Positions 1-64,000 of a stretch of DNA of 64,000 bases are shown here, in pieces. The stretch's first letter is position 1; every line of letters starts with the position of its first letter. The stretch spans positions 36,905,554 to 36,969,553 of the forward strand of contig OX485803.1 in NCBI GenBank assembly GCA_950295325.1. The letters are read 5' to 3'. The notes below the pieces were generated by a model. That model was not told where the DNA came from. It searched no databases and worked only from the letters and a program-made list of their open reading frames with translations. The DNA comes from Polytrichum commune. Taxonomy: Eukaryota > Streptophyta > Polytrichopsida > Polytrichales > Polytrichaceae. The translations under genes and the position numbers were made by a program.

Positions 1-796
1 CACCTATCTGCTTACACCAACATTCACTAGAAGCTCATCGACTACAAGCAAAGAAAACACATATACCCATTCCTCAAGAATTTCGGTAAATACTTCAACT
101 TACGAGCTTCATTCAAGCACACCATATCCATGTTTAGCTCCACTAGTTGATTTAATCGAGAAGCAACTAGAAATAGAAAGACGGGAATGGAGTCTAACAG
201 GAAACGAGAGAGTAACCGGAAAACCTACCTTGTGGCAGGAAGGGAGCGATTGACTGGCCCGTAACATGGAAGCCCTACAAATTGGCGAGGAGGGAGTAGC
301 TGGACCGGTCGCACTTACACCTCCAGATTTCGCCATACAAGATGAACTCAGATCCATGGCACTTGAGATTCCAGCCATCTTGCAACTTCTCAAATGGACA
401 CGAATCAAACAAAACTTGAACTCCTAACCCTCGGAACTGCAGGAATTGTCTCCACTGGATTTGCAAAAACTAGCTGTGGTGATGCAAGACTTACTAAATT
501 TCGATCTGTTTACCTCTGTGAGCGTGTGTCCCGAGGCAAGAAACTAAGGTAGAAGGCGATTTGAGGACCTACTTACTTGAAGTATGCAAGGTCCTGATGT
601 CAGAGAGATTGAATGGCAAGAAACTAATAAGCTACAGAGAGGTGATTTGAGGAGCTAACTTAATAAGTTACATGAAGTCTGCAAGGTCTTTGAATGTGAG
701 AGGCAGGAAGCACATGGATTTGGGAGTTGGGAGGCATGCAAGGAGACACTCTTGATGAGTGGCATTGCCAAGTGGCAGCCTGCAGGGCACCCAAAT

Positions 797-798
<2 letters not shown>
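1..798. other. No gene recognised
   Basis: I see no open frame with a recognisable domain, no RNA gene and no clear repeat here. Short frames on both strands lack splice context and homology that I can recognise. Confidence 0.5.

Positions 799-831
<33 letters not shown>
799..831. repeat. (CT)n microsatellite
   Basis: An uninterrupted CT dinucleotide run of about 16 units is directly visible. It produces the artificial Ser-Leu and Arg-Glu repeat frames on the two strands. Confidence 0.95.
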
Positions 832-833
<2 letters not shown>

Positions 834-871
834 TCTCCTTCCAGTGTTGCTTCCTGCCAAATACTTTTTAA

Positions 872-1300
872 GGGTTCACACAGGCCCCAAGTTCTAAAAG
901 TCCCAGTTCACTTGAGGTCAATCCGTGTAATCTCAGCCGTTGAGAGCATGGAAGTTGGGGCTTACCACTTCACACGGGTCTCAAGTCCTAAGTCTCAAGT
1001 ATGACATGGATGCCTACATGGCAACATTTTTTGAAGGTGGGGCTCAAGACTTGTGTTGTGAGTCGGGTCTAGCTTTTTTGCTTGAGTTAGGTCGAGTTAG
1101 GTCAAGCAAAAAGCTAGACCCAATTCACAACACATGCCACGAAATGTTTTTGCATAAAGTAACCAAGATTTGACTTTAATGACTTTAAACCATATTTCAG
1201 TGGTTTCTTAAGGCTAAAAAGTTGGGCCTTGGCCTCCATGTTGGGACTTTTTGATTGAGTGCATGGGACTTGGGACTTGGGATCCCATGTGAACCGGCCC
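872..1300. mobile_element. PIF/Harbinger (Tourist-like) MITE, 429 bp
   Basis: The segment is bounded by imperfect inverted ends (GGGTTCACA... on the left, ...TGTGAACCGGCCC on the right) and by the trinucleotide TAA on both sides (869-871 and 1301-1303). TAA/TTA duplications and GGG-type ends are characteristic of PIF/Harbinger MITEs. It has no coding capacity. A second, apparently truncated relative with the end GGGCCGGTTTACAC starts at 8,627. The superfamily call is inferred from ends and TSD only. Confidence 0.55.
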
Positions 1301-1303
1301 TAA

Positions 1304-3103
1304 GTTAGCGGCCCATAGGTGTCGAGGGAGCAAAATGTCATCGTATGGAAATGCAATGAGGGGGTTCATTTTGAAATTTGAGATCATTGTCCAAAAGTTC
1401 TACAACCTCAGGGGTGCCAACACTTGTATAATAAGTAGGAGTCATTGGCAAAGTAAGACTCCAACAATTTATAATGAGTTCATAATCATGCATGAAGGCG
1501 TTATTATAAGAGTATTAAGCTATCATAGAATAGAATAGAGTGTGACATAATGACATATGACAGTAAAGAATGTTCTTATTTCATAAGCTTTGTGAAACCC
1601 TTTGTTATATACTATGCTCCATGAATAGTAGATTTCTTTATTCTTCTCTTATTATCATTTGCCAGAGGTAGATACGGAAGCCAATTATGTCCAATAAGTA
1701 ACCATTGGAATTTCATCTTTGTGAGCTCTTTGCAACAATACTAATTTCATTGAGAGAATAAATTTTGTGACAAAAAAAACATAATAGAGTTATCCATTAA
1801 TGAGGTATAGGCAGGGACGAGTAAGGCCAATTAGGTGTTTTCGGGTTGAATGAAATCCGATCTGTCGCTCGAAAGAGCAAATTCAAAGTCCCCTTTCGTC
1901 CGAAAATTCCGTTTCTTTGTGAAATTCCTTTGCAAGCTATCTGGAATGACGTAATCGTTAGATTGTGCTCGGGTGCAGCAGCATCGCAATGTTTTGTGCG
2001 ATGTCAGTGGTGACCCATCGCCACCTCCATCACTCCGGGGAAGTTTAAAACAGGAGACGTTCCGGAGGCAAGGAAGCTCCAGATCCCAAACGAGGTATCT
2101 AATCAGAAAAAGGGACCTCAGTCGCACAGGTGATTGGGTGGCACCGTCCTCCTAGGGTTCAGGAAGTGGTTTGGGACCTTAAGCCCGGCCACTCCCGCCT
2201 TCTACCCAGAAATTACGGTTGCAGATATCCGGCTTCGTAATCTAACCGTTGGTCAGCCGGGGGTGGAGATTTCAACGTCCAATGTCGAGGATAAAGCAAT
2301 AATACCCGGCGGATATGTACCAGCCCGGGTCGAATAAGTCATGGTTTTGGATTCCCTTTGTGGCCGCTTTTTTATTTCCACAGTCTACTCATTTTAAAAA
2401 TCTGATCACGGTTGTTTGAATATTGGAGATAAGGTTCTAAGGGGGCCTAATTCGGTGGCTCATCTTAAACGGACACTTATATTTGAGTGGTGTGTGGTTA
2501 GGTGTGGATCTAAGAATGGACACCAAAAACGAGATTCTAGGTTCATTACTCAACACAATTGGGGGCATCTACATGATCACTTCATACGAAAGAAAATTGT
2601 CACTGTAACAATGATGAAGATATTCTTACGAGCTCCACAAATTATGAGGGAATATAACTACATGTACAATTTGGGCTCGGTAGTCATCTCACATTGATTG
2701 CATGTTTCATATCCTATAATTAAGAAGCATGAATGCAAAACTAAAAGTGTCCATTTAAGTTCCACTTACCTTTGTGATAAGTATCAATTTAGGTATTGAC
2801 TTTTGTGTGAATGTTTTAGTTGCTCACCATCTAAGAAAATCGGAAATAAAGAGACATGAAAAGTATATTGATTCTCCTATTTGTGTGGACTACCATTTGG
2901 ACTTACACATTGTTGTAAGATATTCTTGGGAATGTCATCAATTTTCATCAAGTCATTTTATTCTTTGCCTTTGTGCATACCACCTAATTGTGTTATCTAG
3001 GTGAAATAAGTATGTATGTATATACACTCAAGACAAAACCTATATGAGAGTGAGAAACTTCAAATGGTCTACATTAAGAGCATGAATATGGGTTTGTTTG
3101 GGG
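1304..3103. other. Intergenic, no gene recognised
   Basis: Short frames at 1,831-2,337 and 2,416-3,004 have no domain, no paired splice sites and no recognisable homology. The stretch is AT-rich after 2,340 and blends into the tandem repeat at about 3,100. Confidence 0.4.
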
Positions 3104-3790
3104 AGTTGCTAGTAACTTTGCCAAAGGACATGAATGTGTGTACCAAACGAAATTCATTCAGAAGGACCAATATGATTGCCATAGATAGAAGGCATTGGAA
3201 TGTCCAACCAAAGCTCCTAAAAGCTTGACAAGTTCACACAAGGACGATGAATATTTCAATTAAGGTAAGTGGACATAAGAGTCAAGTTCCATGGTAGGGG
3301 GTGGCAAGCATTTTTGTGTGCCTGCAAATGCTCTCTTCCATTGCCAAAGGACATAAATGTGTGTACCAAACAAAATTCATCAAAAAGGACCAATATGATT
3401 GCCATAGATAGAAGGCATTGGCAAAGCTGCTAAAAGCTTGACAAGTTCACACAAGGACGGTGAATATTTCAATTAAGGTAAGTGGACATAAGAGTCAAGT
3501 TCCATGGGAGGGGGTGGCAAGCATTTTTGTGTGCCTACAAATGCTCCCTTCCATTGCCAAAGGACATGAATGTGTTTACCAAGCAAACTTCATCAAAAAG
3601 GACTGATATGATTGCCATAGATAGAAGGCACTAGATTGTTCAATCAAAGCTCTTAAAAGCTTGACAAGTTCACACAAGGACAATGAATAATTTAACTAAG
3701 GTAAATGGTCATCAAAGTCAAGTTCCATGGGAGGGGGTGGCAAGCATTTTTGTATGCCTACAAATGTTCCCTTCCATTGTGGACCCTACC
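3104..3790. repeat. ~213-223 bp tandem repeat, about 3 copies
   Basis: Successive copies begin with the phrase CCAAAGGACATGAATG or a variant at 3,121, 3,344 and 3,557, giving spacings of 223 and 213 bp. Each copy contains AAAGGACCAATATGATTGCC, TTGACAAGTTCACACAAGGA and AAGTTCCATGGGAGGGGGTGG in the same order. The same family recurs at 8,960-9,275, 25,800-26,160 and 44,720-45,493, where it is the landing site for the CACTA element and for element B. Confidence 0.9.
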
Positions 3791-4746
3791 CTCACCCCCA
3801 ATCCACGCCCTCACAAGCTCTCGGGGTGGATCCATGTGTGAGGGTGAGAGTGTGCAAATGTGCATTTTTTTCGTCATTTTCTCCCATTCATATGGGAAGG
3901 TCCATGACCTTTTCATTTACCTTTATGGCCACCTTATGACTCACTCTCAATAGCCTTTGGAAATTCATAATCATTCAACACTACTTCCAAACTTTATGAT
4001 ATTGATCCTAGCTCCTTCGTGTACATTTGTGAATGCTCAAAAATTTCAACCTCGCAAATCCGAGTAGTGTAAGGTAGCATACAAAACAAAGTAATCAAGG
4101 CCGGCCCATCTACCTTATTCGACGTGTGTTTCAACAAGACTTATCAACTTCATTTAGTAGATGAAAACCTCTCATACAACATAGGAGAGACAAGGGTGTC
4201 ACTCTAACAACACAACAACCATATCCAGCCATGTGCATATGTCACTGACAAACCAAGCTAGCTATGATATAACTACAATGAGTTCTTTAAATTCCTCGGA
4301 GCTCCACTAATTTGAGACCAATCATTAGTCTACTTGAATGATGCTACAAGACCTTCGAGTTCATGTGAATTTCACTCCACATGTGATACTTACATGCACT
4401 ATATCAAGAATTCAATGTAGATACATCTCAATCCACTCAAGTTCACATGCTGGCACCAAAACTTAGAGCTCACAAGATTTTCAAATTCAAGGAGTGCCGC
4501 AAAAGCAACAAATGCTTAACATCCAAGGATCATGCGATAACTTCTTCATTCAATTGAGAGTCACATACATATGAAGCAATAGTGAGTAACTGAATGAATG
4601 AATGAGAGCGTTGACAACATGAGTATGCTATGCAAGATTGAGAATTTTTTCTAACTTTAACAACCATGGCATCAAACACACAAAAGTTAGTTAAATACTT
4701 AATAACAATCAAAATATACATACTCATAGAGGCTTGTAAGTATAAA
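3791..4746. other. Intergenic, downstream of the ankyrin gene
   Basis: No gene is recognised. The interval would hold the 3' untranslated region of the minus-strand ankyrin gene, but I cannot place the cleavage site with confidence. Confidence 0.35.
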
Positions 4747-7700
4747 TTATCCTGACAAATTGATGTTTCTTTTCGTACACATAATAAACTTCAAATTTTC
4801 CCCCATTTTTTTTGCCCATGCCCGTGTCTTCCTCGAAATACGAAACAACAAAAATTTGCCCAATGTAATCCCACAAACTAAAGTACCTAGTGTAACTGTA
4901 ACGATCATGTTCACCTCAAATTTTGGCAATGGAGGTAGGATTGCGAAGCCCGCACTTGCAAACGCACCGAGCACAAAAAGGATGGAAAATATGAACGTCA
5001 CACTCGCCCATTTGAGCGAGAAGCGCACGAAGTCCACGGACTTGCCAATGTACGAGTCTTGGACAGGGAAGGCGGCATCCGCACCCGAGATGATGGTCGA
5101 GATCGCGCAAAAGAACGAGAGGGAGTTGAACACCATGAACGACAATATGTTTCGGTGGCCTTCGATTGCCACAAATTGCTCATACGTGTTTGGAGGTGCC
5201 GGATACGGTTGTATAAATTGGTAGTTGGGCGTGAATCCAAGAGGCGGTTGCAACCATCCTGCAAATGTCACACTCGCAATAAGCGCAGCCCCTACAAGGA
5301 TCGCATTTGCTGCGTCAACGTAAACTTGCCGGTCTCGATACAAGTAGTCCACATTCTCCTTCACTTCGGGGACAGTCAACAAAATTTTCTCAATGTGCTT
5401 GTGCTTGTTTTTGATGGCGTACTCGAGAGGCGTGTACCCGAGTTCGTCCTCCTCGTGTGCCCGGACATGCCACCGCACCTATGAAATTTGGGGCTCCACG
5501 TAAATGAGACAAAGTTGAATGTAAATCCATATGAAAAAATTGCTTAGAATTATGTAGTTGAATTGTCCTCCCACTCATAAGATAAGGCATAGAAAGGAGA
5601 TATGGATAGACAAGATATTAGACAGTGAGGAGCAAATAAAAAAATCCTCTCCACCTTCAAGGTACTTGGTGTTGGTTGACCTCTCCAATAGCTCATGTAA
5701 ATTTAATAACCCTAACCTACAACTTTACTATGTTATTATGTAATGCTCCACGTAAATAAGACCGAGTTCTTTATAAGTCCATGTGGGAAACTACATAGAA
5801 CTATGTAGTTAAAGTGTACACTCAAAAGATTAGGCATGGAGGGGAGCTATGTATAAACGAGGAGATTAAGTAGTGAAGAGCAATTAAAATGATCCTCTCC
5901 GTCTCCAGGTGCTTGGTGTTCAATCAATCTCTCCAATAGCTCATGTAGGGATGGTTCATGCCTTAGATAGAACCTTAATCCATAACTTGACAACCATATT
6001 ATGTGAGGTTACATGTAGATGGGAGTAAACTAACTGAAGGAGATTAGGAATTCATATAGGACACTACATAGATCCATGACACTAAGTTAACTTCACTATT
6101 ATTATACGGCATGAAGGAAGTTTGTAGACGAGGAGAGACAAAAAGTAAGAAGCAGATAAACTTATCATGTCCACCTTCAAAATATTGGGTGTTGACTAAA
6201 TCTCTCCAATAACACATGGAGGGGTGATTGGTTTATGCAACCCTAGATAAAACTATAGGCCAAAAAACTATACAATGGTATATACACACACATTCAAATG
6301 GGATCGAGTGGATGTTAATTTGAGTTACCGTGCCATCACTCTTGAACAACAACTCCTTCACCACGTTCTTGCATCCATATCGCGTCGCCTCATGGAGCGC
6401 GGTCCTACCGAAACGGGACGTGGCGTTCACGTTGACATGGTCGGGTTTTTCCTTCAAAAGGATCCTAACAACTTGGACGTGCCCGTGGTTGGCAGCCATG
6501 CACAATGGTTGTGTCCAGAGAGATGGCTTGAAGTTGAAGAGGTCCTTGTTCTCAAGGAACCTCTCCACGACAAAGCGACAAGCTTGCTCGTAATTGTTGT
6601 CGACGTTGCTCTCCCTAGATGAAATCAATGGCTTCGGACTTAACATAGACAAGTCTCAAACGGTTAGTATCTTCTTCATCCAACTAGCTAGCCCACTTCT
6701 CATAGGCTATTAAACACGTGATGAATACTATGAGATGATTAGCAAGTCCAAATTAAGGCTGTATTTATTTTCATTACATCAATATTCAAAGCTCATATAA
6801 ATACATTAGTACTCATTATCAATGTGCAACCCTATTTCTTCTTAGCTGATCATTTACATCTCTCTAGTTATGTTCCCTATTGAACCTAGAAATGTTTACA
6901 AATTTTGAGTACTTAAGATAGGTACACCTAGTGTGGACCAATGACCTATAATTCTTTCTAACGCATATGTACATGTCAAGGTCTAAAATGTACATACTTC
7001 GAATAGAACCGTTATAGGCCATCTATGAGTTTAACTTTAACAATTTAGAAGAGATTCACTGTAAATCCAATTCTAGCAAACTCAATTCTCATGTAACTCC
7101 TTCCTCGTTTGGATGTGCTATGTGTGTTCATGTAAGTTTATGTTTTGTCATCAAACCCCTTCATAAGCTGAAATGCTCAAAGTGTCCATGTTAGTCCAAT
7201 CTCTTTTAAGTGCATCTCATTTCGGAATGATGTCCATTCTTAGATCCAAACCTAAACCATACACCTAATACATACGTGTCCAATTAAGATAAGTAACTGA
7301 ACTAGGGCCGCTTAATTACCTTGACTGATAGCTGAGTTGGGTGTAGACCAAATCAAGCATGCTTTCAAAGAAGGTGCACCGAAACTCGGGCGTCTCTTGC
7401 CGGACTCTCTCAAGCTGCTCCCGGAACAAGCACTTGGCCATCTCCAAGTCTTCGTTGTTGTCATTTGCAAGCTGCAAGATCTTGAGGTTTGCATTTTTTT
7501 GGTGCAACCGGATGGCACGAGCGATCCTCTTGGCAAGCACGCTCCCCCCCGCCATTGGGACTTTGTACCGCACAGACTTGAATTCCGTGAACAGAAACTC
7601 GTGGGAGAGGATTGGTTCTCTCGCCTTGATCGCGTCATCCTCCTGGAGCTTTGTCACAAGGAGCCTGAAAAACAGGTAGTTTTTCATAGAGGATTGAAGA

Positions 7701-7948
7701 GCTGATGATGATTCGTGGGAAATATCATAATTTTCTTCTCCTTTGAAATCAGTGATGCAGTTGTTGAACAACATCCAAAAGAACTCGATCCTCTCCTTCA
7801 CGTCCTTGAAGCGCATTCGCTTAAGCTGTTCTTCAAGCAAATCTTTGGCCTCAAAAATGTTGCCCTCACGCACTGCCTGCACGAGACGCGACTCTAGTCC
7901 CAAGGACTCATCCATGTTGTTGCTCTCAGCAGCAGCTGCATCCTCCAT
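4747..7948 (-). CDS. Ankyrin-repeat protein with C-terminal PGG membrane domain (ACD6-like family)
   Basis: Three exons join with matching phase: 7948-7320, 6614-6329 and 5478-4747, about 548 aa. The first junction completes a split Arg codon (Tyr-Gln-Ser-Arg-Glu-Ser); the second is phase 0. Exon 1 is helical, with no clear repeat. Exon 2 carries ankyrin repeats (PLCMAANHGHVQVVRILL, GRTALHEATRYGCKNVVKELL) and exon 3 a third (GYTPLEYAIKNKHKHIEKIL). The rest of exon 3 is a PGG domain with four hydrophobic segments, the first about ANAILVGAALIASVTFAGWL followed by QPPLGF. Plant proteins of this class sit in the plasma membrane or ER with cytosolic ankyrin repeats and act in defence signalling (ACD6, ITN1). 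Few ankyrin units remain compared with typical ACD6. The frame is open throughout and it is the only ordinary host gene in the window. The exact biological role is not readable. Confidence 0.85.
5492..6240. repeat. Degenerate ~250-bp tandem repeat inside the ankyrin gene intron 2
   Basis: Three diverged copies start near 5,492, 5,742 and 6,005. Shared phrases are GCTCCACGTAAAT, GGCATAGAAAGGAG / GGCATGGAGGGGAG, TCTCCACCTTCAAG and CTCTCCAATAGCTCATG. They nearly fill the second intron and have no coding role. Confidence 0.75.
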
Positions 7949-8626
7949 AGATCCCCAATTAATGTGCTAGTGCCTCTTGGACCGCTGGTTGCGAAAACAT
8001 AAAAAGAAGGAAACAATTAGGTTTGATAGAAAGATGCAACAACTCTACATTTAAGTTCAAACTGAGTTAATCTATCATGGTCCACTATGAACTAAGTAAT
8101 GGCTGCACCTTGCACAACCTCTAGTTAGGATAGAGAGAGATGGGATCCCCTCTGGAGCACTCTAGTAACTGGATCCGAACTGTTCCTTAACCGGCAACCT
8201 TCAATTCATAGTTCGTGAATGATTCACAACCTCATGACTAAATTTAGTAAAGCAACCGAACCCTCAACAACCCTTGCCAGGTGCGGCCAACTGACTAGTT
8301 CAATGGCATGATACATGCATACTTCCTGTTGGTAAGTTGGTTTCAAACTCCCTGGCTTGCAAAAACGAAGGGAAGTTATTACAACAGCTAGGTTAGCCCA
8401 AGCACTATCGCATTCCGTACTAGAATTCGTCCAAAAAATGGTTTCAAGCTACAAAAAGGTGCAAGTCTTTCGGCTCAAAACCAGAGATGAACAAATGATG
8501 TTGGGATTTGCTCTACACAAACTTTCTCAATTGAGAGGCCTTGACAAACTACAAAGCCTACAGTAACGTCTTGAATTAGTTGCACCAATTTATTTCTACT
8601 AGAAAGTAATAAAACTTGAGTGCTAA

Positions 8627-8800
8627 GGGCCGGTTTACACTATGGACCATGAAGTCGGACCAAGGTGTTGTCAAAGTGTTGATTGGTTGTTGAACTCGTC
8701 CTGGGACCACTTTGGTTTACACTAAGGAAAAAATGACAAAGGGACCATGGAGGTCGAGGTCCCCAAAATACGATTTTCAAGGCCTAGTAAATATGCGATG
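8627..8800. mobile_element. Truncated MITE end related to the 872-1300 element
   Basis: A TAA trinucleotide (8624-8626) precedes the end GGGCCGGTTTACAC, nearly the same terminus as the MITE at 872-1300. An internal GGTTTACACTAAGG occurs about 90 bp later. I found no matching far end, so the true right border is unknown. Confidence 0.35.
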
Positions 8801-8867
8801 ACATGTCCAACGGGTATTGTGGTGAGAGAGGCAAGAGAAGTGATGTGGTACGAAAAGACACGGGCCC

Positions 8868-9275
8868 ATGGCAAAAAAATGTCACCATAGTACTTTTCTA
8901 ATGAATTTTTCTGGGGTACTTAATAGATAACTCTTCCCACTAGGTAAGGCTCACAATGCACACTTACCTAGTGCATTTCCATATCCCTGCAAGTGCTCCC
9001 TTCCATTGCCAAAGGACATGAATGTGTGTACCAAACAAAATTCATCAAGAAGGACCAATATGATTGCCATAGGTAGAAGCTATTGGATTGTCCAACCAAA
9101 GCTCCTAAAAGTTTGACAAGTTCACACAAGGAGGATGAATATTTCAACTTAGGTAAGTGGACATAAGAGTCGAGTTCCATGGGAGGGGGTGGCTAGCATT
9201 TTTGTATGCCTACAAATGCTCCCTCCCATTGCCAAAGGACATGATTGTGTGTACCAAACAAAATTCATCAAAAAG
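8868..9275. repeat. Host repeat segment, copy 1 (left part)
   Basis: This matches 44,950-45,140 in order: ATGGCAAAAAAATG, then CTCTTCCCACTAGGT, then CACACTTACCTAGTGCAT, then the 215-bp repeat family. It ends in TTCATCAAAAAG, where the CACTA element begins. The uninterrupted version TCATCAAAAAGGACCAATAT is visible near 3,390 and 44,890, so the insertion point is unambiguous. Bases 9273-9275 (AAG) are the left target duplication. Confidence 0.9.
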
Positions 9276-9301
9276 CACTATGCCAAAAGCAGGCTTTTTT
9301 T
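9276..9301 (+). repeat. CACTA left terminal inverted repeat
   Basis: CACTATGCCAA is followed by an imperfect extension ending in a T run. It mirrors 25774-25799. Confidence 0.93.
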
Positions 9302-9525
9302 ACTACAGCAAGTTGACCGAACTAGACTAACTAGTCACATGAGGACTACAACTAGTAAAAATAGATTCCCAGAAGATTCCCAGTCAAGTTGTAGTAAAAA
9401 ATTTGAGGACCTCGAGGGGAGCAACTTAGGGAACAAAATTTTACTCATTGGGTACGATCATGGTGACCAATTTGACTAGTTTTAGTCAATGTTGACTACA
9501 TCAGTCGACGTCTCAAAAGATCACA

Positions 9526-12500
9526 CTATAATTCCTCTTCATTGTAATCTGGCTCTTCCTCTCTTTCTTGCAGTGCTACATGAACGTCCTCAGCTTCTAG
9601 TACTGTGCAGCCTTCTAGCACCGGTGTGCCAGGTTGCACATCTTCGTTTAAAATATTAGATCTCAATCCACGGTAGTCTTCATCTCTGCCTAGAACTAAA
9701 CTGAGGGTTTCAGGTCTCCTCTCAGATGTAGACGCCACTCTTGCACCTCGAGCTTCTTTCCTCAGCACAACTTTCCATTCGGGATTCTCCACATCGTCCA
9801 CAAAAAATACTTGTTGCACATGGAGGGGAAATGCAAAGGAGTCTGCTGAATATGGGATGACACGGTCGTATTTGATTAATGTGAAACCGTAGTCGTCACG
9901 TTTCATTGTTGCTCCAGCACCCCGAAGGTTCGCTCTCACCCACGTGCAATACAAAACTATCAGCTCAAACTCTCCATAGTCTACCCCTATTATTTCTTCC
10001 ACCCATCCTATGTATTCTAAATTTGTTGTCCGTACATTTCTAGAACTGTTGCTCGCTCGACATGCTTGCAAAAAGGTAGCTGCCACACCACTATCACACG
10101 TATTCATGTTTGATTCCACGCTACGAACCCGTATGTGGTTGCCGTACGCATACATTGACTTGTAGGACTTGGCGTTCTGAGAGGGTGGCATTAGCAATGC
10201 TTGAACATCCATGGATACAACAACCCCTTGATTGATGTCATCTTGCACTACAACAGGAAACCAGGCCGTGAAGGCCTCCTCTTCCATGTTGCTTGGGTAC
10301 TGCAATCTCCTACCCCGGTGTTGACGTCGCATGTCTTCCCTTGACCTCTTCCTTCGGGTCATTTCTGCAGCGTGCCGTCTACACCACACACTCACATTTT
10401 GGTGACATTAATTACTTCAATTACCACGACACTATAATAGTCACAACTTAAAAAGTGCAATGACTGAAAATAGTCATCCAAATAGCAATGATGACTATAT
10501 ATAGTCAACTTTGTGGATATCTACTACTGCATTTAGTCACATTATGAACGTTTATGACTATCATGACTAGTCAACAATGTAGTCAACAATGAAGCAACAA
10601 CAGAGTTCTTGGACATACTCTCTGTAAACTTGCAATGGCTCCGCATTGTTGAGCACAAATTCATGTATCCAAAAACGTAGTTCGTCTGGCAACAACCGTA
10701 GCCGCCCATTTCCCTCTATGACCTCGCCATTCATTGCAGGTTCTTCTTTGTCGTCCCACACACGACGCTCGCTTTCACAACAATGTTGCATATATTCAGT
10801 ACAAAACCCCACTGCTTCATCCATGATGTAGCCTTGTGCCATAGAGCCTTCAGGATTGCTTCGAAGACGCACGTATCCTTTCAGAGTTTTCATGTACCGT
10901 TCCATTGGGTACATCCACCGGGTGTGCACTGGACCGCAAAGGTCTAACTGTTGTACCAAATGAATAGGCAAGTGGGACATGACATCGAAGAATGCTGGTG
11001 GGAAGACCCTTTCCAACATACACATAGTAACGGCTGTCTCATTGAACAAATCAGTCATGCTTGAAGGGTCCACCAACTTCACGCACAAACGTGCAAAAAC
11101 TCTACATATCCGTATAATGGCAATTCGGACATCCTTTGGTAAGAGCGTTCGTAAGCACAACGGCAAGACTTGTTGCATTAGAATGTGGTAGTCATGACTC
11201 TTCATACCCCGTAACTCTCCATCGGTTGTAATTCTTTTAGACAATTGGCCCACGTAGTTGCTAGGAGTCTTCAATCCACGAATGATATTTGTGAACACAA
11301 CCTTCTCTGCTCTTGATAGAATATACGGAGCTCTTGGTATCAACAATGTCCCCCCTGCACCACCAGCAACTGCGTGCAATTCCGGCCTAATGTTTGCTTC
11401 CGCTAGATCCAACCGTACTTTGAGGTTATCCTTTAAACCCCAAATTGTCTTCATGATGTTCTCACATATGTTCTTTTCACAGTGCATTGCATCCAGCACA
11501 TGCCGTATTGTAAGAGACTGCATTCACACAGTGGCTCTCATTAGTGGAATGCTCTCTGTGCTCTTCGTCATCATGTACTGTACACTATTATACTAGCTTT
11601 GACTATGAGTAGTCAATCATATTGGACCTCAGTCAACTTTGCGTGGATGTGACTAGAAGGTGATTGTCGGCAGTCCTCCAAACCAATTTCTAAAGCTCTG
11701 AGTTATCCTTTGACTAATGTTAGTCTTATTTTAAGTCGTGAGCGTATGACAAAGGGTTTAGATCTATACACTCACCTGCCAATATGGAAGTGCAAATAAT
11801 GCAGACAGTCTCTTCACGCCCGTGTCATGTACTGGATCGTTTAACCCTCCTGCTCTGTTTCGTGGGGAGTTAGCCAACCAATCTTCTCTCCTCATCGCAT
11901 AACGGACTATGTCACTGCCACTTAGTTGTCTTGGTGGTGGACGGGTCTCTTGTGATCCATCAAACGCTCTCTGCAATCTTCGATATGGATGGGTTCGGTT
12001 CAGAAAACGACGATGTCCTAAATATACATTCTTCGTTAACGCTGCAGAACGTCGAGTTGTTACACTAGGACCGCATTCGGTGCACCCTCTGTACCCCTTT
12101 GTAACTTGCCCCGACACTAATCCATATGCCGGGAAATCATGAATGCACCACATGAGGATGGCCTTTAACCTGAAATTCCTATTCACACTCTCCGCAGATG
12201 CATCTACTGCATCAACACCTTCCCAAAGTTCCTGCAACTCCTCAATCAAAGGAGCAAGGTACACGTCCACGTTTTCGGATGTGACGCTCTCTTTCCCAGG
12301 AATGATGAGGGCCAACATTAAGAAAAAACGCTTTGTCACCAACCATGGTGGTAGATTGTAGTTTAGAAGTACAACTGGCCAAGTGGAATGACTTAGGGAT
12401 TGGTTTGAGAACGGATTCACACCGTCTAGAGCAAGTCCTAGTCGTATGTTCCTTTCTTCCAGCGCAAACCCTGGATATACGGAGTCAATGTGTTTCCATG

Positions 12501-13990
12501 CCTTCGAGTCCGGAACGCACTCCACGTTGTCAACCCAATCCTTCCGTTCAGTATGCCACTTATTCAATTTTGCAAGAGATGTACACCGATACATCCTGCA
12601 CAGGCGTGGTACGAGTGGAAAATGCCGCAAAACTTTCATTGGTGTCCTACTTGACTCCGATTTATACCTCAACTGTCCACACTTTGGACAATTCATTGCG
12701 TCTTCTAACTCCTTTCGGAATAAACAACACCCATTTACACAAGCATGTATCGAGACAAATGATAATCCAAGTTGTCTTAGATACCTGCGAGCTTTATAGT
12801 ATGATTTCGGAAGAGTATTTTTGCCAGGTAGTAGCTCCGATAGCAACTTCAGCAATTCCGTGGCGCATGCATTGGAGACTCCAAAAACTGCAAAGCAATT
12901 GAGAAGGAGAATGACGGCAACTACTCGGCTTGTTTTGCTTCCCTCGTATAGTGGGATGGAAGATTCTTCCAGTAGATCCATTCCTTCATCGGCCATAAAC
13001 TCTCGTTCATCTTCAAGTATTTCCTCCTCCTGACTATCAGCAATGTCGTTCTCAAACCGGCCAAAACACTCTGTTATCATCCGCTGCACTTCAAAGTCGC
13101 CTTCATCATTCGCATGCTCATTTATGTCGTTGCGTTCCTCGTCTTCGGCATCCATTGTGCTTGGAAGGGGAACATCAGTATTTAGTGTGCTTTCTTTGCC
13201 ACTAAGACCAGACTGCATATGCACGTGCCAAAATAATCCCACAGTAGCGGTGATGTCAGAAGCGACTTCTAGGCTAAGCTACACCTGTTAACAACTCTTC
13301 TGTCACATATTTGCTGAATGTTTACTACATGTAGTCAAATACTATATGTTTACTATATGTAGTCACATATTTACTATATATTTACTATATGTTGTCTATA
13401 TGTTGTCTATATGTTTACTATTTGTTTACTATATGTAGTCACGGTATGTGGTTAAAGGTGCACATACTTCATACTCAAAGAGATAGTTTGATAACCACCT
13501 CGTAGCTTGAAGTGTGAACGTTATCACTTATAAGAGGTATTCAGTGACAACTTTCAATTGAGCATGAAAATCTCCTTGTTTGAAAGGCCACCAAACCCCT
13601 TTGAACTGGACAATCATGAGGAAACAATAATTCACGATAAACAACTGTCCCGCAATGAGTGCCACACAATATGCGGCCAATGTCTTTCAGTGCTTCTACT
13701 CCCACATATCTACACCTATGACTACCCGTAGTCACAACATATACCTATGTGCCTATGGTTATTCAACAAGTTTTAGGATTACAAACTCGTACCAATATAG
13801 ATGTTTGGAACTGTGGATCGCGCTTGTAATGCCTCAAATGCTTGCGAATGGTTTCTCTTGATAGAACCCTCCCTCCCATGCAGTTTTTACACGGACATGG
13901 ATATGATGAGAGGTGCAATCCATTTGCCTCCTTCTCCTCTAAGTCCCAGAGTTGTAGGTGCAAGAGTTCATCTCTTGAATTCTGGTCCAT
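9526..13990 (-). CDS. CACTA transposase (TnpD/TNP2-like), four exons
   Basis: Predicted exons are 13990-13793, 13212-11776, 11517-10619 and 10378-9526; phases agree at all three junctions and the frame is open for about 1,128 aa. Exon 1 is a transposase-associated domain with the Cys motif YPCPCKNC. Exon 2 is the TNP2/Transposase_21 catalytic domain, with zinc-type CPKCGQLRYKS, an RLGLALDGVNPF segment containing the first likely catalytic Asp, and the Cys motif GYRGCTEC. Exon 3 continues TNP2 (HVLDAMHCEKNICENIMKT, a classic signature) and then DUF4218. Exon 4 is DUF4216 (GVDYGEFELIVLYCTWVRA, FPLHVQQVFFVDDVENPEWK) with an acidic C-terminus. The protein would cut the CACTA ends in the nucleus. 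I see no disruption, so it may be functional. The start codon directly follows an acceptor-like CCTAG, so an upstream untranslated exon is possible. Confidence 0.9.
13312..13445. repeat. TACTATATGTAGTCA-type short repeats in the CACTA intron
   Basis: Closely spaced copies of TTTACTATATGTAGTCA and GTTGTCTATATG lie in the intron between transposase exons 1 and 2. They belong to the TAGTCA motif family that fills this element. Confidence 0.8.
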
Positions 13991-14133
13991 CTAGGACACT
14001 TCAATTTGGTGGACTGCAACTCCTCAGTCGAAGAGCTACGTCTTGCTGGAGCATATATTTGTGTCAATGGAGCTTCGCTATGATGGCTTCACTATGCAAG
14101 GCAGTCAACATTAACATATGTGACTATGGCTAG

Positions 14134-16030
14134 TCAACATCTTACATGACCAGTGTCATCAACCCTGTTGCTTGGGTTTCAAGTTCTATACATGCATCAT
14201 AGAGGACCAGAGGACTCTTGGTTTCAAATTCTATATCTGTATCACAATAAGCTCCTGATAATAATTAAGCAATAGTCAAAGTTTGAGCTAGGTACGGTAC
14301 AAGGACCTTCATCACCTACCCAGTGATCAGGGAGATTTTTGGGCATGACCGGTTGAGATCCAAGTGTTTGCAAGTCCAACTGGTTACATGTTGACATCCT
14401 CCGGTTTTCTTTTATTAATCGGGGGTATATTCTACAAATTCTTTTAAAATGATCAGTAATTTTCCTGCAGTCTTCAGCTTCAACCGGTTATTTCTCAAAA
14501 TCAACCGCTTATTTTTTAACCAACTGCCGGTTCTCCCCGCTCATAGCACCTACCTTTGGGAAGAGATGCCAAACATTGAGAGATTGCAATATTGCGACCT
14601 AAGCAAACTCATGCCAAATTAAATGATAAATTTGCACAAACAAGAACCAATTTTTGGAAGGAATCATTCCAATTCTCATTTCAATATGTTGTATTACAGT
14701 TTATGTACAAAAGTTGAAACAACAAGTCATGTCCAGGAGTTTATAATGTTTGGTGAACTTCATGTACTTTGTTCTTCAATCCAAATTTCTAAGATATTGT
14801 GAAATCTGGGTGTTTGTAAATTGTCCTAATACTTGGGCAACCTTAAGGTTGCAGAGATTTGCGGAAGAATTGACCCTTTAGTTACAGTCATATGAGAGGC
14901 AGATTCAAAGCAAATGTGAGAATACGGGCACTCTGCTCCTTTTTGAAACTAGAAATGAAGGCACAAAAAATTGGTGACTGAAGAGTAATGACCCCAGCTG
15001 CAGTGTACACAAATTATATCCTATTACATTCCTTCAACTCTAATTCATCTATAATTGTAGGGATGCATGGAATTTTACCGTTGTAAGGCCCCAACCCATA
15101 GCAACCTTTGTTCACCGTTGTAAACCCTCTGCAGATTCAACCCAAATTTTTTGAGGAAATTAGAGATATAGGATGAAGACTGGAACAATTTAGCGCCGCA
15201 AATTGTAATAGCAAGCTTCCAAATTTTGTGGTCTAGTTGTAGTCAACTTTTAATCTAGTTGTAGTCAACATGTAGTCTAGTTTTAATCAACATTTAATCT
15301 AGTTGTAGTCAACATTTAGTCACTAGATCAGTTCGTATCATGAGAACACTAAATCCTTCTCAAACAACATCTCCTAAAAATCACTTGAAATCTTATGCAT
15401 AAGTTTGTTCAAAGCATCGTTAAACATCGCTATGAAATTAGTCTCTTATCAACTGGCTTTCCAGGTCTTTTTTCGCAGCAAATTCACACTCATCCACCAG
15501 GCCTATATGTTTTTCAAATCGTGAATGCCCATGGACGAGAGAAAGAGAGAGATTTGATGCCCCATGCCATCCCAAAAATATCTCTGCAGTTCATTTACAT
15601 GCAATAGAAAAAACTTGAACAGAGTTGCAACGAGTTGAAATGAGTTGCAATAAAACACCATCAGAGAAGCTGGATAGCATACAGGAAGAATCCTCTCAAG
15701 TTACTCAATGACACTAATTCTAACTTGCTCACTCGTCAACTCTAACAATGAGTCCACCAGATCACCCTCGAGAATGGATGGAGCTTTCCCTGTCCTCGTG
15801 TACACGTTTGTTATGCCAGTATGGACGTGAAAGAACACTAAAATAATGGATACTGTTGGTTTATACATTTCGGTTATAAGCAAATTAAAGAGCTCTAAAA
15901 TGGTAAACTCTGTTGGTTTATACATTCGTAGGCATGGCCACTGGTGTTAATTTGTCAGTTGAATAAGTTTGTTTAAACTAAAGTTAGTGTGACGTTGAGT
16001 CGGTCCTCAAAGTTATAAGTGTCGGTACCT
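14134..16030. other. Intergenic between the divergent CACTA genes
   Basis: No coding exon is recognised. At 15,235-15,320 there is a run of CTAGTTGTAGTCAACAT-type repeats, the motif family shared with the introns. Promoters of both genes should lie here, but I cannot place them. Confidence 0.4.
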
Positions 16031-16039
16031 CCCATAACG

Positions 16040-16078
16040 GTCCCTAAACCCTAACCTAACCCTAACCCTCCTAACCCT
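16040..16078 (+). promoter_or_regulatory. Telo-box-like AACCCTAA repeats just upstream of the TnpA-like start
   Basis: CCCTAAACCCTAACCTAACC and following units lie 10-48 bp before the chosen ATG at 16,086-16,088. AAACCCTAA boxes are common near transcription starts of plant growth genes, so this may be a promoter or 5' leader element. Placement alone supports this. Confidence 0.4.
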
Positions 16079-16087
16079 CCCCGCCAT

Positions 16088-19000
16088 GTGGAGCACTCTA
16101 ACCCTCCGTCCCAGCAAGCTTCAACGCCGGCAGCTACACTCCTCGATTGTTGCCACCAAAGTGAACCATCGATTGTGCACGAATTGTTGGTGAACGGCTC
16201 GCTAGTATGGTGTACAAAACCATCTCCTTCACAATGGCGTCGCTTTGGAGGGCTGCCGCCACCACTTTGTCCATGCTGTCTCGACATGGACACAGGTAGC
16301 GAGAGTGAAGGTGGACCATGGAGCGATAGTTCGGCCACCACAAGCAGCAGCGATTCACCAAGGAGCGGCGATTCCCCAAGGAGCAGCAACAGTGAGCCAA
16401 CCGCGTCCCCCACAGCGGAGGAAGGAGTAGTTCTAACTCCACACGAGGCCTCTCGGTTGCAGAACATTGAGAGGAACAACAGGAAGTTGCGCGACTTAGG
16501 GTTGCCTGCACTTGTATCTCAAGTCGGCGGAGCAGAGAAGGCGGGGAAAGAACTTTTAGAATCAGAGGCAGTCCCAAGTCTTTTTTCGATCAAGGAACGG
16601 GAGGTCCTGCCGAGGAGGGTGACGCGGTCCACGAGAGCAGCATCCCCGACGCCGACTGGTCACCTGCCTGGGAGAGAGGTGCGTTTTGCCACCACATTTG
16701 CTGGGATCGGTGATTCTCCTTAAGTCTTGATCCTCAACCGGTCTGGTCTCTCAAACTCAACCAGTCGATCCTTCCAGTGAAATGCTCTTTAAATGGTTGA
16801 TGTGTGTGATGACCCTAGGGGTGTGCTGTAACTCGCAATGTAAATCTAATCTGATGGGTTGAAAGATGTGTTTTCCGTGATTTGGTGGTTGCACAGAGGG
16901 GGGTTAGGTTTAAGTTTAGGGTCGGAATCTTATGCATGTAGTTCCCCATAGATTGAAAGATAAGTGTCTTTTTGAAGATGTGAGAAAACGAAGGAGCCTC
17001 AAATTTATCGCCACTGCAATCGCTGAGTCTGAGAATTTGGTACTTGAGATCTCATAGTAACAATCTACGTGAATCCTGGACATCGAAGAACTGCTAACCA
17101 AAGACAAGGCTTTTTGTACCATATATAAGTTGGGTTTCATTTTGTGTACCATGGTGTCTTACAGACAGGGAAGGTGCTGAACTTTGCAACTCAAGACTCC
17201 TGAGATTTTATGTGAACATTAGACTTAAAAAGAATTGATTATAAATGGTGGGGCTTGTCTAAGTTGATCAGAATGTTGTCAATTAGTGGAGGGTGCACTG
17301 TGGATGTGGTGAAATTTTGCATTTCAATGGCTGCACATTGTAGCTTAATGCAATTTCTGAAACCTTTTTGTATACACATGGATAAGCCATCTTCAAAATT
17401 CCTATGTTCTGATGAGAAAAAAGAAAGAATCATTTAGTTTTGTGGTGTCTCTCGTACTAACTAATCACGTGTTTCACATCCTTTAGGAGAAACTGGGCGA
17501 ATCAGGATGATGAATAACCATTTTAATTTCACTCAAATTTTCTGTCTTTCACTCCAATTTTCTGTTGTCCAATTTTGTGGCAATTCTTATAATATGTTAC
17601 AAATAACTGCAGGTGAGAATTCATGGAGCAATGAGGGAGTATCAACGAGTTGTGAACCTTGTAGTGTAGTTGTAAACCCGGCAATTTCTGTACTTCACGG
17701 TTACAATGTGAGGTTAATGCATTTTCACATATCCATTTTCACTAGTTAAGTTTGGAATCACAACTTGTGTCTGCTTTATTTTGAAAATTACCGTGCATTT
17801 TGTCTGCACACTAACATTGATGATTTTATGCAAGTCTTGCAGTTGGAGGAAACTGAGCAGTTAAAGGCCCCCTTACGACCAGCTGAACTTGAGGTTGTTG
17901 CAGGGGTTTAGGGTTTAGGGGTTTAGGGTATTCCCCTTGTGTCGTGACGGAGGGTAATCCCGGCATAATGTCGTGCCGTCACGACACGTATCCGTCACGA
18001 CATTATGCCGGATGCTGTCTTTATCCTGACGGACTTGAATTTTACCGATTTTTTTGTGTAATTACATTAACCCAATTCAGACACGTAGGATTTACAATGT
18101 CCACGTGTGATGACATGTCAGCAAAGTAAAGGTAAAGTGGGGAAAAATTTACTAGAGCCCGTCCGCCCTTGTTCCCGACCCCGTCCGCTCCGTTCCCAAC
18201 CCCATACGCCCCGTTCCCCCCCGTCCGCCCCGTTCCCCCCCGTCCGCCCCTCCGTCCGCTCCCCCGTCTGCCCCAATTTTTTTAATTTTTTTTAATTTTT
18301 TTCCCCCCCCCCCCCCTTCCCCGTCCGCCCCATTTTTTTTTTTAAAATTTCCCCCCCCTCCGTCCGCCCCAGTTTTTTTTTTTTTTTTTTTTTTCCCCCC
18401 CCCCTTCCCCGTCCGCCCCATTTAAAAAAAAAAATTTCCCCCCCCCGTCCGCCCCTCCGTCCACTCCCCCGTCCGCCCCAATTTTTTTTATTTTTTTCCC
18501 CCCCCCCCCTTCCCCGTCCGCCCCATTTTTTTAAAAAAAAATTTCCCCCCCCTCCGTCCGCCCCGTTCCCAACCCCGTCCGCCCCGTTCCCCCCCGTCCG
18601 CGCCCCGTTCCCCCCCCCCGTCCGCCCCATTTTTTAAAAAAAAAATTTCCCCCCCCTCCGTCCGCCCCCGTTCCCCCCCCGTCCGCTCCGTTCCCCCCCC
18701 CCCCCCCCCGTCCGCTCCCGTTCCCCCCGTCCGCCCCCGTTCCCGACTCCGTCCGCTCCGTTCCCGCCCCCGTTCCCGACCCCGTCCGCTGCGTTCCCCC
18801 CCCCACCCCCGTCCGCCCCACCCTCGTCCCCCGTCCGCCCCACACCCTCCTTAGTCGTTTTTTACTACTTTGATTTTAACAAAATGGTAAACAAAATGGC
18901 AAAATGATTTACCTGGCGCTAGGCATATCCACGACCACATCGGCGTTTTCTGCCACATAGGACGCCACCTTGGCAAGAAGGTAAGTATTTTACCCACCCT

Positions 19001-22000
19001 AGTCCGTTCCCCCTATGTTGACCCTACGTGGACCCTATTGTGTCGTGACGGAGGGGTCCGTCACGACACGACACGACATGACGGCACGACACCGTCATGA
19101 CGTCGCGATAGACAACCCTGCTTTTATCCTATTAGTATGTTAGCTGGCCATGCATGTGTGACAATATAGAATCACTATAGTCACTCATTGTGAAAATCAA
19201 TCAGAAGAAACAAGGTGTTCAAGACGGCGATCACTCACCGCAAGCTTCAAATTTATGCATAGTTGTAATTTCGCAGTTTGTTTCCATCATTCCTTATTCA
19301 CTCTGATTGGCCCTGCCCTTACAGCTGGCTATGATGGCACTTTATTCATCTAATGTTGGCACTGGATACATCTTGATACGGCACTACTAGTAATTTTTTC
19401 ATCTAAATAGTGGTACAAGTTCTCCTCCATAGCTATATAGATTGGTGTTTGAGCTAGCCTGCTAACCTCTACAAGGTAAAGCAGATCCAGTAAAACCATT
19501 GCCTCATAGCTTTACGGTGATTTTCCTGCACTCTTGAACTTTCAACCGGTTATTTCTCAAACTAGTATGACTAACACTAGTATGACTAACACTAGTTTGA
19601 CTAACACTAGTATGACTGTCTCTGCAGTCCTAACTCCAGTATGACTAACACTAGTCAAATCTAGTAAACCTTGTATTGGTACTAGTGAAGTATGCAAATA
19701 GGGTGACTGTGTGTAGTACCCTTTGGTAGGTATTTCACCACTGTGGTGCCAGTTGTTTACAATGACCAATTGCTTGATTAACCAGTGTCTCTAACTATAT
19801 GTATTGACCTAAAGAGCCGTGTAGTACCAGTACACATGCAGACTAATTACTGCGCAGGCACTGCAGGCATTGGAAGAAGCGGGGACGAGGACCAGAAGGT
19901 CAGTGGAAGCATTGTTGCCACCATCCCCAGCACGTCAGACTCCTTTGCAGGTGGGCCTTTCGCAAGCTCTGACATTACTTCATACTTGTTAAGTTAATAG
20001 TCCCCCATACGTGTGTTGTGAACTTGGCGGCACGTAATTAGGATATAAGGCTTGAAATTTGAACCTACAAGTGATTATGCATCTACTATGCGCACTCATC
20101 CCTTGGTTACAAAACTGTTGGCTAATGAACCTACAAGTAATTTAGAACCTGCCACAAAGAACAAGTACATGACCTCATAAGCCACTTTGTTGCACTACAT
20201 AATGAATATGGAGTGCTGATTGACCACACTTCTTGATGCACATATCTTGCATACATGACCAATGAACTAGACAAACTTGACTAATGTAGAGATACTTGAC
20301 TAGTTAAGTGTTCGTCTTGACTAGTGCTAGTCAGTCTACATGAGAACTTGTCAACTCGTAGTCATAGGTTGTACTCGTTTGACTAGCACTAGTATGACTA
20401 ACTCTAGTCAAATCACAGTCAATTGCAGGTTGGCCTCTCTAAAGCTTTGACATGACTTCATACTTGTTAAGGCAATAGTCCCTAATACGTGCGGTGATAG
20501 TGAACTAAGTCATTGTGTACCAAATGTGCAGTCCAAACTTGTATTGTCAGAACCTACGAAGTGGGAAGTTAGAAGGCGTTGCAGTGCCAAGACCACAACC
20601 GAGGAAGGACGTTCACGGCCACCAACACCCTCTGCCACGAAATTTGCGGTGCCACAAACAGTGCAACAACCTTCATCAACAGCAGTGAAGCCAAAACGCA
20701 CCATGTTGACGAGTGTGACGTGGTCATCGAACGATGAGGACGCCCACGACTTCTTGGAGGAGGAGAGCCTATACCCGGACTTTGCACCACCTAATGCTCG
20801 GAGGTACGAAGGTTCACGTTATTCTGCTAAGACCTCTGAAGTTGGTTCGGAAGACTATGCAAGTATGGACCTCAAAATTTTGAGCAAAGAATTGGAGATG
20901 TTGAAGGTACAAAGGGCTCATGCGCAACGTCAAGCGGCAAAGCTCACACCGGATGTAGGTGGAGGAGAAGACTTCGATGGATTATCACGGAATTTGGATG
21001 CCGATAAGCGCCATCGGAGGCGGCTGCATTCACGGCAACAGCAGCAGGAAGCACCGGTCCGAGAGCAACAGGGAAGAAAACGGTACACCGTAGAAGTTGA
21101 CATGAAGGGGAGTCCATGCGGGGTAAACCGACACCTATGGTTGAAATGCCTACGTGGCCATGCAGTGGACCTGGACTTCAGCGTCGATAATTTCAACGAC
21201 CACAATCCAATGACACTGCTAAATATCAAGAAGAGGGTGGATAACACCTTTGAGTACGAAGGTGGCATTGGGCACATTACAGAGTGGTGTTTTCATTCCA
21301 ATTTGAAAACACAGTTAAAGATGAAGAGGTATGCCATGAAGAAATTAATGATCGCTGGCAAAGAGAAACCCAAGCACATCCGCCAAGACCATTGGGTCAA
21401 CTTGTCGGCACTAATCGCAGATGAGAAGAAGGTGAAGCAAGCAGAGACTCTGACTCAGAACCGAACTCAACTGAAGCGGCTTTCTCATGCTGGTCGGTCC
21501 GAGGGGGAGGTCACCGCACATCTGGTAAGTAATTTGCCTCTAGTCAACCTCTAGTCATGTTCTAGTCACCCTACAGTCTTGAATTTGATAACCATTGGGT
21601 CAACTTGTCGGCACTAATCGCAGATGAGAAGAAGGTGAAGCAAGCAGAGACTCTGACTCAGAACCGAACTCAACTGAAGCGGCTTTCTCATGCTGGTCGG
21701 TCCGAGGGGGAGGTCACCGCACATCTGGTAAGTAATTTGCCTCTAGTCAACCTCTAGTCATGTTCTAGTCACCCTACAGTCTTGAATTTGATAACCACCT
21801 CGTAGCTTGAAGTGTTTTCCTCCTCTTACACATGTACTAATGTTATCTACAAGATTAGTATCTAAACTCATGAACATTTTTATAAAAGCTATCTCTCTGA
21901 ATGTCCCTTAGAGTTTCCTAGTATTACAAAATGTACTATGTGGGGAATGGAATAAAGGTCTTGAGATGATGTTATGCAGGGTGTAATATTAGGCAATCAA

Positions 22001-24860
22001 ATCAAAGTTTGAGTGATTTTCAATCCTTGTTGAAGCTATGTTTAAATTCCTTCTAAACAACTGCTGACAAGATGATTTGGTGACGATCAATGCAATGTTA
22101 TGTGATCCAACCTAAGGATATAGTTCTTCAATTATGGCTTAGTAAACATCCAAGGAGGTTGTAGTAACATGTTAGAGAACATGTACTCAGGTTGTAGGCC
22201 GGTTGTGGTCAACCTCTAGTCACGTTGTGGTCTAGTTGTAGTTAAAAGTTAGTCTAGTTATAATCAGCATTTAATCTAGTTGTAGTCAATATGTAGTTTA
22301 GTTGTAGTTAACATGTAGTTTAATTGTAGTCAACATACAGTTTAGTTGTAGTCTAGTTGCAGTCACCTTATAGTCTAGTTGCAGTCACGTTTGTAGTCTA
22401 GTTTCAGTCACCTTGTAGTCTATCTGTAGTCACCTTGTATTTCAGTTCATGCTTATTTGACAGCATGTTTCAAAATGTAATGGGTTAATGTCTGATTAAT
22501 GCAATTGAACTGCAAGACAGTGTTTCTGCAGGCAGTAGAGCTGCAACGGGATCCAAGCCGTGAGGAGATTGAGTCCGAAATGCAACGACAAAAAGCTCGC
22601 AATAAGCAACCTGTGGGATGCTCCAACGTGTCTCACATATCTGCAGGTGCAAGCCAAGCCGAGATGCCATCACCATCCCTGGCCATGGAAGTAAAATTCC
22701 TCAAGCGCGACTTTTATACCCGCATGAGTGCGATGGAGGCACATGTGAAGGCTATCATGCAACATCTGAACGTCCCCGTTCTAGTAGATACCAATATTTG
22801 CAATGTGCAGCCGCAGTCATCCATCCCGCAGAAGCATTCAACTCCAAACATGGATTTCAGCGGACTTCAGCAGAGCACATCGGAGTGCTTGCTGAAATCG
22901 GTACTAACTCTATATAGGTGTTCCGAATTTGAATTGGTGAATTTAACTTGTTCATTGTTGCAACCCTCAACCTTAACTACGTGTCGTTGCCTACATTTTG
23001 CAGGTTCCAATCCAGAAAGTGGCCTCTTCAAAATCAGGAGGAGACTCGAGAGGAGGTTTTCCCAAAAATGACACAGCCCCTGCAGGAGCTGCACACACAC
23101 TTGATGCGGAGAAGGTGATATGTAGTCAACTTGTAGTGTAGGTATAATCAGCTTGTAGTGTAGTTATAATCAACTTGTAGTTATAGTCAAATTATAATCT
23201 AGTTATAGTCGCACCATAGTTTAGTTAGTCAAAGTGTAGTCTACTTACAGTCAAAGTATAGTTTAGTTACAGTCAAAGTGTAAGCTAGTTACAGTCACAT
23301 TGTAGTCTGCTTATAGTCAAACACTTACTCTAGTTAGCGCAGATGGTGACTTCTTGCAGCCCATTCAAGTTGAGTTGGTGACTAAATTCTCGTAAACTTG
23401 GGTTTTTAGTGGAACCCTTTTGGATGGATGACTAAATAAGATAGCTGGGTACTCTGTGCAGGGGAAAAAGCGGAAGGCCTCTGACGGAAGTCCATCAGAA
23501 ATGGCCTCCTCAAAATCAAGAGGAGACTCAAGAGGAGGTTCTCCCAAAAATGACACAGCCCCTGCAGGAGCTGCACACACACTTGATGCGCAGAAGGTGA
23601 TATGTAGTCAAATTGTAGTGTAGTTATAATCAACTTGTAGTTATAGTCACATTATAATCTAGTTATAGTCGGCCTATAGTCTAGTTAGTCTAAGTGTAGT
23701 CTAGTTACAGTTAAAGTATGGTCTAGTTACAGTCAAAGTATGGTCTAGTTACAGTCACAGTCTGGTTATAGTCAAAGTGAAATCTAGTTAGCGCAGAAGG
23801 TGACTTCTTGCAGACCATTCAAGTTGAGTTTGTTGACTGAATAGGACAGTTGGGTACTCTGTGCAGGGGAAAAAGCGGAAGACCTCTGACCTAAGCCCAT
23901 CAGAAATGAAGGTTGACGGTTTGGAGAAAGAAGATGACGAGGAGGTAAGCTTGGGCTCAAGGGAAAAGGCAACCCAAGATGTTGCAGGTGACAAAGGAGT
24001 TGGCATAGGCACTCCGAAGAAGAGGCCGAGGGCCACGGAGTTACAGAAGCTGCAAATTGGAACTCAGTCACCTCAAGGGCCTAGAAAATTACGTACTAAA
24101 CAACATGTGGATGACGGAGGAAAGCCTAAACCCAAGAAAGGGGATGACATAGGAAAGCCTAAACCCAAGAAAGGTGCAGCAAAATGTCCAAAGGTAAAAA
24201 GTTTATAATGTACTTGACAAATTTGATATAGTCAATGTGATCCTTGAAGTTGTGACTAACTCATATTTATAGTCAACTTGCAGTGTAGTTACAGTCAAAG
24301 TGCAGAGATAGTCAAATTGCAGTCTAGTTATAGTCAAGTTGTAGTCTAGTTACAGTCTAGTTACACATGACTAATGTTTGACTAACCATTGACTAATGCT
24401 AGACTACCCCATGACTAATGCTGGACTAACCCGTGACTAAGTCTAGACTAATAGTTGACTAGGTCTAGTCAACATACCCTAAATATCAGTTTCAGAGTGG
24501 GCACTTACTAACTTTTTGAGCATGTCAATTTCTTTGTAGGAGAAAGAAATATTGAAGGAGGTTGAAGCACCGCTACCCTTTGTAGTAGGATACGTCGTAC
24601 AGATCATGGGAATAGGAGTCAACGAGGAATCCCTTCTAGTAGGGGAAGGGCGGGTCACGACTCTTCCGGGGGGGACATTGCACGGAGTAGTAATCGTTGA
24701 AGGAACTGTGTCCTTGGCAGTGCTGCAGAGCCACGATGACAAATATGTGCTATATAAACCCTTAATGCTAGATGATCCACCGGTGTCCAAAATTGGTGAT
24801 GCCGTTGGGCAGTTTATTCTGTGGCCCACAGAATGTTTGCGCCGGCCTCCGGCAGTTTAG
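16088..24860 (+). CDS. TnpA-like CACTA accessory protein (Transposase_24 / DUF8039), at least seven exons
   Basis: Coding exons with good splice sites, all phase 0: 16088-16678, 20532-21524, 22532-22900, 23004-23114, 23462-23596, 23867-24193 and 24540-24860. Exon 1 is Ser-rich with a RNNRKLRDLGLPAL segment seen in plant CACTA partner proteins. The 20.5-kb exon carries the Ptta/En/Spm domain (RKRYTVEVDMKGSPCGVNRH, HITEWCFHSNLKTQLKMKRY, KEKPKHIRQDHWVNLSAL) and a coiled tail; the 22.5-kb exon continues it (DPSREEIESEMQRQKARN). The last exon is DUF8039-like, ending GDAVGQFILWPTE. Exons near 23.0 and 23.46 kb are recent duplicates. By analogy with Spm TnpA it should bind the internal TAGTC-type repeats in the nucleus. 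Small extra exons at about 17,843-17,903 and 19,861-19,949 are possible, and the start could be a downstream Met at 16,286. Confidence 0.75.
17885..19115. repeat. Nested GC-rich insertion with CGTGACGG inverted repeats
   Basis: GTGTCGTGACGGAGGG occurs at both borders (about 17,938 and 19,040) in the same orientation. Each copy is followed by mirrored CCGTCACGACA segments that could fold into hairpins. The left border begins in GGGGTTTAGGGTTTAGGGG. The block interrupts what looks like a small TnpA-like exon (LEETEQLKAPLRPAELEVV). No transposase or clear target duplication was found, so the origin is open. Confidence 0.5.
18158..18845. repeat. C-rich minisatellite (CCGTCCGCCCC units), strong G/C strand skew
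   Basis: About 690 bp are built almost only from CCGTCCGCCCC, CCGTTCCC, poly-C and poly-T/A tracts. The minus strand is G-rich with many runs of four or more G, a strong G-quadruplex candidate. Frames across it encode only Gly/Arg/Lys repeats and are not genes. Confidence 0.93.
21388..21793 (+). repeat. 203-bp tandem duplication of a TnpA-like exon end plus its donor site
   Basis: The sequence from ACCATTGGGTCAACTTGTCG at 21,388 repeats from 21,591 with no visible change, including the splice donor CTG|GTAAGT. The second copy lies in the intron, so it offers a competing donor without an acceptor. The near-identity indicates a very recent event. Confidence 0.95.
22195..22440. repeat. CTAGTTGTAGTCA-type motif cluster
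   Basis: Many imperfect copies of TAGTCTAGTTGTAGTCAAC are packed in a TnpA-like intron. Similar clusters lie at 23,115-23,340, 23,597-23,790 and 24,240-24,475. They are candidate binding sites for the element's own protein. Confidence 0.85.
23010..23660 (+). repeat. Tandem duplication of exon plus following intron (~480-bp offset)
   Basis: Bases from GTGGCCTCTTCAAAATCAGG at 23,019 match those from ATGGCCTCCTCAAAATCAAG at 23,500, through GCACACACACTTGATGCG, the donor AAG|GTGATATG and the start of the intron. The exon start GGGAAAAAGCGGAAG also repeats at 23,462 and 23,867. Both copies keep the frame. Confidence 0.9.
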
Positions 24861-25773
24861 TTTTTGACTAGTTCTAGGAACCCGCATGTGGTTATGGGAG
24901 GACTATTTGCAGTAACAACTATTTTCAATATAAAAGCTCTTTTAACCAGTGTATGGATTGCCACCAGTGACTGTTTCTATGCAATGTTTGAATATGCGCA
25001 ACTGAGCTTGTTACCAGAAGTAGTACAGATTGCACATTCATGGATATGCATCTATCTCTATCACTAGTCGTATTAACTTGACTACTTGTGATAGCAATAT
25101 TAAAAATGAAGACTAAAACAATTCACATGGGCTTACTAGAGTCAGTCAAGAATCTGGAATGCAAGACTAAAATGAATGAGGAGTTGACTATGCGTAGTAG
25201 TTTGCAATTGACAGCAATTACTAAAACGATTCCAAGTAGTGAAAAAAAAAACCCTAAAACCAGCTGAATGCCAATTGTGTGACTAGTTTTAGTCAAGGTA
25301 AACCCTAGATTATCCACCATGAACAATCCCTTGACTAATCCTAGTCACAACAATGTGACTAAATATAGTGGAACGTTGGAGCAAACTTGACTATGTTTTT
25401 TTTGGATTATACACAAATCATAATGACTAGACTTAGTGAAGCGACATAGTTATTGACATGACTAAGCTTTTACTAGGTATAGTCAAGATTTCCTAACTAT
25501 CTTTACTAGAGTAGGCACTACATGTTTACTACTGTTAGTTAACAATACTTGACTATATGTAGTCAAGTCACACGAGGTCCCAAGGGCGGTGCCAATCGAG
25601 GTCCCAAAAGGTCATTGGGAACGTGCATAGGGAACGAAATGCCCACAGAATAAACCATAGTCAACTTGTTGCAAGCGACTGGTCCGACCTGACAAGCAGT
25701 TGACTCACTTTGCCACTACTGTAGTCCTAGTCAAGTACCTGGTCTTATACCATTTTTAGTCAAAAACCCCAGT

Positions 25774-25799
25774 CAAAAAAGCATGTACTTGGCATAGTG
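25774..25799 (-). repeat. CACTA right terminal inverted repeat
   Basis: It ends TTGGCATAGTG, the exact mirror of the left 11 bp, and is followed by the AAG duplication at 25800-25802. Confidence 0.93.
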
Positions 25800-26671
25800 A
25801 AGGACCAATATGATTGCCATACATAGAAGGCACTAGATTGTTCAATTAGAGTTCCTAAAAGCTTGACAAGTTCACACAAGGACGATGAATATTTCAATTA
25901 AGGTAAGTGACCATAAGAATCAAGTTCCATGAGAGGGGGTGGCAAGCATTTTTGTATGCCTACAAATGCTCCCTCCTATTGCCAAAGGACATTAATGTGT
26001 GTACCAAACTAACTTTATCGAAAAGCACCAATATGATTGTTGTAGATAGAAGGCATTGGATTGCATAATCAAAGCTCCTAAAAGCTTGACAAGTTCACAC
26101 AAGGACGGTGAATATTTCAACTAAGGTAAGTGGACATAAGAGTCACGTTCCATGGGCGAGGGTGTGTAAAACATAATAATTAGTTGGTTTAAATTTCTTT
26201 TAAGCCAAATAGGATTTAAATGTGAAAATGACTTATTGAGAACACAAACACTTAAAAATAATAGGTATGAATACACAAAGAACTTGAGATATCAAAAACC
26301 AGATTGTGCGAGACAATAGCATGATTGTAAATGGCACCAGCAGCGAAGAACATGTCTCTCATGAAAATTATAAGTAGGTGTGGGAAGTTACCCGAGGGCT
26401 ACGAAGAGAAAAAAAAAACTCTTTTTTTAGTCTGGAGAGAGAGAGGAAGAAGTATACATGCTATTGTCTGGACAATTGAATTGAGTTATGAATGATTTAT
26501 AACTTAAGGCTATTGCCTGGTGATAATCAAAGAAGAATACTCCAGGGGTTTGGTACTAGAGTGCAAGTGTTTTACTCTAATTTTACTATTATCTATGGTG
26601 TTTTCTGCAAGCCACTTTCCATTTTGGCTATAGTCTTACCGTATGTTGAGATTTTGCATTATGGTACTCAT
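25800..26671. repeat. Host repeat segment, copy 1 (middle part)
   Basis: It begins with the right AAG duplication and resumes the 215-bp repeat exactly where the left side stopped. At about 26,148 it carries the uninterrupted site TTCCATGGGCGAGGGTGTG, the empty site of element B. It continues into a unique block (TAATTAGTTGGTTTAAATTT... TATGGTACTCAT) that is repeated at 62,848-63,290. Bases 26668-26671 (TCAT) are the left target duplication of element A. Confidence 0.9.
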
Positions 26672-26699
26672 AACACTATATTCGTTAAATTGAGACTTT
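26672..26699 (+). repeat. Element A terminal inverted repeat, gene 1 side
   Basis: It matches 44314-44341 in mirror for 28 bases with no mismatch seen. Beyond that the two sides differ; the gene 1 side matches the gene 1 side of element B. Confidence 0.92.
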
Positions 26700-26814
26700 T
26701 TGGGCATTTTGAGACATTCACAGAAATAAGAACAAGGATAAATGGAACACATATTGGAGAAAGTTGTAAGATGCGAACACTTTGAAGCGGGTGTTTAGAA
26801 CAAGAACCCCGTTA

Positions 26815-27050
26815 ATAACTCAATATTTGGGATTGTTTAGGGTGGGCAATCCAAACCTTAGGCCAAGTTGAAGGGGAAATCTTAAAACATTCATATTATC
26901 GCACAAAAACTTGTATGAATATGGTTTAGGTAGGGCAATCCAAACCATAGATCATATTGAAGGGGAAATATGTGAACCAATATAATATAACATACAAAAT
27001 ATTCCAAACTCATATTTGTGATGGTTTAGGTAGGGCAATCCAAACCTTAG
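26815..27050. repeat. Degenerate palindrome remnants near the element A left end
   Basis: Three copies of GTTTAGGTAGGGCAATCCAA or a variant (about 26,837, 26,927 and 27,024) keep the GTTT...AAAC outer arms of the element A palindrome but have lost the CpG-rich core. Each sits in a ~90-bp unit with AAGGGGAAAT. Confidence 0.6.
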
Positions 27051-27212
27051 ACCATATGGAAGGGGAAATCATGTGACACTTATATTATTGCAAAAAAAAA
27101 ACATACAAAGTGTGGCATGTAAAATGCATAGCATGCTAACACAACACATCCATTGGATAGTGCGACCCAAAATGTTCTTGCCTATGGCCCAAAACCCTAC
27201 GCCTACTATGGC

Positions 27213-28030
27213 CTATCTAGCCTCGGAGACTACCTCTTTTTCTTTTGCTTCATTTTCTTTTGCTTTTTTTTCTTTTGCCTCTTTTTCTTTTGCCTCTTTT
27301 TCTTTTGCTGCGGCTTCTTTTGCTCGCATTGCTTCAACATTCCTGAAAATCTCCGCCCCGCGACTATAGCCATTCTTGGGGTGACCGCCATCAATAACAC
27401 ATTTTGGATTCCGTCGGCCGCCCGAATTATACGACGAAGAATTCGAATACGATGAAGTGGACTGTCTTGCATTTCTGGTCATGGAGTAGAAACGCTCCAA
27501 CTCGACGGACGCACTAGCCCGCATAGGTCTACGGGTGGGAGCAACCTGCAACGCGTGAATGCAAGAACACACGTGTTAGTTTAGGGAGGAAGACCCAAAC
27601 GTGTCACACGTTCATTTTTTAAGTGCCGGATGATTGTAATGCGCGGTTAACCATGTTTTGGGGGGGGGGGGTTCACCTTGTCACCGGGGGCGTTCCCGTC
27701 GGAGTCGGCGAGGAGGGGCAATGCGTCCCGCAAAGGAATAGGAAGGGTGCCACTCTTCGTAGGCCGAGCGTCCATCCGCAGCCGCCGTTGAGGTGTACTA
27801 CTGCCGCCGGGCCGAGAGGGGGACGTCCGGACGCATTTGCGATTTATGCCCTTGAGCGGCGACGGGGACGGAGATCGCCGGAAGATTTGCTTGGGTGGGG
27901 GGCTATCGACGACGCCGGCGTCAAGAGGCTCCTTGGAGTAGTCGATGGTGGACGCGGCATCGTAGACGGTCTCGTAGAAGAAGCTCCCCAAGTTTGATTC
28001 GCTAACGATCTCAATCGAGGGCTCCAAACG
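27213..28030 (-). CDS. Two downstream coding exons of element A (exons 5-6 or a separate gene 3)
   Basis: Exon 28030-27677 (118 codons) joins exon 27545-27213 (110 codons plus stop) in phase 0. The first is Ser/Pro-rich with VVDSPPP and SPSPSPL motifs shared with element B. The second has the conserved block GYSRGAEIFRNVEAMRAKEA followed by a Lys/Glu/Ala repeat tail written by TTTTCTTTTGCC units. The function is unknown. Because gene 1 exon 4 ends in a stop conserved in both elements, these exons are either an alternative 3' end (exon 3 spliced past exon 4 keeps phase 0) or a separate small gene whose start I cannot see. Confidence 0.6.
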
Positions 28031-29408
28031 CTGGCGCAAAAAAGGAAACAAAACAAAACCCAAGGGGAGGGGGGGAGGGGGGAGCATGTGAAAATCGATA
28101 TACATTTGAGGCATAATATATCACACACAATGGCACACCATGTAGTATCTCAAATGAGTTTATTATATTTTGCGTGAGCGTACAACTCTCTGTACATATA
28201 GTCCTTCGGATCCATGTATCTTTCGCCTATCGGATTACAACTAAGGAACCGGGGCACGGGTAGTCCGCTCCCCACGAGCGTTTGAATGTACTTAAGTAGG
28301 TCTAACAAAAAGCGGTCTCGGACCTTCTCGACCGTCCACGTGGGGCAAACGATGAAGTTGGAGGTCGGGTTCAAAATGTTTTTGGAAGCGCTGTCGTCCA
28401 CCATCAACGTGTTGTCACGGGTGGGGCGAACGTCGTAGGGACAGCCGACCATGGTCGGACGCTGGTCCCATACAACTGGCTTCAAGACCTTAAGAAATTG
28501 GTTTACGGCGGGGTTGTTGGGCTTCTTCACAACCCTGCCCTCGGGGGTGTACAATGTTTTACAAGAATCCTGTCCTAAGACCAAGCACAGGGGTTGGAGT
28601 CCCTTGAAGATGAACTCCACGACGGCCTGGGTATTCTCGGACTTCATGGAGCTCCAAATGATCACCCACCATTTGGATAGGGCGACCTGTAGGAAGCGCC
28701 GAAGCCACGGGCGGAGGTACACTAGCTTGCTTTTGATGTACGCGGGGGGTCCATCGTAGTTGGCGTCCTCGGGCTTGCAGAAAGGCACCGTTGGGACCCT
28801 CGGACAATGCACGCACTGGACAAGGACCCCGTTGAGGTCTAGCACCAGGAACCGGGTCTTGGGAGGCGAAGGTGGCGAGGGCAAAATCGGGGGGACCACC
28901 GCGCTGTCCTCCACACTCCTCGGAGAGGATCGGTGGGGAGCCGCGACGCTATGCTCCGAACCCTGCGGCGACAAGCGAGAGAAGGCGACGAGGACTATGT
29001 TATGCTATGTCCATCTCAAGCAGAACGGAAATTTTGTGCAAACACAAGAAGAATTGGACCATTGGTGGCAACAAAAACATACAAGGGAACAACATACATT
29101 GGGACACGGATGCAAACATATGGGCGCCAAAAATAATAATTTTATTTTTACAAATCTCTATGTACAATTTGATTCGGGGGGGGGGGGGCGCGGTGAACGA
29201 GGGCATTTACACTATCCTAATTCTACATCTACAAAATTGGTTGCGCGCCGCCAAGGTCGAGCGTAGTCGAATGCAGGTCAGACGAAGGGGATCGCGGGGG
29301 GGCACGTTGGGGGGAGGGGGAGCAAGTGTAGACCAGGGGGGGCAGGGGGTGTGCATTTCCTCCTAGCAAGGGGGACACGACCACGCCAACAAGACAGTGA
29401 CCCAGGAA

Positions 29409-29430
29409 GTTTGGGTCGGTCGACCCAAAC
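29409..29430. repeat. Element A palindrome in gene 1 intron 3
   Basis: One 22-bp palindrome lies just downstream of the exon 3 donor. Two more occur inside coding exon 3, at 29731-29752 (imperfect) and 29800-29821. Element B has its own palindrome at the equivalent intron and exon places. Confidence 0.9.
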
Positions 29431-31013
29431 TGGGAGGGCTCAGTGTATTACCTCGCCCTGGTCATGTCTCGACGATATGGAAGCCTCCACCGTCCCCGCT
29501 GCCCCGCCTCTCTCGCCACCGCCTTCTCCGACGACGTCAGGAACCTTCTCCTGCAAACGATCGGCATCAGGCCCTTGTCCTAAACCAATCTCCGCATGTG
29601 CATCATGCATGGGTTCATCGATTTGGTTAGGAGTAGAGGTATCACCAGGCCCTTGCAGACCTTCAACATCTAGCATGGCCGTGTCTAGTTGACACCCATG
29701 TTGGTCAAGGGAGGACTGCGCTGCAACGGGGTTTGGGTCGCCTGACCCAAACTGTCCTGCATCTGGAGAGGGCCCTTCGGACACTACAGTGGATGGTGGG
29801 TTTGGGTCGGTCGACCCAAACATCCTGGGGTCGTCCGATTGGTGGGGTGGTGCCATGACTATGGGGGGCCGAAGTGGTGGAGGGCCCAAAGGGGAGGAGG
29901 CTCCAGAGACGCGCCAGATGTTGGGGTCATCCACTTGCTGGACCGGCGCGTACGGAACTTGGTGGGGCCGCATCAAGTGCTGGAAGCTGAAAGACGATTG
30001 CGGCACAGGCTGCTGAGGGATGCTCTGCGGAGGGAAGCCGGGGGGCAAGTGCGGGAAGGAACTGGAGGGAGCCACCACCAAACCTTGCGCCCACATTCCT
30101 TGTATCACTTGTGATATCAAGTCGGCGTGGGACGGAGGTTGGGCCATCGCCCTTTGACGCTCCTGCTCCAACAGGAGAGCCCTCAGCTCTGCGACCTCGT
30201 TCCGCATTGAGGGTTCTTCCGCGGCAGCCTTCTGCAGGCGGACTCGCTGCTCCTCGTCCCTCCTCATCTTCTCGTTCGCCTCCTCCACAGTCAGGACCTT
30301 GGGCTTCACCCTAACCATGCCAGCGAACGCTGTCGGGGACGGGGGATCTGATCTTAGCCGTTTGGCGAGCTCAATGTCATCGTCGTCCTCGCTACTTATG
30401 GCAATGGTCTCCTCCACAGAGTAGTCGCCATACAACTTCTTCCCCTTTAACTTCCTCCTCTCCCTGAACGTCGCGGTGGCGTCCCTGGAGTACATGTCCC
30501 GTGCATCGTCCACAGTCAGGACGGGCACGAGCTTACTCTGCGGGGTTGCCGCCCACATCGCCTTCTTCCGTTGAGGGGCTTCGGATTGTTGCGTGAAGCC
30601 CGTTGCCCCTTCCTCGACGTCGCCTTCCTTCTCCGCCTCCTCGTGTTCCTCTTCTTCCTCCTCCTCCTCCTCAACCTCGCCACCTTCTGTGCGGGACGGA
30701 TTGCCCGGATGCAACCCGACTAGAGGTTCGGGAACTTGGGTCGTGGCCCTCATGGCCATTTCCTCCGGGTTGATGCGCCTCACCCTATTAAGAGGGTTTT
30801 CGCCACCCTGAACAACCTCGTCGACGTAGCTACCCGGGATCCAATCGAGGATGTCCATCTTCTTCGCCAGCAATTTCTGCACCCTGTAAAATGGCAGATC
30901 GCCATCCTCTATGTAGGAGTATATATTCAGCCCCGACATCTACACAATCCAAGTTATAGGGAAATTAGAATTTGTCGAGGCAATCACATAAACAAGACTA
31001 AGTACAATGTGTA

Positions 31014-31071
31014 GTTTGGGTCGATCGACCCAAACCTGCAAAGAGCCTAGTTTGGGTCGGTCGACCCAAAC
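31014..31071. repeat. Two element A palindromes in gene 1 intron 2
   Basis: Copies at 31014-31035 (perfect, centre AT) and 31050-31071 (centre GT) lie in a 160-bp intron. Confidence 0.93.
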
Positions 31072-32521
31072 TGCTTACGAGCTATAGAAAGTCACTTACC
31101 ATAGCAGCATAGACAGGTTTTGAGCCTCCGAAGACATTGAAGATGCAGTCCCCTCTCCTTGTCAGCGTCCTCATCATTCTCATGTAAAATTCCATCCGCA
31201 GCTCATCTGCAGGATAGTTCGCATATTTAGCCTCGTCGTAGAGGCACTTGTTCGCACCCAACCCTTCTGGAACTTGGAAGAGTTTGTCCATCCGGGATAT
31301 AGGGTGGTTTGGCACCTTCAGCAACTCCGCTTTGTACACGAAGTACAAACACAAGACGTTGACGAACTTGGTCTTCTTGTCCTTCAACGTCGTGTAAGCC
31401 CCCTCCGCCGGTGCGGCGATGTAGTGAGACTTGGGCACTGCATACTCCGGCTGCAGTTTTCGGACAAGCTCGTACACCTGCTCTGCCCTTCTATCCTCGA
31501 CTATCCAAAGCCAGATATCTACCTCCCTGAACTTAGGGCTTGCATAATCGACGAACTTAGTTAAGAAGGGGTCGTAGAAGAGGGTGCTTATCGTGCCCTC
31601 AAATGAGCTTCCAGGAATATTTCTAAAATCAATCATCCCAAAAGGAAAGCGGTCCCTTGCTTTCGTCCTTATCGCCATTCTGGCGTCTTGACTTGGCCAG
31701 CCCTGAATTTTCAAAGGCTCGAAGGTGACAAGGTTGAAGTAAGCGTCCCCTTCAAACTGGACAATCTTCTTCTCCTTGATGAAGTTCGAGAACGCACACG
31801 CTGTGTGATCCGGAAGCGCCCGGTTCTTCCCACCCTTCACCATCTTGGCCCGCAAGAAGTCGTCCCCCGCTTCCCTTATTAGAGCCACCATGGAGGCACT
31901 GGTGAACTTATATTCATCTTTGAATGCTCTCCAGTTAGCCCCATGAACCTCGCCGTCCACGACAATATTCCTCTCTAGCACCAATTTATGCAGCTCCTGC
32001 ACGATAGTCGTCTTCTTTTTCCTGTTCTCCGTCCATTCCTTCATGGTGTAGCATGAAGGAACGAAGGATTTGGGCTTTACGAAGACAATCTTCGGGTGCA
32101 CCCAACACCTCTTGGCCGTGGGTGCCACGTGCAGAATGTGCGATGCCGCCTTCTCCACCTCCGTCTCTGACAGCCCTTGAAGAGTTCTAAAGAACTCTCT
32201 CACGAGAGGCTTCATCTGCTTGAAGCACGAGGTTTGGCTGAAGAAAATGCCAGTGTCGGGGTCGATCAAATCCCCCGTTTCGTGCTTTTCAAACACGGTT
32301 TTCCACTTCCTCCAAACTGAGTCCGATGCTGTAATCAAGTAAATCTCCCCCTTGAGGTCGCTGTATTTCTTCTGCTTGTGGCTCGAATTATCAATGGAGG
32401 AGAATTTGTTGATCATTTGGTATTTGAAATCCTACACGTGAACAAAACATAACATTTGAATGCGTGTTAGTTAAGTACATGTGATTTCCAAACCATATCA
32501 TGACCAACATCTACAACAAGA

Positions 32522-32641
32522 GTTTGGGTCGGTCGACCCAAACTGAAAAAAAACACAAGACTGCAACAGTTGTTTGGGTCGATCGACCCAAACTAAAAAA
32601 ACACAAGACTGCACCAGGAGTTTGGGTCGGTCGACCCAAAC
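32522..32641. repeat. Three element A palindromes in gene 1 intron 1
   Basis: Copies lie at 32522-32543, 32572-32593 and 32620-32641, separated by A-rich spacers with ACACAAGACTGCA. A further copy lies upstream of the coding start at 34003-34024. Confidence 0.93.
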
Positions 32642-34262
32642 AATACTCACCTCCCACTTGGGATTCTTGTCCTTCGCATTCTCCCTCTTCTTGGGAGGCC
32701 TACCATAGAACTCCCACACCTCCCGCGAGGCCATGATATTCCTTATCCAGGAAGTTTGGTAGGCCCTCTTCTTGTTTCCCATATTGAAGTACCGGGAGAT
32801 GTCGCTGAGCTTGGTCTCGTCGTCAAACCACACCACCAGTGCCTTTCAAACCTTCAGCTTTTCCTTCTGATTGTTGGGATCGTCCCACTCATTCATGAGT
32901 TGGATTTTCTTGGATGCCTCCACGCTGTGTTGGCCGTCTATCAGCCAAAAATCGCCCTTCTGAATTGTTGGCCACATTTCAGGTGTAGGCATTTTCTTGA
33001 GACCCTGTGGCATCACTACAATCGTTTGGCTGTCGTCTTTAAATTGCTCGCAAACGATCTGCGCGATTATCCAGTCAACGTAGGCGTCCTCCTTTGCCCG
33101 GACACACTTCTCCGGTGGCGCTAGATGGCACTGGCTGATGTTCACGTCGAACTTGAAATCCCTGCCCATGAAAAAACAGTGGGAGCATTTCGTCGTGAAA
33201 TTGTTCACGATTTTCTGCAGCTCCCCTGCATCCACCTCTTCGCCGGGCTTCGGCATGCGCAACTCCGGTGAGACTGGCTCGTCAGTCATCACAGATGACT
33301 CTCTCGCCCTCTTGGATGGAGTTGTTTGACGGCTCCCAGAAGGTGTAGGGGTCTCACTATTCGTAGGTGTTTGGGAGGGAGTGGTCCTACGAGAGTCAGC
33401 CGGTACTGGTAGCGGCATCCTCACCGATTGAGGTCTTGACAACCCTGCTCCTTCCTCTGTGGGAGCTTTCCGCCTCACAGGTTGCTGTGATTTGGTTTTG
33501 CTTTGCAGGCCCCTGTTCAGCACGGTTATTGCATGTTTTAGTTTTGTGAACCGGCTTGAGACCTTGGTATTCGATGTACTCCCATCGATAAATATTGTCT
33601 CCGGCTTGATAACTTCCGGTTCAACACAGGACTCTCTTGCATAGAGTGCGTCGAAAGGCTCGGAGAACTGGTGCATGAACATATGCGCGTTCTGCACAGC
33701 CGAGTTCTCGAGGATGACGTCGGTATAGTCTCCAAGAGACTGTACCGATGCGACCTCCCATCCCGTAAGAGTCGCCCAGGTGTGTTTCTCCACGGTTCCC
33801 ACCTTGACAACAAAAATCATTTTGTATGTTGAGGTTTTGACTACTTGAATAGACCAAGCGAGGACAAGCCCGTCCTTAGGGGAATAGGAGTCATCCTGCG
33901 GGGTTTCGTGCTCCTGCCACAACATGTCCGGCGCAGGCATGAACCACCTTTCGCCGGGTCTTTTCTTTGGAGCCATCTGTAAGAAAATAATGCGCAAAGT
34001 TAGTTTCGGTCGTTCGACCCAAACATCTACGACATGAATAGGTTTAGGTGGATTGTGTATTTATATATTTCAGCATCATTTGTAATGATAATAAGAATGT
34101 TGTGATTATTGGGTGGATTTGCATTTTATATTGTTTGTGACATGCAGGATTCCTTGATACTTTTCCTTGATACATTCCTTGATTATTATTTTGGGTTGAT
34201 GTGAATTTTATATTGATGCAAAAATCATGGATTTCTTTATGAGTTTATAATTAGAAGACTTA

Positions 34263-34437
34263 GTTTGGGTCGTTCGACCCAAACATGATGCTTTGTGTTA
34301 TATTTTGGTCGTTCGGCCCAAACATGATGCTTTGTTTTGTGTTTGGGTTGAGCGACCCAAGCAAGGGGCTGTGTTTGGGGCTATGTTTGGGTCGGTTGAC
34401 CCAAACAAGAGGCTGTGTTTGGGTCGTCTCCCCAAAC
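34263..34437. repeat. Palindrome array upstream of element A gene 1
   Basis: Five variants start at 34263, 34302, 34341, 34385 and 34417; the first three are spaced exactly 39 bp. Several have one or two mismatches in the core. The array sits in the presumed promoter or 5' leader of the minus-strand gene 1. Confidence 0.88.
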
Positions 34438-34689
34438 AATATTATTTTAATATATTTTTTAAACTTGGCATCTAGCATATACAATGCTTATGCATTGTGT
34501 ATGCTACAAAACCGTGAATATACAAACACATATTGGTTAAAATAAAACACAATACCTTTCAAAGATGTTGTGCAGACAATTTGGAGTAGAGCAGGTTGTT
34601 CTTCCAATAATTCTCAATATCAAACAAACTGTGAGAAAGTTCAATGAGAAACTTTCAAACAAGTATCAACTCTCTCAAATAGCTCTTGG

Positions 34690-34930
34690 ATCTCTCAACC
34701 AACTCCTGAATCTCACACAGAACTACTGAATCTCTCAAAAGACTTCGAAATGTCTAAACCAACTCCTGAATCTCACACACAACTACTAAACCTCTCAAAA
34801 GCCTTCGAAATGTCCAAACCAACTCCTGAATCTCACACACAACTACTAAACCTCTCAAAAGACTTCGAAATGTCTAAACCCACTCCTGAATCCCTCACAA
34901 AACTATTGAATCTCTCAAACGACTTCGAAA
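34690..34930 (+). repeat. 60-bp tandem repeat, about four copies
   Basis: The unit AACTCCTGAATCTCACACA...CTCTCAAAAGACTTCGAAAT repeats with a 60-bp period. Since 60 is divisible by 3 it opens a frame of 20-residue repeats at 34,750-35,121. I do not regard that as a gene, as it lacks splice context and has no counterpart in element B. Confidence 0.85.
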
Positions 34931-36113
34931 ACTCTCAAACAACTCTTGATACTCTTAAAGAACTCTTGAATTTCACAAGCACTCCTAAAACTTCCAGTAC
35001 AAACACCTGGACCTCCCAAACCGAAGCTTTATCTACTACCGAATGTTCTACTAACTTCCTTCAGCACTTTCCAATACTCTTCAACACTCTTTTGCTAACT
35101 TCCTTCACTCTCACGCTCTAAAACCTTCCTCCGTATGTTTCTGTTTCTTTCAAAACTCTTCCTAACTTCTAAGATTGCACAAGGGCTATTCTATTGAAGA
35201 GCAAAAGAAAGGAGGGAAAAGAAGATGCAGAAGAAAGCAATGAACACGGGAGAATGAAGGGTTAACCTACACCAAGCCTGATTCGCCGCGGCGCTTCAGG
35301 AGAGGCGGCGCTTCCAAGCGAGGCGCGGAGAGAGAGAGAGAGAGAAAGAAAGAAATGAGAAATGCGACGGTTGGGGTTTTGTTTACCTCGGGCATTGGCC
35401 CCCAACCGCATGAATAGGGTGCCCACAGGATTAGGGCACCCACGGAAACAGGGTTATAGGGAACCCTAAAACCTAAATCATAACGCTTGACTCTAAACCC
35501 TTAGCGGGCCTACCTCTTTAAGAGTACATAGGCTATTTGCCTCATAGCATAGGTTGCATTCTACAATATCAACTTTTTGTAAGTTGAAAACCTTTTGAGT
35601 TTGTAAGTTCCTCGCCAATTGCCTCAAAACTAAATTTTAGTAGGTTAAAATCCTTCATATCTTTTAATGTTGTAGGTTTTAAAATCAAAATTTGAGTACT
35701 AAGTGGGATCCTTCAAGTTGGCAGGAATCGAACCTGGCTCAGCCTTTCACCACGTTTGAAGGCCAAGGATTAACCAAGTCTTTTTTAAAGAGTTGATTAT
35801 AAGTTTTGAAAGCCTAGGTTGCTAAAATTCAAATGAGTTTAAGGGTGAAAGTTCTCACCATGTTCTCATTCAACCTCTACTCTTCCTGCAAGATATAGCC
35901 TAAAGATATGTACTTAGGCCAACTAATTTCCCAATTTGAAGAAGGATGAATGGCTAAAATCCTTTCTTTTAAAAAAAATTTAGGCAAAATTTCCTAAATG
36001 TTTTTATCACATAGGTTGATATCCTATGTTTTTAAATTGTCCATAGGCTCTTTGTCCTACACTTTCAAAATTTTATAGGCTAAGTCACTAATTTTGTAGG
36101 CTGCATTTGTTTT

Positions 36114-36372
36114 AATCGGTATATTCGTTAATTTGGGATTTTTTCGGCATTTTGAGAAAGTTACAAATATAAGAACATGGATAAAATCGCACGTACATTG
36201 GAGAATGTTGTAAGATGCAAATACTTTGAAGCGGGTGTTCATATCAAGAACGCAATTAAGATCTCATATGAAGATGGTTTAGGTAGGACGACCCAAACAT
36301 TACACTATGTTGTTGTGGTCCATATATTAATTTGAGAGAAGAGAAAATCTCAAATTAGCGAATTTTAGGGTT
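36114..36372. mobile_element. Nested MITE-like deletion derivative of an element A/B relative
   Basis: The left part (TATATTCGTTAATTTGGGAT ... TTTGAAGCGGGTGTTCAT) matches the element A left end at 26,678-26,810. The right part (GGTCCATATATTAATTTGAG ... AATCTCAAATTAGCGAAT) matches the element A right end at 44,288-44,335. So both termini are joined over about 260 bp with no genes. It holds one diverged palindrome (GTTTAGGTAGGACGACCCAA). The ends are degenerate, so exact borders and TSD are uncertain. Confidence 0.75.
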
Positions 36373-36884
36373 TAGGTTCTTTTGGACCCTGCTCTAAACC
36401 CTTATTAGTTTTTTCAAAAGAACTATGGAGTACCCTAAGGTGCTACATAAAATGTGTTATTCTACAAAACTAACCATTTATATAGCCAGCGCATTCTTAC
36501 AACAAAACTTTATGCTAAACTAATACTTATCCCCTACTTACATGACACCATACCCTAAATTTTCCAAAATCATTGAAGGCATTGGTTTCTCTTTTGTTTG
36601 AGCATGTTAGAAAATTTAAACCATATAATTGCGTTATATTTAACGATGTAACCATTCACATTTAGTCCTTACCAATGATGCCAACAATTCACACGATATT
36701 GAATGAAAAAAAAAAAGATTACCCACACCCCCCAACATGTGGAACAATTTAGAATAATTGAGTGTGGAGCCTAATAAATGAATACCTTCCCCAACTGCAT
36801 TTTGCAAGGGTTTTGAAATGCACGATCCTTATTTGAAAATGCGAACATGCTCAAGTTTTAAGTACATCCCTTAGATCGTGACTT

Positions 36885-37705
36885 TCACGAATCACATAGT
36901 CGCCAATAAATCATGGTTCATGATTTATTTAATATATAGATTGTGATATAAGAGTAAATGGGATAAGCACAACATCAAATGAAGCCATTCAAGCAATCAT
37001 GTTGTTATTCCCTGTTCCTTCCATGTATATTAGATGATGGCGCAAGATAAAATAGATGTTGTTTGTATATGGGGGCATCAGTGAACCACAACTACATTTG
37101 GTGTTTAGGGTTTAGGGTTTAGGAGATAGGAGATAGGAGATAGGGTTATAACATATTAATCTATCCAATGTCAATGTATAACATTGTCTTACTCGTGAGA
37201 AGAGTCTTATAGGAAGGTTATAGTGAAGACGATGTTGATTATGTTAATTTGTTATTCGAGACGTTTAAACGCGATATATTGATTGGTCGTGTGTTTATTC
37301 AAATAACATGAAATATTGTGGATGTTAATAGGGGCTAGGGGTCCAACTTTGGATGTTTCGCTCACTTTAGGGAATCACATATTAGTCGCTAATAAACCAT
37401 CGTTCATGATGTATTTAATATATGGAATGTCATGTAAAAGTAAATCGGAGAAGCACAACATCATGTTGTTATTCATTGTTCTCTCCACGTGTATTAGATA
37501 ATGGAGGAAGATATAACAGATATTGTTTGCATAATATGAAGAAGAGTCTAATCGGAAGGTCATAGTAAATACAATCTTGATCATGTTAATATGTTATATG
37601 GGACGTTTAAACATGATATCCTAATTGGTTTTGTATTTAGTCAATGCGTATTTCATGTTGTGGATGTTATAAGGGTTTAGGGTCCAATCTTGGATGTTTT
37701 GCTCT
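36885..37705. repeat. Diverged direct duplication in the element A interior
   Basis: Segments near 36,890-37,366 and 37,371-37,705 share, in order, GAATCACATA, TAAATC-GGAGAAGCACAACATC, GACGTTTAAAC and TTGGATGTTT(C/T)GCTC. The second copy is shorter by about 140 bp. No coding frame is present. Confidence 0.75.
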
Positions 37706-38306
37706 CACACATTAGTAAACTTGAAGTGAACTTGAGGATGGATTCAAGTAACATTAAAAGATTGAACTAGAAAGGGACATTGGTAGTTAGTATCCCCTTA
37801 ACAACGTCCACATACGTTCATCATTGCCACTCTTGCATGCGAGATAATAGAGCAAGGTTCTAGGGTTTAGGGTTTAGGGGGGACAAATAAATAATTCTAT
37901 TCATCATGACAATGGCCTCAAGCCTTGGAAACTCTCTCATAATTGCAGCCTCCAAATGGCCCAAACCCCACCTAAATAGGTTTACACTTGAAAGCATTGA
38001 ATGGAGTTGTGTTTGGGTCTACATATTGGTTAAAATATACCTTGATGATACTTGAAAAAATTAATGTGGCCGCCACCCTTCCTCCCAATGGCGTATGTCA
38101 TATCCACACAAAACAAAACAAATAGATTAAATAACATAGACTAAGTCATATGACGGCTAGGGTATCATAGAGGCATTGATAGATGCGCATTTTTCTATTA
38201 TAAACAGAAAACGGGGAATTCTGTCAGGAGGTTTGAAATAACCTCTGCAAGAGAAGAAGGCGGGGAAGGCATCCAATGACTAAGTCTGGGAAGCGGAGGT
38301 GGATAG

Positions 38307-38313
38307 TATAAAG
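38307..38313 (+). promoter_or_regulatory. Possible TATA box for element A gene 2
   Basis: TATAAAG is followed about 25-30 bp later by a pyrimidine-rich stretch (CCTTTTTTTCTCTTC), a common plant initiator context. It lies 300 bp before the palindrome array and 1.5 kb before the coding start. Confidence 0.35.
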
Positions 38314-38617
38314 GGGCGCACCCCCCAAAAGTCGGTCCTTTTTTTCTCTTCTCCCGCTGTCGAATTCGTAGAGAGAACTCTTAGTAGGAGCTGTACTTCA
38401 AGGTTCGTGCATGTTGCCGTTCATGAGCACTTATCCATAGCATGCAAGTTCATGAGCACCTATCCACACCATGCAAGCCCACCGTGAACTTTGCAATGAG
38501 CTCAAATTCAACACACCACGCAATATCCGCCGCATTATACGCCGGATTTTGTGGTGTACTTGGGCGAACCTTCACCTTTACACTAGTGTTGGCGGGTTTT
38601 GAGTCTGACCCTATGAG

Positions 38618-39619
38618 GTTTGGGTCGACCGACCCAAACCTGTCCACTAGTGTGTTAGGGTTTATGTCTGACCCTTAACATGTTTAGGTCGGTCGACCCA
38701 AACCCCAACCCCAGTGTGTTAGGGTTTTTGTCTGACCCTTATCAGGTTTGGGTCGACCGACCCAAACCTGTCCACTAGTGTGTTAGGGTTTATGTCTGAC
38801 CCTTGTGAGGTTTGGGTCGGTCGACCCAAACCCCTACCCCAGTGTCTTAGGGTTTTTTTCCTGACCCTTATCAGGTTTGGGTCGACCGACCCAAACCACT
38901 ACATGGTGTGGGTGGATGTACTCTTGTGAGGTTTGGGTCGGTCGACCCAAACCCCTACCCCCAGTGTGTTAGGGTTTTTTCCTGACCCTTATCAGGTTTG
39001 GGTCGACCGACCCAAACCCCTACGTGGTGTGGGTGGATGTACCCTTGTGAGGTTTGGGTCGGTCGACCCAAACCCCTACTCCAGTGTGTTAGGGTTTTTT
39101 TCTGACCCTTGTCAGGTTTGGGTCGACCGACCCAAACCACTACCTGGTGTGGGTGGATGCACCCTTGTGAGGTTTGGGTCGGTCGACCCAAACCCCTACC
39201 CGAGTGTGTTAGGGTTTTTTCCTGACCCTTATCAAGTTTGGGTCGACCGACCCAAACCCCTACCTGGTGTGGGTGGATGTACCCTTGTGAAGTTTGGGTC
39301 GGTCGACCCAAACCCCTACCCCAGTGTGTTAGGGTTTTTTTTTCTGACCCTTGTCAGGTTTGGGTCGACCGACCCAAACCCCTACCTGGTGTGGGTGGAT
39401 GCACCCTTGTGAGGTTTGGGTCGGTCGACCCAAACCCCTACCCCAGTGTGTTAGGGTTTTTTCCTGACCCTTATCAGGTTTGGGTCGACCGACCCAAACC
39501 CCTACCTGGTGTGGGTGGATGCACCCTTGTGAGGTTTGGGTCGGTCGACCCAAACCCCTACCCCAGTGTGTTAGGGGTTCAGTCCAACCCTTATGAGGTT
39601 TGGGCCGGTCGACCCAAAC
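38618..39619. repeat. Array of 17 palindromes upstream of element A gene 2
   Basis: Seventeen 22-bp palindromes are spaced about 61 bp apart. For the first sixteen the 2-bp centre alternates AC, GT, AC, GT, so neighbouring copies are reverse complements and the true repeat unit is about 122 bp with two palindromes. The spacers are TGTTAGGGTTTTTTCCTGAC-type and GGTGTGGGTGGATG-type sequences. The long frames across it (VWVDRPK / FGSVDPN repeats) are by-products. Confidence 0.95.
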
Positions 39620-39805
39620 CCGCACCAAAATAATTTCTGGAACTTGTTTTGGACTTGCACACAGTGTTGGGAGTTCACATTGTAGTTGTGTTGGAAATGT
39701 CTTCATCCTCGGTGTCCCCATTGATCATGGTGTCTTGCATTTTCCGATATTTGATTCTTTTGGACCCTTACATTCTTTCCATGTGTGTAGGCGCAATGGA
39801 GGGAG

Positions 39806-42800
39806 TTGGTGGAAGAGGGGATTCCTTCTCTGACGACATGGGCAAACACCCAATCTACGTCTGGGGATGAGCTAGACATTGTTGGGGAGGATAGTTTTGA
39901 TGACAGTGCAGATGAAGGTGACTTGGGGAGTCCTTCGCCATCTGCCCCTTCTTGCCCCACTGTGGAATGTGTTGGGCTTTCACGAGCTTCATGGGTGAAT
40001 TTGGATGTAGTACTTGTTAATGACAGTGGAGTTGCTGTGGCGGAGGGTATTTGTCGTAACACACATCCACAAGATTGCATTGATGAAAACCCCCTTGGCA
40101 CCGAGGACGTTGGAGTTGTTATATTGGAATCACTCGTACATTCTGAAGTGAATCCAACTCATAGGTTCTCGTTGCGAAGGTGGCCGTTGAGGAATGTGAC
40201 AATTGATGGGGTTAATTTGCATGAGCATGAGCGACGACACATCCAAATCCAAGAAGAGCTCCAAGCAAACATTCGGCCACGCAAAGGCCTACGGAAGTAC
40301 GATACATTGGCACGTCCTACTCCGTCTGCAAATGAGTGTAAACGTCAAAGGTTGCTTTGTGAGGAGTCCATTAGAGAAGTTGCCACAAAGGATTGTTGTG
40401 TACATCGTTGTTGCCAATTGTTCCCAAGGGATAAATTGAAGGCCATCCGCGAGGAAATGTGGCTTGGAGATTTCCGTCTAAGATCCACCAAAAAGCTTGA
40501 TGTCCATAGGGCGATACATGTGAACGGAGTGGGTCGCAAGGTCATCACCCTTGAGAGCATAGACGTGTGTTGTACCGCATGGTACATCATTCACGGTGTG
40601 TCGAAAGCGGAATTTTATAGACAAGCCGCGTATGCCAAGGAAGGCCGCCGGTCCCGTCACCATGGGAATACGGGCTTAAAGAAACCAAGGGAAGCAACGA
40701 GACAAGCAACCGTCACTCTGGCAACCATCATTGTCCCCCTTGCCGATGCAATGCCGCACAAAACACGCACACTCGCAACCGGTGAAAAGGTTGTGGAGAA
40801 GGTTCTTCCTACAGGCACGAAATGGAAAGACATATTGTTGGACGTAAACGCAGTTGGCGAGAAGGCTGGGTTGGACCCTATTTCGTTGTCGAAACTGAGT
40901 GTAATAAAAAAATCTCACTTTAGCGAATACATCACAAAAAGACGAGGCAACAAATTTGCCCGTTGTTCCAAATGCGAGAAGTTGAAACGCCTTCGAGATG
41001 CACACACGATGGGGACAGAGTCCTATGCCGCACATCAAATGAACTATTTCAAGCATGTGAACATGCAAGAGGCACACCGTAATGATTACTACACAAATAG
41101 AGCTTTGTCCATCTCTAGGCCTTTGGAGGTCCTTACAATCATCCATGACAAAATGGACCATGCCAAAACAGCCTCACCATGTTTTGCAAATCGAATCAAA
41201 GCCACGGACGGCCTTTTTAAGCTTCCTGTATCGGTTACAGGTGATTTCGATAACAATTGCATTGCATTACCTAAACACAAATTTGTGCTTTAGGTTTGTA
41301 CTTGGGGCCATAGATGTACACCATGTGATTTTTTTGGTGTTATAGTTGAATATTAAACCATTGGGTTGGCTTTACAGGGATGATTGCACATGGACATGGT
41401 GATGTCAAGTATGCTCATTATGCTCTTGATTTGTATCCGGCGGATTCAAACCACACGATAGGGTCATTTGCAAAGCTTTTACGTGATTTGGAGAAACCGC
41501 CGTCCTATTCATCAAGATTGTTATTTGAAAACTCGGGATCAACACCTCTATATGAAGCGGTCTTGGATGGAAGAGATGTATGCGTGCACTCCTTGCTGGA
41601 GCCACCAAGTGAAGATGTGATTGCCAAGAATTTGCCCCCAACTCTGCGTGTCCAATTGGACAATTGTGCAAAGGACAATAAAAATAGATATGTTTTTGCA
41701 TATTGGTCGTTGTTGGTTGCAAAAGGCATTTTCAAGGAGGTTTTTGTGTCCTTTCTATTGGTAGGCCACACGCACGATGATATCGATGCATCTTTTGGGC
41801 GGTGGAGCATGAAGTTGCGCGAGGAGGATTTTCCGACAATCCCATTGTTGATGAAGTTGTACATGGATTTGGAGAACATTCCCGTCATCCCCCATATGAT
41901 CGAGGAGGTTCCAGACTTCAAGGCATTTATAGAACCGTATATTCGAAGCGGAGCTCACCGATTGATCGGACATACGAATGCACAACAATTTTGGTTCTAC
42001 GTGCGTGACGATGGTGTCCCCGCCATGCAATACAAGTTGTTGTGCACGTCACAAGACTGGAGCCCGCCGGAGGGTCTCCTTGTATGGCGTGTTGATGGGG
42101 AGGGAAGGACGATGTTGCCTGACGGAGAGCCTAAGCCTTGCAAACCAATACTAATGAAGAATTTGGAGGACATTTGTTGTCGCGCACCTCTCCATGAGGA
42201 GTGCCCGCAACACCATGGGCACAAGGGGGACCCCGGAGTGACACCCGGGACTTGTGACGCCATTGGTGAGAGGGACCAAGTGATCCTAATGTGGGTGAGG
42301 GCCCCGGGCGTTTAGAACGCCTCCCACCCACAAAGACTAGGAGTCATGAGGGTAAAGCCATAAGCTATGAGTAGCTTATGGCGTCCCGATTCTAGAATGC
42401 TAAAGAACACCTCAATCTGAGGTGTGAGCTAGGAGATATGGCACTTTGAGTGGGATGCTGTCCCGGGACAGCGCCCTGGAACAGCAGGGGCCTGGGAGTG
42501 GCTCCCGGGACTGCAAAGGTTTAAACAGGCATAACTTCCTCAATACTTGCCCGAATAGGGCAAGTGAGGTGTCCATAGGGATCTACGTGAAATGTAGATG
42601 ACGATAGAGTGGTTGGTTGTTAGATTCAGAGACCGCACGTGGAAGTTATGAAGGTCTGAAGCTGCAGGGAGGCTTCTAGACCCAACGGCTAAGGGAAAAT
42701 GTCTACTTGGCCCCAACTCTTGGTAGAGAGACAAAAGGGATGTTGACGGTGGGGGAGGGGCCCCGCCAAAAGTCCTAGAGGCTTATATGGGTGAGGCGGC

Positions 42801-43809
42801 TTTGCCGACCGACCCCCCCGGAGCATACTTGGCAATGTGCTCCGGGTGGTTGTAGTGTTGTCCTAGCAACACTATGACCAAGTAGGGAGTGGACTTCCAT
42901 GGATGGAAGTCCACCTTAGCGATGGGTTACCTACTAAGGGGAAAGAGTCCCGAATGCATGTGTAGGAGGGTTTGGTGACCAAATATGGGATTGAAGGTCC
43001 GCGGTTTTGAAAGCTAACCATGCATGTGCGTGGGATGTGCAGGTTAGCGCTCGGGACACTTGCTAGAGTTGGAAAGCGATTGAGCTAAGTGGAGAAAAAC
43101 TAGCAAGGGTCGCGACATTTGTAAAGGCATATCAGGCTTCATACAATATTGGGAGAGTTTGAGGGTAGCGGATGTTGGTGGATCGTGTTGGCTTCGTTAC
43201 GGAAGTTGGATACAATATTGGACACGTGTTCGTGGTGCTTTGGCAAACCTTCATCAAGATACACCCCTTACTTTAAGGCATGGGTTTTGGCCACAAACAC
43301 GTGTCAATGTACAAGCTTCGGAGGCTAGTCTTTTGGGAAATGGAGAGGTTCGAGAGGAGTTTGATGTGGACGACCATTACGTGGGGCCTGCTAGTAGTCG
43401 TCCGCCACCATCTTTCCGCATTGCAGTGGATTGTCATGAAGGTTATATGCTCATTTTGCGTCCTGGAGATGAAACATATGCAAAGCCAGTGTGGGTGGCA
43501 AGAGCTTTGTCGAAACCAAATTTTGTAACTTCCAGCCCTCATTTTCGACAAATACAAGTAGAGTACTACCGACCGACAGCACGGAATGAAGATGTTGTTC
43601 GGCATTATACAGGCTGGGATACAAACCAACACTTTCGGTGGAAGGTGGATTCTGAGCACGGTCCATCTTGGGTAGATACAGATTCCATATTCATAGCATG
43701 GAAACCACGGAAAAATCATAGTGGATCAGTGTCCATCCCTCAAAAGTACATGACTTTTGCAAAAGACAACCTTGCTCGGATCGCAGAAGAAGCAACCCAC
43801 GTTGAATGA
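39806..43809 (+). pseudogene. Element A gene 2: DUF7869-type putative transposase, interrupted by a solo LTR
   Basis: Exon 1 is 39806-41240 and exon 2 starts at 41378; phase 1 joins at Val-Thr-Gly-Met. Exon 2 is split at 42177/43118 by a 940-bp solo LTR with TTTGT duplications. Leaving out the insert and one duplication restores a continuous frame that aligns with element B (about 973 aa), so the gene was intact until recently. Conserved features: a Cys cluster KDCCVHRCCQ, RCSKCEK, HDKMDHAKTA, LDNCAKDNKNR and GHTHDDIDASFGRWS. The last three give Asp residues in the order expected of an RNase H-like DDE nuclease, though that assignment is inferred. As it stands the insert brings in stops. Confidence 0.85.
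42178..43117. mobile_element. Solo LTR (940 bp) inside the element A gene 2
   Basis: It starts TGTCGCG and ends CGCGACA (TG...CA with mirrored 7-bp ends). It is flanked by the 5-bp duplication TTTGT at 42173-42177 and 43118-43122, as for an LTR-retrotransposon integration. No retrotransposon genes lie inside, so it is a solo LTR left after recombination between two LTRs. It contains GC-rich palindromic stretches such as the CCCGGGAC-type repeats near 42,465 and 42,507. Confidence 0.92.
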
Positions 43810-44341
43810 GAAGTTGGTAGGATTGTGTTAGCATGATTATAGTGTAATATGTAATTCGACGAATATATATTACTCATATGTGTGCTCCTCAAACTTGGGG
43901 CAAAGTTTGGGTAGAACTTGCGAATGCTATATTGTTTGGGGTTGGATGAATATCCATTTACTATATTTCAATACAGTTGTGAAGTTCATTTTTTTATTAA
44001 GTTTGGGACTAAATTTTCCATTGAAGAAAAATGCATTTATTGCATGTACTTTGTATGTTGCAATGTCTATATTTTATTGACCATGCTAATAATAGAAATC
44101 ATTTTATATGTTTCTTGGGTGAAACTAGTTTGGAGTGCTCTACCCAAAGTGTTTTTGTTGATGAAGTTGGTGTTGAGTGCTCTACCATATCTGCTTATGT
44201 CCACACCCCATAGATTTGGGATATTAGAACATATAATATATTTGAGATTGTTCGCAATATAGTTTCGGAACACGGAATGTTGTTTGATCCATATATTAAT
44301 TTGAGACTAGAGAAAGTCTCAATTTAACGAATATAGTGTTT
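43810..44341. other. Element A gene 2 3' region and subterminal DNA
   Basis: AT-rich sequence runs to the right terminus. A hairpin-like GAGACTAGAGAAAGTCTC lies at 44,304-44,321 in the inner part of the TIR. No other gene is seen. Confidence 0.5.
44314..44341 (-). repeat. Element A terminal inverted repeat, gene 2 side
   Basis: It mirrors 26672-26699 exactly over 28 bp. The TCAT duplication follows at 44342-44345. Confidence 0.92.
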
Positions 44342-45493
44342 CATATAGACGATGGCCTGATAGAAATTGGAGAGAGTGACCATGAGTAAGTGAAAAAAAA
44401 ATTTATTAAGTGATTGGATTTGAGTTAATCCATGCCGTAATGAGAGAGTGAACTGAGAAGTTGCAATACAAATTCATTATCTTAGATTGATACAATTGAT
44501 TAGACAAGTGCTTATACGATGGATCTGGTCTAATCATAACCAATCATGTTATTGTGAAGAATTGTCTTGAAGGGATTGATTTTGAGTAATAAGGAAAAGG
44601 TTATAGTTTGTGCATGATATTATTTTTGTTTACAAAGGATTGTGAGATGATCACCTACATTGGAGTATGAGGAGGCTATGGCCATTATTAGAAATAAGTA
44701 GAAGAGCTACTTGAGTTCGATTAAACCTCCTAAAAGCTTGACAAGTTCATACAAGGAAGATGAATATTTCAACTAAGGTAAGTGGATATAAGAGTCAAGT
44801 TCCATGGGAGGGGTTGGCAAGCACTTTTGTATGCCTACAACGGCTCCCTCCCTTTGCCAAAGGACATGAATGTGTTTACCAAACAAACTTCATCAAAAAG
44901 GACCAATATGATTGTCATAGATAGAAGGCACTAGATTGTTCATCAAAGCTCCTATGGCAAAAAAAAATGCCACTATAATACTTTTTAAATGAAATATTTT
45001 GGTGTACTTAATATACAACTCTTCCCACTAGGTCAAGCTCGCAATGCACACTTACCTAGTGCATTTTTGTATGCATGTAAATGCTCCCTTCCATTGCCAA
45101 AGGACATGAATGTGTGTACTAAACAAAATTCATCCAAAAGGACCAATATGATTGCCATAGATATAAGGCATGGCCCTGTTCAACCAAAGTTCCTAAAAGC
45201 TTGACAAGTTCACACAAGGACGATGAATATTTCAATTAAGGTAAGTGACCATAAGAGTCAAGTTCCATGAGAGGGGGTGGCAAGCATTTTTGTATGCCTA
45301 CAAATGCTCCCTCCCATTGCCAAAGGACATTAATGTGTGTACCAAACTAACTTTATCGAAAAGCACCAATATGATTGCCGTAGATAGAAGGCACTAGATT
45401 GCTCAATCAAAGCTCCTAAAAGCATGACAAGTTCACACAAGGACGATGAATATTTCAACTAAGGTAAGTGGACATAAGAGTGAAGTTCCATGG
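44342..45493. repeat. Host DNA between A and B: end of copy 1 and start of copy 2
   Basis: From 44,342 the host block interrupted by element A resumes (TCATATAGACGATGGCCTG...), matching 63,282 onward, and ends near 44,715. From there the 215-bp repeat family begins again and runs to the ATGG (45490-45493) at the element B border. The part from 44,950 matches 8,870-9,275 and then 25,803-26,150, skipping the CACTA element. Confidence 0.9.
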
Positions 45494-45521
45494 AACACTA
45501 TATTCGTTAATTGGAGACTTT
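45494..45521 (+). repeat. Element B terminal inverted repeat, gene 2 side
   Basis: It begins AACACTATATTCGTTAATTG and runs into a perfect short hairpin GAGACTTTGGAAAGTCTC. The hairpin is shared in form with the gene 2 side of element A. Confidence 0.9.
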
Positions 45522-46150
45522 GGAAAGTCTCAAAATAAATTGGACCCGTAGTTTCGGATGCGAATATTGTGAACGTAGGGAACATGGGGAACAATGGCAA
45601 CATAATGTTCGAAAGATCCATATGTGATGAATATATATGTTTCTAAATATAGTAATTATTTGGGGGATAATCAAAACTACGCCAACACAATATTCCAATG
45701 TCACAAATTCACAATTATTTTGTATTTTTGATTTTGTATTGAACAAAATTAATGAATCTATAAATAGCCATCTGATTTTATATCTAGGGACTCTTGGATG
45801 CGTATCCCAAACATAACATCTTAGCCAATTGTGGGTGAATTGAACGGCACATCCCAAACGCAACAATATTAAAATAATTTGACAGTGTGTATAAGAAATT
45901 GCAAATTAACATCTGCAATATAATTATATAGTTTGGACTCCACATCCGTAAACACAAACATATAAAAAACATTTGATAGCGCATGTGAAGTTGGATTCCA
46001 CATCCGTAAATCAATACAATCATGATATATAATTGTAATCTATAAAATTGCTATAAAATGTGTCTAATATAGTATTCGACCCCAATGTCATATATTTCAT
46101 GAAAAACCAAGACACATTTCAAATAATTGTGGTCCAACCCTACGTCAATA

Positions 46151-49100
46151 TCATTCTCCATCTTCATCTTCAGCTTCATTTCCATTCTCGACATCGTTTT
46201 CTGCAGCAGCAATACGTGCCAAGTTGTCTTTGGCAAAATCTATATGTTTTTGGGGGATGGTCATTGTCTCTGATTTGGAACCTTTGCGTGGTTTCCAAGC
46301 ACAAAGTATGGTATCTGTGTTTATCCATATTGGTTCGTATGCTGAGTCCATTGTCCATTTGAAACCTTTTTTGGTGTCCCACCCTAAATATGTGCGGAGC
46401 ACATTTTGATCTTTGGTGCTGGGACGGCAATATTCCACCTCAATTTGATGAAAATTTGGGCTAGTTGGAACAAAATTTGGTGATGACAATGCTTTTACCA
46501 ACCAAATCGGTTTAGGGTGCTCCTCATCTCCAGGACGTACGAGGATCATATACCCTTCGTAGCAATCAACAGCCACACGAAATGATGGAGCCGGACGATT
46601 ACGAGCTGGGCCAACATAATGGTCGTCCGCTGCGAACTCTTCACGGATGTCCCCATTGTCGAAGAACATGGCCTCAGATTCCACGATTGTCACTCGGCTT
46701 TGTGGCCAAAAACCTTGTGTCAAACATGAATGTGTTTCGACATCGGGTGCTAGCAATGCTGAGCGAATGCGATCCCAGTACGTAATCAATGGTTCGTGGG
46801 TATCCCGAACACGCCTTGTGATGTCTTCCTCGCACAATTCTTTCCAATATTGGATGAATCCGGATATACCTTTGATGATTTCTGGTCCATTCCTCATGGG
46901 GTTGGGTTTGCAAGGCTTCGGCTCCCCATCAGGTAGCATACATTTGCCTTCTTCGTTTTGGCGCCATACGAGTATCCCTTCCTCTGGACCCCAATCCGGG
47001 GAAGTGCACAAAACTTTGAATTGCATGGCCGGCAAACCATCATCACGCATATAGAATCGGAATTGTTGAGCCTTGGTATGGCCCACTAAACGGTCACCTC
47101 CCTTAAGAATGAATGGTTCGATAAACGCTTTGAAATCGGGCACTTCTTCAATCAAATGCGGGATGACTGGCACATTATCCAAATCCATGTATGATTTCAT
47201 GAGAAGAGGAATCGTCGGAAAATCCTCCTCGTGCAACTTCATACTCCAACGTCCAAATGAAGCGTCAATGTCATCATGCGTGTGGCCAACCATCAAAAAA
47301 GACACAAACACTTCTTTGAAAATGCCCTTGGCTACGAGCAATGACCAAAAACAAAACACGTATCGACATTTGTTGTCTTTGGCACAATTGTCCAGTTGCA
47401 CATGTAGAGTTGGAGGCAAAGGTTTAGCAAGAACGGTTTGTTCAGGCGGTTCTTGCAGTGACGATAGACATACTTCTTTCCCCTCTAGCACAGCCTCATA
47501 AATCGGTGTTGTTCCACATCCAACAAAAAGAGCGCGAGAGGATGATGTTGGCGGACTCTCAAGATCTCGTAGAAGTTTTGCAAAAGACCCTACGGTATGA
47601 TTGGCGTCGCCTGGATAGAAATCCAAGCCATAATGTGCATACTTGACGTCCACATGGCCATGTGCGATCATACCTGAATTAAGACATACAAATGAGAAGT
47701 ACATTCCAATATCATTTATGATAAGAAAATTCAATTTTTCCGCAAGCAGGCCAAGAAAATGAACAAACACTTACGGATGTACATCCGTAACTCTTAACGA
47801 TGAGCATGTGGGTTCGCAAAAAAAATGTGAAAACCAACGAACCTGTGACAGATATTGGGAGCTTGAAATATCCATCTGTAGCCTTTATTTTCCGTGCATA
47901 ACAAGGGCACGCAGTCTTCGCATGGTCCATTTTGTCATGAATGATTGTCAAAACCTCATTCGGCCTCATTATCGATAATGCGCGATTCTTGTAGTAGTCT
48001 TGACGGTGTGCCTCTTGGTTGTTGACATGCTCAATGTATTTCCGTTGATGTCTATTGTGCGACTCAGTCCCTATGGGATGTACATCTCGAAGGCCCTTGT
48101 ATTTCTCACAAGCAGAACACCTAGCAAACTTATCCCCAGGCCTCTTCGTAATGTACTCTGCAAATTGTTGATTCTTGATCACACTCAATTTTGACAACGA
48201 AATCGGCCCACATCCAGCATTTTCGCCAACCTCATTAACATCCATAAGTATGTTCTTCCATTTTGTCCCTGTAGGCAAAACCATCTGGACAATCTTTTCC
48301 CCCGACGGCAGAGTCCGTGTCTTGTGTGGCATCGCATCTGCTAATGGCATAATGATGGTTGATAGTGTTACAGTTGCTTGGAGTGTTGCCTCCCTGGGCT
48401 TCTTTGTACCAGAGTTGCCATGGAACCGAGAACGCCGTCCTTGCAGCGAGTAGTTCCGGAACCTATAAAAATCTGCCTTTGAAACTGCATGTATAATGTA
48501 CCATGCCGTGCAGCATACCTCTATATTTTCCAAGGTCACAACCTTACGACCTTCGGCATCAAAGTGCATGTTGCGATGGACTTCAAGTTTCTTTGCAGAT
48601 CGCATCCGAAAGTCCGCAAGCCACATCTCTTGTCTCAAAGATTTGATTTTGTCACGGGAAAATAGTTGGCAACACATTTTTGCACAACAATCCTTTGTTG
48701 CTACGGACCTAATAGATGTGTCTCCCAATGTTAGATCTCGACGACGTTGCGTGGGTTCACGGGGCACGCGAACGGAATCATATTTACGCCGACCTTGTCT
48801 AGGACGCATTGTGGCGAACAAAGTCTTTTGTATTTCCTCAAAACGACGTGCATGATTCCACAAGCTGACACCATCGTGAAGAACACTTCGCAACGGCCAT
48901 CGACGAAGAGAGAATCTCCAACCAGGAGGTACTTCCAATGGATGTAAGGAGTTCAAAATGCACACCCCAACATCTTCCTCCCCAAGGGGATTTGCATCAA
49001 TACAGTCCATAGGATTTGAGTTCCTACAAACACCATTGGCCACGGGGACGCCGTATCCATTGACTATGACAACATCAAGATCAATCCATTGTTCCCGCGA

Positions 49101-49247
49101 ATAACCCTCACATGTTGGTATGAAATCATCCTCTGCATTGGCGACACCAATTGTAGTTTCATGTTCCATGACACCTTCAAATTCGCTAGCATAGCTTGAC
49201 GCTTCCGAAGAGAACTCGAATGCACTATCTCGGACGTTGGAATCCAT
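46151..49247 (-). CDS. Element B gene 2: DUF7869-type putative transposase, two exons, intact
   Basis: Exons 49247-47843 and 47673-46151 join in phase 1 (Val-Thr-Gly-Met), giving about 975 aa. I chose MDSNVRDSAFEF as the start; an in-frame Met 20 codons upstream is possible. The N-terminus is acidic; then come a conserved block WIDLDVVIVNGYGVPVANGV, a Cys cluster KDCCAKMCCQLF, a basic region, PLADAMPHKTRTL, and a Cys pair RCSACEKYKGLRDVH. Putative catalytic Asp motifs are HDKMDHAKTA, LDNCAKDNKCR and GHTHDDIDASFGRW. The C-terminal third (DDHYVGPARNRPAPSFRVAV ...) may be a DNA- or chromatin-binding module. It would act in the nucleus on the element ends. The intron contains a palindrome variant near 47,772. 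The DDE role is inferred from motif order, not from a solved family. Confidence 0.85.
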
Positions 49248-49389
49248 GGCCACTACAAGTGACCCACATGAAGAGTATGTCAAAATATCCCATTCAATAA
49301 ATGTCATGGATAGTCCTAACGCTTATTGTCAATGAAACACAATGTCAACAATAGTGGATTTCATGGCCTGGAAACAAAGACACATTGGT

Positions 49390-49880
49390 ATACGAACGCG
49401 CGTACGTATATCTCCATGTAACAACATTATCAGTGCAAGCACGCGCATACATATGTCTTTATTTGTTCATAGTCGGCGGAAAGGTCCAGACAACAAAAAC
49501 ATGACAGTTTTATGGGCGCGCACCCGTAAATCTCTTCGTGGTCAAAGAGGTCAATATCATGCGCAAATGTTTTCGCAAATTATACAACATAGGTATACGG
49601 ACGTGCGTCCGCAAACATCTGAATGTCAAAAGTCAGTGTTGTGCAAGACACACAGAGGTTTAGGAAACCAAGATGTCCAGGTGCCAGGTTCCTACTGTGT
49701 ATTATGAATGTCAAAATATTATACTATGACACATAGGGTGATGTAAGCTTAGGGTTTAGGGATCTTATACCTCCATTGACCGTACAGTCTCAATGTAATA
49801 TTCTACATGGCACATAGTGAAAAGTATGGAACCAAAGGTTTGCAGGTTTACGGATGCGCGTCCGTAAACCTCTCTGTACC
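49390..49880. repeat. Degenerate element B palindromes upstream of gene 2
   Basis: Imperfect copies with the core ACGGACGTGCGTCC, ACGAACGCGCGTACG, GCGCGCACCCGTAAA or similar occur near 49,392, 49,514, 49,593 and 49,848. They lie between gene 2 and the regular 95-bp array. Confidence 0.75.
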
Positions 49881-50028
49881 TCATTACTAGCACAAATAGG
49901 TTTAGGTTACTGGACGTGAGTCAGAAAATTTTCATGACAATACAGTCTCGTTGGTATACTATACATGGCAAGTGGTCATGATGTCAGCTCAGGTGCAATA
50001 CCGAACAATGGAACAAAAAGGTGCAAAA

Positions 50029-50432
50029 GTTTACGGACGCGCGTCCGTAAACCTCAATGTAGATGAAATAGGTCAAGTATAATTCTCACTGCAATAGATA
50101 TCCAATCAAGCAAGAGGTTTAAGGTTTACGGACGCGCGTCCGTAAACCTTAATGTACATGAAATAGCTGAAGTATAATTCTCACAACAATAGATATCCAA
50201 TCAAGCAAGAGGTTTAAGGTTTACGGACGCGCGTCCGTAAACCTCAATGTACATGAAATAGCTGAAGTATAATTCTCACAACAATAGATATCCAATCAAG
50301 CAAGAGGTTTAAGGTTTACGGACGCGCGTCCGTAAACCTCAATGTACATGAAATAGCTCAAGTGCAATTCTCACAGAAATAGATATCCAACCAAGCAAGA
50401 GGTTTAAGGTTTACGGACGCACGTCCGTAAAC
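50029..50432. repeat. Exact 95-bp palindrome array upstream of element B gene 2
   Basis: Palindromes start at 50029, 50124, 50219, 50314 and 50409, each exactly 95 bp apart, with spacers such as CTCAATGTACATGAAATAGC and ATAGATATCCAATCAAGCAA. The last palindrome has one core change. This is the counterpart of the 17-copy array in element A. Confidence 0.96.
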
Positions 50433-53400
50433 CTCCGTGATTTGCGGCGCCATAATAGGACCATTTCACCAGGAACGATACTTGCCATAAACAAAAATCA
50501 ATCACTATAAGGATCCAGACAGTGCAATCCACATAAAATTGGCTCCACTAATGGGTTTATGGCTTGGAATTTAGTGTTTAGGGTATAAAAGGTCCATTGC
50601 AATAGGATCTGTACCTGCACGAAATAAACATCCAGAACACTACAAGGGTCCAAGCAGCGCAACCCACATCTGAGATGCAAAAAGAGTCCCTTGGTGGAGG
50701 GGTGTCCCCTTAAGTACTGATCGTTTCCCTTGGATCCGTTTTCCAACATAGGATACTAGCCACCATCTACGTCCTATAAATAAAAACCTAACATTACTAC
50801 ATTCCGTGTGCCAGCCTTACAATGGAATGTGTATTCATAGTGGACAACATGCATAGACGATGAGTCCACATAATGACAAAGAAAAAGGCATCTACGTATT
50901 TATGGTGGACAACAAAGAAAATAGGCTAATAATATATGAGCATTGAACATTGTTGAGGGGTGGTTTATAATATTGAAGTACCTAATATTGAGAGGTCATT
51001 GTAGAACTAGGAGACAGAAAATTATAGTGTCGTGTGAAACATCAACCACAACAACAACAATAGTACATGGAGTATAAAAATACGTGTCATTCAAAATTAA
51101 ACTAGCATCTATTTTATTGTTTTGCATACGATGTAATGATATTCACTCCAATATCATGTTATCTCCTCTCATCTAGCATTTAAACTAGTAATTACATTTG
51201 CCACCACCCTACCATCCAACCCGTTTAATTTACCCACTTTTACACACCTATACATAATTATACTAATACGTACACAAACTTTGAGCGCCTAGATGCCATG
51301 AAAATAGCACATCTATTGTCATAGGCACTATGGGTTGCTTTAAAATCAATATTCTCAATTTCCTCTCTTAACTTTAGGGCCCCCTTCAATACATCAACAT
51401 TTATTTCAAAAAAAATAATACTAGCATTCTTAATGTACTATACGTGAGACAAAAAACAATTTTTAGTACCCCATGTACATTATCTACAATATTGACTCAA
51501 ACAATAGCAGTTGTTGTTCTAAGTAACATTATGAGCCCAACAAACCATAATGGAGAGAAGGGGAGGGTTGGGTATCCAAATATTATAAAGGCAAGCAATT
51601 TTAAGTTGGTGACAGAAGGGGGATACTCTCATTAGTTCATACGTGGTACCCTAAATCCTAAACCCTAAACCCTAAACCCTAAACACTATACCCTATACCC
51701 TATACCCTATACCCTATACCCTATACCCTATACCCTATAACCGCCCACCCCTGAACAAACACAACGACATACGGTACGCATGGTTAACTGAATAACTCCC
51801 AATACATGTGTAGCCTTAAGTGGAAGTAATTCAAAACTATATGACTACCTTTAAATTTTGTAAAATAAAACCATAAACATTTCAAATGTGAAGCAAATTT
51901 AGGGGTAACCTTACCTTTCATTTTTTTAAATCTTTCTTTGGCTTTAAACCATTTGCTTTAAACATATACTTTTGATGAAAGGTTTTGAAGATCGTATATT
52001 GGTATTCTATAATCGAGTCCTAAACACAACTCACCACCGAAAGAAAACTCCAAATATAAACAAGTTTGCTACTACTTATAAGCGATAATACAAGCTGAGG
52101 CCTATGTGTGGAAGGATTGGATGGATCCGAAAGGTTGTTTAATGTACAAGAGGGATGTACATTCAACACATACCCATGCATTTTGTTTTAATACAAGCTT
52201 AGACCTATGTGTGGAGGGATTGAATTAATCCGTAATGTTGTTTAAGGTATTACAAGCATATGAATTCTCCCCATATCTCGATGTTTCGGTTTTGTTAATT
52301 GCGTTTCACAACTTATTGCGATAATTGAGGGATTCACAAGTATTTCTTGGCAAAGTTTCATGAGAATTTGTGGCCAATTGGTATATTGCCCCAATTGCAT
52401 TTGAATCCCACCTTTGAGAAGAAAAAGAATTCTTATACTGAAGTTAATCAACAAGACATCCTTTTATTGAATATTATTACTATTCTCGAAATATAGAGTC
52501 CCCTCCATAGCTCGGGGGGTGCACTGTACTAAACATGTACGAGTTATACGTGAGTGCACAGGAGGGGTATTGATTTGGACCTTGCCGTATTGCATATACA
52601 TATGGTATACATGTTATAATTTATAGTTACGTACATATATGGAAGGCCTTTAAAAAGTATAGAATAATTGTACTTGTATGGTATTGTTACTATACTATAT
52701 ATCATAAGTGTTCATATTGGATAAGTTTTCATAAGGTTTGGTTTGTTGGGAGAGTTTATAGGATGCGGAGGAAGTTTGGTAATCGTTGGGTGGAGTATAG
52801 GGATCCATTTGACTTGATGGACCGTCCATCAAACGTGGAGATTGGTTTATGTTGGTATCAAAAGGGGCTAACAACAAGTGGACATATGATCTTATTGATC
52901 ATTCCATGGTAGACTTAGAGACAATAATTGCATTTGTATACTTATGTTAATGACTCTCGGGGGGGGGGGGGGTAGTCATTGGTTGGAGTAGCAATATACG
53001 TGCAAACAAATGATAGGGTATTTTAAAAACATGGGGGCAAAAAATTATAAATGGACTTAAGAGTAATATAGGGTATCAAAAATGGCACTGGACATCTTTA
53101 AAGTAGTATAGGGTATGGAATAATTGGTAATTTGGAATTATAAGTAATGCAAGCCATTTTTCTATTAACCCAAAGTAGAAATTTATATAATGATAGCATG
53201 TGAAAAAAATAAGAGAATTGAAAGTAATACCCCCCTATATCCTTATTTTTTTAACACACTGCCCCCCCGAGTAATGACTAATATATATGAATGGATGTTT
53301 TTTTGTGTATACATATTGTCGCTTGTATATTTATTGTTGCAATTGTATGTGTATTACTTCATTTCACAAAAAATCACTTGTATATATTAGGGGGTTTTTA

Positions 53401-53895
53401 GAGTATGCAGTGAACGCACGTGATTCTAGGTTTTAATGAAAGGTGCTCCCCCACTCTCCATAGAGGCCACACTAGAAATTGTAGTTAGTTTCTCTCATTG
53501 TTTGGAGTTCCAAAATGATATTATTATTATTATTGATGTCATTTAATTGTTGACAATGACATAATAATTTACTCAACCTCACACCCTAATATAATTTCCT
53601 AAAATAATGAATACTTTCTAGAGCTCGTATGAATATTTCACTCATTATCAAAAGTGAAGAGAAGAGGCAACGAGATGGCTCATTTTATATTTAGAGTGAC
53701 ATTTAGTGTGACTTTTAACTTGCCTTAGCATAAACATAAGATGTTATTATGACATAATATGATAATAAAATCACCAAACTAAGTATAAATTAAACCCCTA
53801 TTTCAATACCAAATATAGACCAGTAGGGTGATGCCACGTAAGGGTATAGGCCGGCGATTGGGCGCGACGTTTGGGGTAGGGACACGTGGAGGCAC
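50433..53895. other. Non-coding interior of element B
   Basis: AT-rich sequence with no recognisable gene. It contains an interstitial telomere-like tract (51,652-51,739), a poly-G run near 52,960 and short direct repeats (CAAGCT-AGACCTATGTGTGGA near 52,095 and 52,195). Short frames show no domain. Confidence 0.45.
51652..51739. repeat. Interstitial telomere-like repeat passing into CCCTATA units
   Basis: About four CCCTAAA units (the plant telomere repeat) are followed by about nine TACCCTA units. Similar TTTAGGG clusters occur at 17,905, 37,100 and 37,860. Confidence 0.9.
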
Positions 53896-53899
53896 GCCA

Positions 53900-54390
53900 T
53901 TGTTTTAGGGTTCCAAGTACTCCAGCACCCTTTCGCCCTCGCTCTTCGTGCTTTTCCTTCCTTCTCTATCATCTCTTCCTTCCGTTCCTTCTACTGTTGC
54001 TCTTGCTTCTCTTGCTTTAGGGTTATAGGGTTTCAAAGTACACCAGCTCCCTTTTGCCCTCCTCTTCGTGCTTTTGCTTCCTTCTCTTGCAACTCTTGTT
54101 TATCTTGTTTATCTTGTTTATCTTGCTCATCTGCTCTTGCTTCTCTTGCTCATTTGCTCATCTTCTCTTGCTCATCTGCTCTTGCTCATCTTCTCTTGCT
54201 CATCTTCTCTTCTTCTCTTGCTCATCTTCTCTTGCTCAACTTCTCATCTTCTCTTGCTCATCTGCTCATCTTCTTTTGCTTCTTTTGCTTCTCTTCACTT
54301 TCTTCTCTTGTTTCTCTTGCTTCTTACCCTTATCTTCACTTTCTTCTCTCTCTTCTCTTGCTTCCCTTGCTGGTCTTGCTTCTCTTTCCT
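53900..54390 (+). repeat. Pyrimidine-rich CTTGCTCATCTTCT repeats
   Basis: Two copies of an AGGGTT...CCCTTTCGCCCTC...CTTCGTGCTTTT block (about 53,908 and 54,020) lead into a long low-complexity tract of CTTCTCTTGCTCATCTG units. The strand bias and position upstream of gene 1 fit a promoter or 5' leader. A palindrome remnant CTGACGCGCGTCAG follows at 54,424. Frames of Leu/Ser/Cys repeats are artefacts. Confidence 0.7.
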
Positions 54391-54829
54391 CACAATGCAA
54401 AACTCATTCTTATTGGTCAATTGCTGACGCGCGTCAGAGCTAGAGTAAGTTCTCCTTGTTTGCTGCTCATTTGCTTATTAGCTCATTAGCTCATTAGTAA
54501 GTTTTGCTTGCTGCTTGCTTGCTTGCTGCTCATTAGATCATTAGGATGCTCATTGTTGCTTGCTACTGCTCATTAGGTTGTTTTCAGTTGTTGATCTCAG
54601 TTGTTGCAAGGGTAATTAGTGTTTCAGATGTTGCTCATTAGGGTTTCAGTTGTAGCTTCACCATGTAGTTCATTATATTTTTTGCATACAAATCAATAGT
54701 TTCCTTTCACTTGTGTTGCATGAATCTGATTTATGAGCAACTTTTTTGAGTAGTTCTCAATGTTGAATCATGCATGTGCACATTGAATTACTAGAGGTTT
54801 CTGACCTCAATTTTATTGTTCATTTGCAG

Positions 54830-54888
54830 TTGGTATTAGCTGCAGCAGGAGCAGCTAGTTGTGGTTTAGGAGCAAACACTCTAGAAAG
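54830..54888 (+). other. Possible 5' untranslated exon of element B gene 1
   Basis: An acceptor-like CATTTGCAG and donor-like AAAG|GTAAGT bracket 59 bp. Because the gene 1 start codon directly follows an acceptor at 56,042, at least one upstream untranslated exon must exist; this is one candidate and a second lies at about 55,101-55,171. Confidence 0.3.
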
Positions 54889-55251
54889 GTAAGTTTTTTA
54901 GAACATTGCAATTGCATTTTGTATGATTGCAATTTTGGGTTGTTGTGGTTTAGGGCTTAAGGTTAGCATGACAGAATGTGAGATTCCAGTTTCAAGGAAT
55001 TCTGAATTTGTTTAGTACTTTGTCTATGGCTACATTCTAAGAATCATTTAGTTATGGACATGTCAGTGTTCTGAAAGTGCCTTATGTTGTCAATCTGCAG
55101 TGCAGTGTTTGCTATTGCAGTGAAGTAAGATTGCATTCTTATTTGGAGGGCAAAACCATATTGGACGACAAGGTAAAGTCCCGAAAAACACGGAGCATTA
55201 ATGAAAACATTGGAATACGCAAACATTACAATAGCCTTTATAATCCTCAAA

Positions 55252-55680
55252 GTTTACGGACGCGCGTCCGTAAACTTTGTGGATCTTTGTGTAGGTGAGA
55301 GACAAGCCTCTCAAACAACATATTACGCAAACGAAGCCAAATATTGTAATATTAGGCATATTAAAATAGCCTTTATAATACTCAAAGTTTACGGACGCGC
55401 GTCTGTAAACTTTGTGGATCTTTGGGTAGGTGAGAGACAAGCCTCTCAAACAACATATTACGCAAACGAAGCCAAATATTGTAATATTAGGCATATTAAA
55501 ATAGCCTTTATAATACTCAAAGTTTACGGACGCGCGTCCGTAAACTTTGTGGATCTTTGGGTAGGTGAGAGACAAGCCTCTCAAACAATATATTACGCAA
55601 ACGAAGCCAAATATTGTAATATTAGGCATATTAAAATAGCCTTTATAATACTCAAAGTTTACGGACGCGCGTCCGTAAAC
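55252..55680. repeat. Exact 135-bp palindrome array upstream of element B gene 1
   Basis: Palindromes start at 55252, 55387, 55522 and 55657, with a spacing of exactly 135 bp. Because 135 is divisible by 3 the array opens long frames on both strands. Two more variants (about 55,837 and 55,965) lead up to the gene. Confidence 0.95.
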
Positions 55681-56042
55681 TTTGTGGATCTTTGTGTAGG
55701 TGAGAAACAAGACTCTCAAAAATATATGTAGGTGAGAAACAAGACTCTCAAAAAATGTAGGTGTGAAACAAGACTCTCAAAAAAATATTAACCGTAACTT
55801 GAATACATTGATATTTACCACCATACTATCTTTGCGAAGTTTACGGACGCGCGTCCGTAACTTATAGAGATATTTGAGTATATATAATATACGCGTTATG
55901 CGTATTTGGAAGAAATGTATCTTTTCATTTGGATCCAAAAATATAATTGAGACAATTTGGAAAACTTTACGAACGCACGTTCGTAAAGTATGATCTATAT
56001 CTTTTGCCAAGAATTCTAACTTATCTATCTTATCATTTGCAG

Positions 56043-57332
56043 ATGGCATCTAAAAAGAGACATGCAATTGAGATGTTCGCAGAAGCTCTCATTCCTCCGC
56101 TACCAGAAGCCATCAAAGACATAAGTCCCAACGACCATTACAAGCCACAAGATGAAATTGTGGATAATTGGACAGTATTGGTAGAAAAGGACGAGAAAGA
56201 AATATTTGTGCTTAGATTTGCATATCAAATGAAGACGGACATAGATGAAGCTGAGAAGTGGATAAAGCTTAAATCGTGGACAGTAGAGTGTGCAGTGGCA
56301 CAAAGGGATTATGTAGTAATAGACCTTGAGAAGAAAGAAGATCGGGTCACTTTCATTTTGCACGAATCCTACCACCCCTTCAACAAAAATGAGTGTGAGA
56401 ATGCTAGTACAGATGCGGCTTGCTTCAATCTCCAGACGGAGTTCCAAGACTATGCATGCAATGCACCTTGGACGGGTAAGCGGCTTGGACGACTCTTGAA
56501 CAATGTAACAAGAGTAAATGGAGCCTTGCTAGAGGCCAGAAAGGGGAAAGATAAGAAAAAACAAGTCGTTCCTGAACGACCCAAGCGTGTGCCTAAACCA
56601 GTGCCGGAATCCTCAAGGCCCTCGCAGAGTGGTGCATCAAGAGGGAGCAGACAAGCGAGTAAACGCTCTCACTGGCAGATGGACTCTGGACTAACAGAGG
56701 GTCCGGATGTCAGCTCTACACTGACTGTCGCTCCACTCCTCAAAAAGGGTCAACGCCCTGACGCCGAACTCTCAACAAAAATATTCCAAGAGTTCGATGA
56801 GAAGACGAAGGGATGCTGGCCCCTTGGCATGTATTTTACTTTCGAAGTAGACGTCTACAAATGCCACAAGGGCACCGAAAGTATGAATACCAGAGCAAAA
56901 GAAGAAAGCGGTGTATGGTGGCAAATGAACAACATCATGAACAACCCCAAGTTTGATATGCAAACCATTTGTGTGACACCAAAGGATCCTATCGTTGAAG
57001 TCAACGAAAAGAATTGGCCGATTCTCAAGAATGGAGAGTTCTACATTGTCGACGGCCAACATAGTGTAATGGCTGCAAAAGCTCTCCTTGAAGACGACGA
57101 GTGGAAAAGCCCATTAAAGGAGACAATCCGATATTGGAAGGCATTCGTCGTGCATTCCAAGGACTCGAACCAACTCATAGCAATATCTGCCTTCATGAAC
57201 CAGGGGAATAAAGTGAGGCAGTTCGAGGCTTCATGGGCAGCCAACATCGTGGCTGGGAGGACCTTGTGGGTGGAGCACGAATGTCCCCCAAAAGAAAGAG
57301 ATAATGCTGTCGTGAAGAACCCAAAATGGCAG
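56043..57332 (+). CDS. Element B gene 1 exon 1: ParB-like DGQHS domain
   Basis: 430 codons from ATG directly after the acceptor TTTGCAG, ending at CAG|GTATGT in phase 0. Residues about 40-115 form a mixed alpha/beta module conserved with element A. A basic Ser/Pro linker follows (about 180-240), then the key region near residues 318-345: ICVTPKDPIVEVNEKNWPIL and GEFYIVDGQHSVMAAKALLE. The [LIV]-[VI]-D-G-Q-H-x(3)-A-A pattern is that of ParB/sulfiredoxin-fold proteins, including DNA-binding ParB and DGQHR-type nucleases. This is motif-level inference. The C-terminal part (ASWAANIVAGRTLW ... NPKWQ) aligns with element A across its nonsense codon. It begins a four-exon protein of about 1,597 aa. 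Confidence 0.78.
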
Positions 57333-57349
57333 GTATGTTACTCAAATAG

Positions 57350-57373
57350 ATTTACGGACGTGCGTCCGTAAAT
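57350..57373. repeat. Element B palindrome in gene 1 intron 1
   Basis: One 24-bp palindrome with a GTGC centre, in the same intron that holds three element A palindromes in A. Confidence 0.92.
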
Positions 57374-57464
57374 GTGGCCCTTCTCCTCCCACTGATTCAA
57401 ATATTTGAATTTAATTTGTACTGAATTCAATGTTCTGATTTCTTGCAATTCGCGCCTCTTGCAG

Positions 57465-58784
57465 ACATTCAGCAATGCCATATTGACAAAGTTCTCGAGT
57501 ATAGACATGAAGACAAGCGGCATGAAAACAGTGCATGAATTAAAAGGCGAACTCAAGCTCATCACTGCAACAGAAGAGACGTGGTCAATATGGTTGCGAC
57601 TTTTCGATGCCCACAACAACGGCGACCTTGTCAATCCATATACGGAGAACACCTACAAGAGCGACTCAAAAGTTAAGGTACCACCAATCCTACGAGAGTT
57701 CTTTCGTCCCCTCCAAGGATTGATGGACTCGGAGCTGTACAAGGCAGCAGAACACATTCTTCTAGAAACTCCTAGAAGAACTCTGCCCTATCCCAAAATC
57801 TTTCTGAAGCGGCCGAAGCACATGAAGCCATCCACGTACCACATTAAGGAATGGTGCGATTACAGAAAGAAGAAGACCATGGCTGTAAGGGAGATTAGCA
57901 AATTGCTACCCACCCACAACCTCATTAATAGTGATGGTGAGATCGTGTGGGAGAATTGGAGGAAGCTGAAGGGTGAATACCACATCAATGGCGTCTCAAT
58001 GCGAGCTTTGATAAGAGGGGCATCATCCTTCCTTGCCCAACGATCCAGAAGGAACAAAAAGAAGGGATCCATCGACGAGAGGGAGGCAGGGTTGTATGTT
58101 CACTTTCTCGATAGGAAAAAGAACGCGAAATTTGGAGGGTTTGCAAGATTCTGCACGGTCGCAAAGGGCATGAAGTTCGGCGCATGGGACACCCATGCTT
58201 CAAGAGCCTCTGTGAGAGATGACCCCAGGGGTTGCCCTTTCGCCATTTTTGATTTTCGTGCAATTCCCGGAGCATGGAAGCAAGACGTTGCGGGAGCACC
58301 CTTCTACGAGCCCTTCTTAAAAGCCTTCAAGAGCTATCGCTCGCCTGCCCTCTTCGAGCCTCATGTGTGGTTATGGATTGTAGAGCAAGAGAGGTCCACA
58401 TCCATTGTCCATCTGTACACATCAACGATGGACCTCGAATACGATATGTACCACAACACCTACATCCCAGCGAAGACAGAAGGGATCACTTTCATTCAAG
58501 AGGCAAGGGGGGTGAAGCAAGTGGGAGCTGTGCAGCTTTATTTCTTAACACGCAAGTCTTCCCCAACTGGGCGATTGCCCATTAAACCACACGAGGTGTT
58601 CAGGAAAGTCTATTCGTTGCCGCCACCACATCCCAAGGAGCTTGTTGAGGAGACAATGCATGCAATCTATCCGGCGTTCGAGCTCCGGATGGACTTTTAT
58701 ATAGGGGTCTTGAAGGCTTTAACTGTCATGAGTGAGACAGTTTACAACGTCTTCGGAGGCACGAAGTTTATGTATGCAGCACTG
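57465..58784 (+). CDS. Element B gene 1 exon 2: methyltransferase-like domain
   Basis: 440 codons, phase 0 at both ends (CTTGCAG|ACA ... CTG|GTGAGT). The first half is conserved with element A (ELKLITATEETWSIWLRLFD, LREFFRPLQGLMDSELYKAA) but unknown to me. The second half has FAIFDFRAIPG, then FEPHVWLWIVEQERSTSIVH, then LRMDFYIGVLKALTV and ETVYNVFGGTKFMYAAL. That order resembles permuted beta-class DNA methyltransferases, in which a D-P-P-Y loop and a strand-helix precede the F-x-G-x-G cofactor loop near the C-terminus; ParB-methylase fusions are common in bacteria and phages. The DPPY equivalent is not conserved (DFRAIPG here), so it may be a degenerate enzyme or a different fold. Treat as a hypothesis. 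Confidence 0.65.
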
Positions 58785-58830
58785 GTGAGTATTTGTTTGT
58801 CTTTCAACCCACCTATCTTTTGCATAGTTA

Positions 58831-58946
58831 TTTTACGGACGCGCGTCCGTAAAAACCCAGTATCAGGTGCATGTGAATTTTACGACCGTGCGTCCGTAAA
58901 ATTGTCCAACTTTTGAGTGGTGGTTTTACGGACGCGCGTCCGTATA
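58831..58946. repeat. Three element B palindromes in gene 1 intron 2
   Basis: Copies at 58831-58854 (perfect), 58877-58904 (one core change) and 58923-58946. Element A intron 2 has two copies of its own palindrome. Confidence 0.93.
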
Positions 58947-59020
58947 ACGTGTTGACATCTAGCCTCATTTATATGCAATCACCACTATTGTTCTTATCTA
59001 ATTTTCTTGTTATGGTCCAG

Positions 59021-60436
59021 ATGCTTGGCTTGCAGGTGAATTCTTTTGTGCAGGATTCCGACTACGATGACGCCCATACTCACAGGGTAATGGCCTCCAA
59101 AATGGATATCCAGGACATCATGGACGTCCTTACACCCCATCCTGTTGTGCCTCTTTCTTCTAGAGAAGAGGCAATGCCCGGAATGGAGACAGACCCTGAA
59201 GAGGACCAAGATCCCAGTTCCCCAAGAGCGCAACCCTCCACACAGGAGCCTTTACACGGCCTTGTTCGCGACCCAATTAATCCAAGTGTTTTCCTGCTGG
59301 GAACAGACGACACGGATGCGCAGGAGGCACGCGTGAACTTCACTCCGATAAGGGTCCCTCATACCCCTGTTCTCTCACCTTTTGGGACTCCCACCTCTCG
59401 AGTTGGATTTCCCTCAACTGCGGGTCCATCTCGTGCTCCAGGAGTTATGGCCGAGAAGGATGTGGACCTTGCGGCAGAAGGCGGATGCACCGCTTCATCT
59501 GGAGGGGGATCTCAACATTCAGATCTACCCCCTATGGAGGGGAGGGATGTGCTGGAGTTGATATTGAGGCCTGATATCTCTCTATATCGTGAGAGTCGAC
59601 GAAAGAGGAACAAGACGCCATACAACGAATACCCTGAAGGCGCGGTCTTGGAGCTCTCCGATGAAGACGAGGATGAGATTAGGATTCACAATGCCATCTC
59701 TGCCTTGCCTACAGAACCTGGCAAGGTGAAGAAAGAGCCGATGTCAGTGTCCGAATTGGACGAGAAGATGGAGAGGCGAATGAAGGAAGAGCTTGACCAA
59801 CGGCTTCGAGAAGCTAACGAGGAGCACGCCAAAAAGATGGCCGCCATCCAAGCTGAGATGGAGCAAGCTAGGTTGGAGTCTGCTCGAAGGCACGCCGATC
59901 TCATGGCCCAAAATCAACAGTTCTTGGCCCAAAGTCAACAATTTATGAGCCTGATGCAGAGCTTGCAGGCAAGACCCCCTGTAGTCTATACAGCTCCCGA
60001 TGCCGTCATGTCTATGCCCCCCACTCTCATGCGGCCTCCGTCTAGTAGCCATGCGGTGTATATACCCGAGCATGCTTATCCAGCCCCCGCGTTGATTGTC
60101 CCGCCCTCTCCCCTTGTTGTCGCCACTCCAGAGGAGCCCTCCTCTCATCCTACAGGAGTGGAGGAGATACCGGCACGTGACATGGCGGGTGCCGCCGAGA
60201 CAGATGTCAATGAAGGCAATGCCCCCATCGGCGATGAAGATGTACATATGCGGGGCAGCCAAGACTCCACAGATGAGGATCAGCCTTACGTGGATACTCA
60301 AGGGTCGCAAGCGGCTGGAGACACCTTGTTGGTGGTCGAAGATCTGGACAATTTTGCGGACGCGCGTCCGGATCCTGTGCCCATGACGGGGCCAGGTGAG
60401 GGAGGCACTGCTGGCGCGGACCTCGCCCTTGAAGAG
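59021..60436 (+). CDS. Element B gene 1 exon 3: disordered and coiled-coil region
   Basis: 472 codons, phase 0 at both ends (GTCCAG|ATG ... GAG|GTAATC). It starts MLGLQVNSFVQDSDYDD and KMDIQDIMD, conserved with element A (MSGLNIYSYIEDGD, KMDILDWIP). Pro/Ser-rich sequence follows, then ESRRKRNKTPYNEYPEGAVL and ELSDEDEDEI: a basic, nuclear-import-like stretch and a hydrophobic-acidic SUMO-interaction-like motif. Next comes a charged coiled coil (EELDQRLREANEEHAKKMAA) and Gln-rich repeats, then a Pro-rich acidic tail. An element B palindrome is embedded in frame at 60353-60372 (read as FADARPD), the same protein region where element A carries its own two palindromes. Confidence 0.75.
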
Positions 60437-60462
60437 GTAATCAACCTTTGAGCATGCCTCCC

Positions 60463-60486
60463 ACGTTACGGACGCGCGTCCAAAAC
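60463..60486. repeat. Element B palindrome in gene 1 intron 3
   Basis: GTTACGGACGCGCGTCC is followed by a slightly altered right arm, about 27 bp past the exon 3 donor. Element A has its copy at the matching place. Confidence 0.85.
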
Positions 60487-60776
60487 TTCCTTGTCTGCCT
60501 CCTTCGTGGCGTGTGTATATTATCGAGTTCAATCCTCGACTTCGCCCGGCGGGTGGATACAATTTTGTTAGCATAGATTCCATTAACTTCAACAGATATT
60601 TTTTGCGACAATGTATATTATTCACCAAATGTATATCACCAATTACATTAATACCAATTTTTCAACTGGATGGTTCGGATTATTTTTGGCCTTATAATTT
60701 GTGTTGAGTTTATCCATGCTTGTCAATTGGTTTTCTTGAGTAGTACCATTTACCTAGATAGAATGTTCCATCACAG

Positions 60777-61544
60777 GGTCCGTCGGAGATATGTCGCAAC
60801 CCCGCGGGAAAACCAAGCGCGCCCATGATGAAACCGTTCATAATATTTGACCTCAATGGGGTGCTTTGTCAATCCAAACATATCTCGAATAGTGCGTCCA
60901 AGGGGCCCTTCCGTAGTCCACAAGACATGGATTACGGCGGACATTTCGATACTCTCATAAATAAGAAGGTTGTACGTGCCCGCCCCGGTTTGAGGAGCTT
61001 CCTTCGTGAGGTCCTTGGCTTCGCCCATGTCATCATCTGGAGCTCTATGCTCATGGACAACACGAAGGCCATCGTCGGTTTCCTTTTCCGAGAACTCGCA
61101 ATGCCATGCTTGCTTCTCGGTCAAGAACACTGCGATGACCTCTATGACCGTAGTGGCAATATTGTACCCAAGGTTGGAGGAGGTCGTGGGCCTCAATTCT
61201 TAAAGGTCCTGAGGAAGAACCTCTGGGTGGGCGTCCCTATGTTGGAGGGGGTTCCCCACGGTTGTTGGCCCACCCCGGATAACACACTCCTCATTGACGA
61301 CAGCCCGGCAAAGAGTATTCTCAATCCCCCGGGCAATTGCATATTCCCGGATCCTTGGGAAAGCGATAGAAATGACAACTTTCTAGAGAGTGAACTAGGA
61401 CCCTACATTAGGAGGCTTGCCTATCACCCCGGAAGTGTCCCGGATTTTGTGCTCTCCAACCCAATTGGCAATAGGCCTCTAGGCCCACAAGATGAGGAAT
61501 TTAGGAGATTGTACGGCTACGCTAGACTCAATAAATTAATATGA
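60777..61544 (+). CDS. Element B gene 1 exon 4: FCP1-like HAD domain
   Basis: 255 codons plus stop; starts at ATCACAG|GGT in phase 0. The HAD fold motifs are in order: FIIFDLNGVL (motif I), VIIWSSM (motif II Ser), a Lys in FLKVLRKNLW (motif III) and LLIDDSPAKSILNPPGN (motif IV with the DD pair). FCP1/NIF-type phosphatases remove phosphate from the RNA polymerase II C-terminal domain and normally have DxDx(T/V) in motif I. Here the second Asp is Asn (DLNG) in both A and B, as in a class of plant FCP1-like proteins, so catalysis may be weak or absent. The likely source is a captured host gene. Both elements end in the same sequence, Asn-Lys-Leu-Ile-stop. Confidence 0.85.
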   Translation, partial: GPSEICRNPAGKPSAPMMKPFIIFDLNGVLCQSKHISNSASKGPFRSPQDMDYGGHFDTLINKKVVRARPGLRSFLREVLGFAHVIIWSSMLMDNTKAIVGFLFRELAMPCLLLGQEHCDDLYDRSGNIVPKVGGGRGPQFLKVLRKNLWVGVPMLEGVPHGCWPTPDNTLLIDDSPAKSILNPPGNCIFPDPWESDRNDNFLESELGPYIRRLAYHPGSVPDFVLSNPIGNRPLGPQDEEFRRLYGYARLNKLI

Positions 61545-61636
61545 AAACTTTGATGATTTTGGGTTTGTACTTGGACTCTCCATGTAAATATCTAACATTT
61601 CTCCCCTTATCTTTGTAATGTATTTTTGTGTCTTAG

Positions 61637-62533
61637 TTGCCTCACCAAGCACCCAAAAGTGTCGTCAATGGCATGTCTGCATCTCAGGCAGACACCGGCT
61701 CCCTTTCCCTTGGTATGAGCGACGTTGCAATGCCTTCACTATTCCAATATTCGGCCGTCGATGCTGCCTCTGCTGTTGATTACTCCAAAGACTCCGGGTT
61801 TGAAGACGGAGTCGTGGATAGCCCTCCTGCAAAGGTTGCAAAACTCAATTACTCTCCAAGTCCATCTCCATCTCCCCTCCGCAGTGAGAAGCACGTCCGT
61901 AACCCACGGTCGACCAGACGCCTTTGCATGGATGAACCCCAAATTGATGTCCCGGCGTTTGCGAACGTCCCTCTCGGGCTTGTATCTACACCCGTCGATG
62001 TCCCAAAAGCTCTAACCAGCGCCCCAAAGGCGAAGGTGCCCAACTATTGGCATTCTCAAGTTTTTCCTTGATGATTTCCGTGTATTAGTGCATTTCAACT
62101 TCTTGGGTTTTTCGGACTTCCATCCGTAACTTGTAACCACTTATACTAACCCACTTCATTATATATATTTATGGTCATTGTTCAGACCCCAATGTACACG
62201 AATGTGGGCCGGGCATCATCGACTTCGTCATTGGATAGGCGAACACTGAAGACAGCTTCTTGCGAGTCTGATCGTTGTTTGGCCCTACGGAAGAGTGCAA
62301 GACGTTCGGTTTCCCAAACGCATTCGTATTCCACTTATTCGGAAGGGGGTCGGCAAATATGGGCAAATGGCGCATATTCGGGGTCAACAAATAAACAAGG
62401 TTACAGCCGCGGACCCGAGATCTTTAGAGCCATGGAGGCCATGAAAGCAAAGGAACATGAAACGGCCGTAAATGCTAATAATAGTATTGCAAAAGCAAAA
62501 GTAGTGAGTCGTAATCATGATCCGAACGTATAG
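61637..62533 (+). CDS. Two downstream coding exons of element B (exons 5-6 or gene 3)
   Basis: Exon 61637-62035 (after GTCTTAG, 133 codons) joins 62186-62533 (115 codons plus stop) in phase 0. Shared with element A are DAASAVDYSKD, GVVDSPPAK, SPSPSPSPL and the last-exon block GYSRGPEIFRAMEAMKAKE. The function is unknown; the composition is Ser/Pro/Arg-rich. The upstream connection is unresolved: exon 4 ends in a stop, and skipping exon 4 (exon 3 to exon 5) would keep phase 0. No Lys/Glu repeat tail as in element A. A weak palindrome half (CGGACTTCCATCCGTAAC) sits in the intron at about 62,114. Confidence 0.6.
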
Positions 62534-62815
62534 GCTATATTAACATACATGTAGTTGTGGAATTATGTTTCTAGGACTTTCGCCTAATATTGGATATTCC
62601 ACTTGCATTTTGTACTTCAACCCCTATTCAATAAATATGATATTGATTTTCCATATGCAAATGTTTTCATATATCCCATTTTCTTATTGTTAATGTGTAG
62701 TTCCATGCATTTGAGTCTCTTATTTGTTTCCAAAATTGGGAACATAGCATATTTTTAGTGTTTTCATTCCTATAAATGTGAAAGCCACGTCCTTAAATAG
62801 TCTCAAAATTAACAA

Positions 62816-62843
62816 AAAGTCTCCAAATAACGAATATAGTGTT
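62816..62843 (-). repeat. Element B terminal inverted repeat, gene 1 side
   Basis: It ends CGAATATAGTGTT. The inner bases (AAAAAGTCTCCAAATAA) match the gene 1 side of element A, which orients the two elements relative to each other. Confidence 0.9.
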
Positions 62844-63565
62844 ATGGGTGAGGGTGTGTAAACCAGAATAATTAGTTGGTTTCAGTTTCTTTTAAGCCAA
62901 ATAGGATTTAAGTGTGAAAATGACTTTTTGAGAACACAAACACTTATAAATAATAGGTATGAGTACACAAAGAACTTGAGATATCAAAAACCAGATTGTG
63001 AGAGACAATAGCATGATTGTAAACGGCACCAACAGCGGAGAACATGTCTCTTAGGAAAATTATAAGTAGGTGTGGGAAGTTACCTGAGGGCTACAAAGAA
63101 AAAAAAAAACTCTTTTTTTAGTCTGGAGAGAGAGAGGAAGAAGTATGCATGCTATTGTCTGGACAATTGAATTGAGTGTTTTTTACTCTAATTTTACTAT
63201 TATCTATGGTGTTTTCTGCAAGTCACTTTCCATTTTGGCTATAGTCTTACCATATGTTGAGATTTTGTATTATGGTACTCATATAGATGATGGCCTGGTG
63301 GAAATTGGGGAGAGTGACCATGAGTAAGTGAAAAAAAAATTATTAAATGATTGGATTTGATTTAATCCATGCCGTAATGAGAGAGTGAACTAAGAAGTTG
63401 CAATACAAATTCATTATCTTAGATTAATACAATTGATTAGACAAATGCTTCATGAAATGAGTTTGTGCATGATATTATTTATGTTTACGAAGGATTGTGA
63501 GATGATCACCTATATTGGAGTATGAGGAGGCTATGGCCATCATTAGAAATAAGTAGAAGAACTAC
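62844..63565. repeat. Host repeat segment, copy 2 (right part)
   Basis: It starts with the right ATGG duplication, then TGAGGGTGTGTAAACCAGAA, and follows 26,150-26,671 plus 44,342-44,715 without element A. It has two deletions relative to copy 1 (about 80 bp near 63,178 and about 90 bp near 63,448). The element A empty site is at about 63,270-63,290. Confidence 0.9.
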
Positions 63566-63582
63566 TTCACACCTTTTATAGC

Positions 63583-64000
63583 CCTTTAGCTAGCTGGGCT
63601 AGCCCATATTTTTGAGGCCTTAAGCTTGTCATAGCTAGGCTAGCCCATATTTTTTTGAGGCCTCAATCTAGCCATAGCTAGGCTAGCCCATATTTTCTAA
63701 GGCCTCGATCTAGCCATAGCTGGGCTAGCCCACATTTTTTGAGGCCTTGATTTAGCCATAGTTGGGCTAGCCCATATTTTTGAGGCCTTAATCTTGTCAT
63801 AGCTAGGCTAGCCCATATTTTTTGAGGCCTCAATCTAGCCATAGCTAGGCTAGCCCATATTTTCTAAGGCCTCAATCTAGCCATAGCTGGGCTAGCCCAC
63901 ATTTTTTGAGGCCTCGATTTAGCCATAGCTGGGCTAGCCCATATTTTGGGAGGCCTCGATCTAGCCATAGCTGGGCTAGCACATTTTTTCCGGGTACCGT
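63583..64000. repeat. 42-bp minisatellite, about ten copies, cut by the window end
   Basis: Units of GAGGCCTCAATCTAGCCATA followed by GCTGGGCTAGCCCATATTTT repeat at about 42-bp intervals (GCTAGCCCA near 63,599, 63,640, 63,683, 63,725 and 63,768). Each unit contains palindromic GGGCTAGCCC and AGGCCT. It continues past the window. Confidence 0.93.

Follow-up and report, generated by a model that had tools for sequence, protein, structure and literature searches.

DUF7869 transposons of Polytrichum commune carry 22-bp inverted repeats that recur at conserved places within the element, are spelled differently in each transposon clade and are under constraint at the level of their own sequence. 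Each palindrome looks like an address read by one of the element's own proteins, and the explanation that we favour, with moderate confidence, is that every DUF7869 clade possesses its own site for a dimeric element-encoded protein, the gene 1 product being the best candidate, in a role resembling that of the VANC proteins of VANDAL transposons. Two such elements, A and B, lie in inverted orientation in the window, i.e., the whole stretch of 64,000 nucleotides that was analysed (Table 1).

The preliminary description had treated the span 28150..61544, which is amended here to the wider bounds set by terminal inverted repeats (TIRs) and target site duplications (TSDs). Element A is flanked by the 4-bp TSD TCAT (26668-26671, 44341-44344) and element B by the 4-bp TSD ATGG (45490-45493, 62844-62847), and each has an empty site in the same window (inside 63240-63320 for A, inside 26110-26200 for B). 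The TIR is similar in A and B and starts with AACACTA; at ≤1 mismatch its word occurs genome-wide 1193 times in forward and 1237 times in reverse orientation (control, 24). A DUF7869 protein (gene 2) is encoded within the TIR/TSD bounds of both elements, which makes them members of the DUF7869 transposon family, and gene 1 and gene 2 are divergently arranged in both. Gene 1 of A contains one in-frame stop (32846-32848, in exon 33976-32651) and its gene 2 is broken near 42175-43083 by an unrelated stretch of ~0.9 kb; in gene 1 of B the reading frame is open over all exons. Gene 2 is the probable transposase, with DUF7869 as its sole Pfam match over the cut-off, and no relative of it was found in the viral contigs searched. 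Neither element belongs to the CACTA type (En/Spm), in which the TSD is 3 bp long: gene 2 has DUF7869 and not Transposase_21, the Pfam domain carried by the window's CACTA protein, and the TSDs of A and B are 4 bp.

Table 1. Features of elements A and B in the window, with exon models predicted from the sequence.
Feature	Position	Strand	Remarks
Element A, DNA transposon	26672-44340		Perfect 28-bp TIRs, 26672-26699 and 44313-44340
Imperfect A-type palindromes near left end of A	26835-27172		Partly tandem repeats
Gene 1 of A	28150-33976	-	Predicted exons 33976-32651, 32431-31100, 30939-29452, 28962-28150
A-type palindrome, gene 1 intron 3	29409-29430		Position homologous to B 60464-60487
A-type palindromes in coding exon 3	29731-29752, 29800-29821		Read FGS(G/T)DPN
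A-type palindromes, gene 1 intron 2	31014-31071		2 copies
A-type palindromes, gene 1 intron 1	32522-32641		3 copies
A-type palindrome in gene 1 leader	34003
A-type palindromes upstream of gene 1	34263, 34302, 34341, 34385 (to 34406)
A-type array upstream of gene 2	38618-39619		17 copies
Gene 2 of A (DUF7869, probable transposase)	39791-43809	+	Sequence-based model
Element B, same family as A, inverted relative to A	45494-62843		TIRs 45494-45521 and 62816-62843 (96%)
Gene 2 of B (DUF7869, probable transposase)	46151-49250	-	Two main exons; start approximate
B-like palindrome, gene 2 intron of B	47770-47791
B-type palindromes upstream of gene 2	49388-50432		Including 95-bp tandem array 50029-50432
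B-type palindromes upstream of gene 1	55252-55862		135-bp tandem array and 55839
Leader palindrome, gene 1 of B	55965-55988		Motif C-like spelling, TTTACGAACG..CGTTCGTAAA
Gene 1 of B	56043-61544	+	Predicted exons 56043-57332, 57465-58784, 59021-60436, 60777-61544
B-type palindrome, gene 1 intron 1	57350-57373
B-type palindromes, gene 1 intron 2	58831-58947		58831, 58878, 58924
B-type palindrome in coding exon 3	60352-60375		Reads FADARPDP; 5 mismatches to 24-mer
B-type palindrome, gene 1 intron 3	60464-60487		6 mismatches to 24-mer

At ≤3 mismatches the window contains 31 A-type sites (mean of 100 shuffles, 0.01) and 15 B-type sites (shuffles, 0), and neither type occurs at this threshold in the CACTA stretch 9000-14000 or in 1-26671. 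With ≤4 mismatches allowed, 34 A-type sites lie in element A and none in the rest of the window, and with ≤5 mismatches 37 lie in A and one outside, the intron-3 site of B at 60465; all 21 B-type sites at ≤7 mismatches fall in element B. Within the window, the claim that each family is absent from the other element and from the CACTA element is thus upheld at ≤4 (A) and ≤7 (B) mismatches, as is that of matched placement, since the arrays, the leader copy and the copies in introns 1-3 and coding exon 3 all agree with the gene models; the exon 3 copies of A stand in the same frame as that of B. Towards the left end of A there are imperfect A-type copies with 4-5 mismatches (26835, 26924, 27024, 27151, 27579), and another lies towards its right end (44128). 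Of the lengths first given, 22 bp in A and 24 bp in B, the latter is true of the B arrays, but the dispersed B copies differ at the outer bases, and the core common to both families is 10+2+10. The A and B motifs are related, with six of ten half-site bases agreeing in dyad register (chance ~0.02), and 4 of the 18 sites at ≤3 mismatches in element B are closest to motif C.

Placement relative to splice sites was compared in 12 gene 1 loci from three clades (A, B and C). The first palindrome lies 5-23 nt past the 5′ splice site of intron 1 and 19-47 nt past that of intron 2 in all 12 loci, and 21-28 nt past the donor of intron 3 in the eight loci in which this donor was located. Under uniform placement the chance of a site ≤50 nt from all three donors is 2e-5 for the five sites of A and likewise for the four of B; this distance limit was set after the data were seen. 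In intron 3, the A and B palindromes lie between flanks that are alignable once the palindrome is removed (z 3.3-5.3 in six comparisons).

Twenty DUF7869 loci, all from the genome of the window, were sampled for their spelling, which reads GTTTGGGTCGnnCGACCCAAAC in clade A, TTTACGGACG.. in B, TTTACGAACG.. in C, CCCACGGGTG.. in D, CCCACGGGCG.. in D′ and GGGTGAGGCA.. in E. Motif counts are nearly block-diagonal by clade, with 19 of the 20 loci holding mostly their own clade's motif, although L041 and L042, picked from the A-motif listing, and L039 (C clade), picked partly for the absence of a listed exact B site nearby, are not fully independent tests; locus L062 combines a single B site with a single B/C hybrid. 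The half-sites of B and C differ by one base, as do those of D and D′. In the whole genome, exact motifs number 9231 (A), 713 (B), 2909 (C) and 853 (D/D′), each with a reversed control of 0. Palindromes occupy the conserved places on the gene 1 side in clades A, B and C and on the gene 2 side in A, B, D, D′ and E, so that conserved placement with a changed motif, as described for A and B, extends to further DUF7869 clades. The stretches of D, D′ and E elements that were examined yielded no gene 1 homologue, and the E clade ORF behind the second array has no similarity to gene 1 exon 1. Covariation had been proposed as a means of finding the reader; the motif does track the clade, but gene 1 is not singled out, because gene 1 and gene 2 are linked, and the pairing of motif with gene 1 is known in A, B and C only, with few independent changes.

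Similarity among dispersed gene 1 copies of A is 0.94 within the palindrome vs 0.44 in the flanks, and among dispersed B copies 0.85 vs 0.40-0.48. The A motif is kept between gene 1 lineages with a dS of ~1.7-2.1 or unmeasurably high (values that are rough at such depth), and intron 1 without its palindromes is barely alignable between A-motif gene 1 lineages (z 2.3-4.7; z 26 for the close relative L042). Unchanged residues in the two coding palindromes use identical codons in 11/12, 11/12 and 14/14 cases; elsewhere in exon 3 the figures are 59%, 58% and 53%. Constraint therefore acts on the palindrome sequence itself, since the A motif outlasts saturated synonymous divergence and synonymous codons are kept in the coding copies.

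Exon by exon, the proteins of A and B are 53-76% identical in gene 2 and 25-42% in gene 1. Amino-acid identity alone suggested that gene 1 evolves faster, an idea that was abandoned because gene 1 greatly exceeds gene 2 in dS as well: between A-clade lineages it reaches ~1.7-2.1 or saturation in gene 1 and ≤0.46 in gene 2 of the sampled loci (mostly different elements), with dN/dS of 0.04-0.15 (low; diverged pairs) and 0.13-0.17, respectively. In the B clade, gene 2 identity is 94-98% (n=20) at a gene 1 identity of 81-84% and 94-96% (n=15) at 75-76%, and one element has 97% in gene 1 and 96% in gene 2. Older gene 1 lineages combined with gene 2 exchange would fit this divergence gap better. 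The last exon of gene 1 (exon 4) carries a NIF domain over the Pfam cut-off (E 3e-14 in A, 4.4e-13 in B); phosphatase activity seems doubtful because the position that we take to be the DxDx motif of NIF/FCP1 phosphatases reads DLNGV in both. Profile searches gave no firm DNA-binding domain in gene 1. Exon 1 weakly matches phrog_1033 (PHROGs; E 0.02 in B, 0.23 in A) and, in C, the Pfam family GmrSD_N (E 0.14), and all weak ParB-type matches fall at one motif, DGQHS; it has no NCBIfam match, its profile has no PDB match, and a match to Interleukin-2 (E 0.0015) is regarded as chance. Predicted structures were too low in confidence to use (pLDDT 32 for gene 1 exon 1, 34 for gene 2).

Use of the A code extends beyond its own element type. 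Among the first 100 exact A sites listed, which come from C1 below 2.16 Mb, three DUF7869 elements account for 77, one site is unassigned, and 22 lie ≤16 kb from where a gene of another element type starts. These M elements are unrelated, contain ParB-like and DNA-methyltransferase exons and have their own palindrome; A-type arrays occur in one M sublineage, at 10/10 near loci (the query's included) and 0/6 diverged loci, which suggests capture of a rival's signal. In the listed part of C1, 49/50 B sites and 48/50 M sites are ≤20 kb from a gene of their own element type. A broader scheme, which we regard as tentative, is that ParB-like proteins of at least two unrelated element types nucleate on their own 10+2+10 palindromes along the element, that the address shifts by symmetric half-site substitutions as clades split, and that the M sublineage stole the A address.

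The gene 1 product is probably the reader of the palindromes. This protein would bind the 22-bp (10+2+10) inverted repeat as a dimer, at the arrays upstream of both genes and at the sites just within the gene 1 introns; once bound, it may hold the genes of its element open or tune them, as VANC does, through anti-silencing or autoregulation, and the private spelling would limit the effect to its own clade. The palindromes might instead serve the gene 2 transposase as internal or subterminal binding sites: arrays stand upstream of gene 2 in the clades examined (A, B, D, D′ and E), D and E lack a gene 1 homologue in the stretches examined, and A has degenerate A-type copies close to its ends. 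We consider this unlikely, because the TIR, the expected transposase target, is common to A and B and gene 2 is 53-76% identical between them, yet the motifs differ; many palindromes also lie in and around gene 1, and the outermost 2 kb at either end of element B contain no B-type site at ≤7 mismatches. That a host protein is the reader, with clades adapted to different host factors, would agree with A-type arrays in two unrelated element types but is quite improbable, as a separate motif per clade would demand several host readers and the listed B and M sites on C1 keep to their own element type.

Readings in which no protein recognises the DNA were also weighed against gene 1 as reader. Palindromes acting as RNA hairpins in transcripts, e.g., beside 5′ splice sites, would suit the gene 1 sites, which are found in the leader, an exon or introns, those of introns 1 and 2 being near the 5′ splice site at every locus compared; among broken pairs, G-U outnumbers A-C by 21 to 4 in the E gene 2 array and by 5 to 2 in the gene 2 arrays of A. 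When all sites are pooled (≤4 mismatches, sense orientation), however, there are 54 G-U and 58 A-C broken pairs, or 42 and 51 at unique sites, so wobble pairs are not favoured overall, A-C exceeds G-U in the gene 1 copies of A (11 vs 7) and C (22 vs 9), and a hairpin alone needs no fixed sequence; this reading ranks between the transposase and the host protein in our estimation. Least probable of all is neutral spread, in which tandem duplication, gene conversion or self-templated correction would both copy the palindromes and make them more perfect, with no reader involved. The arrays are indeed tandem duplications of varying copy number, and dispersed B copies show nine both-arm changes vs 3.4 in shuffled data, though five of the nine are at the outermost base; but dispersed copies have little in common beyond the palindrome, coding copies keep synonymous codons, and none of 32 arm changes in A copies is symmetric, as self-correction would make them. 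Symmetric both-arm changes, mixed between B and A, were likewise discarded as proof of selection.

VANDALs are MULEs. In the Arabidopsis VANDAL/VANC system, short element-specific motifs lie upstream, in introns and in other noncoding parts, often in tandem, and differ between related elements, in which the transposase is more alike than the accessory protein; the motif has 9 bases (YAGTATTAY), VANC proteins carry DUF1985/DUF287, and loss of methylation has been demonstrated (PMC5735166, PMC10398659). Measured against that account, our elements resemble VANDALs in having element-specific motifs clustered in noncoding DNA that differ between related elements, with the exception of the A-type arrays in M elements, and in a transposase (gene 2) more alike between A and B than the accessory protein (gene 1). 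They differ in that a 22-bp inverted repeat, present also in a coding exon, takes the place of the 9-base motif, and in having a DUF7869 gene 2, the TIR AACACTA, a 4-bp TSD and a gene 1 that is weakly ParB-like with NIF. No MULE-type transposase (VANA) was recognised by Pfam in gene 2, nor DUF1985/DUF287 in the gene 1 exons of A and B (E ≤ 1) or in exons 1-3 of B and two C exons (E ≤ 5). The interpretation given in the preliminary description is partly supported: conservation of placement with a changing motif stands, but the A code is shared with an unrelated element type.

In the En/Spm system, the sites of TnpA are short and subterminal; shared with it are a second element-encoded protein (here the candidate reader) and repeated sites in the element, whereas the palindromes described here are long and lie at gene starts, in introns and in an exon. 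Bacterial ParB-parS is similar in its palindromic sites at several places, to which a possible ParB-type motif in our protein may be added, and different in the length of parS, 16 bp, and in the spelling of the gene 1 motif, DGQHS. The parS site carries GTTT..AAAC, also found here, but this likeness was dismissed because the half-sites, compared by eye with parS, disagree in dyad register. Open-licence papers yielded none on DUF7869, and their titles and abstract openings no comparable system besides VANC. If correct, our reading would place next to VANDAL/VANC another TE-specific recognition code, one that apparently rests on unrelated proteins and has six spellings among the DUF7869 loci sampled in a single genome. 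The length of the sites, their near-exact spelling and their homologous positions would allow the evolution of protein-DNA specificity to be traced site by site, and pairing the gene 1 protein of each of A, B and C with its palindrome offers a ready test of specificity change.

The palindromes are rich in CpG, against a background of noncoding DNA whose CpG observed/expected ratio is 0.58-0.62; this CpG content, initially taken as a pointer to methylation, says little alone. At A-clade loci the arms are fully paired in 101 of 123 sites (≤4 mismatches) and the centre varies among 11 dinucleotides; pairing is less perfect outside A, with fully paired arms in 15/34 sites of B, 7/35 of C, 7/13 of D, 6/9 of D′ and 3/26 of E.

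Two related DNA transposons, A and B, lie in opposite orientation in the window, and each carries its own family of 22-bp palindromes. The preliminary description had assigned the two families to matched positions in A and B and found neither in the CACTA element; motif counts in the window confirmed the families and their separation, the positions hold, and the CACTA element is free of A and B palindromes. Coding pieces of Transposase_21, DUF4218 and DUF4216 occur in the latter, and the window also contains a PGG-domain gene; together these two suggest a plant-like host. A change of palindrome in place is clearest in intron 3 of gene 1, where a site common to both elements, GTAAT..CCTCCCA[palindrome]..AACTTCCT, has GTTTGGGTCGACCGACCCAAAC in A and GTTACGGACGCGCGTCCAAAAC in B. 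Aligned without their palindromes, the sequences flanking this site score z 3.3–5.3 in six comparisons among three A-clade and two B-clade loci.

Because A and B entered a duplicated host repeat at different points, two natural empty sites are available, and comparison of occupied with empty sites shows target duplications of 4 bp, TCAT for A and ATGG for B. Genome-wide, the terminal inverted repeat (TIR) word occurs with at most one mismatch 1193 times in forward and 1237 times in reverse orientation (24 for the reversed control), and a genome search with the DUF7869 core of B returned 1458 first-look candidates, 146 of which were scored. By the features tested, membership of both VANDAL and CACTA was rejected for this family. 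A MITE-like piece within A is similar to the two termini of this transposon family and holds one A-like palindrome (36277).

Coordinates of the elements, empty sites and associated features (window positions unless another sequence is named)
Feature	Position	Remark
Element A	26672-44340	inverted repeats of AACACTATATTCGTTA type at both ends
Element B	45494-62843	inverted repeats of AACACTATATTCGTTA type at both ends
Unoccupied site for A	63240-63320	in duplicated host repeat
Unoccupied site for B	26110-26200	in duplicated host repeat
Duplicated host repeat	25800-26672, 44341-45493, 62844-63567	
CACTA element	9526-13278	
MITE-like piece	36115-36373	
Sequence interrupting gene 2 of A	42175-43083	~0.9 kb
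A-clade DUF7869 elements	C1: 616088-626110, 1180627-1190831, 2115505-2125786	
M gene	around C1: 461-483 kb (G000:C1:461000-483000)	start exon, WDGNHRFLAW exon, DNA-methyltransferase-matching exon
Second palindrome array, E-clade element	L074:5349-6999	
Array of another 22-bp palindrome	L050:2843-7548	

Gene 2, which matches DUF7869 (E 4.1e-44 and 4.5e-40) and is 53–76% identical between A and B depending on the exon, is the putative transposase, given its presence in TIR-bounded elements. The predicted model of gene 1 has four exons, with GT-AG phase-0 introns that match in position between A and B; exon 1 contains a DGQHS motif and matches ParB-like families weakly, and the last exon has a NIF domain over the cut-off, although its catalytic motif is spelled DLNGV in both elements. 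The main exons of both genes are open in B. In A, gene 1 has one in-frame stop and gene 2 is interrupted by a sequence that is probably a separate repeat, since parts of it recur at the loci L007, L050 and L051.

Each DUF7869 clade sampled was found to have its own motif, all of them sharing the 10+2+10 form. Loci were picked by gene 2 identity (L039, L040; L039 also for having no exact B site listed nearby), by gene 1 identity (L062–L064), as TIR-paired elements on C1 missing from the top gene 2 hits (L043–L049) or from the DUF7869 family search (L071–L074); L041 and L042 came from the A-motif listing, so that the motif test is not independent for these two. When every site at 20 loci was assigned to its best motif with at most three mismatches, ten A-clade loci, window A among them, had A sites only, three C loci C sites only (9, 13 and 11) and two D loci D sites only (7 and 6); the E locus had 23 E sites and the D' locus 8 D' and 1 D. 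Window B had 14 B and 4 C sites, L063 2 B and 1 C, and L062 one of each, its C site being a hybrid, TTTACGAACGCGCGTCCGTAAA. The clade's own motif was thus in the majority at 19 of 20 loci, with one tied. Half-sites differ by one base between B and C and between D and D', and by four of ten between A and B. The C clade was read on the gene 1 side, and for D, D' and E the motif is linked to the gene 2 clade only; a gene 1 homologue was not found in the D (9.9 kb, 7 kb), D' (7 kb) or E (7 kb) stretches. A second palindrome array in an E-clade element lies ahead of a plus-strand ORF, in which similarity to gene 1 exon 1 was not found. L050 has about 26 copies of another 22-bp palindrome, GGTGTCTCGGTACCGAGACACC, about 138 bp apart.

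The palindrome sequence itself is under constraint. Likeness among dispersed copies is confined to the palindrome, and the A motif is unchanged across A-clade gene 1 lineages whose exon 2 has a dS of about 1.7–2.1 or beyond measurement (rough at such depth) and whose intron 1, the palindromes apart, can hardly be aligned (z 2.3–4.7; 26 for the close relative L042). Within two exon 3 palindromes, unchanged residues have identical codons in 11/12 cases for A-L041, 11/12 for A-L043 and 14/14 for L041-L043, compared with 59%, 58% and 53% outside them; one and the same codon of A accounts for the single exception in both comparisons with A. In exon 3, the B copy shares its reading frame with the A copies. 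Fully paired arms are best kept in A (101/123 sites, at most four mismatches) and less well in B (15/34), C (7/35), D (7/13), D' (6/9) and E (3/26).

Confinement of the motifs to their own element types was gauged by counts tallied from site listings over part of C1. Among the B sites listed, 49/50 have a listed B-clade gene no more than 20 kb away. Of the first 100 exact A sites listed, 77 fall inside three A-clade DUF7869 elements, 22 lie no more than 16 kb from either of two gene starts belonging to a different element type, M, and 1 is unassigned. M, a second mobile-element type (L052–L061, L065–L070 and the C1 locus), has its own 22-bp palindrome, CCCTGTGCGTTAACGCACAGGG, with 444 exact sites, 48/50 of those listed having an M gene start no more than 20 kb away; assignment to M elements is by distance. 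Its WDGNHRFLAW exon is ParB-like by eye and matches gene 1 of B over 22 residues (E 0.004, single comparison), and another exon matches DNA methyltransferases in PHROGs (E 3.8e-6) and, below the cut-off, Pfam N6_N4_Mtase (E 0.02). All of the best ten M start-exon loci (94–100% identical, query locus included) have an A-type array upstream of the gene start; all six diverged loci (47–73% identical) have only the M type within the 1.8–1.9 kb read, beyond which a farther array would escape. These arrays, the most surprising single result of the analysis, speak against the A code being strictly exclusive. The simplest reading is that one M sublineage gained them, with transfer presumably in that direction.

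The palindromes are most likely read by an element-encoded dimer, which would recognize the inverted repeat. The preferred candidate is the gene 1 product, for two reasons: between A and B the TIR and gene 2 stay more alike, whereas differences are seen in gene 1 and in the palindrome, and gene 1 and its surroundings hold many of the sites. The gene 2 product could also be this reader; the two genes are linked. By analogy with VANC, which binds tandem motifs in noncoding DNA that vary from one related element to another (PMC5735166, PMC10398659), such reading might serve anti-silencing. The palindromes could alternatively act as hairpins in the sense RNA, where selection would be expected to favour G-U among broken arm pairs; overall, G-U (54) does not exceed A-C (58; other 74), and unique sites gave 42, 51 and 59 in the same order. 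G-U does prevail in the E gene 2 array (21 vs 4 A-C) and in the A gene 2 arrays (5 vs 2). An RNA role is retained, at lower weight than reading by a protein dimer, because palindromes in the gene 1 introns lie close to 5' splice sites.
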